Made by a program: the position numbers and the translations under genes. A DNA stretch of 64,000 bases. Source: Agrobacterium vitis (GTDB taxonomy: Bacteria > Pseudomonadota > Alphaproteobacteria > Rhizobiales > Rhizobiaceae). The DNA is taken from NCBI RefSeq assembly GCF_037039395.1, contig NZ_CP146244.1:682001-746000 (forward strand), read 5' to 3'. The stretch's first letter is position 1. Each line of letters starts with the position of its first letter. Shown here one piece after another: positions 1 to 64,000 of the stretch. The notes under the pieces are model-generated. The model saw only the letters and a program-made list of their open reading frames with translations. It made no database searches and had not been told where the DNA came from.

Positions 1-1002
1 GGCGATCCCTATATCGGCAAGCTGATGGCGCAGGCGGCTCTTCGGGAACACGGACCTGTCTCCGTGGTGGCTGCGGATGAAGTGGATGACGAGACGCTGT
101 GCATTTCCGTCTTCATGATGGGCGCGCCGACTGTGATGCTGGAAAAACTGCCCTCTGGTGCGGAAGTGCTGAAAGCCCTGCACGAGCTGGAGCAGTTTCT
201 GGGTCGCAAGGCTGGAGCGATCCTCTGCGTTGAGGCGGGCGGTTTGAATTCCACCATTCCCTATATGGTGGCTGCTGTGACCGGACTGCCTTTGGTGGAC
301 GGCGATGGCATGGGCCGGGCTTTCCCTGAATTGCAGATGGTGAGTTTCACCCTGCATGGTATCTCGGCAAGCCCGCTGGTTTTGGCCGATGACAAGGGCA
401 ATTCCTCACTGTTCTCAGCTGTTTCCAATTTGTGGACCGAGAAAATGGCCCGCGCCGTGACCATTCAAATGGGCGGTGCCGCCCTTGTGGCCGCCTATGC
501 CATGAGCGGCAAGCAGATGAAGCAGGCGCTGTTGCATGGCACGATGACGCAAATCCGCACCATTGGCGAAACCATCCTGTCCGAGCGCGCCCGTTCACGT
601 CATGCTGGGAACGCCTTGCGCGAAAAGCTTGGCGGTACCCATCTTTTCACCGGTCGCGTGGTGGATGTGGAGCGCGCCACAACGGGTGGCTTTGCCCGTG
701 GCAAGCTGATCTTGCGCGGTGTGGACCGCTTTGCAGGTCAGCGCTTTGCCGTGCATTTTCAAAACGAGTTTTTGCTGGCCGAAGGCGAAAATGGCGAAAC
801 CGTTTGGGCCACGCCCGACCTGATTTGCGCTCTTGATGCCGATATGGGCCTGCCCGTCACCACTGAACAGATGCGCTACGGCTTGATGGTGGAATTCACC
901 GGCATCCCCGCTGATCCGCAATGGCATACGCCAGGAGGGCTCGCGCTCGCGGGGCCGGGCTATTTTGGCTACGGCGACTGCGCAAAGCCACTCTCAGCGT
1001 GA
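1..1002 (+). CDS. DUF917 / S-methyl thiohydantoin desulfurase-like protein, 5' end outside the window
   Basis: The frame is already open at base 1 (GDPYIGKL precedes the first internal Met at 25), so the true start lies upstream of the window. GDPYIG followed by an Asp/Glu-rich stretch is typical of the N-terminal part of DUF917 proteins (PF06032), which often sit beside hydantoinase/oxoprolinase genes. The remaining 333 residues contain EAGGLNS and a C-terminal domain of the same family. The exact substrate is unknown. A peptide-type binding protein follows 41 bp downstream on the same strand, suggesting a cyclic amide or peptide-like compound is imported and opened. The family call is fairly sure; the reaction is not. 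Confidence 0.75.
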   Translation, partial: GDPYIGKLMAQAALREHGPVSVVAADEVDDETLCISVFMMGAPTVMLEKLPSGAEVLKALHELEQFLGRKAGAILCVEAGGLNSTIPYMVAAVTGLPLVDGDGMGRAFPELQMVSFTLHGISASPLVLADDKGNSSLFSAVSNLWTEKMARAVTIQMGGAALVAAYAMSGKQMKQALLHGTMTQIRTIGETILSERARSRHAGNALREKLGGTHLFTGRVVDVERATTGGFARGKLILRGVDRFAGQRFAVHFQNEFLLAEGENGETVWATPDLICALDADMGLPVTTEQMRYGLMVEFTGIPADPQWHTPGGLALAGPGYFGYGDCAKPLSA

Positions 1003-1043
1003 TCTTTTAAAATACAGCGAACTGTCAAAAAAAGGGGAATGAG

Positions 1044-2618
1044 ATGAACGCAACACAGACTTTAAAGCGCCTTACGGTGGTTCTGGCGATGGGAACCGCC
1101 ATTGTCGCGCCACACGTGGCCATGGCGAAAACATCGACCGTGATGAATGTCACGCAGGTGTTTGGCACCATCGATCCGGCCAAGATCACCGACTACACTC
1201 AATATCTCGCCGCCGTGAACCTTTACGACGGTCTGACCACGGTTGACAGCACCGGCAAGATCATCCCCGAGCTGGCCGAAAGCTGGGATGTGTCCAGCGA
1301 CAACCTCACCTACACTTTCCATCTGCGCAAGGACGCAAGTTTTCAGGATGGCTCACCGGTTGAGGCCAAGGATGTGGTCTATACTGTCCAGCGTCTGCTG
1401 GCGATTAACAAGGGGCCAGCCTATCTGTTTGCATCGCTGATCAACCCCGACAATGTGAAGGCGGTGGATGCCCACACCGTCTCCATCACGCTGAACAAGG
1501 TCTACGCGCCATTCCTGACCACCACGCCGCTGCTGCTTGTGATCAATGAGGACGCCGTCAAAGCTACTTCAAAGCAGCCCTGGGGTGAGGATGTTGTCGG
1601 CGAAAAATCCATGGGGGCAGGGCCTTATGTGCTGTCCAGTTGGCAGCGCGGATCGGAAATGGTCATCAGCCGCTATGAGAAATATTACGGGGGCTGGCCA
1701 ACAAACCCGATTGATGAAGTGCGCTTTGTCCAGACCAATGACGAGGCAACCGTCAAGGCGCTTGCCACATCCGGCCAATTGGGCATTTCCTCGACCACGC
1801 AGGCCAATGAGACCTATGATGCGCTCGCCAAAACCGATGGCTATGTGGTGCAAACCACGCCAACAGCGACAGGTTTTTATCTCAAGCTCAACACCAAGGC
1901 CGCGCCGACAGACGATGTGCATGTGCGCCGCGCCTTGCAATATGCCACCGATTACAAGACCATTCAGACCCAGATTATGACCGGTGACACGCTGGCCGGG
2001 CCAATGGCACCGGTCTTCACCGAGGCCTATCTCGACAGCCTGAAAGCATCCGAATTCGACCTTGAAAAGGCCAAGGCCGAGCTTGCTCAGTCCAAATATG
2101 CTGGCAAACCCATCAAGCTGACGTTGACCTATGTGGCGGGCCTGTCGTTTGAAGAGGATATCGCGCTTCTGATGCAATCCAATCTCTCGCAGATTGGCGT
2201 GGATGTGGATATCAAGCCCGAGCCCTGGAACCGCATCACCGAACTGGCCGCCAAGCCGGAAACCACGCCTTCGGCAACGCAAGTGTTCTATGGCCCAACC
2301 TATCCCTCGCCGGATAGCGTATTCTACGTGCAATATCATTCCAAATCGGCGGGAACATGGGCCTCGATGGAATGGTTGCAGGATGCCGAGGTCGATAAAT
2401 TGATTGATGATGCCCGCTCCACCACCGATAGTGCCAAGCAGAATGCGCTTTACAAACAGATCCAGCAGGTCATTTCCGACAAGGCGCCGGATGTGAATTT
2501 GCTCACGAAAGTGCAGCGTGTCGCCTTCAGCAAATGCATTTCGGGCTATAAATTTGTACCGATGCAAAGCTGGGATTACAATTTCCATAACCTGACATGG
2601 ACCTGCCCGGCCAAGTAA
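1044..2618 (+). CDS. ABC transporter periplasmic substrate-binding protein, family 5 (oligopeptide/dipeptide type)
   Basis: A 524-residue protein with a Sec signal peptide (about residues 1-28, ending AMA) and the fold signatures of SBP_bac_5: an N-terminal LYDGLTT segment, ELAESWDVS and YTFHLRKDASFQDGSPV. It would capture a peptide, opine or related small amide in the periplasm. The start has a good ribosome site (AAGGGGA) upstream of ATG 1044. No permease or ATPase genes follow; the next gene is convergent, so the membrane components must be upstream of the window or elsewhere. It probably shares an operon with the DUF917 gene. Ligand not predictable from sequence alone. Confidence 0.85.
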   Translation: MNATQTLKRLTVVLAMGTAIVAPHVAMAKTSTVMNVTQVFGTIDPAKITDYTQYLAAVNLYDGLTTVDSTGKIIPELAESWDVSSDNLTYTFHLRKDASFQDGSPVEAKDVVYTVQRLLAINKGPAYLFASLINPDNVKAVDAHTVSITLNKVYAPFLTTTPLLLVINEDAVKATSKQPWGEDVVGEKSMGAGPYVLSSWQRGSEMVISRYEKYYGGWPTNPIDEVRFVQTNDEATVKALATSGQLGISSTTQANETYDALAKTDGYVVQTTPTATGFYLKLNTKAAPTDDVHVRRALQYATDYKTIQTQIMTGDTLAGPMAPVFTEAYLDSLKASEFDLEKAKAELAQSKYAGKPIKLTLTYVAGLSFEEDIALLMQSNLSQIGVDVDIKPEPWNRITELAAKPETTPSATQVFYGPTYPSPDSVFYVQYHSKSAGTWASMEWLQDAEVDKLIDDARSTTDSAKQNALYKQIQQVISDKAPDVNLLTKVQRVAFSKCISGYKFVPMQSWDYNFHNLTWTCPAK

Positions 2619-2642
2619 TCCCGGGTCTCTTTGCGACTATTT

Positions 2643-2688
2643 CAACCCTGGAAAATCCGGCTGTCCAGCTAACGATTTTCCAGGGTTG
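2643..2688. terminator. Bidirectional terminator-like hairpin between convergent genes
   Basis: The arms CAACCCTGGAAAATC (2643-2657) and GATTTTCCAGGGTTG (2674-2688) are perfect 15-bp inverted repeats with a 16-nt loop. The right arm lies inside the last codons and the stop region of the convergent receiver gene. There is no clear T-run, so it may act as a weak terminator or as an mRNA 3' end stabiliser for both transcripts. Confidence 0.6.
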
Positions 2689-3112
2689 CCGTCTTCAGCG
2701 CCTTGAACAGAAAGCGCGTTTCCAACAGATTGACGATACGCAAAACCGTCTCCACCGTATCGATCGGTTTGACGAGGAAATCCTTGGCGCCCAACGAGAG
2801 CGCGCGGCGGCGTGTTTCTGGTGTCACATCGGCTGTGAGCACGAGGATGGGGACGAAATCATCCGGTCCGATCAGCCGCGTGAACCTGTCGAGCAAGGCA
2901 AAACCATCCAGATGCGGCATCAGAAGGTCGAGCAGGATAATATCGGCCTTATGTTTTGTAAAAAGAGCGGTGGCCTCGCGCGGGTCGGTGGTCGATGCAA
3001 TTCTGTCGAAACGCTCACGCCGCAAAAGCCGTTCCAACAGGGCGATATTGGCGGGTTCATCATCGATGATCAGTATCTGCGCCTCTGAGGCGAGGTCGAA
3101 GGGAAGCTTCAC
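2669..3112 (-). CDS. Single-domain response regulator (receiver only)
   Basis: A 147-residue receiver with no output domain: ILIIDDEP (acidic pair D17/D18), LLDLLMP with phospho-acceptor D62, LTAD and the KP lysine motif LVKPID. A receiver alone usually passes phosphate on or acts by protein contact. Its start overlaps the stop of the upstream hybrid kinase gene by 4 nt, so the two are probably translationally coupled, and the hybrid kinase is its likely phosphodonor. About 30 residues after the receiver core have no recognised function. Confidence 0.88.
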   Translation of the reverse strand: MKLPFDLASEAQILIIDDEPANIALLERLLRRERFDRIASTTDPREATALFTKHKADIILLDLLMPHLDGFALLDRFTRLIGPDDFVPILVLTADVTPETRRRALSLGAKDFLVKPIDTVETVLRIVNLLETRFLFKALKTATLENR

Positions 3113-5466
3113 GTCAGAGCCTCATCCAGGGTTTTCATCAGGCGGCGCACGTCCAGCGGTTTGGTCAGGTACTGTGTCGCGCCTTTTTCCATCGCCAGCA
3201 TGCGTGTTTTTTCCGTGGCATCGGCGCTTATCACAACGACCGGGGTGGTTTGCGTACGAGGATCGGAGCGTAAGGCGGCAAGCACTGACAGTCCATTCAT
3301 GTCGGGCAGATCGACATCCAGCAAAATAAGGTCAGGATGGTGCTCGAAGGCAAGCGTCAGGCCAAGACCACCCAACATGGCCGGAATGATCCTGGTCTTT
3401 AAACGGCGGCGCACGAGGTTCTCGATCAGGTTGAGATTGACAAGGTTGTCCTCGATGCAAAGGACTGTGGCTTTCCCGGTCGATCCGCTTGGCACTGCCC
3501 GTTTCTCATCTGTTTTAACGCTCTCTGTGACGGCGTAAGGCGCTTGCGACACGGGAATATGGATGGAGAACACCGATCCGGTCGCGCCGCTCTCGGTCAA
3601 GAAAAGATCGCCATCCATTGCCCGCATCAGATTGAGCGACAGAGCAAGGCCAAGGCCTGTGCCGGTCGTGGCATTTCGGTCGGTGCCAAGCCGCTCGAAC
3701 GGCTTGAACAGCCGGTCTCTGTCCATGTCCGCAATTCCGCAGCCGGTGTCGGTGATATCGACTGCGATGATGTTTTCTGCCAAGCAATGAGCGGACAACC
3801 GGATATCACCACCATCCCTGTTGAATTTCACCGCATTTGAAAGCAGGTTCAGCAGCACCTGCAAAAACCGGCGGCGGTCGACCGCAACAATGGCTTGGCC
3901 CGCTGCCTCCATCTCGACGCTGATCGTCAATCGCTTCGGTTCGGCCAAGGGAGCCGCCAGGCCAATGGCTTCGGTCACGATTTCGTCCAACCCGACCGGC
4001 TCGATCAACAGTTCCATGCGGCCTGCCTCAATCCGGGCGATATCAAGAACTTCATCGATCAGGCTGAGCAGATGCCGTCCGGCTCTGAGGATTTGCGCCA
4101 GACTTTCGCGCATTTCCCGATCCTCAATGTCCATGTCGAGGATCTGCGCGAAGCCCAAAACAGAGTTCAAAGGCGTGCGCAATTCATGGCTCATGCGCGA
4201 CAGAAACTCGCTCTTGGCTTGGCTGGCCCGTTCGGCGTCCCGCCGTGCGGTCAGCAGGGCCTCTTCGGTTCGTTTTCGATCCGTCACGTCGCGGGTAATC
4301 TTGGAAAAGCCCCGCAATTGTCCTTGCTTATCGCGCAGGGCTGTCATCACCACATTGGCCCAGAAGCGGCTGCCATCCTTGCGCAGCCGCCATCCCTCGT
4401 CTTCGACACGGCCAAAAGCGGCGGCTTGCGCCATTTCCTGAAGCGGCAGTGTTTCTCGATGCTCGAGAGGATAGAAGCGAGAAAAATGCTGGCCGATGAT
4501 GTCGTCGGCGCGGTATCCCTTGATGCGCTCTGCACCCGCATTCCAGCTCACCACATTGCCCTCGGCATCCAGCCCGAAAATACCATAGTCATGGACGCCA
4601 TCGACAAGCAGACGGAAGCGTTCCTCGCTTTCCCGCAAGGCTTCCTCGCGTGCTGTCAGCAGGCGGCTTGCTTCCTCAAGCGCGCTCGACAATTCACCGA
4701 TTTCGTCTGTTGCATGTTCTGACAGCCTCAGGCTTTGGCCCTGGGCGAGGCGGCTGGCGGCCAGTTTCAGCCGGTCGACCCGCCGAACGATACCTTTCGA
4801 CATCAGGACGATGGCGCCGATGCATCCGATAACGCCAGCGATGGCGCCCAACAGGGTAATCCTTTGCGACAGCGCCCGGATTTCATCGGCCTTGGCCGTT
4901 CGTTGCGCCAGAAGCGCATCTTCCCTCAGCCGCATCTCGGCGATCTGCAGGCGCAGCTCGTCCAGGAAGGCCTTGTTGGCAATCAATGTCTGCCGCAAAG
5001 CTTCCGGAATCTGGTTATTCGAAACCGAACCTTGCATCAGCGAGGCAAGGCCCTTCAGCTTTTTATCGACCAGTGGTTCCATCCGGTTCAGCCGCTCAAG
5101 CTGTTCCGCATCGATGATCAGTGGCCGCATCGCGGCAAACACCGCCGGTAACTCCGTTACTGCTTTGTTGTAGGGGGCGAGGAACGTTTCGTCGCGGGTG
5201 AGAAGATATCCCCGCACGCCGGAGGCTCCCTCGGCCAGCAAAGCGTGTAGCTCCAGAATATTCTGCTGAATGGCGAAGGTCACGCGCACGTAATTTTCGG
5301 CCTTTCGGCTTTCACGATCAGCGAGGAAGACCGAGCCGAGGGCAATGAGAAGACAGGCCAGGGGCAGGGCAATCACGATCAGGCCTTTGACGGCCAAAGG
5401 CTGGTTGAGAAAGCGAAAGCGGCTGTGGGCGGACACCATGGTCTTTGCCGGGATATCCGTCATCAT
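3109..5466 (-). CDS. Membrane hybrid sensor histidine kinase (CHASE3-HAMP-PAS-HisKA-HATPase-REC)
   Basis: A 785-residue hybrid kinase. Visible order: a TM helix at about 28-48; a periplasmic CHASE3-like helical domain to about 200 (GVRGYLLTRDETFL); a second TM helix at about 203-224; HAMP; a PAS domain at about 283-395 (YGIFGLDAEGNVVSWNAGAERI); HisKA with H-box FLSRMSHELRTPLN (H427); HATPase with the N box around N544 and G boxes (DTGCGI, TGTGLGLA); and a C-terminal receiver with LLDVDLPDMNG (D717). The PAS motif resembles those sensing redox or small ligands, but no cofactor residue is certain. It overlaps its neighbours by 4 nt on both sides, in one chain with the NarX/NarL-like pair. Confidence 0.9.
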   Translation of the reverse strand: MMTDIPAKTMVSAHSRFRFLNQPLAVKGLIVIALPLACLLIALGSVFLADRESRKAENYVRVTFAIQQNILELHALLAEGASGVRGYLLTRDETFLAPYNKAVTELPAVFAAMRPLIIDAEQLERLNRMEPLVDKKLKGLASLMQGSVSNNQIPEALRQTLIANKAFLDELRLQIAEMRLREDALLAQRTAKADEIRALSQRITLLGAIAGVIGCIGAIVLMSKGIVRRVDRLKLAASRLAQGQSLRLSEHATDEIGELSSALEEASRLLTAREEALRESEERFRLLVDGVHDYGIFGLDAEGNVVSWNAGAERIKGYRADDIIGQHFSRFYPLEHRETLPLQEMAQAAAFGRVEDEGWRLRKDGSRFWANVVMTALRDKQGQLRGFSKITRDVTDRKRTEEALLTARRDAERASQAKSEFLSRMSHELRTPLNSVLGFAQILDMDIEDREMRESLAQILRAGRHLLSLIDEVLDIARIEAGRMELLIEPVGLDEIVTEAIGLAAPLAEPKRLTISVEMEAAGQAIVAVDRRRFLQVLLNLLSNAVKFNRDGGDIRLSAHCLAENIIAVDITDTGCGIADMDRDRLFKPFERLGTDRNATTGTGLGLALSLNLMRAMDGDLFLTESGATGSVFSIHIPVSQAPYAVTESVKTDEKRAVPSGSTGKATVLCIEDNLVNLNLIENLVRRRLKTRIIPAMLGGLGLTLAFEHHPDLILLDVDLPDMNGLSVLAALRSDPRTQTTPVVVISADATEKTRMLAMEKGATQYLTKPLDVRRLMKTLDEALT

Positions 5467-6113
5467 GCTTCTCCATCAACCAATCCGGCCTGCGCTGCCA
5501 GCACGGCTGCCTGGGTTCGATCGCCCACCCGCAATTTGGCAATGATGCGCTCGACATGAACCTTGACCGTGCCCGGAGCGATGGAAAGCCTGCGGGCGAT
5601 TTCCTTGTTGGTCGCGCCCCGTGCCACTTCCTGCAGGATTTCTCGTTCACGGGCAGTCAGCTGCGAAATGGCGTTCTCGGCTGGTGATGTGCGCGAGACG
5701 CGGGTCAGCATCCGCCTTACCAATCCAGCATCGAAAAATTCCTGGCCGTCCAGAACGGCCCGGATCATCCGCAGCAAAGTGTCACGCCGCACATCCTTCA
5801 GCGCGTAGCCACTGGCTCCGGCCTTCACGGCTGCTTCCAGATAGTCGAGGCTGTCATGCATCGTCAGCATCATGATCCGCGTCGATGGTGATACGCGGCG
5901 GATTTCTGTTGCGGCCGCCAACCCGTCCATCGGTGTCATCCTGATATCGAGCAGGGCGATGTCAGGCAAAAGCTGAGCGGCAAGCGCGATTGCTTCCAGG
6001 CCGTCCCGCGCTTCAGCCACAACCTCCAGGTCCGGCGCACCCGACAGGACCGAAATAATGCCGGATCGAGCCAGGTCGTGGTCATCAGCAATCAGAATAC
6101 GCGCTTTGGTCAT
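5463..6113 (-). CDS. NarL/FixJ-family response regulator with LuxR-type HTH
   Basis: A 216-residue two-domain regulator. The receiver has ILIADDHD and LLDIRMTPMDG (D56) plus the ALKD lysine; the C-terminal LuxR HTH is at about 148-210 (LTAREREILQEVARGATNKEIARRL, with GTVKVHV as recognition helix). It lies between a NarX-like kinase (4-nt overlap upstream) and a hybrid kinase (4-nt overlap downstream). The NarX-like protein is its natural partner by family. Targets unknown; possible ones are its own operon and the divergent secreted protein at 7504. Confidence 0.92.
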   Translation of the reverse strand: MTKARILIADDHDLARSGIISVLSGAPDLEVVAEARDGLEAIALAAQLLPDIALLDIRMTPMDGLAAATEIRRVSPSTRIMMLTMHDSLDYLEAAVKAGASGYALKDVRRDTLLRMIRAVLDGQEFFDAGLVRRMLTRVSRTSPAENAISQLTAREREILQEVARGATNKEIARRLSIAPGTVKVHVERIIAKLRVGDRTQAAVLAAQAGLVDGEA

Positions 6114-7204
6114 CGGCTTTCGCCTTTATCGGTCAGAGGAACCCGGGCGATCAGCCGCGTGCCTTGATTGGGGGCGCTGATGATATCCAGCGTGCCGTTG
6201 ACAAGCGACAGCCTCTCTTGCATCGCGGATAGACCGATCCCGAAACCCCTGACCGGTTTAGTTTCACCTTGTGCGGCGGCAAGGGGAAAGCCGCAGCCAT
6301 CGTCATCCGCCTCAAGGATGAGATGGTCGGCATCGATCCGCAATTGCAGATGCAGGTTTTGGCAGCCCGCATGTTTGCGGGCATTGACGATCGCTTCCTG
6401 TGCCACACGATAGAGAACGATCTCAATGGCTTGAGGCAGACGGCCATCCGGCAACCGGTTGTCCAGCCGACAGGTGATTTCATCGACGGTGTCCAGCTTT
6501 GCGCTGATGGCGGCGGGCAGGCCAAGGTCATCAAGTTCGGCTGGCCGCAGGTCGGCAATCGCGTGGCGGATATCCTGGATCGCCAGGCGGGCAATCTCAC
6601 TGCATTGATCGACCTTTTTTGCGAGTGCCGTTGTCAAGCCCGGATCTGCTTCCAATGCCTGCAAGTGATGCAGCAGACTGACGAGGGTCTGGGCTACGCC
6701 ATCATGCAGGTCATAGGCAATATGGCTGCGTTCCCGTTCCTGTGTGGAGAGAATGGCGGCCACCAATTGCGCGAGCTGCCTTTCCCGTTCGGCAAGCATC
6801 AGGAGCAGGGCTTCCCGTTCCTGCTCGCGGTCAGCGGCGAAAACGGCTGCGGCAAGAAGGTCGGCGACGATTTGAAGACTGGTTTTATCCTCGTCACTCA
6901 TCGTTGCGATCGATCGATCCTCGAAGGTGATGATCGTTCTGCCATCCTTGCTTGCCAGGGCGTTATCGGCAATCGTCTGGTGTTGCTCTGTTGGGGGACG
7001 CAAATGAATCGTCGCGCCACCGCAAAAGCTTCCGATCAATCCGGTGATATCCGTGATCGCCTGCGACAGCGGATACTGATCAAGGCTGGCCCGTGTTTCC
7101 ACGATGAGACGTAACCGGCTGGCCCTGGCTTCCGCCTCCCGGTAAAGTTTCCGCAACTCCTGAATGGGAGAGGCAAGGTGTTCCGGGTCCGTCGCCGTCA
7201 TCAT
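6110..7204 (-). CDS. Cytoplasmic sensor histidine kinase, HisKA_3 (NarX/UhpB-like)
   Basis: A 364-residue kinase without transmembrane helices. Residues about 20-125 look like a degenerate GAF-type sensory domain, followed by a coiled stretch and the HisKA_3 dimerisation motif ERERSHIAYDLHDGVAQ (phosphorylatable H167), then an HATPase domain with EADDDGCGF and GFGIGLSAMQERL. Without a membrane anchor it should read a cytoplasmic signal. It is the first gene of the four-gene signalling chain; its stop overlaps the start of the NarL-type gene by 4 nt. Two adjacent Met codons (7204 and 7201) are possible starts. Confidence 0.88.
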   Translation of the reverse strand: MMTATDPEHLASPIQELRKLYREAEARASRLRLIVETRASLDQYPLSQAITDITGLIGSFCGGATIHLRPPTEQHQTIADNALASKDGRTIITFEDRSIATMSDEDKTSLQIVADLLAAAVFAADREQEREALLLMLAERERQLAQLVAAILSTQERERSHIAYDLHDGVAQTLVSLLHHLQALEADPGLTTALAKKVDQCSEIARLAIQDIRHAIADLRPAELDDLGLPAAISAKLDTVDEITCRLDNRLPDGRLPQAIEIVLYRVAQEAIVNARKHAGCQNLHLQLRIDADHLILEADDDGCGFPLAAAQGETKPVRGFGIGLSAMQERLSLVNGTLDIISAPNQGTRLIARVPLTDKGESR

Positions 7205-7238
7205 TCGCCATCATGCTCCTGTATCAAGGCGCGTTCGC

Positions 7239-7340
7239 CTACAGCGCCGTGCGCCATATATGGCGCACAAAGGTTCGCTGTAGCGCTTTATATCTGCTGC
7301 ATAATTCTTTAAACCGATGGCGGTTTAAAGAATTATGCAG
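7239..7340 (-). repeat. Short palindromic interspersed element, copy A (about 102 bp)
   Basis: This segment is nearly identical, in inverse orientation, to 59889-59992. It consists of two hairpins. The first has outer arms CTACAGCG/CGCTGTAG around the perfect 20-bp palindrome GTGCGCCATATATGGCGCAC (7249-7268). The second has perfect 20-bp arms at 7297-7316 and 7321-7340 with a 4-nt loop. It encodes no protein. Two near-identical copies over 50 kb apart indicate a dispersed RIME-like or MITE-like element. Here it sits in the promoter gap of the divergent kinase and SnoaL-like genes. Confidence 0.85.
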
Positions 7341-7503
7341 TAGCCGATGTGAGAGATAGGACACCGAAGGGCCGGTTTACATAGGCCATTCGGCATATCC
7401 TTTCGACACCATGCGGCAGACGTAACAGCCCCTTTTCATAGCCACTTTTCTAAGCAACCGACCAGCGTTTGGCTTGGCTCGGGCTTGATAAAGGAGCTCT
7501 TTC

Positions 7504-7968
7504 ATGCAGAAAATTCTTTTGGCATTCGGTGTAACCGCCGTTCTTTCGGTATCGTCTTTTACCGCACCCGCGATGGCGCAAGAGTGCGCGCCGGTGTCCG
7601 AGGGACAGGTGGAAAAGTTGTTTGACCGTTGGAACGCTTCCCTTGCGACGCTCGATCCGGAGAAAGTCGTCGAAAATTATGAGGGCAATGCGGTTTTGCT
7701 GGCGACCCTGTCAAACCAGCCGCGGCTGACGCAGGAAGAGCGCCGCGCGTATTTTGTCGATTTTCTGAAAAAGAAGCCGCAGGGCGTGGTCAATAATCGA
7801 ACCATCAAGCTGGGCTGCAACATGGCCATCGATACAGGCGTCTACACGTTCACGCTTGCGGATGGCACGAAGGTTCCGGCGCGCTATACCTTCACCTATG
7901 ACTATGATGGTGGAAAATGGCTGATTTCCTCCCATCACTCGTCGGCAATGCCGGAACGCACATCGTAA
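7504..7968 (+). CDS. Secreted SnoaL-like / SgcJ-type (DUF4440) small protein
   Basis: A 154-residue protein with a clear Sec signal peptide (MQKILLAFG to AMAQ, about residues 1-26). The mature part has the cone-shaped NTF2/SnoaL pattern: FDRWNASLATLDPEKVVENY, then the later strands TGVYTFTLADG and YTFTYDYDGGKWLISSHHSS. The C-terminal W-x-I-x-x-H-H-S-S motif is typical of the SgcJ/EcaC and CaMKII-association-like group. The start is supported by AAAGGAG upstream. Two cysteines in the mature protein could form a disulfide. No catalytic role can be assigned; it lies divergent to the signalling operon and may be one of its targets. Confidence 0.75.
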   Translation: MQKILLAFGVTAVLSVSSFTAPAMAQECAPVSEGQVEKLFDRWNASLATLDPEKVVENYEGNAVLLATLSNQPRLTQEERRAYFVDFLKKKPQGVVNNRTIKLGCNMAIDTGVYTFTLADGTKVPARYTFTYDYDGGKWLISSHHSSAMPERTS

Positions 7969-8011
7969 TATCAAGGCTCGAAGATGCTAACGCATCCTCG
8001 CCTGACAAGAG

Positions 8012-8142
8012 TTTCGAATATCTCAAATGCGTCAAATGCTTGAGATATTCGAAAAATGAATACCAAGAGGCATTTTCAATGACTCTTGGTATAAAAGGCA
8101 CCTTATGTGCATGTCGCCGCGCTCGGACGCGCGGCGACATGC
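8012..8142. terminator. Three consecutive hairpins between convergent genes
   Basis: Three independent inverted repeats fill this gap. The first is TTTCGAATATCTCAA (8012-8026) with its perfect complement at 8040-8054. The second is ATACCAAGAG (8060-8069) with CTCTTGGTAT (8083-8092). The third is GCATGTCGCCGCG (8109-8121) with CGCGGCGACATGC (8130-8142), very GC-rich. The genes on both sides converge here, so a bidirectional transcription stop is the simplest reading. None has a long T-run. Confidence 0.65.
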
Positions 8143-8157
8143 AATGGCATCGTTAGT

Positions 8158-9432
8158 TTATGCAGCTGTTCTGGAGCCTAGCGCGCCATAATAGGCGATA
8201 TAGACGTAGCAGAAGATCGGCATCAGGAAGGCGAGATGGATGCCGACCGTATCGGCAAGCCCACCCTGTACCAGTGGCAACAACGCGCCGCCGACAATGG
8301 CGAGGCAAAGAATGCCGGAACCCTGGCTGGTATGGCGACCCAGACCCTTCAGCGCCAGGCTGAAAATGGTCGGGAACATGATCGAGTTGAAGAAGCCGAT
8401 CGACAACACGCACCACATGGCGACATGGCCTGTTGTCAGCACGGTGACCAGCAGCAGAATACCGGCTGCGACCGCATTGAAGGCCAGAACCTTGCCGTCA
8501 TCCATGTAGCGCATCACGGCAGAACCAATGAAACGCCCGATCATGGCACCGCCCCAGAAATAGGAGACGTAATGCGCGGCGGTCTGTTCCGGCAACCCGG
8601 CAATGCTGGGTTCGGCCATGAAGTTGACCAGGAAACTGCCAATGCTGACTTCTGCGCCGACATAGAGAAAAATACCGACCGCGCCGAGAACCAGATGGCG
8701 ATAGCCCCAGGCGGAGCCGGAAATGTCGCTGGACTTGGCGTCTTCTTCGGCCTCGACAGCCGGCAGTTTCAGCGCTGCGAAAATGGCAGCGAGAACAAGG
8801 AAGGCGGCAGCCAACATCAGATAAGGAAACTTAACCGCTGCGGCTTCCGCCATGCGCAGGGCGTCCATCTGCTCCGGTGTGGCATTTTCAACGGCAGCCG
8901 TTGCAGAAGACAGGATGAGGAATGCACCGAAAATGGGTGCGACGGTGGTGCCCAGGGAATTGAAAGCCTGGGTCAGGGTGAGACGGCTGGAAGCGGTTTC
9001 AGGGGCGCCCAGCACGGTCACATAGGGGTTTGCCGCCACCTGGAGAATGGTGACACCTGCTGCGAGCACGAACAGCGCGCCGAGAAACAGGCCATAGATC
9101 CGCATGCTTGCAGCGGGGATGAACAGGGCGCAGCCGATAGCGGCAACCAGAAGACCCGTGACGATGCCCCATTTATAGCTGATGCGCTTGACCAGAGCCC
9201 CTGCGGGCAGAGAAACGATGAAATAAGCGCCGAAGAAGCACAGCTGGATCAACATGGTCTGTGTGTAATTCAGCTGAAATACGTTTTTCAGATGTGGGAT
9301 GAGAATATCGTTGAGGCAGGTAATGAAGCCCCAGAGGAAGAAAAGAGAGGTCAGCGCAATCAGCGGACCGGTGTAGGAGCGGCTGGCTCCTGCGCGCGCG
9401 GTTTGTGACGCGCCTGTTTGAATTCCTGCCAT
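8158..9432 (-). CDS. gluP: MFS sugar permease, FucP/GluP family (glucose/galactose or fucose type)
   Basis: A 424-residue, 12-helix permease starting MAGIQTGAS; the frame is open far upstream, but homology begins at [20 protein letters not shown], so ATG 9432 is chosen. That motif, [11 protein letters not shown] and the conserved NPYVTVLG segment after the sixth helix identify the L-fucose permease / GluP subgroup, which imports hexoses by proton symport. It stands alone: a long non-coding gap separates it from the cys operon upstream. The subgroup is reasonably sure; the sugar (glucose, galactose, fucose) is not. Confidence 0.85.
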
Positions 9433-9865
9433 TTTCGGTTCTTTTTTCTTGATGCGGCGCAGCGGAAACACTGCGGCATGGATTAACGATCTGGCGGAGC
9501 GATGGCCGTGGCTGCGGCTCGAATACGCAAGTGCCGGCCCGCAACGCGGAGGAGAACGTGATTGTTCCGCAAAAATGCCTGACCGTGATTTCGGCGTGTT
9601 GGCTGCGGGCAACCGCGACTGACAACTGACCACTTTTGGGAGGAGGAGCAGTTGCAAGCCTTGCTGGCTTATCGCTCCTGATAGGGCACTGCAAGAAGAT
9701 GCAGGGTGTAATCCCGTGCAATTTGAGGGACCGAGCCTTTCGGCCCGGTTTTCTCGATGTGTTTGAGATATTGGTAATTTATGCGAGGCGAAGATGTGTA
9801 AACATCCTCCAGCATCGTGCCGATTCCAGTTTTCCGCACGATGCTGGTGCCTTGTGGCGCGCGGG
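9433..9865. other. 433-bp gap between gluP and cysA, no convincing gene
   Basis: No reading frame here has protein-like character or a good start. It holds a 12-bp perfect inverted repeat (CCAGCATCGTGC 9809-9820, GCACGATGCTGG 9836-9847), just downstream of cysA on its strand and a likely 3' end of the cys transcript. Next to it is a small GATGT/ACATC hairpin (9793-9806). The gluP promoter should lie in the lower part, but no clear hexamers stand out. Confidence 0.55.
9809..9847 (-). terminator. Inverted repeat after cysA, probable 3' end of the sulfate operon
   Basis: Perfect 12-bp arms with a 15-nt loop start 19 bp beyond the cysA stop codon on the minus strand. There is no U-run, so it is either a factor-dependent stop or an mRNA-stabilising hairpin. 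Confidence 0.5.
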
Positions 9866-10903
9866 TCAGGCGCTTGCCGGATAGACTTTCCAGCGTTTGG
9901 GCCGGAAGGATATCCCGGTCCTGTTGGCGGCCGGATGATCGACGGGAACGTCGATTTCCGCCAGATGCCGTGCGCCGCCAAGCTCCAGTTCCAGACGGCG
10001 GGTTCCCGACAGCCTTCGGCTGCTGATCACCGTTCCGGCAAAGCAACCGCCACACCCGTCGACAATCTCGATTTCCTGCGGACGGAAGAACAGGGTGGCA
10101 TTGCCGTTGCCTTCAGATTTGAGCCCGGTTGGCCGGTCATCAAGCCAGATCTCGCCGGATTCGATGCGCACCGGCAATGCCGAGGATTCACCGATGAAAC
10201 GATGAACGAAGGGGGCAGCCGGATTGTCATAGACGTCGTCGGCGGTGCCGACCTGCTCGATGCGGCCCTGGCTCATCACCACCACCCGGTCGGCAAGCTC
10301 CAGCGCTTCTTCCTGGTCGTGGGTGACGAACACGGTGGTATGGCCGGTGCGGTCATGAATTTCCCGCAGCCAGCGCCGCAAATCCTTGCGGACCTGGGCG
10401 TCGAGGGCGCCAAAGGGCTCGTCCAGCAGCAGCACCTTTGGCTCGATTGCCATGGCGCGGGCCAGCGCCACGCGCTGACGCTGACCACCGGAGAGCTGGG
10501 CCGGATAGCGTTTTTCAAGGCCCGACAGCTGTACGAAATCGAGCAGCTCCAAGGCCCGTTTGCGGATTTCCGCCTTGGGCGGACGCGACGACTTTGGCCG
10601 AACGGTGAGGCCGAAGCCGACATTTTCCAGCACGGTCATATGCTTGAACAGCGCATAATGCTGGAACACGAAGCCGACCTGCCGCTCCTGCACCGTCTTG
10701 CGCGACGCATCGTCGTCGCCGAAGAAAATCTGCCCCGCGCTTGGCCGCTCAAGCCCGGCGATCAGCCGCAACAAGGTGGTTTTTCCCGAACCGGACGGAC
10801 CGACAAGCGCGATCAGCTCGCCGGAGCGGATGTCCAGCGACAGTTCGTGGAGAGCGGCAGTCGCGTTGAAGTCTTTACGGATATTGCGAATATTCAGTTC
10901 CAT
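9866..10903 (-). CDS. cysA: Sulfate/thiosulfate ABC transporter ATP-binding protein
   Basis: A 345-residue ATPase from ATG 10903 ([12 protein letters not shown]). A TTG at 10921 would add six residues and overlap the cysW stop, but homologs start at the MEL-type Met. Walker A is [10 protein letters not shown]-loop [13 protein letters not shown], signature [15 protein letters not shown], Walker [13 protein letters not shown]-loop [11 protein letters not shown]; the C-terminal TOBE-like regulatory part contains FFRPQEIEI. It powers CysT-CysW mediated uptake of sulfate or thiosulfate. Last gene of sbp-cysT-cysW-cysA, 14 bp after cysW. Confidence 0.93.
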
Positions 10904-10917
10904 GAGCGAATTCCCGA

Positions 10918-11787
10918 TCAATGCCCACGGGCAGCCGACAATTGGTCGGCATAGCGCAGTTCAATGGTTGTCTTGAGGACGAGGGTGACCAATGCCAGCC
11001 CAGCCAGCAGTGAAGCGACCGCGAAGGCGGCGGCGAAGTTATATTCGTTATAGAGAATTTCGATATGCAGCGGCATGGTATTGGTCACGCCCCGGATATG
11101 GCCTGAAACCACCGAAACAGCTCCGAATTCGCCCATGGCCCGGGCGTTGCACAGCAGCACGCCATAGAGCAATCCCCAGCGGATATTCGGTAGGGTCACC
11201 CGCCAGAAGGTTTGCCAGCCGCTGGCGCCGAGGCTGATTGCGGCCTCTTCATCGCCAGTGCCCTGCTCCTGCATGACCGGGATCAGTTCGCGCGCCACGA
11301 AAGGGAAGGTGACGAAAATCGTCGCCAGCACGATGCCCGGCACGGCAAACAGGATCTCGACGCCATGGGTGCGCAGCCATGGGCCAAGCAGGCTATTGGA
11401 GCCGAACAGCAGCACATAGACCAGGCCTGAAATCACCGGCGATACCGAAAACGGCAGATCGATCAGGGTAATCAGGAAGGCCTTGCCGCGAAATTCGAAT
11501 TTCGCAATTGCCCAGGCAGCGGCAATGCCGAAGATCACGTTGGCCGGAACGGCAATCGCTGCGACCAGCAGCGTCAGCCGCATAGCCGAGAGGGCATCGG
11601 GTTCGACAAGTGCCTCCAGCCAGGCGCTGGCGCCATTGCGGAATGCCTCGGAAAACACGGCCACCAGCGGAAGCACCAGGAACAGCAACAGAAACAGCAG
11701 CGAGACGAGGATGAGCAGACATTGGACGACAGGCGTTTCAGTCGTCGCTCGATGAAAGGTAGGGGAGCGGCGGTCAGTCATTGCCAT
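10918..11787 (-). CDS. cysW: Sulfate ABC transporter permease CysW
   Basis: A 289-residue inner-membrane permease with about six helices and the binding-protein-dependent permease EAA loop ([23 protein letters not shown]). The sequences [22 protein letters not shown] and [18 protein letters not shown] are typical of CysW, where the second is strongly conserved. It overlaps cysT by 14 nt and pairs with it as the heterodimeric channel for sulfate. Confidence 0.92.
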
Positions 11788-12631
11788 ATTTTCTCCGGCT
11801 TGCAGCCTGAATGAGATTGATCAGCAGAAGCATGGCGAAGGAAATCGCCAGCATGACTGCGCCAACGGCGGTTGCGCCCGCATAGTTGAACTCCTCCAGC
11901 CGGATGACGATGAGAAGCGGTGCGATTTCCGACACATAGGGTACATTGCCGGCAACGAAGATCACCGATCCATATTCCCCGACCCCACGCGCAAGCGCAA
12001 GGGCAAACCCGGTCAGGATGGCAGGTGCCAGGCCCGGCAGCAGCACTTTGAAAATCGTTGCGAAGCGGCTGGCGCCCAGCGTTGCTGCGGCCTCCTCCAC
12101 GTCGCGGTCGATTTCTTCCATGACCGGTTGCACGGTGCGCACCACGAAGGGCAGGCCGATAAACACCATGGCAACGACGATGCCAGCCTGGGTATAGGCG
12201 ACTTTCAGACCGAGCGGCGCAAGGAGCGAGCCGATCCAGCCATTCGGCGCGTAGAGCGAGGCAAGGGCGATACCGGCAACGGCAGTCGGCAACGCGAAGG
12301 GCAGGTCGACCATCGCGTCGATGATCCTCCGTCCCCAGAAATTGTAGCGCACCAGCACCCAGGCGACCAATACGCCGAATACGACATTGAGCATCGCCGC
12401 CAGGATGGCTGAGCCGAAGCTGACCTTCAGGGCCTCAAGCGTCCGCCGGTCGGACGCGATATGCCAGAAATCCGCCCAGCCCAATTCGGCGGAGCGCCAG
12501 ACCAGACCGGACAGGGGAATGAGAACGATGAGGGCGAGGTAAAACACCGTGAAGCCGAACGTCAACCCAAATCCGGGAAGAACGCTCGGCTGACGGAATT
12601 GCCACCTGCCTTGAACAGGACTATGGGCCAT
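11774..12631 (-). CDS. cysT: Sulfate ABC transporter permease CysT (CysU)
   Basis: A 285-residue permease. [20 protein letters not shown], the [21 protein letters not shown] loop and [16 protein letters not shown] mark CysT. It forms the channel with CysW. The gene follows the binding-protein gene by 27 bp and overlaps cysW by 14 nt, so the order is the usual sbp-cysT-cysW-cysA. Expression would be expected to follow sulfur limitation, but no CysB-type site is recognisable to me. Confidence 0.92.
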
Positions 12632-12658
12632 TCTGATTTTCTTACTTTCTAAGCCGTC

Positions 12659-13675
12659 TTACTTTCCGGGCTGATAGATCTGGTCGAACAGGCCGCCATC
12701 AGCGAAGAATTCCGGCTGTACTTTTGCCCAGCCACCGAAATCCTCGATGGTGACAAGATCGACCGATGGGAAGCGCTTCAAATCGGCAGGATCGGCCAGT
12801 TCCGGCTTGGCAGGGCGATAGTAATGCTTGGCAGCGATTTTCTGTCCGGCGTCGGAGTAGAGATAATCGAGATAGGCCTTGGCGACCGTTTCCGTTCCAT
12901 GGGCCTTGGCATTGCCTTCAACGACGGCGACCGACGGTTCTGCCTTGACCGAAACGGATGGTACGACGATGTCGAATTTGTCGGGGCCGAGTTCATCGAT
13001 CGACAGGAAGGCTTCGTTTTCCCAGGCAAGCAGAACGTCGCCGATGCCCCGCTGCACGAAGGTGGTGGTCGAGCCGCGCGCACCGGTATCCAGAACCGGC
13101 ACATGCTTGAACAAGGCGCTCAGGTACTCCTTGGCCTTCTGCTGATCGCCATTATTGGCCTTCAACGCCCAGCCCCAGGCGGCCAGCACGTTCCAGCGGG
13201 CGCCACCAGAGGTTTTCGGGTTGGGGGTAATCACCTCGATCCCGTCCTTGGTAAGGTCGGCCCAGTCCTTGATGCCTTTCGGATTGCCCTTGCGCACCAG
13301 GAATACGATGGTGGATGTATAGGGCGAACTGCTGCTTGGCAGTTTGGTTTTCCAGTCGGCCGGGATCTTGCCGGTCTTTTCGGCAATAGCGGAAATATCC
13401 GCTTCCAATGCCAGCGTCACGACATCGGCCTCAAGACCGTCGATCACCGAGCGGGCCTGAGCGCCGGAACCGCCATGCGACATTCTCACCGAGACGCTGT
13501 CACCGGTTTTTTCCTTCCAATAGGAAGCGAATGCCGGGTTAAAATCCTTGTACAGCTCGCGCGTCGGGTCGTAGCTGACGTTGAGCAGTGTCACGTTGGC
13601 CGCAACAGCGGGCATGGCGAGGCTTGCGGCTATCGCCAGCGTGGCAATGATCTTCACGGTACTAAAACGGGACAT
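12659..13675 (-). CDS. sbp: Periplasmic sulfate-binding protein
   Basis: A 338-residue binding protein. ATG 13675 is chosen because it is preceded by AAGGAG and begins the signal peptide [19 protein letters not shown] (cleavage near AVA-AN); the longer frame from 13732 runs into the promoter. Family marks include [33 protein letters not shown], the WENEAFLS segment and [20 protein letters not shown], a sulfate-pocket signature. First gene of the cys operon. The LacI-family gene at 13869 lies upstream on the same strand but is functionally unrelated. Confidence 0.93.
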
Positions 13676-13704
13676 TGCGATCTCCTTAACCCCTAAGACT
13701 TCAA

Positions 13705-13732
13705 AATCTATTGAGGTTGTAGAGTATGTCAA
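13705..13732 (-). promoter_or_regulatory. Candidate sigma-70-type promoter of the sbp-cysTWA operon
   Basis: On the minus strand TTGACA (13732-13727) is followed after 16 bp by TAGATT (13710-13705), 29 bp before the sbp start codon at 13675. The -35 is perfect; the -10 is fair. This agrees with placing the sbp start at 13675. Confidence 0.5.
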
Positions 13733-13868
13733 CGGCCAAGGCCAATTCGAGAGAGAACATGCCTCTGGCTGCTGCTAACTGAGCAATTTCAAGCGTAATT
13801 CCAGCGAGGCGGGGAGGATTTTTGCGGCGCTGGTCAAGGATGATCCCAAGCACAGTCTTGTGGCAGGT

Positions 13869-14906
13869 CTATGTCAGCAGGTCGAAGGCATCGCTTTCGC
13901 CCGGTACCAGTTCCAAGGGCCAGAGACGGTTGCGGGCATGGGTTCTGTAGGTTTCCGCATAATCCGGCATTGAGGCGAGCAAGGTTTCGGCCAGTTCCAC
14001 CCCGAGATCCTCCAGGGAAAGGCGGTAGCAGGTCAGGGCGGGTTGCAGAAACCGGGCACGGGGCGCTTCGCGAAACCCAATGACGGCCATGTGCTGGCCG
14101 GGGATGACGCCAGCCTCAGCCAGCCGCCGGTATAGGCCGATCGCCATGAGTTCGTAAATCAGGATAATGGCGGTCGGGCGCGGATTAAGCGCCAGCAACT
14201 CGCTGCCGACGCTATAGCCGCCGCTTTCGCTGGATTTTGCCCGCAGAACCAAGGCTGGATCGAAGGCCAGACCATTGCGCTCCAGCGCTGATCGATAGGC
14301 ATCGGTAAACACGGTGCCGAGGTTGATATCGGTGCAGGGGGCGGCGATGGCAATGCGCCGATGACCTTTCGATACCAGCCGGTCGACGGCGGAATTGGCG
14401 ACGCCGGCAAAATCGAGGTCGATCCAGGTATGGCTGCCGCCGGATGTGCTGCGCCCCAGCGTCACGAAAGGTATCTTCGTCTTGATCAGCAGATCGATAC
14501 GCTTATCGACCCGTTGCGTGGCGGAAATGATCATCGCATCGACCAGGCGGCGGGCCACCATGCGCTGGAGATATTCCAGGGGGTCTTCGTCGGCGGGGCA
14601 GGGGAGCAGGACGAGGTCCAGATTGTGACGGGCAAACACCGTTTGCAAACCGTCCATGACACCGAAAAAGAAGTTGTCGCTGTTGTCGACATTGTCCTTG
14701 CCGGACTCGATCATCAGTCCGATGACATTGGTCGTTCCCTTGCGCAGGCTGCGGCCCGACTGATTGGCGACATAGCCCAGCTGTTCTGCGGCCTCCAGCA
14801 CCCGCCGTCGCGTTTCCGCGTTGACGTCGGGGCGTCCATTCAGCGCGCGCGACACGGTCCCGATGGAGATGTCGAGATGTTTTGCAAGCTGATGTATGCC
14901 CTTCAT
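13869..14906 (-). CDS. LacI-family transcriptional regulator
   Basis: A 345-residue repressor: N-terminal HTH with IHQLAKHLDISIGTVSRALN and GRPDVNAETRRRVLEAAEQL, the hinge region YVANQSGRSLRKG, then a periplasmic-binding-like effector domain (TNVIGLM, GRSTSGGSHTWIDLDFAG). The start has GGGAGA upstream. It is transcribed away from the sugar operon at 15263, and a perfect LacI-type palindrome sits on that operon's promoter, so it very probably represses the operon until its sugar is present. The effector is unknown but should be the transported substrate or its first metabolite. Confidence 0.93.
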   Translation of the reverse strand: MKGIHQLAKHLDISIGTVSRALNGRPDVNAETRRRVLEAAEQLGYVANQSGRSLRKGTTNVIGLMIESGKDNVDNSDNFFFGVMDGLQTVFARHNLDLVLLPCPADEDPLEYLQRMVARRLVDAMIISATQRVDKRIDLLIKTKIPFVTLGRSTSGGSHTWIDLDFAGVANSAVDRLVSKGHRRIAIAAPCTDINLGTVFTDAYRSALERNGLAFDPALVLRAKSSESGGYSVGSELLALNPRPTAIILIYELMAIGLYRRLAEAGVIPGQHMAVIGFREAPRARFLQPALTCYRLSLEDLGVELAETLLASMPDYAETYRTHARNRLWPLELVPGESDAFDLLT

Positions 14907-15084
14907 GCCAGATACTTTCTCCCTGAAGTCACCTCACCCAGAGGCGCTAAGATGAGCAGGCCGGTTGTAAATTCCATGCTCTGCCTTGTCCGGTGTACTG
15001 CAAAATTTCGCAAGCAGGAATCGGTTTTTCCCTTGAGCCTGACGCAGTTTATCGTGTCGCGGAATGCAATGACCACGCCGCGTA

Positions 15085-15114
15085 TTGACATGAGACGAAA
15101 ACCACGATTAGTAT
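15085..15114 (+). promoter_or_regulatory. Candidate promoter of the sugar operon
   Basis: TTGACA (15085-15090) and TAGTAT (15109-15114) are 18 bp apart, upstream of the oxidoreductase gene. The operator palindrome starts at the next base, so a bound LacI-type protein would block the start site. Confidence 0.5.
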
Positions 15115-15128
15115 CGTAAACGTTTACG
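15115..15128. promoter_or_regulatory. LacI-family operator palindrome
   Basis: CGTAAACGTTTACG is a perfect 14-bp palindrome with the central CG typical of LacI/GalR-family operators. It lies directly after the candidate -10 box of the sugar operon and faces the LacI-type gene. Confidence 0.75.
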
Positions 15129-15262
15129 GAAACCGATGCAAAGAGGAGTTTGCGCGGCTGGAGGCTGTCGGAAGAGCACTTGCTGTTCCGACCTATCGAA
15201 AACCGGAAACTGAAACCATGTCTGGCGCGATAGCGACCGGATGGGATGCAAGGGAGGATATC

Positions 15263-16303
15263 TTGCAATTCAAAGCCGTTTTATGCGGGTGCGGAGCTAT
15301 GGCCAAAGGCTGGCTCCGGGCCATTGCCGACACGCCCTCGCTTGCCGAGCGAATTTCTATTGTCGGGCTCGTTGACGTCAACGTTTCAGCAGCCGAGGCC
15401 CTGGCAGAGGAGTTCGGCCTCGAAGGTGCGGTGACAGGAAGCAGTCTTGCCGATGTTCTCGAGCAGACGGCGCCTGATCTGGTCTTCGATGTCGTCATCC
15501 CGGCTGCCCGCTTCGATATCGTGTCCACCGCGCTGAAAGCCGGATGCCACGTGCTCAGTGAAAAACCCATGGCCAATACGCTGGAAGAGGCGAAGGCCCT
15601 GGTCAAGCTAGCCACTGAGACGGGGCGTATCCACGCCGTCGTGCAGAACCGCCGCTTCATTCAAGGGGTCCGCCGGATGCGGCAATTCCTGGACAGCGGC
15701 GCGATCGGCGAGTTGACGGCAGTGCATTGCGATTTCTTCCTGGCACCGCATTTCGGCGGGTTCCGGGATGAGATGGAGCATGTCCTGCTGCTCGACATGG
15801 CAATCCATACATTCGATGCCGCCCGTTTCATAGCCAATCGTCAGCCGCTGGCTGCCTATTGCGTGGAGCGCAATCCGCAAGGCTCCTGGTATGCCCATGG
15901 CGCCAGCGCCAATGCGATCTTCGAGTTCGCTGACGATGTGGTCTTCACCTATCGCGGCTCCTGGTGCGCCGAAGGGCGCAGGACCAGTTGGGAAAGTGCG
16001 TGGCGGCTGGTCGGCAGCAAAGGCATGCTGACTTGGGACGGGGAAGAGACGTTTGAGGCCTCCATTGCCGCAGACGAACCCGGCCTGTTGCGTGGATATA
16101 CGACCGTAAACGTTTCTGAAGACGTCGCGCCGGGCGAGACGCACGGCCATGCCAGCGTGTTGGAAAGCTTCATTGCGGCAGTTGCCGGTGGCGATCCGCC
16201 TGAAACCGCCGGTTTCGACAATATCAACAGTCTTGCCATGGTGTTTGCCGCTATCGAAAGCGCGCAGAGCGGCAAGCGTATCGACATTTCAGCTTCGCTA
16301 TAA
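15263..16303 (+). CDS. Gfo/Idh/MocA-family NAD(P)-dependent oxidoreductase
   Basis: From TTG 15263 this gives 346 residues. GGGAGG sits 6 nt upstream of that TTG, and the protein then begins directly at the dinucleotide-binding strand FKAVLCGCGAMAKGWL. An in-frame ATG at 15218 would add 15 residues but lacks a ribosome site. CHVLSEKPMANTLEEA carries the family's EKP lysine motif, and a later conserved part has HFGGFRDEMEHVLLLDMAIHTFD with the catalytic-region His. It probably oxidises a sugar, inositol or keto-sugar. First gene of an operon with an isomerase and a complete sugar ABC transporter; a weaker copy of the operator sequence lies inside it at 16105-16118. Confidence 0.85.
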   Translation: MQFKAVLCGCGAMAKGWLRAIADTPSLAERISIVGLVDVNVSAAEALAEEFGLEGAVTGSSLADVLEQTAPDLVFDVVIPAARFDIVSTALKAGCHVLSEKPMANTLEEAKALVKLATETGRIHAVVQNRRFIQGVRRMRQFLDSGAIGELTAVHCDFFLAPHFGGFRDEMEHVLLLDMAIHTFDAARFIANRQPLAAYCVERNPQGSWYAHGASANAIFEFADDVVFTYRGSWCAEGRRTSWESAWRLVGSKGMLTWDGEETFEASIAADEPGLLRGYTTVNVSEDVAPGETHGHASVLESFIAAVAGGDPPETAGFDNINSLAMVFAAIESAQSGKRIDISASL

Positions 16304-16308
16304 GGACC

Positions 16309-17247
16309 ATGACTGTGAGCAATCCTGCAAAATCCATTCGTATCGGCACCATGATCAGCGGCAATAACGGCGATGCCGCCACCCGCATCCGGGAAATCGC
16401 CGGTCTCGGTTTCGAAAGTTTCGAGCCATTTTTCTGGCAGACGACCAAGGGCCAGAACCTTGCCGAACTCGGCAAGCGCTGCATCGATGCTATCGGCGAC
16501 CGGGACATCACCATTTCGACGCTCGGCATGTTCGGCAATCCGCTTGAAGAAACCGACATCGACTTTGAGACGCTGGAGGGCTGGAAGCAATGTATCGACA
16601 ATGCCCATCATTTCGGCGCGACCTGCGTTGCCGGCTTTACCGGGCGGCTGCGGGGCAAGGTGCTGACCGAAAGCCTGCCACGCTACCGCGAAATCTGGAG
16701 CGAGCTGGCCAAGCGCGCCGCCGACAAGGGTATTCGCATCGCTTTTGAAAACTGCGCCATGGACGGCAACTGGCAGAGCGGTGACTGGAATATCGCCCAC
16801 AACCCCGATGCCTGGGAGTTGATGTTCAACGAGACCCCGGATGACAATATCGGCCTTGAATGGGAACCCTGCCATCAGATGGTCTATCTGATCGATCCCC
16901 TGCCGCAGATCCGCAAATGGGCATCCAAGATTTTCCACGTGCATGGCAAGGACGCCACCATTCGCTGGGATGTCATTCGTGAACACGGCATTTTCGGCAA
17001 GGAGCCTTTCGTGTTCATGCGCACGCCCGGCTTCGGCGACAGCAATTGGACCAATGTGATCAGCGAGTTGCGCCTTGCTGGCTATAGCGGCGCCATCGAT
17101 ATCGAAGGCTGGCACGATCCCGTCTACCGCGACGCTTTGGAAATGACCGGCCAGGTCCATGCGCTCAACCATCTGAAACAGGCGCGTGGTGGCGATTTCA
17201 TCGACGAAACCGCCGTCTATGGCGGGGGAGACCCAACGCTGAAATAG
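16309..17247 (+). CDS. Sugar phosphate isomerase/epimerase family protein (TIM barrel)
   Basis: A 312-residue AP-endonuclease-2/xylose-isomerase-like TIM barrel. Metal-site type residues are seen in IAFENCAMDGNW (Glu), GLEWEPCHQM (Glu and His), FHVHGKDA (His-x-His) and GAIDIEGWHDP (Glu). Such enzymes interconvert keto-sugars, inosose or related cyclitols. It begins 5 bp after the oxidoreductase stop with AAGGA before the ATG, so the two enzymes are made together and likely act in consecutive steps on the sugar imported by the downstream transporter. Confidence 0.88.
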   Translation: MTVSNPAKSIRIGTMISGNNGDAATRIREIAGLGFESFEPFFWQTTKGQNLAELGKRCIDAIGDRDITISTLGMFGNPLEETDIDFETLEGWKQCIDNAHHFGATCVAGFTGRLRGKVLTESLPRYREIWSELAKRAADKGIRIAFENCAMDGNWQSGDWNIAHNPDAWELMFNETPDDNIGLEWEPCHQMVYLIDPLPQIRKWASKIFHVHGKDATIRWDVIREHGIFGKEPFVFMRTPGFGDSNWTNVISELRLAGYSGAIDIEGWHDPVYRDALEMTGQVHALNHLKQARGGDFIDETAVYGGGDPTLK

Positions 17248-17261
17248 CATGAAGTCTCGAG

Positions 17262-17289
17262 ATCGTCCGGCATGGAGGTGTCGGGCGAT
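17262..17289 (+). other. Intercistronic hairpin before the binding-protein gene
   Basis: ATCGTCCGGCA (17262-17272) pairs with TGTCGGGCGAT (17279-17289), giving 11 bp with two G-U pairs and a 6-nt loop. It lies between the isomerase gene and the binding-protein gene and could act as an RNA processing or stability element. Confidence 0.4.
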
Positions 17290-17322
17290 TGGAGGACGGG
17301 ATAGAAACGGAGGAGGAAACCC

Positions 17323-18555
17323 ATGATCATCAACAGACGTGCCTTGATCGCTGTGCTGGCTCTTGCCACGGCTTGTCCGCTTGCATCGACCGCCCGGGCG
17401 GACGACGTTACACTCAATCTCTGGTCGCTCGACAAGGATATCCAGCCTGCGCCAAATCTGGTCAAGCAATTCAACGCACTCAACAATGGCATCAAGATCG
17501 AGTATCGGCTCCTTCAGTTCGACGATGTCGTAACGGAAGCGATGCGCGCCTATTCAACCGGACAGGCGCCAGATATCATCGCGGTCGATAATCCGGAACA
17601 CGCGCTGTTTGCCTCGCGGGGCGCTTTCCTCGATCTTACCGACATGATCGCCAAGTCGGATGTGATCAAGCCACAGAACTATTTTCCGGGGCCTCTGGCA
17701 TCTGTGACCTGGAAGGAGCGCTATTTCGGCGTGCCGAAAGCCACCAACACCATCGCGCTTTACTATAACCGCGACATGTTCAAGGCCAAGGGTCTCGATC
17801 CACTGAAGCCACCGCAGACCTGGGACGAACTTGTGGCCGCTGCCCGCAAGCTGAACGACCCGGCCAAGAACGTTTACGGCCTCGCTTTTTCCGCCAAGGC
17901 CAGTGAAGAGGGAACGTTCCAGTTTCTGCCATGGGCGCAGATGGGCGGCGGCGGCTATGACCATATCAATGCTCCGGGCGCGGTAAAGGCGCTGGAGACC
18001 TGGAAAACCATCATGACCGAAAAACTGGCCTCGCCGGATACGCTGACCCGTGGCCAGTGGGATTCGACCGGCACGTTTAATTCCGGCAATGCCGCCATGG
18101 CGATTTCGGGGCCGTGGGAACTCGACCGCATGCTGAAGGAAGCCAAGTTCGACTGGGGCGTCGCCCTCCTGCCGGTGCCGAGCCCCGGCGCTGAACGGTC
18201 TTCCGGCATGGGCGATTTCAACTGGGCGATCTTTTCCAGCACCAAGCACCCGGCGGAAGCCTTCAAGGCGCTGGAATTCTTTGCTTCCCAGGACAAGGAC
18301 ATGTTCAAGAATTTCGGACAGCTACCAGCCCGGTCCGACATCGCTATTCCACCATCGGGTTCGCCTTTGAAGGATGCGGCGCTGCAAGTGTTTCTCGAGC
18401 AGATGAAATATGCCAAGCCCCGCGGGCCGCATCCGGCCTGGCCAAAAATCTCCAAGGCGATCCAGGACGCCATCCAGGCCGCACTGACTGGCCAGATGAC
18501 GCCCAAGGATGCGCTGGACCAGGCGCAGAAAAAGATCAAAGCCGCCCTGGGCTGA
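17323..18555 (+). CDS. Sugar ABC transporter substrate-binding protein, family 1
   Basis: A 410-residue periplasmic binding protein with signal peptide [19 protein letters not shown] (cleavage near ARA-DD). SBP_bac_1 marks are LNLWSLDKD, the [14 protein letters not shown] segment, [21 protein letters not shown] and the later [10 protein letters not shown] strong GGAGGAGG site precedes ATG 17323. It delivers a mono- or oligosaccharide-like solute to the permease pair encoded next. Binding proteins are made in excess of the permeases, which fits the 137-bp gap with a hairpin downstream. Confidence 0.92.
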
Positions 18556-18627
18556 GCGTCGACACCATTCCGCAATCACGTCATGCGCCGTCAATGCGCG
18601 TGGCATGGCTACCCTTTCCTCCCGGCC

Positions 18628-18660
18628 GGGGCTGCATTTCTCCTGTGAGAATGCGGCCCC
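18628..18660 (+). other. Stable hairpin between binding-protein and permease genes
   Basis: GGGGCTGCATT pairs with the GC-rich right arm ending AATGCGGCCCC (one bulge, one G-U). Hairpins at this position in ABC operons commonly protect the upstream binding-protein mRNA and reduce read-through to the permeases. No T-run follows. Confidence 0.5.
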
Positions 18661-18692
18661 TGGACGGCGCTCTGAATGGAGAAAGAGGTCTC

Positions 18693-19595
18693 ATGAAACG
18701 GATCATGTCGAGTATTGTCGATGGGCGTGGCTTCGACTTCGGTCTGGCCGGGGTGCCGCTGGCCTTTCTTCTGGTCATGTCAGGTCTGCCGTTGATCTAT
18801 AATATCGTGATGAGCTTTCAGGAGGTTGACATGTTCAGCCTTGGAACCTTTTCCCGTCCCTTTGTCGGTTTTCAGAACTATATCGACCTGATGGCGCAAC
18901 CGGAAACGCTGCCCATATTCACCAATACGGCGATTTTCGTTGTGGCATCGATTGCCGGGCAATTCCTTCTGGGCTTTGGCCTGGCTCTGTTCTTCGGCGT
19001 GGGATTTCCCGGTTCCTCCTGGCTGCGCGGCCTGTTTCTGGTGTCCTGGATCATGCCCGGCCTCGTCGTCGGTGCGACCTGGAACTGGATCCTCTCAGGT
19101 GATTTCGGCGTATTCAATTATATGCTGCGTGAAACCGGGCTGATCAGCGCCAATATCTTCTGGCGGTCCGATCCGGCCTATGCGCTCTGGGCGGTGATTA
19201 TCGCCAATGTCTGGCTGGGCACGTCCTTCAACATGATCCTGCTATCGGTCGGGCTATCCGGCATCCCCAAGGATCTGTATGAGGCAGCGCAACTGGATGG
19301 CGCGACCGTGCTGCAACGGTTCTACACCATCACTTTGCCGATGATGCGCTCGTCTATCGGTGCGCTGGTGTCGCTGGGGCTGATCTTTACCTTGCAGCAA
19401 TTCGATCTGTTTGCCGCCATTACCTCCGGTGGACCAGCCAATGCCTCGAATGTGGCGCAGTATTGGGCCTGGGATCTGTCTTTCCGGCAATATGACTTCG
19501 CCAAGGGTGCGACGGTTTCGGTGATCATGACTATCTTCGTGCTTCTTGCGTCGCTCGTCTATGTCCGCTCTACACGTCATGAGGTGCGCGGATGA
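18693..19595 (+). CDS. Sugar ABC transporter permease (MalF/UgpA type)
   Basis: A 300-residue permease from ATG 18693, preceded by AGAAAGAGG; the frame is open from 18594 but that part is not membrane-like. About six helices; the EAA motif is DLYEAAQLDGATVLQRFYTITLP; WIMPGLVVGATWNWIL and QQFDLFAAITSGGPANAS are typical family-1 permease segments. It forms the channel with the next gene product, whose start overlaps its stop by 4 nt. Confidence 0.9.
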   Translation: MKRIMSSIVDGRGFDFGLAGVPLAFLLVMSGLPLIYNIVMSFQEVDMFSLGTFSRPFVGFQNYIDLMAQPETLPIFTNTAIFVVASIAGQFLLGFGLALFFGVGFPGSSWLRGLFLVSWIMPGLVVGATWNWILSGDFGVFNYMLRETGLISANIFWRSDPAYALWAVIIANVWLGTSFNMILLSVGLSGIPKDLYEAAQLDGATVLQRFYTITLPMMRSSIGALVSLGLIFTLQQFDLFAAITSGGPANASNVAQYWAWDLSFRQYDFAKGATVSVIMTIFVLLASLVYVRSTRHEVRG

Positions 19596-20419
19596 GCGAA
19601 ACAGTTCGTAACCGTCTGATGCTTGCCATCGCCCTCGTCATGGCGGCGATCTATCTCTTCCCGCTCTACTGGATGTATGTCACGGCACTGAAAACCGGCT
19701 CGGCAATGTTTGCCACCCCGCCGCATTTCTGGCCCGACGATCCGCAATGGGGCGTCTATAGCGATGTCTGGCAAAGCCGCACTATGGGCCGCTATCTGTG
19801 GAATTCGACCGTGATCGCCCTGGGCTCGGTCAGCATCATCTGCATTCTCGGCACCGGCTGCGCCTATGTGCTGGCGCGCTATCGCAATGGCTGGGTCGAT
19901 GCCGGGCTGTTCCTGATCCTGATGCTCCAGGTTTTGCCGGCTTCGCTGATGATTACCCCGATCTTCGTCGGCTTTTCGCAGCTTGGCCTGCTGAACACGC
20001 CACGTTTTGCCGTCATGCTGGCAATTGCGGCGAAAAGCATGCCGTTCTTCGTGGTTCTGGTGCGTTCCAGCTTCATGACGGTGCCGATCGAGCTGGAAGA
20101 AGCGGCCATGGTCGATGGCAATTCCCGGATCGGGGCGTTTTTCAGCATCGTCCTGCCGCTGGCCCGCAATGGCATTCTGGTCAGTGCCATCCTGATCTTC
20201 ATGCAGGCCTTTGGGGAATTCGTCTATTCCAAATCAATGATCCAGTCGGTGGACCTGCAACCGGCCAGCGTCGGGCTGAACAGTTTCATGGGTCCCAATA
20301 CCAATGAATGGAACGGGATCATGGCCTATGCCTCGATCTATGTGACGCCGATCCTCGCCATTTTCGTTCTTTTACAGCGCCGCATCGTCTCCGGCCTCAC
20401 TTCGGGAGCCCTGAAATGA
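19592..20419 (+). CDS. Sugar ABC transporter permease (MalG/UgpE type)
   Basis: A 275-residue permease with six helices: IYLFPLYWMYVTALKTG at the N-terminus, the EAA loop ELEEAAMVDGNSRIGAFFSI and the C-terminal AFGEFVYSK segment. It overlaps the upstream permease by 4 nt and the downstream ATPase gene by 4 nt (ATGA at 20416-20419), giving a tight translational chain for the stoichiometric channel complex. Confidence 0.92.
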   Translation: MSETVRNRLMLAIALVMAAIYLFPLYWMYVTALKTGSAMFATPPHFWPDDPQWGVYSDVWQSRTMGRYLWNSTVIALGSVSIICILGTGCAYVLARYRNGWVDAGLFLILMLQVLPASLMITPIFVGFSQLGLLNTPRFAVMLAIAAKSMPFFVVLVRSSFMTVPIELEEAAMVDGNSRIGAFFSIVLPLARNGILVSAILIFMQAFGEFVYSKSMIQSVDLQPASVGLNSFMGPNTNEWNGIMAYASIYVTPILAIFVLLQRRIVSGLTSGALK

Positions 20420-21516
20420 CCATCCAGATCGAATTGAACGGCGTCAACAAGCATTACGGCGCTTTCCATGCCCTGAAGAACATCAATCTCGCCATCGAAA
20501 AGGGCAGTTTCGTCGCCCTGGTCGGTCCTTCCGGCTGCGGCAAGTCCACACTGTTGCGGTCGCTGGCCGGGTTGGAAAAAATTTCCGCCGGCGAAATGAA
20601 GATTGCCGGCAATCTGATGACCAATGTGCCGCCGCGCAAGCGCGACATCGCCATGGTGTTCCAGTCCTACGCGCTCTATCCGCATATGACGGTCGAGGAA
20701 AATCTGACCTATAGCCTGCGCATCAAGGGGGTGGGCAAGGCAGAGGCGCGTCAGGCCGCCGAGGCGGTGGCGACAACAACCGGGCTGATGCCGCTGTTGA
20801 AGCGCTATCCGCGTGAATTGTCCGGCGGTCAGCGCCAGCGCGTCGCCATGAGCCGGGCGATCATCCGCAACCCGAAGGCCTTCCTGTTCGATGAGCCGCT
20901 ATCCAATCTCGACGCCTCGCTGCGGGTGCATATGCGAAAAGAGATCCGGCTGCTGCATGACCGGTTGAAGGCGACCTCCGTCTATGTCACCCACGATCAG
21001 GTCGAGGCGATGACCATGGCCGATCATGTCGTGGTGATGCGCGATGGCGTCATTGAACAGCAGGGACGGCCCCTGGACCTTTACGACCGGCCTGCTAACC
21101 GCTTCGTTGCCGGTTTCATCGGTTCCCCGGCGATGAACTTCATTCCCGCGCGCGTGTCGCCGGATGGGCTTGGTCTGGAACTCGATTTCGTCGGGAAAGC
21201 CGAGGTGCTGACATTTGCACCCGGAATGACAGCCGGTCTTGAGCCAGGCCAGCCCCTGACCCTTGGCCTGCGGCCGGAGCACCTGTCGCTGGTACCATCC
21301 GGCCAAGGGGCTTTCGACGTTGATGTGGCCCTGGTGGAATCGACGGGATCGTCAACCTATGTGACGACCAGAACCGACCCGGAATTGACCATTGTCGTTT
21401 CCGGTGGGCGTGGCCTGCGCTCCGGTGATCGGCTGGGTGTCGGGATCGATCCGAAGACCGTGCATCTTTACGATGCGCAGACCGGTTTGCGGCTGGATTT
21501 TGAGGGCGCGCGATAA
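20416..21516 (+). CDS. Sugar ABC transporter ATP-binding protein (UgpC/MalK type)
   Basis: A 366-residue ATPase; ATG 20416 overlaps the permease stop. Walker A GPSGCGKST, Q-loop VFQSYALYPHMTVEENL, signature [15 protein letters not shown], Walker B FLFDEPLSNLD, H-loop YVTHDQVEAM, then the C-terminal OB/TOBE regulatory domain with LGLRPEHL of the CUT1 (MalK/UgpC) group. Last gene of the LacI-controlled sugar operon. The C-terminal domain could bind a regulator as in MalK, but nothing here shows this. Confidence 0.93.
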   Translation: MTIQIELNGVNKHYGAFHALKNINLAIEKGSFVALVGPSGCGKSTLLRSLAGLEKISAGEMKIAGNLMTNVPPRKRDIAMVFQSYALYPHMTVEENLTYSLRIKGVGKAEARQAAEAVATTTGLMPLLKRYPRELSGGQRQRVAMSRAIIRNPKAFLFDEPLSNLDASLRVHMRKEIRLLHDRLKATSVYVTHDQVEAMTMADHVVVMRDGVIEQQGRPLDLYDRPANRFVAGFIGSPAMNFIPARVSPDGLGLELDFVGKAEVLTFAPGMTAGLEPGQPLTLGLRPEHLSLVPSGQGAFDVDVALVESTGSSTYVTTRTDPELTIVVSGGRGLRSGDRLGVGIDPKTVHLYDAQTGLRLDFEGAR

Positions 21517-21966
21517 GAATTTTCCGCTTGTTGTGTTCTAATTATCAGAGCGCTTATTTTTTGACCGATGCCGATTCTTTGCTTGCGGCAAGTTCGTGCC
21601 GCAGGCTGTTGAAATATAAGGATCGGGGCCTTTTCAGCCCTGAAGGCTACACGCTGTGAAACTGAGTTTCGCCTATTTTATATGCAAAATTATACATTGT
21701 TTAAAACTCTTGCAGAATGCACGCTTGCATGAAATGGTTTGGACGCGAGTAGAAGCGGTCTGAGCCTGACGCTCTGGGCATTGCTCGACGGTGAACCCTG
21801 TCGAAGAGATGCTTTCATGCCGCTGTGCTTGTCGCCAATTGCCGAAAAACACCGTCACAACCCTGTCTTTTGGACGCGGGGTGCGCCATTGCACCTCTGC
21901 CAGGTTCATGCTTTCCCCCGTCAGCCGTCCTTGAAAATCGAACACTGAGCCTTGGAGAAATGTCCC
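21517..21966. other. 450-bp leader/promoter gap before the NMT1-like transporter operon
   Basis: No protein-like frame. The upstream third is AT-rich around 21680-21720 and probably carries a promoter. From about 21736 a set of nested complementary segments suggests a structured leader RNA (given separately). A short perfect hairpin, GGTGC-N6-GCACC, lies near 21877-21892. A TPP riboswitch, often seen with NMT1/THI5-like genes, was looked for and its conserved motifs are absent. Confidence 0.5.
21736..21797 (+). ncRNA. Possible structured leader RNA upstream of the NMT1-like binding protein
   Basis: Three nested helices can be drawn by eye: GGTTT (21736-21740) with GAACC (21793-21797), CGAG (21746-21749) with CTCG (21784-21787), and AGCG (21754-21757) with CGCT (21770-21773), separated by purine-rich internal loops. 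The helices are short. The NMT1 motif (xanthine-I riboswitch) is known upstream of transporter genes of this kind, but I cannot verify a match from memory. Confidence 0.2.
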
Positions 21967-22956
21967 ATGTTTCGTCGTAAGCTTGCATCCACGCTGTTCA
22001 CCCTTGGCCTCTTTTCCGGGACTGCCCTTGCCGCCGACAAGGTTACGTTTCAGCTGGACTGGCTTCCCGGTGGCGACAAGGCGCCGATTTATGTCTGTAT
22101 CCATAAGGGCTTCTGTCGGGACGCCGGGCTGGATGTGACCATTGCTTCAGGCCGAGGCTCGACCGAGGCGATTTCGAAACTGGCGGCGGGCTCCTCTGAT
22201 ATTGGTGTTTCGGATATCGGCGCCTTGATGGCGGCTCGTGCCAATGAAGGGGTGAAGGTTGTTGGCGTTCTGTCGGTGTTCAACAAGGGACCGCATGCCT
22301 TCTATGTCATCAAGGGCGGCTCGATCTCCTCTGTCGCCGACGTCAAGGGCAAGACCATCGCCACATCGCCGTTTACCTCCTCCAATGTCTATCTGCCGCT
22401 GGTGCTGAAGGATCAGTCTATCGATCCGTCCGCGATCAAGCTGATCAAAGCCGATCCCGGTGCGCTCGGTCCGATGCTGATGACCGGCAATGCCGATGGG
22501 ATCATTGCCTGGATGACGGATTTCACCCGCTATTCCAATCAGGCCCGCCAAGCGGGCAAGGAAATCGTCGCGCTGCCGTGGTCGGCTGCCGGGCTCGAGC
22601 TTTATTCGGCCTCGTTGATTGCCAGTGAGGATTTCCTGGCCAAGCGCCCCGATGTCGCCAAACGCTTCATCGAAGCCTACAAGAAATCGGTGGAATTCAC
22701 CCGCACCAATCCCGATGCCGCCGTCACCTCCGTAACTGCTGTGGTGCCGGAACTGGGCTCGGAAGACGTCAAGGGATCAATCAATGACACGCTGCCGCTG
22801 ATCTTCAATGAGGTCACGGATAAGGAGGGGTTGGGCGTGTTCGAGCCTAAGCGTTTGACGGAGACCTGGCGCCGGGTTGCCGCCGCTCAAGCCATCGATC
22901 CGGCCAAACTCGACCCGGAAACCGTGGTCAACCGCAGCTTCATTCCAACGGAGTGA
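21967..22956 (+). CDS. ABC transporter substrate-binding protein, NMT1/THI5-like (SsuA/TauA superfamily)
   Basis: A 329-residue periplasmic protein starting at ATG 21967, with a signal peptide ending near ALA-AD. The mature N-terminus VTFQLDWLPGGDKAPIYVCIHKG and the GSTEAISKLAAGSSDIGVSD segment are the NMT1/THI5-like fold (PF09084), which binds pyrimidine precursors, purines, sulfonates or nitriles. It heads an operon with ATPase, permease and a 2-oxoglutarate oxygenase. The aromatic LDWLPGG loop is closer to pyrimidine-type binders than to SsuA; with the cytosine-deaminase-like gene downstream this suggests a pyrimidine-like base. That last step is inference. Confidence 0.88.
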   Translation: MFRRKLASTLFTLGLFSGTALAADKVTFQLDWLPGGDKAPIYVCIHKGFCRDAGLDVTIASGRGSTEAISKLAAGSSDIGVSDIGALMAARANEGVKVVGVLSVFNKGPHAFYVIKGGSISSVADVKGKTIATSPFTSSNVYLPLVLKDQSIDPSAIKLIKADPGALGPMLMTGNADGIIAWMTDFTRYSNQARQAGKEIVALPWSAAGLELYSASLIASEDFLAKRPDVAKRFIEAYKKSVEFTRTNPDAAVTSVTAVVPELGSEDVKGSINDTLPLIFNEVTDKEGLGVFEPKRLTETWRRVAAAQAIDPAKLDPETVVNRSFIPTE

Positions 22957-22961
22957 CGATC

Positions 22962-23735
22962 ATGGCTGTACCCGCAATCCGCTTCGACCGGCTTGGTCAG
23001 GTGTTTTCGACCCGCTCAGGACAGACGGAAGCGCTGCGTGATGTCAGCTTCGAGGTGGCGCGGCATGAGTTTCTGGCCATTCTTGGCCCCTCCGGCTGCG
23101 GCAAATCTACCTTGCTGCGGATGATTGCCGGGCTTCTGGCACCCAGCAGCGGTTCGCTCCAGGTGTTCGGCCATCCGGTGACCGAACCACGCGACGATAT
23201 CGGCATCGTTTTCCAAAAGCCGACGCTGCTGCCCTGGGCGACAGTCGAGGACAATGTGCTGTTCCCGGCCCGCCACAAGCGCGGTAGGGTCAGCGCCGAG
23301 GAGCGGCAGCGCGCAGGCGAGTTGTTGAGGATGGTCGGCCTGGAGGGTTTCGCCTCCCGGCTTCCCGATGAATTGTCCGGGGGCATGCAGCAGCGGGTTG
23401 GCATTGCACGCGCCTTGCTGATGGACCCGGATATCTTGCTAATGGACGAGCCGTTTTCGGCGCTCGATGCGCTGACCCGCGAGGTGATGGGCTTTGATCT
23501 GCTGCGGATTTTTACGCAGCGTCCGAAGACGGTGGTGTTCATTACCCATTCCGTCAATGAGGCGGCACTGCTGGCCGACCGCGTGCTGGTGATGACCGGC
23601 CGTCCCGGCACGGTGCTGACCGATATTGCCGTGCCGGTCGGTCGTCCGCGTGGTCCCGAAACAGCCAACGAGAGAGCAATCCATGACCTTACCGCTTATC
23701 TCCGCGACCTCCTCCTCAAGCGACAGGCGGCCTGA
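22962..23735 (+). CDS. ABC transporter ATP-binding protein (SsuB/TauB type)
   Basis: A 257-residue ATPase from ATG 22962 (GGAG 8 nt upstream; a GTG at 22953 is an alternative). Walker A GPSGCGKST, Q-loop VFQKPTLLPWATVEDNV, signature LSGGMQQRVGIARAL, Walker B LLMDEPFSALD, H-loop FITHSVNEA. The LLPW sequence after the Q-loop is typical of the nitrate/taurine/pyrimidine group. The gene overlaps the following permease by 53 nt. Confidence 0.92.
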   Translation: MAVPAIRFDRLGQVFSTRSGQTEALRDVSFEVARHEFLAILGPSGCGKSTLLRMIAGLLAPSSGSLQVFGHPVTEPRDDIGIVFQKPTLLPWATVEDNVLFPARHKRGRVSAEERQRAGELLRMVGLEGFASRLPDELSGGMQQRVGIARALLMDPDILLMDEPFSALDALTREVMGFDLLRIFTQRPKTVVFITHSVNEAALLADRVLVMTGRPGTVLTDIAVPVGRPRGPETANERAIHDLTAYLRDLLLKRQAA

Positions 23736-24546
23736 GCCGGTGGCTGTAACCCGCCAGCGCCTGCCGTTGCGCAATACGGTTTCCAAGCTCATGGGCCTGC
23801 CGGGCCTTGCGGCCCTTGTGTCGCTGGCGGGTGTTATCCTGTTTTGGGAATTGGCTGTGCGGCTATTTGCTGTTCCCTCCTATCTCCTGCCGTCGCCGTC
23901 CTCAATCTTCAATGCGTTTTCGTCCATTGGGTTTGATCGCTGGAGCCTGCATCTCTGGGCGACGCTGCGGGTGGCGATGATTGGCTATGTGTTGTCGATA
24001 GCCATCGCCATTCCGCTGGCCATTGTCATGATGCGCTCGCCGCTTCTGTCAAAGACGCTCTATCCGCTGCTGGTCGTCATCCAGTCAACGCCGGTCGTGG
24101 CGGTGGCACCGATCATCATCGTCGTGCTGGGGGCGGGCGATGCGCCACGGGTGGTGATCACCTGTCTGATTACCTTCTTTCCGCTGGTTGTCTCGACGGC
24201 GACCGGGCTTGCGGCAACGCCGCCGGAACTGATCGAGCTTTCCAGAAGCCTGCGGGCGCCCGCGTTCCGCGAAATTACCCAGATCAGGCTGCCCTTTGCG
24301 GTGCCTTACATCTTTTCGGCGCTGAAAATCTCGATCACGCTGGCGGTGATCGGCGCGGTGGTTGCGGAATTCTGCGCGTCCGAAGCGGGGGTGGGCTATT
24401 TCATCCAGTTTTCGACATCGCTGTTCAAACTGCCCCAGGCCTGGGCCGGATTGTTTGTGCTGGCGGCCTTGTCGCTCATCCTGTTTCAGGCCGTGCTGCT
24501 TGTGCAGAAATTGCTCTTTCCGTGGAGCCTGCCGAAGAACAGTTGA
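23683..24546 (+). CDS. ABC transporter permease (SsuC/TauC type)
   Basis: A 287-residue permease. ATG 23683 is preferred (GAGAGAG upstream); it lies inside the end of the ATPase gene. Six helices are visible after a polar N-terminus (about 35 residues, Ser-rich). The EAA-type loop ELSRSLRAPAFREITQIRLP and AVIGAVVAEFCASEAGVGY are typical of this subfamily. With the two preceding genes it makes a complete importer. Confidence 0.9.
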   Translation: MTLPLISATSSSSDRRPEPVAVTRQRLPLRNTVSKLMGLPGLAALVSLAGVILFWELAVRLFAVPSYLLPSPSSIFNAFSSIGFDRWSLHLWATLRVAMIGYVLSIAIAIPLAIVMMRSPLLSKTLYPLLVVIQSTPVVAVAPIIIVVLGAGDAPRVVITCLITFFPLVVSTATGLAATPPELIELSRSLRAPAFREITQIRLPFAVPYIFSALKISITLAVIGAVVAEFCASEAGVGYFIQFSTSLFKLPQAWAGLFVLAALSLILFQAVLLVQKLLFPWSLPKNS

Positions 24547-24657
24547 AGCCTCTTGCCGGGGAAAATCTCCCCGTTCTTTTCGGAGTAGAAGCAGTCGGGC
24601 ATGCCCGGACATTGCTCCTCAACGGCCGGTATCCGGCCCAACCTCAAGGAGACTGCC

Positions 24658-25647
24658 ATGACCATGCAAAGCTACAGCCTTGCCGAATTGAACAAGGAAA
24701 CCACCATTGGCGGCGTCGGCAAGACCGTCGAGCGCGACGTGCCTGTGATTGATCTCGCCGATTTCGACAATCGCAAGGCAGAAATCGCCGATCAATTGTG
24801 GGACGCCTCTGTTGGTATCGGGTTTTTCCAGGTCTATAACCACGGCATTCCGCAGCAGGATATCGACGCGGCGTTCGAGACCGCCTGGTCCTTCTTCGAA
24901 TTACCAGCCGAGGTCAAAGCCCAGTATCCAATGCCCAAAGGCACCAATGCCGGATGGGAATTCAAGGCGCAGGTGCGCCCTTCCACCGGCACGCCTGACA
25001 ACAAGGAAAGCTACCAGATTACCCGCCCGATGATGGGCGGACTCTGGCCAAGTGAAGAAGAGCTGCCTGATTTCAAGGAGAAGATGCTGCGCTTCGAGCG
25101 GCAGAATTGGGAACTTGGCATGCGCATTCTCTCCTGCTTTGCCCTCAAAATGGGCTTTGCCGAGGATTTCTTCACCAAGGCGCATGATCCGGCCTCCGGT
25201 GAATACCAATCGACGCAGCGACTGATCCATTATATGTCGATGGAACATGCCAAGCCGGAGGATTTCGAGTTTTGGCGGGCCGGTGCCCATTCCGATTTCG
25301 ATTGCCTGACCATCCTGCACCAGAAGGAAGGCGAGGGTGGTTTGCAGGTCTGCCCCGGCAAGGATGCGGCCTCCGGCGAGTGGACGGATGTGCCGCCGAA
25401 AAACGGCTATATCACCTGCAATATCGGCGATATGCTGATGCGCTGGTCCGATGACCAGTTGCAGTCAACGCTTCACCGCGTCCGCATGCCGCGTCCGGGC
25501 GAATATCTGGGCCGCCGCCTGTCGCTTCCCTTCTTCTGCCAGGCCAATCGCGATGCGGTCATGCAGGGTCCGCTCGGCAAATACGAGGCGATCACCGCTG
25601 GTGATTATCTGACGCAGCGCATCAACGCCAACTTCGCCCGGAAATGA
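24658..25647 (+). CDS. 2-oxoglutarate/Fe(II)-dependent oxygenase, isopenicillin-N-synthase-like
   Basis: A 329-residue enzyme starting at ATG 24658, preceded by AAGGAG. The N-terminal part VPVIDLADFD and GFFQVYNHGIPQQDID (DIOX_N) is followed by the catalytic jelly-roll with the iron triad H211-x-D213 (AHSDFDCLTIL) and H273 (TLHRV), and the 2-oxoglutarate anchor R287-x-S289. Relatives hydroxylate small heterocycles; thymine-7-hydroxylase belongs to this fold. It follows an NMT1-type importer and precedes a LysR regulator (4-nt overlap) and a cytosine-deaminase-like gene, so an oxidative attack on an imported pyrimidine-like base is a reasonable guess. Substrate unproven. Confidence 0.88.
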   Translation: MTMQSYSLAELNKETTIGGVGKTVERDVPVIDLADFDNRKAEIADQLWDASVGIGFFQVYNHGIPQQDIDAAFETAWSFFELPAEVKAQYPMPKGTNAGWEFKAQVRPSTGTPDNKESYQITRPMMGGLWPSEEELPDFKEKMLRFERQNWELGMRILSCFALKMGFAEDFFTKAHDPASGEYQSTQRLIHYMSMEHAKPEDFEFWRAGAHSDFDCLTILHQKEGEGGLQVCPGKDAASGEWTDVPPKNGYITCNIGDMLMRWSDDQLQSTLHRVRMPRPGEYLGRRLSLPFFCQANRDAVMQGPLGKYEAITAGDYLTQRINANFARK

Positions 25648-26636
25648 TGTTGAACCCGGCGAGCCATGATGCCATCGTGGTCAGACAGACAGCGGACAGG
25701 GGCAAACGCCCCTGTTCTGCGACGGGAACGCTGATGCTTCATGGCCGCGCTTTGCGCTATATCGACGAAGTCGCCCGGCAGGGCTCGATCCGCAAGGCGG
25801 CAAAGACACTGAATGTCGCTGCCTCCGCCATCAATCGTTATATCCTTGACCTGGAGCAGGAATTGGATGCGCCGATTTTCGAGCGATTGTCGCGCGGGTT
25901 GAAGCTGACCAGTTCCGGCGAAATCCTGATTGCCCATATCCGCGAGACACTGAAAGCGCATGATACGATGCGGGTGCAGATCAAGGCTCTGCGTGGCCTC
26001 AGCCGCGGCGAGGTGGTGATCGCCACCATGGCGACGCTGGCGGCGGGCAGGCTTGCTGACATCATTGCTGCTTACCGTGCCGATATTCCGCAGGTCAGCC
26101 TGCGCATCAAGGTCGGGGATCGCTCAGCGGTTTGCGACATGGTCGCTTCAGGGGCTGCCGATCTGGCGCTGGCCTATAATCTGCCGGAGGATAATCGCTT
26201 GCAGCGCGCGGCGGAATTCATGCATCCGCTCGGCGCAGTCGTTGCGCCCGACCATCCTTTGGCGGCGCGCAAGACGGTGCGGATTGCCGATTGCCTGATC
26301 TATCCGCTGGTGCTGGCCGATATGAGCCTGTCGCTGCGGGAGGTGGTTGAAAATCTGACACCAGCCCAGGCCCAATTGATGCCGGTGGTCGAGACAAATT
26401 CCATGGAACTGATGAAGCGGCTGGTGCATGGCGCGCCGCATGTCACCTTTCTCAACCGCGTTGATGTCGACCGCGAACTGCAAAGCGGGGAACTGATCTT
26501 TCTTCCCCTGACCGGGTCCGCCGGTCTGCAAAGACTGAATATTCTTCACCGGGCGCGCGGTTCGCTCTCGCCTGCCGCCAGCCATTTCATGCACTACGCC
26601 CAGGAACGGCTGCGCATGGTGGAAGACAGTCGCTGA
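25644..26636 (+). CDS. LysR-family transcriptional regulator
   Basis: A 330-residue protein. The HTH begins at LRYIDEVARQGSIRKAAKTL, so about 30 N-terminal residues are extra; the real start could be ATG 25734 (MLHGRA), although ATG 25644 overlaps the oxygenase stop and would allow coupling. The effector domain contains LADIIAAYRADIPQVSLRI and AADLALAYNLPEDN. It lies inside the transporter/oxygenase/deaminase set and probably controls it. The HTH resembles that of the LysR gene at 45013, suggesting related regulators for related bases. Confidence 0.9.
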   Translation: MMLNPASHDAIVVRQTADRGKRPCSATGTLMLHGRALRYIDEVARQGSIRKAAKTLNVAASAINRYILDLEQELDAPIFERLSRGLKLTSSGEILIAHIRETLKAHDTMRVQIKALRGLSRGEVVIATMATLAAGRLADIIAAYRADIPQVSLRIKVGDRSAVCDMVASGAADLALAYNLPEDNRLQRAAEFMHPLGAVVAPDHPLAARKTVRIADCLIYPLVLADMSLSLREVVENLTPAQAQLMPVVETNSMELMKRLVHGAPHVTFLNRVDVDRELQSGELIFLPLTGSAGLQRLNILHRARGSLSPAASHFMHYAQERLRMVEDSR

Positions 26637-26705
26637 CGGCGGTGTCCGATGACGTCGCCGCCCCCCATACATTGAAATTCGGCTTATGCCCTATCGAGAT
26701 CGATC

Positions 26706-31281
<4,576 letters not shown>

Positions 31282-31534
31282 TTATCCTATAATGGGTGAA
31301 ATCGGAATCGGATAATGGCAAAAATATCCAGCATCTATAAAGTGTTATCGATTTTTTTACCCGCAAGAGAAGCTTGAGACACAGGAGAAGCCTGGAGCAC
31401 AGGCAACTCAATCGCGGTGATGAAAAATCCTACGCTGGCTCAGGTTGCATTTTCCTCGGGCAATTTGCGGTGGCATTGATCGTGCTATTGTTCTCGCGTA
31501 TCAACGGGGTGAGGACGAATTGTGGCAAGACGAG

Positions 31535-31559
31535 ATAATTCGTCATGGGGACGAACTAT
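31535..31559. promoter_or_regulatory. Inverted repeat, candidate ROK operator
   Basis: ATAATTCGTC (31535-31544) and GACGAACTAT (31550-31559) are inverted repeats with one mismatch and a 5-bp spacer, 80 bp before the ROK gene. Another GACGAATT half site lies about 20 bp upstream. Spacing and AT-rich outer arms suit a dimeric winged-helix repressor. Confidence 0.4.
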
Positions 31560-31639
31560 TTGCGTCCTTGTCTCAGTCATGCGATACGTGTCAGTACAAT
31601 TTCAACAGGCCGATTGTCGACAGGATGAGGTGATTGCGG

Positions 31640-32830
31640 ATGAATCTGTGGACGAGCACACCGCCGATGTTACGCCAGATTTCCGTTCGTGCCGCCATGG
31701 ACATTCTTCTGCACCAGGGGCCGACTTCGCGGGCGGATCTGGCAAAAAAGACCGGCCTGTCGAAGCAGACCATGTCCGAGGTTATCCGCACACTTGAGAC
31801 AGCGGGCTGGGTCCGGGTCAAGGGCATCGTGTCCGGCAAGGTCGGGCGCAGCGCCGTGACCTATGAAGTCGCGCCGGATGCCGGTTTCGTCATTGGCCTC
31901 GATATTGGTGCGACGACCATTCGGGTGGCGATTGCCGATATTGCCGGGACAATTGTGCAGGAGGCCGAGAAGCCAGCCGGAGAGCGTGGTGGGGAGGCGC
32001 TTCTGGCCCATGTCAGCGGCATTGTCGAAGCGTCGCTTAAAAAGGCACGCATTCCCCGCAGCAAGGTTCTTCTGGCCGCCGTGGCCATGCCGGGGGTCGT
32101 CGATCCTGAAACCGGTCGACTTTCTTTGGCCCCCAACCTGTCTGAAATCGGCAGTCTCGATGTGATCAAGGCTTTGCAGGGCCTGTTTCGCTGCGATGTC
32201 ATCATTGAAAACGATGTCAATGCGGCGGTGATCGGCGAAAGCTGGAAAGGCAGTGGCATCGGGCTTCAATCCGTTGCCTTCGTGTCGCTGGGAACCGGTA
32301 TCGGTCTTGGTGTTCTCGTCAATGGCAAGTTGATGCGCGGCGCCAAAGGAGCGGCGGGCGAAATCGGCTATCTGCCGTTCGGAGCCGATCCCTATAGCGC
32401 TGAAAGTCTGGAGCGCGGCGCGCTGGAATGCGCGATTGGCGCCCGTGGCATTCTGGAGCGCTATGGCAACTCCGGAGACGGCGGGATGACCGTTCGCGAT
32501 ATTCTTGAAGCGGCTGAAAAGGGCGAAGCAAAGGCGCTGGCGACCGTGCAGGAAACCGCCCGGCTGGCGGCTTTGCTGGTGGTTTCGGTTCACGCCATGC
32601 TCGATCCGGGCAAGATCATTCTGGGCGGCAATGTCGGTCGAAATCCGTTGATGGTCCGCATGGTCAAGGAGGCGCTGGCAAGCTCGACCCGCAGCAATAT
32701 CTCGCTTGAGGCCAGCACGCTTGCGTCCCGCGCCACCCTGGTTGGCGCGGTGGCCATCGCGCTCAACCAGCTTCACAACGCGCTGTTTTCACCCCAGGAT
32801 CTTCCAAGCGAAATGCGCCTGCCAGCCTGA
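31640..32830 (+). CDS. ROK-family transcriptional regulator (NagC/XylR type)
   Basis: A 396-residue protein from ATG 31640. N-terminal winged helix: RAAMDILLHQGPTSRADLAKKTGLSKQTMSEVI. The ROK sugar-kinase-like domain follows: IGLDIGATTIRVAI (phosphate loop), ENDVNAAVIGE, and VSLGTGIGLGVLVNGKL plus GAAGEIGYLPFG. The usual Cys cluster (CGCxGC) of ROK zinc sites is not evident, since RGALECAIGARG replaces it; a lost zinc site is seen in some relatives. Divergent from lacZ, so a galactoside-responsive repressor of lacZ is plausible. Confidence 0.9.
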   Translation: MNLWTSTPPMLRQISVRAAMDILLHQGPTSRADLAKKTGLSKQTMSEVIRTLETAGWVRVKGIVSGKVGRSAVTYEVAPDAGFVIGLDIGATTIRVAIADIAGTIVQEAEKPAGERGGEALLAHVSGIVEASLKKARIPRSKVLLAAVAMPGVVDPETGRLSLAPNLSEIGSLDVIKALQGLFRCDVIIENDVNAAVIGESWKGSGIGLQSVAFVSLGTGIGLGVLVNGKLMRGAKGAAGEIGYLPFGADPYSAESLERGALECAIGARGILERYGNSGDGGMTVRDILEAAEKGEAKALATVQETARLAALLVVSVHAMLDPGKIILGGNVGRNPLMVRMVKEALASSTRSNISLEASTLASRATLVGAVAIALNQLHNALFSPQDLPSEMRLPA

Positions 32831-32845
32831 AAATTGCTGTCCATA

Positions 32846-33703
32846 TCATTCCGGCTTGAGTTCATCGCGGACCTGGCAATGGGCAACAACGGCAAACAGT
32901 CCGGTGCCGCCGATGATATTGCCGATCAGCGTCGGAAGGATAAAGCCGCCGATAGCGCCCCAGACGCTTGTTTCGCCGGCCAACATCAGCAGCCAGGCCT
33001 CCCCGGACCCGGCGACGACATGGCTGAATCCGCCGAGCGCGACCGTATAGGTAATCATCACGATGACCCAGAACTCATTGCCACGGGCATTGGGGAGAAT
33101 CCACGCGATTGAGGCAATCAGAAAGCCCGCAGGCGTGGCAAGCAGCAATGTCGCTGCAAAATCATGGCCGAGGATCGCCCTGGAAATATCCAGTATCGCC
33201 TCGCGTTGTTCCGCGCCGATGATCAACTGGTTCTCCATGAGCACCGCGATGAAAAATGTTCCGAGGAGATTGGCCAGCAGCACCGTCACCCATAAACGAA
33301 CAAGCCGGAAAAGGTTGCGACGTGTCGGGTGGGCTGCGATAGGAAGCACGGCGGTGACGGTCGTTTCGGTAAACAGTTGCAGATTACCCAGAATGACGAT
33401 CACGAAGCCGACGGTATAGCCAAGGGAGACGATCAACACCCGCCAAGGCGTGTCGGGTAGTCGCGCGTGCAGGAAAGCTTCCGCCAGCAGGGATGCACAG
33501 ATTGCCACCCCGGCAGCAAAGCCCGAAAAAAGCAGGGACTGAAGTGGGCGGCCCAATTCCTCGTCGCCTTGCAGACGAACAACTTCATGGACCACCTTGG
33601 GCGAACCGGACCCTCGCTCGCCAATATCCTGTTTGTCTTCCTCCGACATGGCGTTGGAGGGCTGCGCCTCCTTGTCGGCTTCCTGTTCGATGATGTCAGG
33701 CAT
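32846..33703 (-). CDS. Formate/nitrite transporter (FNT) family protein, YfdC-like
   Basis: A 285-residue membrane protein with an acidic cytoplasmic N-terminus of about 45 residues and six helices. FNT features: GFAAGVAICASLLAEAF, FTETTVTAVLP, LLANLLGTFF and GGFSHVVAGSGEA. The FTE..T/HxxP part matches the YfdC branch rather than FocA/NirC. It likely conducts a small monovalent anion. It lies tail to tail with the ROK gene (15 bp apart) and 176 bp from the guanine deaminase gene, transcribed in the same direction as the latter but probably from its own promoter. Confidence 0.85.
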   Translation of the reverse strand: MPDIIEQEADKEAQPSNAMSEEDKQDIGERGSGSPKVVHEVVRLQGDEELGRPLQSLLFSGFAAGVAICASLLAEAFLHARLPDTPWRVLIVSLGYTVGFVIVILGNLQLFTETTVTAVLPIAAHPTRRNLFRLVRLWVTVLLANLLGTFFIAVLMENQLIIGAEQREAILDISRAILGHDFAATLLLATPAGFLIASIAWILPNARGNEFWVIVMITYTVALGGFSHVVAGSGEAWLLMLAGETSVWGAIGGFILPTLIGNIIGGTGLFAVVAHCQVRDELKPE

Positions 33704-33879
33704 TCTTGTCTTTCTGGGGGTGAGGGTGGCGAGCGTGCTCTCTCATCATCCCCAGAATGGGCGGGTCTTTATTAGAGAAGAACCCTTGCCAGAGCGGGGT
33801 GGACGCTCGCACGGCAGGCTAAACTGTCGAGAACCCATTCGGTTCCAGCGGCATCTGTGCCGCCGCTATTCCGTGCCGA

Positions 33880-35244
33880 TCAGGCGACCTCGCATCCATC
33901 GACAAACACCGCAGAGATATTGGCCCGCGATGCCGTAAAGACGATTTTTTGCAGCAGGGTCTCCGTCATTTCATTGCTCTCGTAGAACCGTACCGTGCCT
34001 TGTGCCGCCTGCGGATCAATGACGATGGCATCGAAGCGATAGCCCGGGGCAAATTGCCCGATGGGGAGATCCAGTGCCTTGCCGCCGCCAGCGGTGGCGA
34101 TGTGGAAGGCGTGGCGAAAGTCGATGCGGGCCTTGGCGCCGCTTGCGCGTTTTTCCGGCGGGAGGCCCGGATCGACGCCGGTTTCCAGCATGCGGGAGAC
34201 AAGAATGGCGGCGCGCATATTGTCCAGAAGCGAGGCGCTCGGTCCGCCGGAAATATCGCTGCCCATCCCGACATGCAGACCCTTTTCCAGGGCAGCGCGC
34301 AGGGGAAAGACCGCACCGGCGAAATAACCGTTGGAGAGCGGGCAATGCGCCACCGCCGCCTGTCTTAGCTTGATCAGGTCCATATCATCAGCAGTCAGCA
34401 GATTGGCATGGGCCAGCATGCTGCGGCGGGTGAGAAGGCCGAAGCGATCAAGGCTCATCGCATCCGTCATGCCGTGGCGCGAGAGCACATAGGCATGTTC
34501 CCAGTCGCTTTCCGAACAATGGGTCTGCACATGGCAGCCGCAGTCTCGCGCCATCGCACCCAGCCCTTCCAGCGTCGCATCCGTGCAGGCCGGAATGAAC
34601 CGTGGCGTCACCACCGGCCAGACGCGGGAGGCTGTGTTGTCGGGATGAGTGCTGATATAGTCGATCAGCGCCTGCGTGCCCTGCAAAGCCGCATCTGGTG
34701 AGGCGTCGCGGTAATAGTCCGGGCATTGCTCCGCATTGTCCATGGCGACCTTGCCGATCAGGGCGCGCTGACCTTTTTCAAGGCAGGTATCGACCAGAAT
34801 GCGGGTCGCATCCTGGTGAATGGTGGCGAAATACAGCGCCGTCGTCGTGCCATTCGCCAGCAGATCATCGACCAGCAGGCCATAGACCCGCTTTGCATAG
34901 GCTAGGTCCGCATAGCGGGCTTCCAGCGGGAAGGTATGGGCATGCAGCCAGGTTTCGAGCGGCACATCCAGCGCGGTGCCAAGCTGCGGATATTGTGGCG
35001 CATGCACATGGCAATCCACCAGCCCCGGCAGGAGCAGGCAACCTGTGGGCAGGCGGGAAAGCCGCCCCTGGCAGTCTGCATCGGCTTTCGCCAATGCATA
35101 TCCTTCATCGCCCGGTCGCTGCACGGAGAGGATCACGCCATCCGCATCGATGGCGATCAGGCAATCAGTTAGTACATCGATTTCACCAGCCACCGGCGCA
35201 TGGAAGCCGCTGGCGATCAGCACATGGTTTCTGAAATCACTCAT
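33880..35244 (-). CDS. guaD: Guanine deaminase
   Basis: A 454-residue amidohydrolase from ATG 35244, 19 bp after the preceding stop. Motifs: LPGLVDCHVHAPQYPQLG (two metal His, with the PQY guanine-deaminase signature), THCSESDWE, AHANLL, and GMGSDISGGPSASLLDNMR with the late Asp. It converts guanine to xanthine in the cytosol. It is the last gene of the minus-strand operon after a BMP-type importer and a Rieske-less oxygenase subunit. A methylated guanine could also be a substrate in that context, but the sequence does not decide this. Confidence 0.93.
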   Translation of the reverse strand: MSDFRNHVLIASGFHAPVAGEIDVLTDCLIAIDADGVILSVQRPGDEGYALAKADADCQGRLSRLPTGCLLLPGLVDCHVHAPQYPQLGTALDVPLETWLHAHTFPLEARYADLAYAKRVYGLLVDDLLANGTTTALYFATIHQDATRILVDTCLEKGQRALIGKVAMDNAEQCPDYYRDASPDAALQGTQALIDYISTHPDNTASRVWPVVTPRFIPACTDATLEGLGAMARDCGCHVQTHCSESDWEHAYVLSRHGMTDAMSLDRFGLLTRRSMLAHANLLTADDMDLIKLRQAAVAHCPLSNGYFAGAVFPLRAALEKGLHVGMGSDISGGPSASLLDNMRAAILVSRMLETGVDPGLPPEKRASGAKARIDFRHAFHIATAGGGKALDLPIGQFAPGYRFDAIVIDPQAAQGTVRFYESNEMTETLLQKIVFTASRANISAVFVDGCEVA

Positions 35245-35263
35245 GGCCGATGCGTAGCGTTGG

Positions 35264-36112
35264 TCATGCAACGGCCTTCAGCGACGTTCCATAGGTCACG
35301 CCCTTTTCCTTCAGCCATCGGCGGTAGGCGATGGAGGTTGCGTCAGCACGGGTGGGGATTTCCGAGCGTGGCTCCATCGGCAGCAGAACCGGGCGCTGGT
35401 TTTCAAGGATGATCCGGTCTTGCAGGAAAATCAGCTGCTGGAACTGGATCAGCGAGGCGGTGGTCGATTGATCGTCGATCAGATACATGATCGGATGGGC
35501 GCGGCAGCGATCCGGGTCCAGGGGTTGGACGAACAGGCAGATCACATCCCAGCGGCTGTCGGAATTTGGACAGGTCTTGTAGAGCAGCGTCGTGAACGGC
35601 GTCATCACCCGGTAGATATAATGGGTCATCAACCCGTCCGTGGCGGAAAGGGCGGCCTGCGGCTGGAAGAATTGGCAATTGGTCGCCCAGACCTCATCGA
35701 CGTCGCGGCGGATTTCCACATTATAGTGTTCGACTTCCGTATGCGGTTCGGAGCCGAGAATATCGGTATGGACGAAGGGAAAATGCGCCATGTCGAGAAA
35801 GTTTTCGACAATCCGCAGGCCCGATGCCTTCACGGTGACCGCGCCGCAGGGAACGATGCGGCGATCCGGTTCATCGGCTTCCTCAATGGGGAAAAGCTCC
35901 TTGTCCGGGCTGCCGAGCGTCGTCCAGATATAGCCGTAGCGCCGCCGGATTGGCAGGTTGGTTTCCTGCGCCATCACGGTCACGTCACCGTCCTGGGTTC
36001 GGTTCACGGCAAGATCGGTACCCAGCAGCCGGTTTGCGGATGAACCATAGGGAATAAGCGTTTCGGTATCGATGGGATACCATTGATCGAGGCTTGTTTT
36101 GTCGATTGCCAT
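35264..36112 (-). CDS. Rieske-less non-heme-iron oxygenase catalytic subunit (NdmC-like), paralog 1
   Basis: A 282-residue protein from ATG 36112. It aligns with the alpha subunits of vanillate-demethylase-type Rieske oxygenases but is missing the part that carries CxH...CxxH: DWYPI-type N-terminus, RLLGTDLAVNRTQDG, then directly RRRYGYIWTTLGSP. The mononuclear iron site is intact: N104, D107, H110, H115 in ENFLDMAHFPFVH and D232 in FLQDRIILENQ. Such a protein must receive electrons from a separate Rieske protein, as NdmC does from NdmD; the candidate is at 41678. It lies between the importer permeases and guaD. Closely similar to 50194-51060. Confidence 0.88.
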   Translation of the reverse strand: MAIDKTSLDQWYPIDTETLIPYGSSANRLLGTDLAVNRTQDGDVTVMAQETNLPIRRRYGYIWTTLGSPDKELFPIEEADEPDRRIVPCGAVTVKASGLRIVENFLDMAHFPFVHTDILGSEPHTEVEHYNVEIRRDVDEVWATNCQFFQPQAALSATDGLMTHYIYRVMTPFTTLLYKTCPNSDSRWDVICLFVQPLDPDRCRAHPIMYLIDDQSTTASLIQFQQLIFLQDRIILENQRPVLLPMEPRSEIPTRADATSIAYRRWLKEKGVTYGTSLKAVA

Positions 36113-36138
36113 CACTGGGTTTCTCCCTGCATCCTTGG

Positions 36139-37074
36139 TCAACGAAGGCTGCGGTAATAGGGCAGGCCAAGGGCGGCGGGTGCCGCCATCAACCGGCGCA
36201 TGCGCTGCCAGGCGATCACAGGCACGATAATGAAGGCGATTGTTCCGGCATAGGGCAGCATGGATAGAAAGGCCGGAGCAATCGGCCAGCCGCGCGCCTG
36301 TCCGACGAAACCGAGTGCGGTGATGAAGCCGAATAGCAGGCCGGACAGAGCGGCTGGAATAGGCCGGTAGCCGGCAAAAATCACCAGCGCCACCGCAATC
36401 CAGCCGCGCCCCGCCACCACGCCATCCGACCAGGATGGTACGAAGGCGAGCACGAGATAGGCGCCTGCACCTGAAGCAAGCGCCGCGCCCGCGCAGACAT
36501 AGCCAAAGCGGATGCGATGGACCGGAATGCCCGCCGCATCGGCAGCCGCCGGATTTTCGCCAACGGCGCGCATATTGAGCCCGTGGCGGGTACGAAACAT
36601 CAGAAAGGACAGGCCAAGCGGCAGGATGATGTAGATCAGGTAGACGAGAATATTCTGGCTGAAAAAGGCCGGTCCGAGGATGGGGATCTCCGAGAGGATC
36701 GGCATCTTGACGCCCTGGAATGTCGCCGGGACCGGCATGCCGGAATAGGATTTACCAATCGTTTGGGCAAGGCCGGTGCCGATCAAGGTCAATGCCAGCC
36801 CGCAAAGCACCTGATTGGCCCTGATCGTCACAGTCGCCACCGCAAACACCATGCCGAACAAAGCGCCGACGGCAAGCGCCGCCAAAAAGCCGAGGATGGG
36901 AGAGGGAAAGGCGGTGACGGTGGCAACAGCGGTGATCGCTCCCATGGCGATCAGCCCTTCGACGCCGAGATTGACGACGCCGACCCGCTCCGCCAGCACT
37001 TCGCCCATGGCCGCCAGCGCCAGGACGCCGCCAGCCAGAAAGGCGGTGGTTAGAAGTCCGGTCAACAGTTCCAT
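36139..37074 (-). CDS. ABC transporter permease, BMP-family importer (YufQ/NupQ type)
   Basis: A 311-residue permease of the branched-chain-type group (BPD_transp_2), about 8-9 helices: AAMGEVLAERVGVVNLGVEG at the N-terminus is diagnostic for nucleoside/purine-type BMP importers, then LTLIGTGLAQTIGKSYSG and MRAVGENPAAADAAGI. It pairs with the permease encoded 11 bp upstream. Its stop abuts a TTG/ATG region of the oxygenase subunit gene. Role: purine base or nucleoside uptake. Confidence 0.9.
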   Translation of the reverse strand: MELLTGLLTTAFLAGGVLALAAMGEVLAERVGVVNLGVEGLIAMGAITAVATVTAFPSPILGFLAALAVGALFGMVFAVATVTIRANQVLCGLALTLIGTGLAQTIGKSYSGMPVPATFQGVKMPILSEIPILGPAFFSQNILVYLIYIILPLGLSFLMFRTRHGLNMRAVGENPAAADAAGIPVHRIRFGYVCAGAALASGAGAYLVLAFVPSWSDGVVAGRGWIAVALVIFAGYRPIPAALSGLLFGFITALGFVGQARGWPIAPAFLSMLPYAGTIAFIIVPVIAWQRMRRLMAAPAALGLPYYRSLR

Positions 37075-37085
37075 CGCGGGTCCTT

Positions 37086-38132
37086 TCAGGTCTTGTCGCG
37101 GACGATGCGGTAATGGGAAATCTCGTCGCCGATGGCTGTCAGGAAGAGGATGAGGCCGGTGATCGCCAGCACGGTCGAGGTCGTCAGCCCCTGCGTTTGC
37201 AAAATGATGCCCGAATTGAGGATGAAGGCCATCAGCGCCCCCGCAAGGATAACCCCAATACAGGACCCCCGCGCCAGCACCGCGACCATGATGCCGAGAT
37301 AGCCGTAATTGTTGGAAATGCCGCCTTGAAGACGATGCACTGTTCCGGTGACTTCCAACATGCCCGCCAGACCGGCAATTGCCCCCGATAGCAGCATGAC
37401 GGTGATCAGATGACGGCGGGCGGCAATGCCCGCATAGTTTCCGGCCTGCGGATTGGAGCCGATCAGCCGCACCTCATAACCCCAGCGGGTAAAGGCCAGT
37501 AGCGCCGCCATGGCCAGCGCGAGAAGCACGGCAATCGGCAGGCCCCAATGCACCAGACCCCAGAATTCCGGCATTTCAGCCTTGATGCGCGGAGTGGCCG
37601 AGTTGGCGACGCCGCCACGTTCGCGCCACGCATCCGTGGAGACATAGTAAACCATCAGGATGGCGACGAAATTGAGCAGCAGCGTGGTGATCAGCTCGTT
37701 GACATTGGCATAGGCACGGGCAAGGGCCGGAATGACGATCCACACGCTTCCGCCAAGCGCTCCGGCGAAAAACATCGCCACCAGGCTCCAGCCTTCCGGC
37801 AGTGGCACAAAAAGGCCAACGGCACTGGCGGCGAAGGCGCCTGCGTAAAACTGCCCCTCCGCACCAATATTCCAGGCACCGATCTGTTGCGCCACGGTGA
37901 CAGAAAGGCCGGTCAGGATCAGCGGAATAACCAGAAGGCCGAGATCTTCCAGGCCGAAACTGGAGCCGAGCGAGGACGAGACCACCTGAATGCCAAGGTT
38001 AACAGGGCTTTTCCCCGCAATGGCCAGAATGACGCCTGCGATCACTAAGGCCAGTGCAATGGCTGCTGCCCGTGCGCCCAGGGCAGCAGCTGGCGTGGCT
38101 GAAGGGAAGCGTTGCAGGCGAAGACTAGCCAT
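37086..38132 (-). CDS. ABC transporter permease, BMP-family importer (YufP/NupP type)
   Basis: A 348-residue permease with GAWNIGAEGQFYAGAFAAS, the conserved INxGAEGQ-type motif of this group, NELITTLLLNFVAILMVYY and LIGSNPQAGNYAGI. It overlaps the ATPase gene by 8 nt. Together with the neighbouring permease it forms the channel. Its N-terminal 20 residues are Arg/Ala rich and the first helix starts near residue 22. Confidence 0.9.
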   Translation of the reverse strand: MASLRLQRFPSATPAAALGARAAAIALALVIAGVILAIAGKSPVNLGIQVVSSSLGSSFGLEDLGLLVIPLILTGLSVTVAQQIGAWNIGAEGQFYAGAFAASAVGLFVPLPEGWSLVAMFFAGALGGSVWIVIPALARAYANVNELITTLLLNFVAILMVYYVSTDAWRERGGVANSATPRIKAEMPEFWGLVHWGLPIAVLLALAMAALLAFTRWGYEVRLIGSNPQAGNYAGIAARRHLITVMLLSGAIAGLAGMLEVTGTVHRLQGGISNNYGYLGIMVAVLARGSCIGVILAGALMAFILNSGIILQTQGLTTSTVLAITGLILFLTAIGDEISHYRIVRDKT

Positions 38133-39723
38133 GCTGCGTGCCTCCTGCTGCCAACTGACCCGGCTTCAGCTGTCGCCCGCCCATCATCAGGCCGATCTGT
38201 TCGATATCGGCGCTGTCATTCTCGACGATGCCCATGATCCGGCCTTCGTAAAGCACGGCGATGCGGTCGGAGAGGTTCAGCAATTCCTCGAGTTCCTCCG
38301 AGATCAGCAGGATACCGGCACCTGCATTGCGCAGGTCAACGATATAGCGCAGCATGGTATTGATCGCCCCGACATCCAGCCCACGGCTCGGATAGGCGGC
38401 GACCAGAATTTTCGTGGCGATCCGCATTTCGCGCCGCGCCACCAGTCTTTGCTGGTTGCCACCCGATAGATTGCGGATTGGCATGGCGAAATCCGGGATG
38501 GCGACCTCTGCGACGCTGGCGATGCTGCGGGCCAGCGCCTTGGCGGCGGAGGGGCGAAACAGTCCGCCAACAGTGACCGGCGGTTTGCCATATTCGCGCA
38601 TCACGGCATTGACGGTGATCGACAGCCCCGGTGCCAACCCGCTCTGCAACCGGTCTTCCGGGATATGGCCGATGCCGCGCCGCACGAAATCAGCGGCATT
38701 TGCGTGGCCAATCGCTTCGCCGTCGATTTCGATGGTGCCGGAGGCGACGGGCCGCGTGCCGGTCAGCACTTGCGACAGTTCACGCTGGCCATTGCCTGCC
38801 ACCCCGGCAATCCCAAGGATTTCGCCTGCGCGCAGATCAAGGGAAATATCGTGCAAGGCCTGGCGTCCGCTATCGTCCAGCGCCGTCACTGTGCTGACCC
38901 GCATGACAGGAGCAGACGATAGCGCGGCGGCACCTTGCGGGCGGCCCCGCATATCGGCCAGCACGATATCGCGCCCGACCATCAGCCGCGCCAGCTTGGC
39001 CGGGCTGCAATCGGCGGAAAGCTCGGTGCCGACCTTTTGCCCGCCGCGCAGGATCGTCACCCGGTCGGAAATTTCCAGCACTTCATCGAGCTTATGGGAG
39101 ATGAAGATCACCGCATTGCCGGTGGAGGCGAAATCGCGCAAGGCCTTGAACAGTTCACGCGCCTCAAGCGGTGTGAGGACGGCGGTCGGCTCATCAAGGA
39201 TCAGTACGCGGGCCTTGCGGGCGAGAACCCGCAGGATCTCCACCCGCTGCTGTTCGCCTGTCGAAAGCTCTGTTATCCGCGCCGAAGGCTTGACCTGGAG
39301 GTTGAATCTGGCCGCAAGCTCTGCCGTGCGCTCCTCCAGAACCGGGGCTGAGGCGCGCCGGGGCGTCTCGCTCCAGCCGAGATGAATGTTTTCCGCTACC
39401 GTGAAGGCATTCACCAGCTTGAAATGCTGATGGATCATGCCAATGCCAGCGGCAATTGCCTGCTGCGGTCCGGTAAATTGCCTTGCATAGCCGTCGATGA
39501 TGATCTCGCCCGCATCCGGCTGGTAAATGCCGGTCAGGATATTCATCAGCGTCGATTTACCGGCGCCGTTTTCACCCAGTAGCGCATGGATTTCACCGGG
39601 CATGACTTCAAGATCGACATCGCGATTGGCGATGACGCCGGGGAAATATTTGGCAATGCCTTTCAACTGGACGAGAGGGGCTGCCCCCGTCGGCACTGTA
39701 TATTTCGCAGGATGTTCATTCAT
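38125..39723 (-). CDS. ABC transporter ATP-binding protein with two ABC domains (YufO/NupO type)
   Basis: A 532-residue tandem ATPase. ATG 39723 (MNEHPAKYT) is chosen; a GTG at 39732 is possible. First domain: Walker A GENGAGKST, signature LSTGEQQRVEILRVL, Walker B LILDEPTAVLTP. Second domain: degenerate Walker A GVAGNGQREL and signature LSGGNQQRLVARREM. This asymmetric pair is standard for BMP and sugar (CUT2) importers. It energises the two permeases that follow in the operon. Confidence 0.93.
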   Translation of the reverse strand: MNEHPAKYTVPTGAAPLVQLKGIAKYFPGVIANRDVDLEVMPGEIHALLGENGAGKSTLMNILTGIYQPDAGEIIIDGYARQFTGPQQAIAAGIGMIHQHFKLVNAFTVAENIHLGWSETPRRASAPVLEERTAELAARFNLQVKPSARITELSTGEQQRVEILRVLARKARVLILDEPTAVLTPLEARELFKALRDFASTGNAVIFISHKLDEVLEISDRVTILRGGQKVGTELSADCSPAKLARLMVGRDIVLADMRGRPQGAAALSSAPVMRVSTVTALDDSGRQALHDISLDLRAGEILGIAGVAGNGQRELSQVLTGTRPVASGTIEIDGEAIGHANAADFVRRGIGHIPEDRLQSGLAPGLSITVNAVMREYGKPPVTVGGLFRPSAAKALARSIASVAEVAIPDFAMPIRNLSGGNQQRLVARREMRIATKILVAAYPSRGLDVGAINTMLRYIVDLRNAGAGILLISEELEELLNLSDRIAVLYEGRIMGIVENDSADIEQIGLMMGGRQLKPGQLAAGGTQHG

Positions 39724-39796
39724 TCTCGGCACACCGGCATGAGAGACTGCGAAGGGCCGGGCATCATCGCCCGGCCTCTATATTGCGTCGGGTGGT

Positions 39797-40909
39797 TTAA
39801 AGCCCCGTGACGCCTTCCACCGACCAATCCCAGTTATAAAGCTCCAGTTCGGTCATCTTCTGGCCCTTGGCCACCCGCACGGCGCCCTTGGCGTCCTTCA
39901 ATTCGCCGACAAATGGCGACCAGCCGCCGAGGATTTTCGTGCGTATATCGTCTGCCGCCTTGCCGACTTCGGCAGGAACCTTGGCGCCCCAGGTATCGCG
40001 GTCAACGCCTGCGCCCATCGCGAAGATGCTTTCCGAAGGCGACCATTCGCCTGCCAGCCGCTTGCGGACCTGATCGATATAGAACTCCTTGAAGTCGATA
40101 ATGATCGAAGACACGTAGGAATTGGGGCCATAGCGGCGGATATCTGTGTTCCACATCGCGGCCCAGACGCCGCGTTTTTCAGCAACCTGAAGATAGGCGG
40201 CCTCATCCATGATGCCGAACAGGAAGTCGCAGCCATTGTCGATCAGCGCTGTGCCCGCTTGGGCGGCGGCCTGCGGATCGAACCAGGAATTGATGGTGAT
40301 GGTCTGGCAGGTGGCATTGGGGTTGACGGTGCGCGCGCCCATCAGGAAGGCATTGGTCGAGGCATAGACCGAAGCAACCGGGAAGGAGGCAACGTAACCA
40401 AGCTTGCCGGTTTTCGACAAATGCCCGGCGGCGACGCCGACCACATAGGTCGGATACCAATGGGCCATGTAATACCAGCCGAGATTGTCCATCGTCACAT
40501 GGCCATTGCATTCCATGAAGGCGGTGTCCTTGGCGCGGCGCACCACGTCATGCAGGAAGTCGCCGGTCGAAGACGTGTCGAAGATCATGTTCGCGCCTTC
40601 CGACACGAATTGCCGATAGGTACGGGTGGCATCTGCCGAATAGGGAACGTTCTCGACCTCGAGGATCTTCTTCAGCTTGGGAAATTTTTCCTTGACGGCG
40701 AGAACGCCCTGATGATGCGACCAGGTCCAGCCTTCATCGGTCACCGGGCCGACATGGCCAAAGCCGATCACGGCGTCCTCTTCCTTCATGGCAGGCAGGG
40801 CACTCGCGGCTGCGGCAGAGCGCAACATGCCGGGCAGCGCCAGCGAGGCGCTACCGGCTGCTGCCATGTTGAGGAAACCGCGACGGGAAAGACTGCGCAG
40901 GTCGATCAT
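39797..40909 (-). CDS. BMP-family ABC transporter substrate-binding protein, Tat-exported
   Basis: A 370-residue BMP/PnrA-like binding protein. The N-terminus SRRGFLNMAAAGSASLALPG has a twin-arginine motif, so export is probably through Tat after cytosolic folding. VIGFGHVGPVTDEGWTWSHHQG, FDTSSTGDFLHDVV and CDFLFGIMDEAAYLQVAEKRG match the family, which binds nucleosides, purines or related solutes. It is first in the operon binding protein-ATPase-permease-permease-NdmC-like-guaD, which points to a purine base or methylpurine as ligand. Confidence 0.9.
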   Translation of the reverse strand: MIDLRSLSRRGFLNMAAAGSASLALPGMLRSAAAASALPAMKEEDAVIGFGHVGPVTDEGWTWSHHQGVLAVKEKFPKLKKILEVENVPYSADATRTYRQFVSEGANMIFDTSSTGDFLHDVVRRAKDTAFMECNGHVTMDNLGWYYMAHWYPTYVVGVAAGHLSKTGKLGYVASFPVASVYASTNAFLMGARTVNPNATCQTITINSWFDPQAAAQAGTALIDNGCDFLFGIMDEAAYLQVAEKRGVWAAMWNTDIRRYGPNSYVSSIIIDFKEFYIDQVRKRLAGEWSPSESIFAMGAGVDRDTWGAKVPAEVGKAADDIRTKILGGWSPFVGELKDAKGAVRVAKGQKMTELELYNWDWSVEGVTGL

Positions 40910-41337
40910 TGGAACCCCTTGTGTTTTTTGTTTGAACTATACCGGCTGGAAAGCGGTGATCCGCATTCGCCCGCAAAGCGCCGAAATTTCTAAGGCAACA
41001 ACCGTGCCAGACCGGAAAACCTTGGTGGAAGGCTCCGTATCCTCTTTCAGGATCAGAAGGCGCAGGGGCAAGCAACAGCCACATTTCGGTTCGCAAGGGA
41101 CCATCAATCCTCGCGCCTTACCTTCGTGAATGGCCTGCGTTTGCCGCCGGTAAACGAGCTTTTCAAATCAAAGATGTTTCGCATAGTCAGAAAAAATGGA
41201 TCGCTGGAATGCGTTAAAAGCAACAACTCGCTGAAAGAAAATGCTTGTAAGCCGCCATTCGCAAGGACTAGACTGGATAAAATTGAGGCATGCATAAAAA
41301 TTAATCTTATGCATGGGAAAAATCAATTGGAGGCCAA
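40910..41337. promoter_or_regulatory. Divergent control region of the two purine-type operons
   Basis: This 428-bp gap separates the minus-strand importer/guaD operon from the plus-strand Rieske/GST operon. It contains a perfect 9-bp dyad near the plus-strand gene (listed separately). On the minus strand it holds several small complementary segments (ATCC/GGAT around 41043-41058, CCTT/AAGG around 41016-41030) that could form a leader RNA. I do not recognise a known riboswitch in it. No protein-like frame is present apart from the short ORF at its end. Confidence 0.5.
41289..41315. promoter_or_regulatory. Perfect dyad CATGCATAA-N9-TTATGCATG, candidate operator
   Basis: Two perfect 9-bp arms with an AT-rich 9-bp spacer lie 22 bp before the first start codon of the Rieske/GST operon. 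The geometry (ATAA...TTAT around an AT-rich centre, T-N11-A type) suits a LysR-type regulator; the LysR gene at 45013 lies in the same direction downstream. Confidence 0.55.
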
Positions 41338-41397
41338 ATGTTTCGCAGAATGGGGTTCTGTCTGGCTGACCTGCTGCTGCCGGTGGATCGGGTATGA
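41338..41397 (+). CDS. Short leader-like ORF (19 codons) coupled to the acylphosphatase-like gene
   Basis: ATG 41338 has an excellent ribosome site (TTGGAGG, 5 nt before it), much better than that of the next gene. The frame encodes 19 residues (MFRRMGFCLADLLLPVDRV) and its TGA overlaps ATG 41394 as ATGA. This suggests translational coupling: ribosomes load here and pass to 41394. No homology is recognised. It may be only a loading device. Confidence 0.45.
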   Translation: MFRRMGFCLADLLLPVDRV

Positions 41398-41627
41398 GCC
41401 GCCCGGTCAATCTGGTGTTCGAAGGGCAGTTTGACTGCGAGAGCTTCCTGACATTTGCCCGCCACCGCGCGGGCCGGCTGGACATTGATTTGGATGTAGA
41501 GGCTTGCAGCGACAGCCGGGTGGCGGTGTCGGTCGCTGGACAGGATGCACTGGTCGATATGTTTGAAATGGCTTGTAGCCTCGGGCCGACGGATTGCATC
41601 GTGCGGGATGTCTGGCGGCTTTCGTGA
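41394..41627 (+). CDS. Small acylphosphatase-fold-like protein lacking the catalytic Arg/Asn
   Basis: A 77-residue protein. The order beta (VNLVFEG), helix (ESFLTFARHRAG), two strands (IDLDVEACSDSRVAVSVAG), helix (DALVDMFEMACSLG) and final strand (CIVRDVWRL) matches the acylphosphatase fold, and the GP..C.V.DV end is similar. The family's catalytic GVGFR and WVRN motifs are absent, so enzymatic activity is doubtful. It lies 50 bp before the Rieske gene in the same operon and might be an assembly or binding partner. The fold call is inference from pattern only. Confidence 0.55.
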   Translation: MSRPVNLVFEGQFDCESFLTFARHRAGRLDIDLDVEACSDSRVAVSVAGQDALVDMFEMACSLGPTDCIVRDVWRLS

Positions 41628-41677
41628 TGGGCTTGATCTTCTGAAAGGGGTGACCGGAACAATGAGGGATAGGCGCG

Positions 41678-42385
41678 ATGACCACTGAAGCAGGATGGAT
41701 GCCGGTGGCGCTGTCAACGGCGATTGAACCGGGAACGTCGGCTGGCGCTGTTGTCGATGGCGCTGAAATCGTCATTTGGCGCGATGTCAGGGGGCTGGTG
41801 CATGTATGGGAAGACCGCTGTCCGCATCGCGGCATGCGCATGAGTTTCGGTTTCGTGCGCGGCGATCACATCGCCTGTCTTTACCATGGCTGGTCCTATG
41901 ACGCGGGCGGTCAATGCACCCATATCCCGGCCCATCCCGATCTCGACGTGCCAAAGACCATCAAGATCGCCAGCTACGCGGTGCAGGAACGCAATGGCGT
42001 GATCTGGACGGCGCTTGCCGACAGCGCCACTCCTGAGGCTATCCCCGATCTCGGCCTTACCCTGGCAGTTCGCAGCCTTTATGTGGATTGCACGCCGCAA
42101 AGGGCCATGGACGGCTTGATGGTGGCGCATCTGCCGGTTGGGAAAGGCTTGGAGGCTGCGCGGTTCGAGGTGCTTGCCAGCAATGTCTGGCGGCTGGAGG
42201 CGGGTGATCTTCATCTCGCCATCGCGGTGCAGCGCATCGCCCCGCAAAAGATCGGTCTGCATATCGTCACGGATGAACGGTCGGTGACATCCCGGCCAGC
42301 ACTTGCCCGTTGGGCGCAAGCATTGCGCCTTTCGCTTGAAACGCCGATTGGTCTTGAAGCATCCGGGCTGGGAAAGGTGGCCTGA
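41678..42385 (+). CDS. Stand-alone Rieske [2Fe-2S] protein of split oxygenase (NdmD-Rieske-like)
   Basis: A 235-residue protein. Residues about 10-120 are a Rieske domain with both cluster motifs: C48-P-H50-RG and C67-L-Y-H70-GW, then GGQCTHIPAHPDLD, typical of oxygenase-type (not bc1) Rieske domains. The remaining 110 residues look like the shrunken remnant of an alpha-subunit catalytic domain but have no NxxD...H...H iron site. It would hold the electron-transfer cluster for the Rieske-less subunits at 35264 and 50194. Its stop overlaps the GST start (TGATG). No reductase domain is fused, unlike NdmD. Confidence 0.88.
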   Translation: MTTEAGWMPVALSTAIEPGTSAGAVVDGAEIVIWRDVRGLVHVWEDRCPHRGMRMSFGFVRGDHIACLYHGWSYDAGGQCTHIPAHPDLDVPKTIKIASYAVQERNGVIWTALADSATPEAIPDLGLTLAVRSLYVDCTPQRAMDGLMVAHLPVGKGLEAARFEVLASNVWRLEAGDLHLAIAVQRIAPQKIGLHIVTDERSVTSRPALARWAQALRLSLETPIGLEASGLGKVA

Positions 42386-43017
42386 TGTCGAAGATCACGC
42401 TCTATAATTACGATCTGGACGAAAACTGTTACCGGGTGCGGCTGCTGCTCTCCTGTCTTGGCGTGGCCTATGAAACCCTTGCGATCGATATGGTGCCGGG
42501 CCGGGAGGAACAGTCCCCGGCGATGCTGGCGCTCAATCCGCTGGGGGAGCTTCCGGTGCTGAGGGATGGCGAACAGGTGCTTTATGGCACGCAGGCCATT
42601 CTCACCCATCTGGCCAGGGCCCATGACCCCTCCGGCACGTGGCTGCCGCTCGATCCAGCGGTCTTTGGCGGCATCATGCAATGGACCTTGTTTTCAGCCG
42701 CGCCGCTTGGCTGTGCTGTCATAGCCCGGCGGGTGGCGCTGTTTGGCGGGCCGGGTGATGTTGAGGCGTTGAAAGCGTCATCCCGCGCTGCCTTCCGGAT
42801 CATGGACGACCACATGACGCTGCGCCAATTCGATGGCTGCGAATGGTTTGCCGGGGCAGGCCCGACCATTGCCGATCTCGCCCTGTTTCCAAGCTTCGCA
42901 CTCAGCCGGGATTACGGCATTGATCACGATGAATTTCCGGCGCTTCGGCGTTGGATAAGGCGGTTTCGCAGCATCCCCGGTTTCCGGACCATGCCGGGCA
43001 TACCTGATTACCACTGA
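42385..43017 (+). CDS. Glutathione S-transferase-family protein (NdmE-like position)
   Basis: A 210-residue GST: N-terminal thioredoxin-like domain (ITLYNYDLDENCYRVRLLLSCL, NPLGELPVLRDG with the cis-Pro, and YGTQAILTHLAR in place of the usual ESxAI), and a C-terminal helical domain (ADLALFPSF). Its ATG shares one base with the stop of the Rieske gene, so the two are coupled. In Pseudomonas putida CBB5, NdmE is a GST homolog needed to hold the NdmC-NdmD demethylase together; the gene order here suggests the same structural job. Ordinary glutathione transfer, for example to formaldehyde, remains possible. The palindromic element begins at its stop codon. Confidence 0.85.
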   Translation: MSKITLYNYDLDENCYRVRLLLSCLGVAYETLAIDMVPGREEQSPAMLALNPLGELPVLRDGEQVLYGTQAILTHLARAHDPSGTWLPLDPAVFGGIMQWTLFSAAPLGCAVIARRVALFGGPGDVEALKASSRAAFRIMDDHMTLRQFDGCEWFAGAGPTIADLALFPSFALSRDYGIDHDEFPALRRWIRRFRSIPGFRTMPGIPDYH

Positions 43018-43157
43018 CAGTCTATCCAAGAATTGCCGCTGGCCGTCTGCAAATGGCAATTTCTGCGCTTCCGGTACTCACGTACTTAAGTACGCTCCGT
43101 TCCGGTTCTCGAAATCACCATTTTCGCCAGGCCAGCAGCAATTCTTGAACAGACTGT
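43017..43157. repeat. 141-bp imperfect palindromic element, copy 2
   Basis: Highly similar to 31117-31259 and in the same orientation. The left end (ACAGTCTATCCAAGAATTGC) and the inverted right end agree at 25 of 28 positions, and the centre is CACGTACTTAAGTACG. It starts on the last base of the GST stop codon and ends 50 bp before the adenine deaminase gene. It could fold as a very long hairpin in RNA and so reduce read-through from the Rieske/GST genes to ade. Confidence 0.88.
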
Positions 43158-43207
43158 GACGGCAGCACGCAAGCCGGATTTCACTATTCTGCCCATCAGA
43201 GGAGTTT

Positions 43208-45013
43208 ATGCCGATGGCTTTAACCCGATTTTCCGTTGCCCCGCTGGCGGGCATGACGCGGCGGCTGGCCGATGTGGCGTCTGGCCGCGCCGCGCCGGAT
43301 CTGGTGATCACCGGAGCCCGCGTTCTCTCGACCTATTCCGAGCGTATTTTGCCGGACAGGGAAATCTGGCTCACGGGCGGACGGATCGCCGCCGTCAAAC
43401 CGGCTGGCAGCTCGAAAGCCATGGGCGTTCCACGCTATGATGCGCAGGGCGGCATAATCGCGCCGGGTCTGGTCGATCCGCATATCCATATTGAATCCAG
43501 CATGGTCACAGCCTGTGCCTATGCCGAGGCCGCCCTTCTCAACGGTACGACAACGATCTTCTGCGATAGCCACGAGATCGGCAATGTGATGGATGTGGCC
43601 GGCGTCGAGGCGATGCTGGAAGACGCCCGCCATGCGCCGCTATCGATTTTCCTCACTGTTCCCTCCACCGTGCCTGCGACCTCACCGGAGCTGGAAACGG
43701 CAGGAGGGGATCTGACAGCGGAGAAGATCGCCGCCCTGTTCGACACATGGCCGGAAGCGGTGGCGCTGGGCGAAAAGATGGATTTCGTCCCCGTCACCAT
43801 GGGAGATGAGCGCGCTCATGCCATTCTGGCCGCAGCGCTTGGCCGGGGGCGTCCGGTTTCCGGCCATGTCTATGGCCGTGAATTTGTCTCGGCCTATGCC
43901 GCATCCGGCGTCACAGACACGCATGAAGCCATCGACCGCGACATTGCCGATGATCTGCTGGAGGCGGGGATCTGGCTGTTCCTGCGCGGCGGCCCGCCAA
44001 CCACGCCCTGGCATTCCCTGCCGGAGGCGATCCGCACGGTGACGGAGCTTGGCGCTTCGCATAAGCGCATCGCTGTGTGCACCGACGACCGCGATGCAGA
44101 GGACCTGCTGGCCTTCGGTCTCGATTGGGTGGTGCGCGAGGCAAAGCGCGCGGGCATGAGCCGGGAGCAGGCCTGGGCCATGGGCTCGCTGCATGGCGCG
44201 ACGCGGTTTGCCATGGACGGGGAGATCGGCGGGTTGGGTGGCGGTCGCCGGGCCGATCTGGTGCTTCTGAATGACGACCTTGAGCCGGTCAGCACCTGGT
44301 ATGGCGGCGAATTGGTGGTTGACCACAAAAAGATTACTCCGGTTCTCGATGCCGCTCTTTCCAGCCGCTGGCGCTATCCCGATGCCGCTTATCACACAGT
44401 CAAACTGCCTGACGTGGTGAAGCTGACGCCGGATCTGCCGAGTAGTAAAGTCATCGCCAATACGATCCGCACCGAATTGCCGGGTATCATCCTCGGACAC
44501 GAGAAGATCGAGCTGGAACCGGCCAATGACTGGGAAACGCATTTTGCCCGCCACGGCCTGTGCTTCGTGACGGTAATCGAGCGGCATGGCAAATCGCCGG
44601 GCAATGTGGCGCATGCGCTTCTTTCCAATTTCGCGCTGAAAAGCGGTGCCGTTGCTTCTTCTATCGGTCATGACAGCCACAACATCATCATCGCCGGTAC
44701 CAATGAGGCCGATATGCAGGTGGCATTGCGCGCCATTGAATCCCATCAGGGCGGGGTCTGTGTGGTGCAGGATGGCAAGGTGACGGCCATGGTGCCGCTG
44801 CCGGTGGCGGGCCTGATGTCCGACAAGCGGGTGCATGAAGTGGCAGCCGAAGTCCAGGCGCTGAAAGTGGAGTGGGAAAAGGCAGGCTGCACCATTCCCT
44901 ATATGGGCTTCAACCTCATCCCACTGTCGGTGATCCCGGAAATCCGCATTACCGACAAGGGGCTGGTGACGGTGCCGCAAATGGTGATCGTGCCACCCTT
45001 CGAGGCGGCGTGA
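43208..45013 (+). CDS. ade: Adenine deaminase
   Basis: A 601-residue AdeC-type enzyme with GAGGAG before ATG 43208. Metal motifs: [48 protein letters not shown]-terminal domain with [20 protein letters not shown]. It converts adenine to hypoxanthine. It lies downstream of the palindromic element, and its stop overlaps the LysR start (TGATG). With guaD and the xanthine-dehydrogenase-type enzyme this covers both purine bases. Confidence 0.94.
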
Positions 45014-45963
45014 TGGATGCCTACCGGCTGGGCCTGGTTGCAACGCGCATCCATTATTTCCAGCTGGTGGCGCGGCTGGGCTCGATCCGCCAGGCAGCCC
45101 TTGCCCTCAATGTTGCGCCCTCTTCGGTCAGCCGCATCCTGCGCCAATTGGAAGAGGAAATCGGCACGCCGCTGTTTGATCGGGTGCGCCAGCGCCTGAA
45201 ACTGACCAGCGCCGGTGAATTGCTGCTGTATCACGCCAAGGCGTCGCTGTCGGAACTCAGCCGGGCCTGCGCTGAAATCAACGATCTGCACGGGCTGCAT
45301 CGAGGCACCGTCTCGGTGGCTGTGGTGGAAAGCGTGGCGCGAGGCCTGTTGCCAGCGGCGCTGGAGGCATTCTGGAGCCGGCATCCGGCCATTACCGTCG
45401 ATATCAAGGTCATGGCTTCGCAGCAGGCAGCCAATGCCGTGGCCGAGGGCGAATGCGATCTTGCGGTTATTTTCGACGTGCGCGTGCCGCGCACCGTGCG
45501 CCGCATTGCCAGCGTCTCGCTGCCAATCGGCGTTCTGGCTCTGCCGGATAGCGATATGGCCAAGCGCACGGAAATCAAGCTGTTCGATCTCGCCAACCTG
45601 AGGGTGATCCTCTCGGATGCCAGCTTGACGCTGGGCGCTTCGGTAGAGGAGGCGTTGAACCGCTCGCTGGTGGATCTCTCGCACCGCTCGCGCACCAATT
45701 CCATCGGCCTGATGGTGGAATTGGCCAGGCGCAATCTCGGCCTTGTCTTGCAGACCCGGGTCGGCGTGGAGCAGGAGCTGGCCGAGGGTTCGCTGGTCTT
45801 CGTGCCGCTTTCCGACAGCCGCTTGCCGAACCGCAAGCTGATGCTGCTATCGCGCTCGGCCAAGGAGATGTCGGATGCGGCCTCGGCGCTGGGTCGGCTG
45901 CTGGAGCAATCGGTCGAGCAACTCGCGCAGGCGGCAGCACAAGTGCCGCGAGACCTACCATAA
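45013..45963 (+). CDS. LysR-family transcriptional regulator
   Basis: A 316-residue regulator from ATG 45013, which overlaps the ade stop. HTH: RIHYFQLVARLGSIRQAALAL, SSVSRILRQLEEEIGTPLFD. Effector domain: GLLPAALEAFWSRHPAITVDI and NAVAEGECDLAVIFDV. The HTH resembles that of the LysR gene at 25644. Given its place, it is the best candidate regulator of the divergent purine-type operons and of the genes that follow at 46058. The dyad at 41289 is a possible site. Confidence 0.92.
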   Translation: MDAYRLGLVATRIHYFQLVARLGSIRQAALALNVAPSSVSRILRQLEEEIGTPLFDRVRQRLKLTSAGELLLYHAKASLSELSRACAEINDLHGLHRGTVSVAVVESVARGLLPAALEAFWSRHPAITVDIKVMASQQAANAVAEGECDLAVIFDVRVPRTVRRIASVSLPIGVLALPDSDMAKRTEIKLFDLANLRVILSDASLTLGASVEEALNRSLVDLSHRSRTNSIGLMVELARRNLGLVLQTRVGVEQELAEGSLVFVPLSDSRLPNRKLMLLSRSAKEMSDAASALGRLLEQSVEQLAQAAAQVPRDLP

Positions 45964-46057
45964 CATGTTGCCTTTTGCGCATTACTTGCGTCGAAAAAAG
46001 CCGTCTATTCGAAACACGTCCGGTTTGCGAACCTCACGCGGAAACTGAGGGATCACC

Positions 46058-46558
46058 ATGAAACCATCATCCGTCGATGCCGTTATCCGCGGCCTCAAGA
46101 AAGCCGGGGTCAGTGTCGTTTGCTACCTGCCTGACTCGCTGTTCAAAGAACTGTATCCGGCACTCGATGCCGATCCTGATATCCGCACTATTCGCGTCAC
46201 CAATGAGGGCGAGGGGGCGGCAATCTGTGGCGGTGTGTTTCTGTCCGGCAAGCGGGCGGCGCTGGTCATGGAAAATTCCGGCCTGCGGGCTTCCGTTGAA
46301 CCGTTGGCTCGCATGGGGCTGGGGGCCGGTATTCCGGTCGTCATGCTGATGAGCTATCGCGGCGAACTGGGTGAAAACAACTGGTGGGCCATTCCCCACG
46401 GCATCACCATGGAGCCGGTGCTGAACGCGCTGCGCATTCCCTACCGGGTGGTGCGCGAGGAAGACGAAATCGAGCAGTCGATCTTGGATGCCTATAATTG
46501 GTCCTACAATGCCTACTACCACTCGGCCATCGCCCTTGGCGGGAGCATCGTCCGATGA
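46058..46558 (+). CDS. TPP-dependent decarboxylase alpha subunit (sulfopyruvate/phosphonopyruvate decarboxylase-like)
   Basis: A 166-residue PYR-domain protein: GVSVVCYLPDSLFKELY at the start, TNEGEGAAICGGVFLSGK with the conserved cofactor-activating Glu, and MENSGLRASVEPLARM. Length and motifs match ComD-type alpha subunits, which pair with a separate PP-domain subunit. GAGGGA precedes the ATG. It decarboxylates a 2-oxo acid to an aldehyde; the alcohol- and aldehyde-oxidising genes downstream agree with an aldehyde intermediate. The substrate is not known. Confidence 0.88.
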   Translation: MKPSSVDAVIRGLKKAGVSVVCYLPDSLFKELYPALDADPDIRTIRVTNEGEGAAICGGVFLSGKRAALVMENSGLRASVEPLARMGLGAGIPVVMLMSYRGELGENNWWAIPHGITMEPVLNALRIPYRVVREEDEIEQSILDAYNWSYNAYYHSAIALGGSIVR

Positions 46559-47163
46559 AGCGCTATGATTGCATGAAGCTGCTGGCCGCGCGGCTGGAAA
46601 ACGAGCTTGTTATCCTCTCGCTCGGTGCCTCCGTCGATGAATGGTATAACGCCGCCCCGCATATGCGCCAGGCCAGCCTGTTCCAGCAGCAGCTTGGCTG
46701 TGTCACGCCGCAGGCCTTCGGGCTGGCTGCTGGGCTGCCACATCGCCGGATCATTTCGCTCGATACCGATGGCGGCATGATGTTCAACCTCGGTATTCTC
46801 GCCACCCTTGGCAATGAACAACCGAAAAACCTGTTCATCGTCGTCTGGGACAATGAGTGCTACCAGTCGATTGGTGGGCCGCCGACCCACACGGCTTTCG
46901 GGCGGGTGGATATTGCCGCCATTGCCCGTGGCGCCGGGATCGATAATGCCTTTACCGCCCGCACGCTGGAAGAATTCGATTCCCATTGCGAGGCGGGCCT
47001 GAAGGCGGATGTTCCCTATGTGGTGGTTGCCAAGGTGGCAGGCACTGTGCAGCCGGACATCAAGCGCAAGCATTCGGATGGGCGCGAGGACAAATATATC
47101 TTCGTGCGCCATGTCGAGGCCTCGGAAGGCATCGTCATCATGGGACCGAGCGAGCACAATTGA
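46555..47163 (+). CDS. TPP-dependent decarboxylase beta subunit (PP domain)
   Basis: A 202-residue PP-domain protein from ATG 46555, overlapping the alpha gene by 4 nt. The magnesium/TPP motif is TDGGMMFNLGILATLGN followed by NLFIVVWDNECYQSIGGPP with the conserved Asn. LSLGASVDEWYNAAPHMRQA resembles ComE. It forms the active site at the interface with the alpha subunit. The C-terminal tail (about 20 residues) is charged. Confidence 0.9.
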   Translation: MKRYDCMKLLAARLENELVILSLGASVDEWYNAAPHMRQASLFQQQLGCVTPQAFGLAAGLPHRRIISLDTDGGMMFNLGILATLGNEQPKNLFIVVWDNECYQSIGGPPTHTAFGRVDIAAIARGAGIDNAFTARTLEEFDSHCEAGLKADVPYVVVAKVAGTVQPDIKRKHSDGREDKYIFVRHVEASEGIVIMGPSEHN

Positions 47164-47176
47164 GGCCGATGTCCCC

Positions 47177-48757
47177 ATGTCCAATACGACGACTGTAGCC
47201 CGGCCCCTCTTGCCACAACGCCCGCTCCTGAAGGCCTATGACTATATCGTCGTCGGCGCGGGCTCCGGCGGCTTGCCGGTGGTGCGTCGCCTGATCGATG
47301 GCACGGATGCGACCGTGTTGCTGGTCGAGGCGGGCGAACCGGGGATCGGCGTGACCGAGATTGACGACCCGCGTCAATGGGTGCCGTTGGGGCGCGGGCG
47401 GTGGGATTGGGGTTATGATTATGCGCCCACATCCCGCGTCAACGGCCATACGATTGGTATTCCGCGTGGCAAAGTGCTGGGCGGCTCTTCGGCAATCAAT
47501 GCGATGATGTGGTATCGCGGCCATCCCAGTGACTATGACGCCTGGCAGGCCGCTGGCTGCGAGGGCTGGTCGTTTGAGGATGTGCTGCCATTCTTCAAAA
47601 AGGCCGAGGATTGGGAAGGCGGCGAAAGCCGCTGGCGCGGTGCTGGCGGTCCCCTGAAGATCACGACCAGCAAGGCCCTTCATCCGGTGGCCCGGGCGAT
47701 GATGGAGGGTGCTGCCGATCTCGGTATGCCCGTGATCGACGATCCAAACGGGCCAAGCAATGAGGGCGCCTGCCCCTCGAATTTCAATATTGTCGATGGC
47801 AAGCGCTGGAGTTCGGCTGAGGGCTATCTCTATCCGATCCTTGATCATCCGCGTCTGACTGTGCTGACCGGCTCACAGGTTATCGGCCTGATGGTCGAAA
47901 AGGGGCGTTGCACGGGCATTCGCCATCTGGTGGACGGCAAGACAGTTGAGACCCTTGTCCAAAGCCAGGTAGTGCTGGCGGCGGGGGCTTTCGATACGCC
48001 GCGTCTGCTTGTCCTGTCGGGCATTGGCGATCCCGAGGCGTTGAAACGGCTGGGCATTCCACTCATCCACGCCCTTCCTGGCGTCGGACGCAATCTTCAG
48101 GATCACCCTTTGGTACAGGCCGTGGTCTGCCGGTCGAAAATGCCGCTGGGCGATGTGTTCGACAATGGCGGTGGCACCATGATGAACTGGAAATCATCGG
48201 CCCATCTCGGCCAACCGGATGTGCATGCCTTTCCCGTGCAGGGCAATAGCGCTACGCCTGCGCTGCGCGCTCTTTACGACATGTCCGGCCCGGTGTTTTC
48301 GATGGGGGCGGGCTTGATGCGCTCAAGAAGCATCGGATACCTGCGTCTGCTGTCTGCCGACCCTCTTGGCCCGCTGGAGATCCAGCCGAATTATTTCGCG
48401 GAGCCTGCCGATCTGGATGCGACGCTTCTGGCCGTCGAGACGGTGATGGCGCTGGCGCAGACATCGGCTTTTGCCGGGCTGTTCGATGGCTTTGCCGCGC
48501 CGGACGCAAAACTTTCGAGGGCCGGGCTTCGGGATTTCATCCGCAACGGCTGTTCCACTTTCTTTCATCCCGTCGGCACGGCCAAGATGGGCAGTGACGA
48601 CATGGCGGTGGTGGATAGCCGTTTGCGGGTGCATGGCCTTGCCGGGCTGACGATTGCTGATGCCTCGGTGATCCCCATCATTCCGACCTGCAACACCCAT
48701 GCGCCGGTGACGATGATTGGTGAGCGTGCCGCCACCTTCCTGATGCAGGCGGCGTGA
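47177..48757 (+). CDS. GMC-family FAD oxidoreductase (choline-dehydrogenase-like)
   Basis: A 526-residue flavoprotein from ATG 47177. FAD motif YIVVGAGSGGLPVVRRL, GMC signatures GKVLGGSSAINAMMWYRG and AAGAFDTPRLLVLSGIG, and the active-site region FFHPVGTAKMG (His) with ITPTCNTHAP-type end (PIIPTCNTHAPVTMIGE, Asn/His). It oxidises a primary alcohol to an aldehyde. It follows the TPP decarboxylase genes by 13 bp and precedes an amidohydrolase. An aldehyde dehydrogenase at 54717 could take the product further. Confidence 0.9.
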   Translation: MSNTTTVARPLLPQRPLLKAYDYIVVGAGSGGLPVVRRLIDGTDATVLLVEAGEPGIGVTEIDDPRQWVPLGRGRWDWGYDYAPTSRVNGHTIGIPRGKVLGGSSAINAMMWYRGHPSDYDAWQAAGCEGWSFEDVLPFFKKAEDWEGGESRWRGAGGPLKITTSKALHPVARAMMEGAADLGMPVIDDPNGPSNEGACPSNFNIVDGKRWSSAEGYLYPILDHPRLTVLTGSQVIGLMVEKGRCTGIRHLVDGKTVETLVQSQVVLAAGAFDTPRLLVLSGIGDPEALKRLGIPLIHALPGVGRNLQDHPLVQAVVCRSKMPLGDVFDNGGGTMMNWKSSAHLGQPDVHAFPVQGNSATPALRALYDMSGPVFSMGAGLMRSRSIGYLRLLSADPLGPLEIQPNYFAEPADLDATLLAVETVMALAQTSAFAGLFDGFAAPDAKLSRAGLRDFIRNGCSTFFHPVGTAKMGSDDMAVVDSRLRVHGLAGLTIADASVIPIIPTCNTHAPVTMIGERAATFLMQAA

Positions 48758-48802
48758 AATTTGCATGCCCTGAAGGGCGGAAGGAAGACCCTGGAGATGA
48801 GC

Positions 48803-50197
48803 ATGACTTCGAGCGCAATGATCGTCACCGCGGACACTCTGTTGACCATGGATGCGAAAAACAGCGTCATCCCCGATGGCGCGGTCGCCATCGAGGACGG
48901 TCGTATCCTGGCGGTCGGTGCGCTGGAGATGGTGAAGGCCAGTCATCCGGCTTTGGCGGTCAAGAGGATAGACAATGCACTGCTGATGCCGGGGCTGATC
49001 AACGCCCATGCGCATTCCGGCTTCCTGCGCGGCACGGCGGAACATCTGCCGGTCTGGGATTGGCTGACCATCCATATCAACCCGATGCACCGCGTGCTTC
49101 TGCCGCATGAAGCCGAGGCGGCGTCATTTCTGTGCTATGCCGAATCCGCGCTGTCCGGCACCACGACTGTTGTCGATATGTGGCGCTATATGGATGGCAG
49201 TGCCCGGGCCGCACAGTCCATCGGCATGCGCCTTGTTGCTGTACCCTATGTCGGGGAGCACCCCGATTACAATTATTTCGAAACGCTCGACAATAACGAG
49301 GCGATGATTGAGACCTGGCACCGCAAGGCGGGGGGCCGCATCAATGTCTGGGTCGGGCTGGAACATCTGTTTTATGCTGATGCGGCTGGCCAGCAGCGTG
49401 CCATCTCCATGGCCAAACAGTATAACACCGGCTTTCACACCCATTGTTCGGAAGCGGAAGTCGAGGTTGGCGGTTTTCTCGACACCTATGGCAAACGCCC
49501 CATGCATGTTCTGGAAGATCTCGGCTTCTTCGAGGCTCCACGCACCATGCTGGCCCATGCTGTCTGGCTGGACGAGGCGGAAATCGAGCTGATTGCCAGA
49601 TACAATGTCTCTGTTGCCCATAATCCGGTGTCGAACATGAAGCTCGCCTCCGGCATCGCACCGATTGCCGATATGCTGGCGGCTGGCATTCCGGTCGGTC
49701 TTGGCACGGATGGCGAAAAGGAAAACAACAATTTCGACATGTTCGAGGAGATGAAGACCGCCTCCCTGCTCGGCAAACTGCGCCACCGCGATGCCGCCGC
49801 CATGGATAGCTGGCAATGCCTGCGCATGGCGACCATTCTCGGCGCCAAGGCCATCGGCCTTGAGGATGAAATCGGCTCTATCGAGGTGGGGAAACGCGCC
49901 GATATCATTGCCGTGCGCACCAATACGCCGCGTATGACGCCGCTGTTTGCCGAGGGTCCCTATTTCAATGTGCAGCACAATCTCGTCCATGCGGTGCGCG
50001 GCGGCGATGTCGCCATGACCATGGTGGATGGTCAGGTGATCGTGGAAGATGGCGTGCTGAAAACCGGCGACGTCAAGGCGATCATTGCCGATATCCATGG
50101 CATGGCGCCTGCACATTTTGCCCGCCGCGCCGCATGGCTTGCCGAAAATGGCGGCGGCACCAAGCAATGGATCAGCGAAGCGGAGGGTGTCAAATGA
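48803..50197 (+). CDS. Amidohydrolase of the TRZ/ATZ (SAH/8-oxoguanine-deaminase-like) group
   Basis: A 464-residue enzyme. ATG 48803 has GGAG at a good distance; ATG 48797 is also possible. Motifs: MPGLINAHAHSGFLRG, VGLEHLFYAD, GFHTHCSEAEVEVGG (catalytic His-x-x-Glu), MLAHAVWL, HNPVSNMKL and GLGTDGEKENNNFDMFEEM. This pattern is shared by SAH/MTA deaminases, 8-oxoguanine deaminase and triazine hydrolases. It removes an amino or similar group from an N-heterocycle. Its stop overlaps the second Rieske-less subunit by 4 nt, linking the two reactions. Confidence 0.87.
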   Translation: MTSSAMIVTADTLLTMDAKNSVIPDGAVAIEDGRILAVGALEMVKASHPALAVKRIDNALLMPGLINAHAHSGFLRGTAEHLPVWDWLTIHINPMHRVLLPHEAEAASFLCYAESALSGTTTVVDMWRYMDGSARAAQSIGMRLVAVPYVGEHPDYNYFETLDNNEAMIETWHRKAGGRINVWVGLEHLFYADAAGQQRAISMAKQYNTGFHTHCSEAEVEVGGFLDTYGKRPMHVLEDLGFFEAPRTMLAHAVWLDEAEIELIARYNVSVAHNPVSNMKLASGIAPIADMLAAGIPVGLGTDGEKENNNFDMFEEMKTASLLGKLRHRDAAAMDSWQCLRMATILGAKAIGLEDEIGSIEVGKRADIIAVRTNTPRMTPLFAEGPYFNVQHNLVHAVRGGDVAMTMVDGQVIVEDGVLKTGDVKAIIADIHGMAPAHFARRAAWLAENGGGTKQWISEAEGVK

Positions 50198-51060
50198 AGA
50201 CGACCGACCAGGTCGCGCTTGACGATTGGTATGCTATCGCCACTGCCGGGGATGTCACGACGCAGCCGGTGAGAACAAGGCTGCTGGGCCAGGAGATCGA
50301 ATATCGGCTGGACGCGACTGGTGCGCTGCTGGTGCGCGAGATTGGTACGGACGGCTGCTATGGACCGGCCCTACCGTTCCAGGTGAAATACGGTTGCCTG
50401 TTTACCACGCTTGGCACACCGGGAAAGGACATTGTCGATATCGCCGAAGCAGAAGAGGCGGATCGCCGGTTCGTGCTGTGCGGTTGGGTGACAATGCGAG
50501 CATCGGGCCTGCGCGTTGTCGAAAATTTCCTCGATATGGCGCATTTTCCTTTCGTGCATACCGATATTCTCGGGTCTGAGCCGCATACCGAAGTGCCACA
50601 CTATCTGTCGGAAATTCGCCGCGATGTGGATGAGGTCTGGGCGACCAATTGCACGTTTTTCCAGCCGCGCATTGCTGCGACCGAGAGCGATGGGGACTTC
50701 GTGCACCTGACCTACCGGGTGCCATCGCCCTTCGTGGTGATGCTCTACCGGGTCTGTCCCACATCGCCTGACAGGCTCGATGCGATTGCCCTGTTCATCC
50801 AGCCGATGGAAGAGGGGCTTTGCCGCGCCCAGCCAGTGATGTATCTGGTCGATACCGTCTCGCCGCATAAGGCACTCCTCAATTTCGAGCAGGTGATTTT
50901 CCTTCAGGACCGGATCATCGTTGAAAACCAGCGCCCCTTGCTGCTGTCGCTTGAGCCGCGCGCTGAAATCCCGACAAGGGCCGATTCCTCCTCCATTGCC
51001 TATCGCCGCTGGCTGAAGGAAAAAGGCCTCCGCTTCGGCACGACCGCAGGAGCCGGATGA
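50194..51060 (+). CDS. Rieske-less non-heme-iron oxygenase catalytic subunit (NdmC-like), paralog 2
   Basis: A 288-residue protein, closely similar to 35264-36112 in its central and C-terminal parts. The iron site is N111, D114, H117, H122 in ENFLDMAHFPFVH, with the later FLQDRIIVENQ Asp. The Rieske CxH...CxxH segment is absent: EYRLDATG is followed soon by VKYGCLFTTLGTP. The N-terminal 60 residues differ from paralog 1, so the two could prefer different substrates. 4-nt overlaps with the amidohydrolase before and the molybdenum subunit after place it within one operon. Confidence 0.88.
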   Translation: MKTTDQVALDDWYAIATAGDVTTQPVRTRLLGQEIEYRLDATGALLVREIGTDGCYGPALPFQVKYGCLFTTLGTPGKDIVDIAEAEEADRRFVLCGWVTMRASGLRVVENFLDMAHFPFVHTDILGSEPHTEVPHYLSEIRRDVDEVWATNCTFFQPRIAATESDGDFVHLTYRVPSPFVVMLYRVCPTSPDRLDAIALFIQPMEEGLCRAQPVMYLVDTVSPHKALLNFEQVIFLQDRIIVENQRPLLLSLEPRAEIPTRADSSSIAYRRWLKEKGLRFGTTAGAG

Positions 51061-54000
51061 TGAAGGTGCTGGCCCCGAAGACGCTGGACCTGGCCATCGC
51101 GGAGGCGCAGCAGCCGGGTGCGCGCATTGTTGCTGGAGCGACGGCGTTGCAACTGGAATGGGCGAAGGGTCTGGCGAGGCCGGAGCGGATGGTCAGCCTT
51201 GCTGGGCTTTCCCCGGCGCTGTCGGGTATTGATGAGGTCGATGGGCTTATTCACATCGGCGCGATGACGACACTTGCCGATCTCCTGGCCTCGCGCCATC
51301 TCGCTATGGCTTTGCCCCTGCTTCATGCCGCCGCGACAAAGGTGGCAAGCCCTGCCGTGCGCACTCTCGCTACGCTTGGCGGCAATATAGCCGGGCGGGC
51401 CGGTTGCCTTTTGCCTGCCCTGCTGGCGCTGGATGCGGTTTTGGAATTTGCGGCCCACCCTCACGGGTTTACCATATCGTTGGAACATTGGCTGGCCGAC
51501 GCACCGCAGCCTGCCGCGATCCTGACGGCTATTTTGATCGCGCCCCAGGAACCGCAGGAGTGTTTCACATTCCGCAAGATCGGTTTGAGAACAGCCTTCA
51601 GCCCCAGTGTCATCAATGCGGCAGGTCGCCTCATAGCCGGTCGGAGCGGTGCCGCTGCGGTGCGGTTTGCCGTGGGCGGCGGCATTGTGCTGCCCGCTCG
51701 TATGCATGAGGCTGAAGTGCTAGCGGCTGGTGCTGCCGAGGACGGGATCGATTGGGCGCAGGTTCATCCCTGCTTGATTGAGACAATGCACGTGCTGGGC
51801 GACGCATTTCGCTCTGCTGCTTATCGTCGCCACGTTGCGGCGAATGCCCTGACCTTCGGACTCGGTGGCTTTCTGCCCGGACGCATCCCGGACTGTCCTG
51901 TCGCCTTACCTATCGAGTTTGCCCGCCCGCCGGAAGGCGAACTGGCGCTTGAGCGCATGCGGATGCCAGCTCGCTGGCATATTCGCCCGGATGTGGAGCA
52001 GAAGATCCGGGGCGAACTGACCTATCTTACCGATCACCGGGAGGAGGGCATGCTGGTGGGCCGCATCCTGCGCGCCGGGGTCGCCCATGCGCGTATCCTG
52101 TCCATCGACACAGTGGCGGCAGAAGCTTTGCCGGGCGTTGTCTCTGTTGTCACGCATCGTGACGTGCCGGGGCTGAATGCTTTCGGCATTGTGGTCCAGG
52201 ACCAACCAGCGCTCTGTTTCGATAAGGTGCGCCATCCTGGCGATCCGGTCGCAGCGGTCGCGGCAATCGATGAAGAGACGGCGCAAAAGGCGTTGTCGCT
52301 GATCGAGGTCCGCTACGAGCCGCTGCCTGTTGTGGATGATATGGACGCGGCGCTGGAGCCGCAGGCGGAACGGGTGCACGAAAGCGGCAATCTCCAGCGG
52401 GAAATACTCTTTACCCGTGCTGATAGTGTCCAGGGTTTCGCCAAGGCCGCTCATATCGTGGAGGAAATCTATATCACGCCGCGCCAGATGCACGGTTTCA
52501 TGGAGACCGAGGGTGGTTATGCCTTTGTTGAGCCGGATGGACGGCTGAACATGTGTGCTGGCGGCCAGCATGGCGGGCGTGACCGGCTGCAATTGTCGCG
52601 TATCCTTGGCTTGGACGAAGACGATATCCGGGTGGTGACGTCGCCGACCGGCGGTGCCTTTGGCGGCAAGGACGAGCTGTCCATCCAGCCAGCGCTGGCG
52701 CTTCTGGCGCTGAAGGCAAAGCGGCCTGCCAGGCTGCATTTGTCGCGGGCGGAGTCCATGCTTGCAGGACAAAAACGCCACCCGATGTCGATCCGCATGA
52801 AAACCGCCTGCGATGCGCACGGTGTTCTGCTGGCCCAGCAGGTCGATCTGGTGGCGGACGCGGGGGCTTATGCATCGCTTGGCCCGAGCGTTCTGGAAAC
52901 GGCGCTGGAACATGCCATCGGCCCTTACGTGGTTGCCAATATCACCACGCGGGGCCGTCTCGCCTATACCAATAATGGACTTTGCGGTGCTTTTCGCGGT
53001 TTCGGTGCCAACCAGATGACATTTGCGGTGGAGTGCCAGATGGATAGGCTGGCAGCACTGTGCGGCCTCTCGCCTTTGGAGATCCGCAGGCGCAATCTGC
53101 GACAGCCAGGCTCTCCCGGCTATTTAGGGCAGGTCGTGTCGACCAGCGAACGACTGGAAGAAATGCTGGCGGCCGCCACGGCCTCTGTGCTTTGGCGCAA
53201 GCCACAGGGGATAGGTGCCGATCAGGAGTGGATAATCGGAACCGGCATGGCGCTGAATTATCAGGGCAATGGTCTCGGATCTGTCATTCCCGATCCGGCG
53301 GCGGGTAGGCTTGCGCTGAACAAACAGGGCCTGATCGAAGGCGCATTCGGGCTGGACGAAATGGGGCAGGGGCTTTTACCGGCAATCTGCGCAGCCATTT
53401 CCGCTGAACTCGGTTGCGCGCGTCAAGATGTGCTTCCGCTGATTGGCGATACATTGCTGGCCCCGGATTCAGGCTCGACCACCGCCTCGCGTGGCAGCCA
53501 CGTCGTTTGGGCCTCGGTGCGGCTGGCCGCTCCTGAATTTCGCACACAGATGTGCCGTGCGGCGGCAGAATGGCTTGGCTGCGACCCTGAACAACTCGTC
53601 CTAGTGCCCGGTGGTTTTGCGGAATACGGCACCCATAGCGGCACAATCTTGCTGTCCTATGCGGATCTCGCCGCAAGCTTGCTGGAGACGAATTTGCCAA
53701 GCGTGACGGTGACGTTTGATTTTCCGAAGACCGATTATGCGCATGCCAATGCCCGCTATATCTTTGCCTTCGGCGCTTCGCTTGCCCGTGTCGCGGTCAG
53801 CCGGGTGACGGGTGAGGTGCGGGTGCTTGATCTTCATCAGCATTCCGCCGCCGGACCGATCATCGATCTTGCTGCCTATCTCGGGCAATTGGAGGGCGGT
53901 GCGGTGCAAGGGCTGGGTTTCACACTGACGGAGGATTGCCCGATGCAGGATGCAGCATATCTGACCGGCAATTTCGACAATTATATGCTGCCCGGCAATT

Positions 54001-54233
54001 TCGACAATTATATGCTGCCCGGCATTCAGGATGCCCCGCTCGGTCTGCACGTCTTTGCGCTTGACGATCTCGACCCCGGCGACGCACTTGGTCCGCGTGG
54101 GGTCGGCGAACTCGGTATCGGCGCGGTCACACCGGCAATTGCCAATGCCATTGCGGCTGCCACCGGCTATTGGCCGCCGGTCATGCCTGTTGTGCCGGAA
54201 ATGCTTCTCGCACATCTCTCGGTGCCGGCATGA
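51057..54233 (+). CDS. Xanthine-dehydrogenase-type molybdenum hydroxylase, fused FAD + molybdopterin subunit
   Basis: A 1058-residue protein. Residues 1 to about 290 are a CoxM-like FAD domain (IVAGATALQLEWAKG, LATLGGNIAGRAG, FRKIGLRTAFSPSVINAAG). Residues about 300-1058 are the molybdopterin domain: GGQHGGRDRLQ, SPTGGAFGGKDE, GAFRGFGANQMTFAVE and the active-site Glu in RGVGELGIGAVTP. The iron-sulfur subunit is a separate gene downstream (4-nt overlap). Other XDHs usually have FeS-FAD fused and Mo separate, or three genes. Residues near 970-990 contain GNFDNYMLP twice (27-bp duplication). It oxidises hypoxanthine/xanthine or another N-heterocycle. Confidence 0.92.
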   Translation: MMKVLAPKTLDLAIAEAQQPGARIVAGATALQLEWAKGLARPERMVSLAGLSPALSGIDEVDGLIHIGAMTTLADLLASRHLAMALPLLHAAATKVASPAVRTLATLGGNIAGRAGCLLPALLALDAVLEFAAHPHGFTISLEHWLADAPQPAAILTAILIAPQEPQECFTFRKIGLRTAFSPSVINAAGRLIAGRSGAAAVRFAVGGGIVLPARMHEAEVLAAGAAEDGIDWAQVHPCLIETMHVLGDAFRSAAYRRHVAANALTFGLGGFLPGRIPDCPVALPIEFARPPEGELALERMRMPARWHIRPDVEQKIRGELTYLTDHREEGMLVGRILRAGVAHARILSIDTVAAEALPGVVSVVTHRDVPGLNAFGIVVQDQPALCFDKVRHPGDPVAAVAAIDEETAQKALSLIEVRYEPLPVVDDMDAALEPQAERVHESGNLQREILFTRADSVQGFAKAAHIVEEIYITPRQMHGFMETEGGYAFVEPDGRLNMCAGGQHGGRDRLQLSRILGLDEDDIRVVTSPTGGAFGGKDELSIQPALALLALKAKRPARLHLSRAESMLAGQKRHPMSIRMKTACDAHGVLLAQQVDLVADAGAYASLGPSVLETALEHAIGPYVVANITTRGRLAYTNNGLCGAFRGFGANQMTFAVECQMDRLAALCGLSPLEIRRRNLRQPGSPGYLGQVVSTSERLEEMLAAATASVLWRKPQGIGADQEWIIGTGMALNYQGNGLGSVIPDPAAGRLALNKQGLIEGAFGLDEMGQGLLPAICAAISAELGCARQDVLPLIGDTLLAPDSGSTTASRGSHVVWASVRLAAPEFRTQMCRAAAEWLGCDPEQLVLVPGGFAEYGTHSGTILLSYADLAASLLETNLPSVTVTFDFPKTDYAHANARYIFAFGASLARVAVSRVTGEVRVLDLHQHSAAGPIIDLAAYLGQLEGGAVQGLGFTLTEDCPMQDAAYLTGNFDNYMLPGNFDNYMLPGIQDAPLGLHVFALDDLDPGDALGPRGVGELGIGAVTPAIANAIAAATGYWPPVMPVVPEMLLAHLSVPA
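53967..54020 (+). repeat. 27-bp in-frame tandem duplication inside the molybdenum subunit gene
   Basis: The unit at 53967-53993 is repeated exactly at 53994-54020, inserting one extra GNFDNYMLP. The perfect identity points to a recent slippage event. In relatives this motif occurs once, before the I-x-D-A-P-L segment near the active site. Confidence 0.9.
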
Positions 54234-54715
54234 ACCTGGCCTTCACACTCAATGGCCAGCGGGTCACTGTGGATTGCCAGCCGGACACGCGGCTTACCGA
54301 AATCCTGCGAGACAAGCTACATCTGACCGCCACCAAGCTTGCCTGCGCCATTGGACGCTGCGGTGCCTGTAGCGTGCTGTTGAATGGCAGGCTTGCCAAT
54401 GCCTGCTTGCTGATGGCCTGGCAGATTGAGGATGCCGACATCGTGACGGCGGAAGGACTGACCGCCCATCCGCTGGGGCAGGCGGTGCGCGAAGGGCTGG
54501 CGGAGGAAAACGCCTTCCAATGTGGCTATTGTGCGCCGGGCTTCTCGCTGGCGCTGGTGGCCTTGTTTACGGACAACCCCCAGGCTGGGGAAAAGGACAT
54601 TCGCGCTGGTCTGGAGGGCAATCTCTGCCGCTGCACCGGCTATCATTCGATCATCCGAGGGGCGTTGAACGCCGCTTGCCGCATTCGCGCCGCACACACC
54701 ATTTCCGGAGACTGA
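54230..54715 (+). CDS. [2Fe-2S] subunit of xanthine-dehydrogenase-type molybdenum hydroxylase
   Basis: A 161-residue protein with two clusters: a plant-ferredoxin-type site CAIGRCGAC plus a further Cys in LANAC, and the all-helical site FQCGYCAPGF with CRCTGY. Length and order match CoxS/XdhC-type subunits. The usual GCGxGECGAC is altered to ACAIGRCGAC, keeping all ligands. Its start overlaps the FAD-Mo gene by 4 nt. It passes electrons from the molybdenum centre to FAD. Confidence 0.93.
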   Translation: MNLAFTLNGQRVTVDCQPDTRLTEILRDKLHLTATKLACAIGRCGACSVLLNGRLANACLLMAWQIEDADIVTAEGLTAHPLGQAVREGLAEENAFQCGYCAPGFSLALVALFTDNPQAGEKDIRAGLEGNLCRCTGYHSIIRGALNAACRIRAAHTISGD

Positions 54716-54716
54716 C

Positions 54717-56231
54717 ATGACCCTGGCACTCGACCCTATCGGCCCGAAAAGCGAAGGTGCCAAAGCCTTTCTGGCCCGCCGCCGCAAGCAGATCCTGATT
54801 GGCGGGTTCTGGCGTGATGCCGGTTCCCGGCAATGGTTCGAGACGGCTGACCCGGCCTCTGGCGAGGTTCTGGCCGAGCTTGCCGAAGGAACGATTGCCG
54901 ATGTGGACGAGGCCGTGGCCAGCGCCCGTGCCGCTCTCACCTCTCAGGCATGGAAAGGGCTGACGCCCTCCCAGCGCGGCAGGCTGCTGTGGAAAATCGC
55001 CGAGTTGATCGATGCCCATGTGGAAGAACTGGCGGAACTCGAAACCCTCGATCAAGGCAAAAGCTTCAGGACCAGCCGTTTTGCCGAAATTCCAGCCAGC
55101 GCCGAACAATTCCGCTACTTTGCGGGGTTCTGCACCAAGATCCTCGGCACCACCATTCCGACCTCTATCGGCTATCAGCCGCAAGACAAGCAGATCTTTG
55201 CCTATACCACCCGTGAGCCTGTGGGCGTGGTCGCGGCCATTACGCCTTGGAATTCGCCGATGCTGATGGCGGCCATGAAGCTTGCGCCTGCGCTGGCCGC
55301 CGGTTGCACCGTCGTGCTGAAACCGGCGGAAGAAACCTCGCTGACGGCATTGCGGTTCGGCGAGCTGATGCTGGAGGCGGGCTTGCCTGATGGCGTGGTC
55401 AATATCGTCACCGGTTTTGGCGAAACGGTGGGGGCAGCGCTTTGCGCCCATCCCGATGTTGACAAGGTGGCTTTCACCGGATCGACCGAGGTCGGCAAGC
55501 TGATCGTCAACGCCGCCGCTGGCAATCTCAAGAAATTGACGCTGGAACTGGGCGGCAAATCACCGGCCATCGTCATGCCGGATGCCGACATGGCCCTGAC
55601 CGTCGAGGGAATCGCGCGCGGCATCTTTAGCAATTCCGGTCAGGTCTGCGTCGCGGCGTCGCGTGTCTATGCCCATCGCTCGGTTTGCGAGCAGGTGGTG
55701 GAAGGGTTGTCGAAGGCGGCTTCCACGTTGCGCCTCGGTCATGGGCTGGATCCCGCCGTCGATCTGGGACCACTGGTCAATCGCCGCCAGGCCGACCGTG
55801 TGGCGGCCTATGTGGCGGAGGGGAAGGCAGAGGGCGCTGAAATCGTGGCGGGTGGACGCCAGACAGGAGAAACAGGCACGTTTTATGCGCCGACCGTGGT
55901 AACGGGCGTGCGGCCTGACATGCGGATGATGCGCGAGGAGATCTTCGGTCCTGTCGTGGCGGTGACACCCTTCGATGATGTGGAAGAGGCGATCCTTTAT
56001 GCCAATGACAGTCCTTATGGGCTGGCAGGCAGTGTCTGGACCCGGGATCTTTCCCAGGCTCACCGATTGGCGGCACGGGTCAAGTCCGGGACGATCTGGG
56101 TCAATTGCCATTCCTATTTTTCCCCCGAACTGCCGAAGGGTGGCCATCGCCAATCCGGCTGGGGTTATGAGAATGGCGCGCCGGGCCTGGAAAACTACCT
56201 GGAAACCAAAACCGTCTGCGCGCTGATTTAA
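54717..56231 (+). CDS. NAD(P)-dependent aldehyde dehydrogenase
   Basis: A 504-residue ALDH with all key parts: AAITPWNSPMLMAAMKLAPA, FTGSTEVGK, the catalytic Glu in LELGGKSPAIV, the catalytic Cys in NSGQVCVAASRVY, and EEIFGPVVAV. It begins 1 bp after the iron-sulfur subunit stop. In this operon it would oxidise the aldehyde made by the GMC enzyme or the TPP decarboxylase to an acid; formaldehyde from N-demethylation is a less likely substrate because formaldehyde dehydrogenases belong to other families. Confidence 0.93.
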   Translation: MTLALDPIGPKSEGAKAFLARRRKQILIGGFWRDAGSRQWFETADPASGEVLAELAEGTIADVDEAVASARAALTSQAWKGLTPSQRGRLLWKIAELIDAHVEELAELETLDQGKSFRTSRFAEIPASAEQFRYFAGFCTKILGTTIPTSIGYQPQDKQIFAYTTREPVGVVAAITPWNSPMLMAAMKLAPALAAGCTVVLKPAEETSLTALRFGELMLEAGLPDGVVNIVTGFGETVGAALCAHPDVDKVAFTGSTEVGKLIVNAAAGNLKKLTLELGGKSPAIVMPDADMALTVEGIARGIFSNSGQVCVAASRVYAHRSVCEQVVEGLSKAASTLRLGHGLDPAVDLGPLVNRRQADRVAAYVAEGKAEGAEIVAGGRQTGETGTFYAPTVVTGVRPDMRMMREEIFGPVVAVTPFDDVEEAILYANDSPYGLAGSVWTRDLSQAHRLAARVKSGTIWVNCHSYFSPELPKGGHRQSGWGYENGAPGLENYLETKTVCALI

Positions 56232-56255
56232 CGCTAAGACTTTTCCTACTTTAGA

Positions 56256-56269
56256 GATCAATGTTGATC
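56256..56269. promoter_or_regulatory. Palindrome GATCAA-TG-TTGATC before the CoA-transferase genes
   Basis: A perfect 6-bp dyad with a 2-bp centre lies 123 bp before the scoA start and 24 bp after the ALDH stop. It could be an operator, since the 161-bp gap implies a separate promoter for scoAB. No regulator gene of clear relation is adjacent. Confidence 0.35.
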
Positions 56270-56392
56270 ACGGTTTCTTTCCTCCGTGCGCTCCTTTGCG
56301 CTTGCCGGACGCATTGCGATGAAGTTTAAAGTTGATCTGGAGGCGCCAGCTCAAGCAGGTTTCAGGACTGATTATTCAGGCGGGAGATACAC

Positions 56393-57100
56393 ATGAAGAA
56401 AATATATGGTGACGCAAATGCGGCCTTGGACGGATTGTTGTTCGATGGCATGACGATTTGCGCGGGTGGTTTCGGGCTTTGCGGCATTCCCGAGCGGCTG
56501 ATCGATGCCATCGTCGCGTCCGGGGTCAAGGATTTGACGATTGCCTCCAACAATGCCGGCGTCGATGGGCATGGGCTTGGAAAACTTCTGCGCACCCGCC
56601 AGGTGAAGAAGATGATCTCCTCCTATGTCGGTGAAAACAAGGAATTCGAGCGGCAATTTCTGAGCGGCGAACTGGAAGTCGAATTCTGCCCGCAGGGAAC
56701 ACTGGCCGAGCGCATGCGGGCTGGCGGTGCCGGTATTCCCGGCTTCTACACACGAACCGGCGTCGGCACCCAGGTTGCCGAAGGCAAGGAAACGCATATT
56801 TTCGACGGCGAAGTCTATCTGCTGGAACGCGGTATCCGGGCCGATCTATCGATCATCAAGGGATGGCGCGCCGATGAGGCTGGCAATCTGATGTTCCGCA
56901 AGACGGCCCGCAATTTCAATGCGCCTGCGGCAACATCCGGCAAGATCTGCGTGGCGGAGGTCGAGGAGATCGTGCCGGTCGGAAGCCTTGACCCTGACGC
57001 CATCCATCTTCCCGGCATTTATGTCAGGCGCATGATCGACGGTTCGCCTTATGACAAGAAGATTGAATTCCGTACCGTTACACAGAGAGGAGCAGCCTGA
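56393..57100 (+). CDS. scoA: 3-oxoacid (succinyl-CoA-type) CoA-transferase subunit A
   Basis: A 235-residue alpha subunit: GMTICAGGFGLCGIPERLI, IASNNAGVDGHGLGKLL and GAGIPGFYTRTGVGTQV are typical of SCOT A subunits. GGCGGGAG precedes the ATG. It moves CoA from succinyl-CoA to a 3-oxo acid such as acetoacetate, together with the B subunit encoded next. Its TGA overlaps the ancestral ATG of scoB at 57100. Confidence 0.93.
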   Translation: MKKIYGDANAALDGLLFDGMTICAGGFGLCGIPERLIDAIVASGVKDLTIASNNAGVDGHGLGKLLRTRQVKKMISSYVGENKEFERQFLSGELEVEFCPQGTLAERMRAGGAGIPGFYTRTGVGTQVAEGKETHIFDGEVYLLERGIRADLSIIKGWRADEAGNLMFRKTARNFNAPAATSGKICVAEVEEIVPVGSLDPDAIHLPGIYVRRMIDGSPYDKKIEFRTVTQRGAA

Positions 57101-57115
57101 TGTCCTGGAGCAGAG

Positions 57116-57748
57116 ATGAGATGGCGGCACGCGCCGCAAAAGAGTCTCGAGGACGGTTTCTATGTCAATCTTGGCATCGGCATTCCGACACTGGTGGCCA
57201 ATCACATTCCGCCTGGCGTTGAGGTGACGCTGCAATCCGAAAACGGAATGCTCGGGATCGGGCCGTTCCCCTTTGAGGGTGAAGAGGATGCCGACCTGAT
57301 CAATGCGGGCAAGCAGACGATCAGCGAATTGCCGTCATCCAGCTATTTTTCGTCCGCCGACAGTTTCGCGATGATCCGTGGCGGCCACATCGACCTCACC
57401 GTGCTGGGCGCGATGGAGGTCTCGGCCAATGGCGATATTGCCAATTGGATGGTTCCCGGCAAGATGGTCAAGGGCATGGGCGGCGCGATGGATCTCGTGG
57501 CCGGTGTCAAAAAGGTCATCGTGGTGATGGAGCATTGCGCCAAGACTGGCGAATCCAAGTTCATTCCCGAATGCACTCTGCCGCTGACCGGGCTGAATGT
57601 TGTGGACATGATTATCACCGATCTCTGCGTATTCGTGCGGTCTGATCGCGCCGGAGCATTCCGACTGGTGGAACTGGCACCTGAGGTCACCGTGGCCGAT
57701 GTCCAGGCCAAGACCACGGCTGCTTTCGAGATCGGCGAAGGTCTTTAA
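57116..57748 (+). CDS. scoB: 3-oxoacid CoA-transferase subunit B with a frameshifted N-terminus
   Basis: The catalytic part is intact: [34 protein letters not shown] with the catalytic Glu, and the C-terminal half to 57748. The N-terminus is not. ATG 57100 starts [15 protein letters not shown] in the family pattern, but one extra T at about 57145 shifts that frame, so the expected LEDGFYVN continues in the frame of ATG 57116. That downstream ATG has its own GGAG six bases before it and would give a protein whose first ten residues ([10 protein letters not shown]) replace the normal ones. It may be functional, or the gene is newly damaged, or the base is a sequencing error. Confidence 0.8.
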
Positions 57749-57774
57749 ACTCAGGTTTCAAGCCAATCATGCCA

Positions 57775-57808
57775 AAGCCTCTACGGCGTTGCTGTAGGGG
57801 CTTTTTTA
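57775..57808 (+). terminator. Rho-independent terminator after scoAB
   Basis: AAGCCTCTAC (57775-57784) pairs with GTAGGGGCTT (57794-57803), one G-U, followed by a T-run (57802-57807). It starts 27 bp after the scoB stop. Confidence 0.88.
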
Positions 57809-57846
57809 TTGGGCATTCGTAACCTGTAGGTATTTATTTGCAAAAG

Positions 57847-57966
57847 TGGTCCTACCAATTTTGGTAAATTCGTTGAATAAATCGGAATATTTGTACGTAT
57901 TTCTGAGTATTGCTCAAATCATGGAAATTTGGTACGACCAAAGTAATAGAAAAAGGTCTTACCAAT
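57847..57966. promoter_or_regulatory. Candidate LldR operators
   Basis: TGGT-CCT-ACCA (57847-57857) and TTGGT-ACG-ACCAA (57929-57941) are perfect dyads of the FadR-subfamily GntR consensus TGGT-N-ACCA, and ACCAA-TT-TTGGT (57854-57865) overlaps the first. A partial GGTCTTACC copy lies on the start codon. They flank the likely promoter of lldR-lldD, so autoregulation by LldR and possible looping are plausible. Confidence 0.65.
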
Positions 57967-58732
57967 GTCGCTGACCGAGCGCATCGAAGCCATGATTGCT
58001 GAGCGCCAGCTCAGCCCGGGAGATCGTCTGCCGCCAGAGCGTAGCCTGGCGGCGGAGTTTGACGTCTCGCGGTCGCGGCTTCGGGAGGCAATGCAGCAGT
58101 TGATCAGCCGTGGGGTTGTCGTCAGCCGTCGGGGTGGTGGCACTTTCGTCGCCATTGAAGACGCCGCGCAATCGCTGGAACGGGCGCTGGAAAGGGCCCT
58201 GAAACCGCTTTTGCCGATGGTTCAGGGCGAGGCGGGATATTGGCGCGATGTGATGGAAATTCGAAAATCGCTCGACACGGATGCTGCCTATTACGCGGCC
58301 TTGCGGGCCACCGACCTGGACAAGGAGCGGATGAAAGTGGCCTTTGCAGCGATGAGCGCTGCGGAAGGGGGCAATCCGCAGAGCCAGGCGCGGGCCGATG
58401 CGGCTTTTCACATGGCGATTGCCGAGGCCTCGCATAATATCGTTTTGCGCCAGATCGTCGCCGGACTGTCCGAGCTTTTACAGCACAGCATCGCGCAAAG
58501 CCTGATGCAGTTCTATCGCCAGCCGGACCTTGCGCCAGCGTTAGAGCGCCAGCATTGCCTGATTCTGGACGCTATCCTGGCCGGGCAGCCGGATGAGGCT
58601 CGCAAGGCGGCGGCAGATCACCTCGCCTTCGTGGAGGAAAACCTTCGTATCATCGAGGACAACCGCGCGCGGGAGCAGCGAGCCTCAGAGGCATTGCAAA
58701 GACCGGAATTTCAAGGGGAAAATTTATCATGA
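57965..58732 (+). CDS. lldR: GntR-family regulator, LldR/PdhR type
   Basis: A 255-residue FadR-subfamily regulator: HTH with [25 protein letters not shown] and [11 protein letters not shown], and an FCD effector domain ([37 protein letters not shown] with the metal-binding His/Asp residues). Its stop overlaps lldD by 4 nt. In this arrangement it normally senses L-lactate and controls lldD. Several matching dyads lie just upstream. Confidence 0.92.
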
Positions 58733-59868
58733 TCATTTCATCCTCGACCGATTACCGCGAGGCCGCCCGCCGCCGCCTGCCGCCCTTTCTGTTTCATTAC
58801 ATCGATGGTGGGGCCTATAGCGAGCACACGATGCGCCGCAATATCGATGACCTTACCGATCTGGCACTGCGTCAGCGGGTGCTGAAAAGCGTGGGTACGG
58901 TTGATATTTCCACGACGCTTTTCGATGAAGAGCTGGCCATGCCGGTCATTCTCGCGCCCGTAGGATTGACGGGCATGTATGCGAGGCGCGGCGAAGTGCA
59001 GGCCGCGCGCGCAGCGGAAAAAAGAGGCATTCCACTGACGCTTTCAACCGTGTCCGTCTGCCCGATCGAGGAGGTGCAGGCCGCGATCAACCGCCCCATC
59101 TGGTTCCAGCTCTACGTTCTGCGGGATCGCGGCTTTATGAAAAATGCGCTGGAGCGGGCCTGGGCGGCGGGCATCCGCAAGCTGGTGTTCACGGTCGACA
59201 TGCCCGTGCCCGGCGCTCGCTATCGTGATGCCCATTCCGGCATGTCCGGCCCGAATGCTTCTCTGCGCCGTATTGTCCAGGCCGTCATGCACCCGACATG
59301 GGCTGTTGATGTCGGCCTGCTGGGAAAGCCGCATGATCTTGGCAATGTTTCGGCCTATCGTCAGCAGAAAACCAATTTGGCCGATTATGTCGGCTGGCTC
59401 GGCGAAAATTTCGATCCTTCGATTGGCTGGAAGGATCTCGAATGGATCCGGGATTTCTGGAAGGGGCCTATGATTATCAAGGGCATTCTCGATCCGGAGG
59501 ATGCGAAAGATGCCGTGCGCTTCGGTGCCGACGGCATTATCGTCTCCAACCATGGCGGGCGCCAGCTGGACGGCGTCCTGTCTTCCGCCCGCGCCCTGCC
59601 GGCCATTGCCGCTGCGGTGAAAGGTGACCTGACGATCCTGGCCGATTCCGGCATTCGCTCGGGTCTGGATGTGGTGCGGATGATAGCGCAGGGAGCCGAT
59701 GGCGTGTTGATCGGACGCGCTTTCGTCTATGCATTGGCCGCCGCCGGTCAGGCGGGCGTGGAGAATCTGCTCGATCTCTTCGCCAAGGAAATGCGGGTTG
59801 CCATGACGCTGACCGGCGCGCGTTCCATCGCCGAAATCTCACCCGATAGCCTGGTCCGAGGCCTCTGA
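58729..59868 (+). CDS. lldD: L-lactate dehydrogenase (FMN, quinone-linked)
   Basis: A 379-residue alpha-hydroxyacid oxidase of LldD type: [18 protein letters not shown] at the N-terminus, [43 protein letters not shown] and the catalytic [12 protein letters not shown] (His, Arg), [15 protein letters not shown] and [11 protein letters not shown] for FMN. It oxidises L-lactate to pyruvate at the inner membrane face, passing electrons to quinone. The four-base overlap with lldR makes a two-gene operon. Confidence 0.95.
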
Positions 59869-59888
59869 AAACCCAGAGTTTGCCTGGA

Positions 59889-59992
59889 GCATAATTCTTT
59901 AAACCGGAATCGGTTTAAAGAGAAAATTATGCAGCAGATATAAAGAGCTACAGCGAACCTTTGCGCGCGATATGGGGCGCACGGCGCTGTAG
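59889..59992 (+). repeat. Short palindromic interspersed element, copy B (about 104 bp)
   Basis: Inverse copy of 7239-7340. Order here: GCATAATTCTTTAAACCG and its complement (with a small insertion in the right arm), a short linker (CAGATATAAAG), then CTACAGCG...CGCTGTAG enclosing a partly decayed GCGC palindrome. It lies right after lldD, where its hairpins could act as a 3' end. Confidence 0.83.
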
Positions 59993-60276
59993 AGCATTTT
60001 CAGGAAAAATGGAGCGGGTTTGGCGGAAAGACCCGCGTGGGCTTTGAAGGAGGTCGGCTCGAATCACGTCCGCAAACATCACCTCTCTGCCGTCCGCACG
60101 TTCCCTTTGATGTCTTATAGCCGCTACGCGTGGTTGCGTTCCGTCGATTCCGACAGGAATGGCGCTCGTGCGACCATGTGACGTATATTTATCAAATTTT
60201 TTTTCTATCTCGATTTTTTATATTGAATAATTATCAAAAAACGATAATTTGTAAAAACATCATCAGGGAGGATCAA
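59993..60276 (+). promoter_or_regulatory. AT-rich promoter region of the aromatic module
   Basis: The first 190 bp are GC-rich without features apart from an AGCATTTTCAGGAAAAATG hairpin-like stretch. From about 60185 to 60265 the sequence turns very AT-rich. It contains the perfect dyad AATTATC-N7-GATAATT (60229-60249), 27 bp before the dioxygenase start, a likely operator; the regulator is not in this window. Confidence 0.5.
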
Positions 60277-61116
60277 ATGGCATTCACAGCCGTTCAAGCA
60301 GGTGCGTACCTGCATCACGTTGCATTCGAAAGCTCCAATCCTGAGCGTCTGGCACAGTTTTATGCCGACGCCATGGACATGAAGCTCGAGAAGGTTGGAG
60401 ACGCGTGGATTTGCGAAGGGCCAAAGCGCCGCTTCATCGCCGTTGCTGGAGCCGACAAGAAGCTGGCTTATTCCGGACTTGCTTGCCGCAATGCCGAAGG
60501 ACTTGCGCTTCTGCGGGCCCGGGTCGATGCCGAAGGCATTTCGGTGCTGGCCAGCCCTTCGCCCTATTTTGAAGATGGTGCATTCGCAATTCGCGATCCC
60601 GACGGACGCATGGTGTGCTTCGGTATTGCCAAGCCCGACAAGCCGGGCGCCAAGGGTATCCAGGGGCCAACGCAGCATCTGACCTATGCATCCGAGGATG
60701 TGGCTGCATTTGTCGACTTTTACGTCGGCAAGCTGGGTTTCCAGCTGACAGACCGCGTGCTGCATGAAGATGGCCGGCTTGCCACCGCCTTCACCACCTC
60801 CAATCACGAACATCACACCATCGCCTGCTTCTATACGCCGGGCCGCGTTGGCGTCGATCATCATTCCTACGAGGCTGGGGAATGGAACTATATCCGTGAT
60901 TGGTGCGATCATCTGGCAACCCTTGATATCCAGCTTAGCTGGGGTCCCGGTCGTCATGGTCCTGGCAACAATCTCTTCATTTTCATCACGGATCCGGATG
61001 GCAATTGGATTGAGATCTCGGCCGAATTGGAAGTTATCTACGATCGCGACACGATGGATTGGCCGCAGCATCCGCGCACGCTCAACAAATGGGGCGAGGC
61101 GATTCTTCGCTCCTGA
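60277..61116 (+). CDS. Type I extradiol ring-cleavage dioxygenase (VOC family)
   Basis: A 279-residue two-domain VOC protein from ATG 60277 with GGGAGG upstream; the longer frame from 60130 is AT-rich noise. The iron ligands of the C-terminal domain are visible: H134 (TQHLTYASED), His 195/196 (VDHHSYEAGEW) and E246 (DPDGNWIEISAE). The N-terminal domain keeps the repeat (LHHVAFESSN) without the full set. It likely cleaves a catechol, such as 2,3-dihydroxyphenylpropionate or a related diol, in the cytosol. First gene of an operon with FAH-type hydrolase and MhpA-like hydroxylase. Confidence 0.9.
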   Translation: MAFTAVQAGAYLHHVAFESSNPERLAQFYADAMDMKLEKVGDAWICEGPKRRFIAVAGADKKLAYSGLACRNAEGLALLRARVDAEGISVLASPSPYFEDGAFAIRDPDGRMVCFGIAKPDKPGAKGIQGPTQHLTYASEDVAAFVDFYVGKLGFQLTDRVLHEDGRLATAFTTSNHEHHTIACFYTPGRVGVDHHSYEAGEWNYIRDWCDHLATLDIQLSWGPGRHGPGNNLFIFITDPDGNWIEISAELEVIYDRDTMDWPQHPRTLNKWGEAILRS

Positions 61117-61164
61117 TCTTGTCGTCTGATCTCACTTCCAAGACCAATTCTAGGAATTAGTGAC

Positions 61165-62016
61165 ATGCAATTTTTAAGTTACACCCGGCTTGGCCGGGCC
61201 GGTTTCGGCGTTCGTGTCGAAAACGGTATCGTTGATCTTACCGGCAAGCTTGCCGGCGATGTGGTCACGCTGAAACAGGCCATCGAAGCCGGTCTGCTCG
61301 AGAGCGCTCAGGACTATATCTCCGGGCGGCGAGCAGAGTTCACCGAGGCTGATATCGCGCTTCTGCCTGTTGTGCCGGATGCTGGCAAAATCCTCTGCGT
61401 CGGGTTGAATTATGAAACCCATCGTGCGGAAACCAAGCGGCCTGATGCCAAATATCCGACGATCTTCACCCGTTTCGCCGACACTCAGATCGCTCATCGC
61501 CAGCCAATCCTGAAGCCTCGGGTCTCGGATCATCTGGATTATGAAGCCGAGCTTGCTGTCGTCATCGGTCGCGGTGGGCGCTATATCGCCGAGGAAAATG
61601 CCCTCGATCACGTGGCGGGTTATACCTGCTATAACGATGCGACCATCCGCGATTGGCAGCGGCATACGTTCCAATTCACGCCAGGCAAGAATTTCCCGGC
61701 AACCGGCGCATTTGGACCGCAGCTCGTAACCCCCGATGAAGTTGGCGATTACACGAAGCTGAAGATCACCGGCCGTCTCAATGGTCAGGTGATGCAGGAT
61801 GCAACACTGGCCGATCTGATCTTCCCCATCGCCACGCTGATTTCCTATTGCTCGCACTTCACGCCGTTGCAGCCCGGCGACGTGATCCTCACGGGCACGC
61901 CAGGTGGTGTTGGAGATCGCCGGGAGCCGCCTGTTTTCATGAAGGCGGGGGATGTTTTCGAAGTGGATATTCCCGGCGTCGGTTTGCTGGTCAACGCTGT
62001 CGGCACGGAGCCCTGA
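61165..62016 (+). CDS. Fumarylacetoacetate hydrolase (FAH) family protein
   Basis: A 283-residue FAH-domain enzyme: KILCVGLNYETHRAE, metal ligands in LDYEAELAVVIG (Glu-x-Glu) and CYNDATIRDWQ (Asp), then GKNFPATGAFGP and LTGTPGGVGDRREPP. It hydrolyses or decarboxylates an oxo-acid ring-cleavage product. Lying between a ring-cleavage dioxygenase and a ring hydroxylase, it likely processes the dioxygenase product. The ribosome site before ATG 61165 is weak (GGAATTAG). Confidence 0.92.
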   Translation: MQFLSYTRLGRAGFGVRVENGIVDLTGKLAGDVVTLKQAIEAGLLESAQDYISGRRAEFTEADIALLPVVPDAGKILCVGLNYETHRAETKRPDAKYPTIFTRFADTQIAHRQPILKPRVSDHLDYEAELAVVIGRGGRYIAEENALDHVAGYTCYNDATIRDWQRHTFQFTPGKNFPATGAFGPQLVTPDEVGDYTKLKITGRLNGQVMQDATLADLIFPIATLISYCSHFTPLQPGDVILTGTPGGVGDRREPPVFMKAGDVFEVDIPGVGLLVNAVGTEP

Positions 62017-62054
62017 ACAGCGCAGCCCTGCGGCGCGGGGCGGGAGGACTGCGC

Positions 62055-62115
62055 CACCCATCTACAGCGTTGCTCCCTGGGTTCATTCGGACCCGGGGAC
62101 AAAAACACTGTAATT
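62055..62115 (+). other. Hairpin between FAH and hydroxylase genes
   Basis: TCCCTGGGT pairs with ACCCGGGGA around the loop TCATTCGG, with outer CTACAGCGTT and AACACTGTA arms partly complementary. It could be an intercistronic stability element or a partial terminator within the 176-bp gap. Confidence 0.4.
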
Positions 62116-62192
62116 ATAGGGTTTTGCAGTGAAGTTTAATAGACAGAACATGATACGGGCGCTGTAACGTTCAGCGTGGAGAGGAGGGCCTG

Positions 62193-63836
62193 GTGAACGT
62201 CGAGGAACTTGAGACCGAAGTCGAGGTCGTCATTGTCGGGGCGGGTCCAACCGGACTGACCCTGGCCAATCTTCTGGGCGGCATGGGCGTGTCGGTAGCG
62301 CTTGTCGAGCGAAACCTGACCACGGTTCAGGAGCCGCGTGCCGTATCCATCGACGATGAGTCGATGCGAACCATGCAGGCCATCGGGTTGGAGGACGCGG
62401 TAGAGAAAATCGTGGTGCGCGGCTACGGCTCACGCTATCTTTCGCCGGCTGGCGAGTTGTTTCTGACCGTGGAGCCGACGTCGCGCGATTATGGTTTCGA
62501 CAAGCGCAATGCATTTCAACAGCCGGAATTGGAAGCGCTTTTGCGCGAAGGGCTTGCCCGTTATCCCAATGTGATCCAGTTCTTTGGCTGGGATATGCAA
62601 ACCTTTTCCCAGAATACAGACTCCGTCACCGTGGAAATCGCCCATGCGGCGAAAGGAAACCGTGTCATCCGAGCGCGCTATATGGTTGCCAGTGACGGAG
62701 GACGTTCCCCGACACGTGGAAAACTCGGCGTCCATCTTGTCGGCTCCACCTTTGTGGAGCGTTGGCTAATTGTCGATCTGGTTCGGACGGAAAATCGTTT
62801 TCGCCATACGCAGGTCCATTGCGATCCTGCTCGCCCGTGCATATCGCTGCCCGGTCCGGACAATATCCGTCGCTACGAATTCATGCTGCACACCAATGAG
62901 GATGAGAAGGACGCGACTGAGGAGGCCTTTGTCCGTGGCCTTCTGGAGCGTGTTGGACCTGACCGGGATTGTGAATTTCGCCGCGTGCGGGTCTATACAT
63001 TCCATGCCCGTCTGGCCGATCGCTGGCGGGACGGCAATATCTTTCTCGCCGGTGATGCCGCGCATTTGACGCCTCCATTTGCCGGGCAGGGAATGAATAG
63101 CGGCCTGCGCGATGCACATAATCTGGCCTGGAAACTGGCGGAAGCATTGCGTGGCGATATGCCATCCGATTTCCTGGATAGCTACGAGATTGAGCGGCGG
63201 CCGCATGCTTGGGAAATGATAGCATTGGCGTTGCGCATGGGGCAGGTGATGATGCCGGAAAATGGCATCAAGGCCCTTTTGACCCGCGCAGCCTTTCGTA
63301 TCCTTGGCCTCTATCCGCCTGTGCGTGATTATTTCGCCCAGATGCGCTACAAGCCAAAACCGCGCTTCCGTCAGGGACTTCTATGGCCCGACTCCAGACC
63401 GGAGAAGGAAACCATGGTGGGCCGGTTGGTGCCGCAGCCGGTGGTGGAAGACAGCCAAAGGCACCGCGTATTGCTCGATCGCGTCTTGCCGGATGGGCCT
63501 GTTGCTCTGGTCTTTGATGAATTCCCTGACCGTGCTTTGTCCGTCGATGTCATCAGGGCTCTGGAGGCAGCGGGTGCGACCGTGGTCGGTTTGACCCCCG
63601 AATGGATGAATCCCATTGATGGCACGTTCCCGGTTCACCGGGATGTCGGGCGGCTGTTCAGCGCCGGTCCGATGAAATCCTATCTTGGCCATGTGCTCTT
63701 GCTGCGCCGTGACCGGTATATCGCGGCAGCCACGCCGATCGGTGAAGCCCTGCATCTGGTGGAAAAGCTAGGGATGCTCGGTCCACGCCCGGTGATCCGC
63801 GCAGAGGTGAAGAACCCTTTGGCTGCGGCATCCTAG
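62193..63836 (+). CDS. FAD-dependent aromatic hydroxylase, MhpA-like
   Basis: A 547-residue class A flavoprotein monooxygenase from GTG 62193, with GAGGAGGG upstream. FAD motif VIVGAGPTGLTLANLLGGMG, NADPH/FAD DG motif VASDGGRSPTRGKLGV, and GDAAHLTPPFAGQGMNSGLR for FAD ribityl binding. The extended C-terminus (about 400-547) is typical of 3-(3-hydroxyphenyl)propionate-type hydroxylases. It would hydroxylate a phenol next to the OH group to yield a catechol for the dioxygenase at 60277. Substrate assignment beyond the family is inference. Confidence 0.9.
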   Translation: MNVEELETEVEVVIVGAGPTGLTLANLLGGMGVSVALVERNLTTVQEPRAVSIDDESMRTMQAIGLEDAVEKIVVRGYGSRYLSPAGELFLTVEPTSRDYGFDKRNAFQQPELEALLREGLARYPNVIQFFGWDMQTFSQNTDSVTVEIAHAAKGNRVIRARYMVASDGGRSPTRGKLGVHLVGSTFVERWLIVDLVRTENRFRHTQVHCDPARPCISLPGPDNIRRYEFMLHTNEDEKDATEEAFVRGLLERVGPDRDCEFRRVRVYTFHARLADRWRDGNIFLAGDAAHLTPPFAGQGMNSGLRDAHNLAWKLAEALRGDMPSDFLDSYEIERRPHAWEMIALALRMGQVMMPENGIKALLTRAAFRILGLYPPVRDYFAQMRYKPKPRFRQGLLWPDSRPEKETMVGRLVPQPVVEDSQRHRVLLDRVLPDGPVALVFDEFPDRALSVDVIRALEAAGATVVGLTPEWMNPIDGTFPVHRDVGRLFSAGPMKSYLGHVLLLRRDRYIAAATPIGEALHLVEKLGMLGPRPVIRAEVKNPLAAAS

Positions 63837-63845
63837 GGTTTGTCA

Positions 63846-63870
63846 GGGAACAGTGAAGCCCGGTGTTCCC
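63846..63870 (+). terminator. Hairpin after the hydroxylase gene
   Basis: GGGAACA (63846-63852) and TGTTCCC (63864-63870) form a 7-bp stem 10 bp past the stop codon. It is followed by an A-rich stretch, not a T-run, so it is a weak candidate terminator. Confidence 0.4.
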
Positions 63871-63898
63871 GAAAAGACAAATGAAAACAAGAGAGACC

Positions 63899-63935
63899 AG
63901 AGTCTGTCTGGTTCAATCTGAACCTGACAGACTCT
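63899..63935. repeat. Perfect-type palindromic unit, 17-bp arms
   Basis: AGAGTCTGTCTGGTTCA (63899-63915) is inverted at 63919-63935 with one mismatch and a 3-nt loop. The AGTCTGT ends resemble those of the 141-bp elements, so it may belong to the same kind of short palindromic repeat or serve as a bidirectional terminator. Confidence 0.5.
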
Positions 63936-64000
63936 AGCGCTTATTGGAAGCCAATCTGCGAGATACCCGCACATCAGCCTGTTGTTGAGCGTCAGTGTCG

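What the first reader, a model, noticed from the sequence alone, without database searches (positions are those of the whole stretch)
35264..51060. A Rieske oxygenase split into separate Rieske, catalytic and GST-like genes in a purine-type locus, resembling NdmCDE
The sequence shows two paralogous proteins (35264-36112, 50194-51060) with an intact mononuclear iron site (ENFLDMAHFPFVH and a later QD) but with the CxH...CxxH cluster segment cut out. A separate protein (41678-42385) has both Rieske motifs but no iron site. A GST-fold gene (42385-43017) is fused to it by overlapping stop and start. Established knowledge: the N7-demethylase of Pseudomonas putida CBB5 is built from Rieske-less NdmC, Rieske-bearing NdmD and GST-like NdmE. 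Guanine deaminase, adenine deaminase, a BMP-type importer and an XDH-type enzyme are in the same cluster. Inference: a demethylase for N-methylpurines (7-methylxanthine, 7-methylguanine) organised differently from NdmCDE, with a stand-alone Rieske protein.
Basis: partly seen in the sequence, partly recalled or inferred. Interest (0 to 1): 0.92.

Follow-up and report, generated by a model that had tools for sequence, protein, structure and literature searches.

The report
Oxygenase split into two half-dead subunits
A purine-breakdown gene cluster in a rhizobium-type bacterium encodes an oxygenase whose two metal centres sit on two separate, complementary half-degenerate proteins, a rearranged cousin of the caffeine-pathway enzyme NdmCDE, probably used to strip groups such as methyls from modified purines.

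Summary
Two paralogues (35264-36112 -, 50194-51060 +) keep the mononuclear-iron ligands and lack the Rieske ligands; a stand-alone protein (41678-42385) is the reverse; a GST-like gene overlaps it by one base. They match NdmC (46% and 43% identity to M1EY73), the N-terminal module of NdmD homologues (hhalign E 4e-39, 219 columns) and the GSTs beside them. New here: the 'Rieske protein' is modelled as a whole oxygenase alpha subunit with a shrunken catalytic domain, so the halves look like complementary degenerate copies of one ancestor. In trees each half is one clade beside the same BMP-importer-linked full oxygenases; reductase-fused NdmD forms are one nested clade. The stand-alone layout occurs in 79 of 80 related loci, none with an NdmD-type reductase in the stretch held, and this genome shows none by the search used. 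Guanine deaminase, a PucD-type XDH, a BMP-type importer and, farther off, xanthine riboswitches support a purine role. N-dealkylation of a methylpurine is the best guess, unproven. New variant of a known kind.

The parts
35264..36112 (-). cat1: Rieske-less catalytic subunit (NdmC homologue, 282 aa; bridging Asp107, His110, His115, Asp232)
   Evidence: AF2 model, fold match
50194..51060 (+). cat2: paralogous Rieske-less catalytic subunit (288 aa, 57% identical to cat1)
41678..42385 (+). RSK: stand-alone Rieske pseudo-alpha subunit (235 aa; Rieske ligands intact, C-terminal half modelled as a shrunken catalytic domain without iron ligands)
42385..43017 (+). GST-like protein (NdmE-type, 210 aa; 37-46% identical to GSTs beside NdmC/NdmD homologues)
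33880..35271 (-). guanine deaminase (TTG at 35271 overlaps cat1; an ATG a little downstream may be the true start)
   Evidence: TIGR02967 405 bits, over cut-off; junction
36139..37074 (-). importer permease 2
   Evidence: assigned by position and by reading the sequence, no family search
37086..38132 (-). importer permease 1
   Evidence: assigned by position and by reading the sequence, no family search
38125..39732 (-). importer ATPase (ABC)
39797..40909 (-). BMP-type substrate-binding protein (nearest solved chains: atrazine periplasmic binding protein 6pi5, and 3s99)
43208..45013 (+). adenine deaminase family protein (below the equivalog cut-off)
45014..45963 (+). LysR-type regulator (start uncertain; ORF 44872-45963)
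   Evidence: family assigned by reading the sequence, no family search
46058..46558 (+). ThDP decarboxylase alpha subunit (sulfopyruvate-decarboxylase-like, below the cut-off)
46498..47163 (+). ThDP decarboxylase beta subunit (true start uncertain)
47009..48757 (+). GMC oxidoreductase (true start uncertain)
48761..50197 (+). amidohydrolase of the Trz/Atz and MTA/SAH-deaminase type; overlaps cat2
51057..54233 (+). xanthine-dehydrogenase-type protein, PucC-like FAD part fused to PucD-like Mo part; overlaps cat2
54230..54715 (+). [2Fe-2S] subunit of the XDH-type enzyme
21742..21791 (+). xanthine (NMT1) riboswitch before an NMT1/tauA-type ABC transporter (part of the purine setting, not in front of the oxygenase genes)
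   Evidence: Rfam RF03054 43.1 bits; Pfam
24578..24622 (+). second xanthine (NMT1) riboswitch before a 2OG-Fe(II) oxygenase gene (likewise)
   Evidence: Rfam RF03054 40.4 bits; Pfam

Best explanation
This is a multi-part Rieske oxygenase of the NdmCDE kind in which the parts of one alpha subunit are divided between two genes. cat1 (and cat2) keep the mononuclear iron and substrate pocket but have lost the cluster-binding part of the Rieske domain; RSK keeps the Rieske cluster but its catalytic domain has shrunk and lost the iron ligands. Mechanism proposed (inferred): RSK docks its cluster against the iron site of cat across the interface marked by the conserved bridging Asp, as neighbouring alpha subunits do in ordinary C3 oxygenases; the NdmE-like GST holds the pair together; electrons reach RSK not from a fused NdmD-type reductase but from an unlinked, probably general, ferredoxin or reductase; the enzyme then hydroxylates an N-methyl (or other N-alkyl) group of an imported modified purine so that it leaves as an aldehyde, giving a base for guanine deaminase, then xanthine and XDH. 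Most likely substrates for cat1: 7-methylguanine or 7-methylxanthine. Shown by computation: homology of the three parts, complementary metal sites, conserved gene layout, no NdmD-type reductase found, purine context. Inferred: complex formation, electron donor, reaction and substrate.
Against: No substrate or activity evidence. RSK's C-terminal half shows no sequence match to the catalytic domain: hhalign of the two families aligned only 41 N-terminal columns, at 6.6% probability; the pseudo-catalytic domain rests on the predicted fold. The cat1 model is weak around the iron (pLDDT under 50 at 113-121 and 231-255). Complex formation was not modelled. 21 of 80 loci show no BMP importer and 31 of 80 no guanine deaminase within the stretch held. 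None of 12 loci of relatives scanned had a xanthine riboswitch, and the window's two are 9 kb or more from these genes. 35 of 36 cluster-bearing genomes have some reductase homologue, 20 of them at over 150 bits, so a reductase shared with another oxygenase cannot be excluded there. The full oxygenases in the trees came from a search with the catalytic profile, which may favour those near cat. No formaldehyde-handling gene was searched for. The genuine NdmD and NdmE of strain CBB5 were not in hand; homologues stood in for them.
Confidence: 0.6

Rival explanations
1. The split oxygenase hydroxylates the purine ring itself (for example xanthine or hypoxanthine to urate, as HpxDE does) rather than removing an N-alkyl group.
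For: HpxD-type oxygenases are relatives of both halves (a protein annotated HpxD: cat1 29% over 251 aa, RSK 39% over 120 aa). HpxDE oxidises hypoxanthine and xanthine (PMC7373994, passages). Guanine deaminase would supply xanthine.
Against: The closest characterised relative found for the catalytic part is NdmC, 46%. The cluster already holds a PucD-type XDH for that step, and XDH-like genes also lie near 3 of the 4 full-oxygenase relatives examined over 20 kb (L140-L142, not L147).
Confidence: 0.18
2. The enzyme, at least with cat2, acts on another bicyclic heterocycle such as a pterin: GMC and aldehyde dehydrogenases oxidise a side chain, amidohydrolases open the pyrimidine ring, the two-subunit ThDP enzyme decarboxylates the remaining pyrazine, and XDH and the oxygenase finish it.
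For: The lumichrome pathway uses the same classes: pyrimidine-ring hydrolysis, two-subunit ThDP heterocycle decarboxylase LumK/LumL, xanthine-oxidase-like LumJ, Rieske dioxygenase (PMC12746152, passages).
Against: LumK/LumL were not compared by sequence; the paper's Rieske enzyme is an ordinary alpha-beta type. cat1 sits with guanine deaminase instead. The paper does not mention pterins or purines; the pterin idea is inference only.
Confidence: 0.2
3. RSK is only an electron carrier: a ferredoxin with an irrelevant C-terminal extension that also serves other oxygenases.
For: Family search sees only a Rieske domain. Some sources call relatives 'nitrite reductase/ring-hydroxylating ferredoxin subunit'.
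Against: The C-terminal half is conserved into NdmD-type proteins, is modelled with block means of 90 or more over residues 111-220 and fits the catalytic fold; RSK is found beside cat1 in 79 of 80 loci.
Confidence: 0.12

Closest known systems
NdmCDE, N7-demethylase of Pseudomonas putida CBB5
   Same: Rieske-less catalytic subunit, Rieske module carried on another protein, GST-like third protein; parts homologous (NdmC compared directly, NdmD and NdmE through homologues).
   Different: Rieske module is stand-alone, not fused to a reductase; no full oxygenase of NdmA/NdmB kind in the window; two catalytic paralogues; no NdmD-type reductase found in the genome; clustered with guanine deaminase, BMP importer and XDH.
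ndmCDE-like locus of Sinorhizobium meliloti pSymA (L091)
   Same: BMP importer, two catalytic paralogues, GST and XDH genes close by.
   Different: There the Rieske module is fused to a reductase (588 aa).
Rhizobium johnstonii pRlX3 locus (L092)
   Same: Stand-alone Rieske protein, Rieske-less catalytic protein, GST, amidohydrolase and BMP importer; no reductase annotated in the 25-kb stretch.
   Different: One catalytic gene, the oxygenase, deaminase and importer genes on one strand; deaminase nearest to 8-oxoguanine deaminase but below its cut-off; 57% (cat1) and 45% over 132 aa (Rieske) identical.
HpxDE (xanthine/hypoxanthine oxidation)
   Same: Related oxygenase family in purine breakdown.
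   Different: Ordinary two-domain alpha subunit with a separate reductase gene (L094).
SxtT/GxtA and NdmA/NdmB (solved structures)
   Same: SxtT/GxtA are nearest by sequence to both halves; NdmA/NdmB are among the nearest by sequence and fold.
   Different: Both metal sites on one chain.

Membership tests
NdmCDE-type N7-demethylase | Catalytic subunit without Rieske cluster ligands but with 2-His-1-Asp iron site, homologous to NdmC | tested here: met
   46% and 43% identity to M1EY73; ligand counts; in one clade with it, SH-aLRT 99
NdmCDE-type N7-demethylase | Rieske cluster carried at the N-terminus of a flavin/NADH/[2Fe-2S] reductase (NdmD) | tested here: not met
   RSK is 235 aa and hits Rieske families only; no NdmD-type reductase found in the genome (best 48 bits)
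NdmCDE-type N7-demethylase | GST-like NdmE | tested here: met
   37-46% identity to GSTs beside NdmC/NdmD homologues; NdmE of CBB5 itself was not compared
NdmCDE-type N7-demethylase | N7-demethylation of 7-methylxanthine with formaldehyde release | not testable with these tools
   needs purified protein or a mutant
Rieske non-heme iron oxygenase (alpha subunit) | Rieske cluster and mononuclear iron on one chain | tested here: not met
   ligand sets are divided between two chains
Rieske non-heme iron oxygenase (alpha subunit) | Two-domain alpha fold | tested here: met
HpxDE xanthine hydroxylase | Full-length HpxD with adjacent HpxE reductase | tested here: not met
   RSK is the only Rieske-domain match in the window's stretch of the genome and no reductase match falls there
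Rieske ferredoxin | Short single-domain carrier | tested here: not met
   a second, confidently modelled domain follows

The most novel reading that the evidence does not exclude
An oxygenase alpha subunit was duplicated and the two copies lost opposite metal sites, leaving an obligate pair of pseudo-subunits that together make one active site per interface. The stand-alone pair, fed by general cellular electron carriers, is the older and wider state; the celebrated NdmD reductase of caffeine degraders is a later single fusion of one half to a reductase. In this genome one Rieske half serves two catalytic halves with different substrates.
Probability: 0.45. Interest if true: 0.78.

Novelty: new variant of a known kind. 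Interest (0 to 1): 0.62.

Why it matters
A 2025 review (PMC12445004, passages seen) describes structurally characterised Rieske oxygenases as consistently C3-symmetric, with a Rieske domain and a catalytic domain on each alpha subunit. [quoted passage not shown] the structure of that complex was still called unsolved in 2026 (PMC13237722, passages). This locus offers a widespread simpler form in which catalytic half, electron half and GST are three small genes, so subunit geometry, the role of the GST and the electron donor can be tested one gene at a time.

Tried and rejected
Bare ferredoxin reading of RSK: set aside because the C-terminal half is shared with NdmD-type proteins and fits the catalytic fold. 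Sequence proof that this half derives from a catalytic domain: tried by profile comparison with the catalytic family and not obtained.

Reductase hidden elsewhere in the genome: sought with PF00175, PF00970 and PF14759, then with the separate reductase of L130, because PF00970 did not match L130's reductase or the two fused NdmD-type proteins tested. Own genome best 48 bits. Of 36 cluster-bearing genomes (36 of the genomes of the 80 loci, chosen for spread), 20 have a match over 150 bits, 2 at 111-113, 13 at 41-76 and one, Kaistia terrae, none. Seven genomes were looked at for general donors (6 of those 36, plus G000): 7 of 7 have a PF00970 protein in an open frame of 275-298 aa and 7 of 7 a PF14759 protein, one of them with a TGA inside the match; these are candidate donors only.

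A second RSK in the genome: the five PF00355 matches are two frames of about 450 aa beside the BenC and GbcB-like reductases, RSK, and two that I read as a NirD-like short protein and a bc1-type Rieske protein (labels by reading). A stretch around the former was fetched and not analysed further.

Order of fusion: fused rows form one clade (99/97) but a single clade of stand-alone rows is not rejected (p-AU 0.409), so 'stand-alone is ancestral' rests on parsimony with unfused outgroups. Two rows, L126 and L127, were dropped from that tree for long branches. Locus-derived rows were selected by presence or absence of Rieske motifs, so the counts quoted as unfiltered are those. Riboswitches beside the oxygenase genes in relatives: none of the xanthine class in the 12 loci scanned.

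Papers: 10 searches listed no paper that I recognised as describing a stand-alone Rieske partner of NdmC or a degenerate catalytic domain in NdmD; only listings and passages were seen, the library lacks most subscription journals, and the primary NdmCDE paper (recalled: J Bacteriol 2013) was not held.
Full report
1. What is there. The four genes of the finding exist. cat1 (35264-36112) is on the minus strand, last but one in a run BMP-type binding protein, ATPase, two permeases, cat1, guanine deaminase; RSK (41678-42385) and the GST (42385-43017) start the divergent plus-strand run, followed by an adenine-deaminase family gene, a regulator, a two-subunit ThDP decarboxylase, a GMC oxidoreductase, an amidohydrolase, cat2 (50194-51060) and an XDH-type enzyme with its own [2Fe-2S] subunit (permeases and regulator named by reading). 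Stop and start overlap at RSK/GST, amidohydrolase/cat2, cat2/XDH and XDH/[2Fe-2S] subunit, and at cat1/guanine deaminase if its first TTG is used.

2. Identity of the parts. The genuine NdmC (UniRef M1EY73, 'Methylxanthine N7-demethylase') came up. cat1 is 46% and cat2 43% identical to it over nearly their whole length; three full oxygenases (HpxD- and NdmB-type) reach 24-28% over the catalytic region. The comparison cluster on a Klebsiella plasmid has an NdmB-like oxygenase (E 1.4e-186 to NdmB 6icl), an NdmC homologue, a 585-aa fused NdmD-type protein and a GST. RSK residues 2-223 match a profile of four NdmD-type N-terminal modules (three fused proteins and the Rieske-ferredoxin protein of L138) at E 4.4e-39. 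The GST is 37-46% identical to the GSTs of four such loci. Nearest solved structures by sequence are GxtA ('SxtDIOX') and SxtT, then NdmB and NdmA, for cat1; for RSK again GxtA and SxtT first, with NdmA and NdmB further down.

3. Complementary loss. In the alignment to GxtA, cat1 residue 46 onward picks up at GxtA residue 100, so the stretch that holds the cluster ligands is missing, while the flanking N-terminal scaffold remains: the only region that the RSK and cat profiles share by sequence is this scaffold (41 columns, 29% identity, low probability). RSK keeps the cluster ligands; its C-terminal half is predicted as strands and a long helix that align with the catalytic domain of oxygenases, with the iron ligands gone. 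Ligand counts on hits taken without a motif filter are 238/238 and 0/238 for cat, 115/115 and 0/115 for RSK. I read this as duplication of one alpha subunit followed by opposite losses; sequence similarity alone does not prove it for the RSK C-terminal half.

4. Relatives. RSK and GST lie divergent from cat1 in 79 of 80, the exception being a contig end (L051). 0 of 80 show an NdmD- or HpxE-type reductase as best match of any reading frame in the stretch held; 72 of the 80 stretches are about 20 kb, 8 are 8.7-15 kb. In 398 genomes drawn from the phylum (the window's own included), 44 matched the catalytic profile and 15 had a strong Rieske-less match (E under 1e-90); in 15 of these 15 a Rieske module is encoded nearby. 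Five of the 15 are reductase-fused (G051, G071, G095, G255, G321; in G051 and G071 the protein runs off the short locus), one is Rieske plus a plant-type ferredoxin domain with no flavin or NAD domain found (G322, 401 aa), and nine are stand-alone, one of which (G331) has a separate NdmD-type reductase gene in the same run.

5. Trees. In the catalytic-region tree 30 cat rows form one clade (99) and their sister is a set of 7 full oxygenases (93); each of the 7 has a BMP-type gene in its locus (L115-L121), and of the 4 examined over 20 kb (L140-L142, L147), 4 have a guanine-deaminase-like and 3 an XDH-like gene (best-match labels at 25-39% identity). In the Rieske-region tree RSK and NdmD-type modules form one clade (94/92), sister to the same seven, and reductase- or ferredoxin-fused forms are one nested clade (99/97). 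One change of state suffices. The direction is an inference. The full oxygenases were drawn from the hits and comparison loci, so other sister groups are untested.

6. Electron supply. The window's genome has three PF00970 proteins and one PF14759 protein; two of the former are a BenC and a GbcB-like protein within about 2 kb of their own oxygenases. In 20 of 36 cluster-bearing genomes better matches do exist (over 150 bits; 34-43% identical, one 72%), so supply by an unlinked reductase is possible there.

7. Setting. Two xanthine riboswitches lie at 21.7 and 24.6 kb, 9 kb or more from guanine deaminase and cat1, before an NMT1/tauA-type transporter and a 2OG-Fe(II) oxygenase; this class senses xanthine and urate and sits with such genes, dioxygenases and deaminases (PMC7373994, passages). 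The BMP-type binding protein's nearest solved relatives are the atrazine periplasmic binding protein and 3s99 (that such proteins take purine bases is recalled). As annotated, guanine deaminase plus XDH already carry guanine to urate, so the oxygenase would be most useful for a modification such as N-methyl; this is the argument for N-dealkylation over ring hydroxylation, and it is inference.

8. A swapped half. Against three Agrobacterium vitis loci (L006-L008) the flanks between 39.0 and 45.6 kb are mostly 88-98% identical in 200-base steps, but about 40.95-42.39 kb, the divergent control region plus RSK, falls to 56-82%. As proteins, cat1 is 96-97% and the GST 90-94% identical to theirs, RSK 69%. 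So sharp a local drop suggests replacement of RSK and its control region by recombination, and that a Rieske half can be exchanged while cat and GST stay; fast local divergence is the alternative.

9. Verdict. A real, conserved, rearranged relative of NdmCDE. It fails one defining feature of NdmCDE (Rieske on the reductase), so it should not be called NdmCDE, though it probably works like it. Novelty lies in the stand-alone degenerate alpha subunit, the absence of a dedicated reductase and the wide distribution.

Noticed in passing
window 40950-42390: Control region plus RSK are 56-82% identical to three A. vitis loci while the flanks are mostly 88-98%: looks like local replacement of the Rieske gene alone.
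   Followed up: partly
window 21742-21791 and 24578-24622: Two xanthine (NMT1) riboswitches ahead of an NMT1/tauA-type transporter and a 2OG-Fe(II) oxygenase.
   Followed up: partly
window 46058-47163: Two-subunit ThDP decarboxylase genes in one run with cat2, amidohydrolase and XDH; same enzyme classes as the lumichrome pathway (PMC12746152, passages).
   Followed up: partly
L138 9107-10309 (-): Rieske module on one chain with a plant-type ferredoxin domain, no flavin or NAD domain found between.
   Followed up: partly
L130 9051-12070: Stand-alone Rieske, catalytic, GST and a separate NdmD-type reductase gene in one run; a guanidine-II riboswitch lies at 4939-4987 of the same locus.
   Followed up: partly
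L089 12871-14626: The NdmD-type gene of plasmid pPp1290 is annotated as three pieces that match parts of the intact relative in L088; probably interrupted.
   Followed up: no
L115-L121; L140-L142, L147: Full-length oxygenases next to BMP-type importer genes, the nearest full relatives of both halves in the trees made here.
   Followed up: partly
L011, L015-L017, L019, L020 and 17 other loci: A further amidohydrolase lies between importer and cat1 in 23 of 80 loci; best match in my set is the R. johnstonii one (35-38% identity), itself nearest to 8-oxoguanine deaminase but below its cut-off.
   Followed up: no
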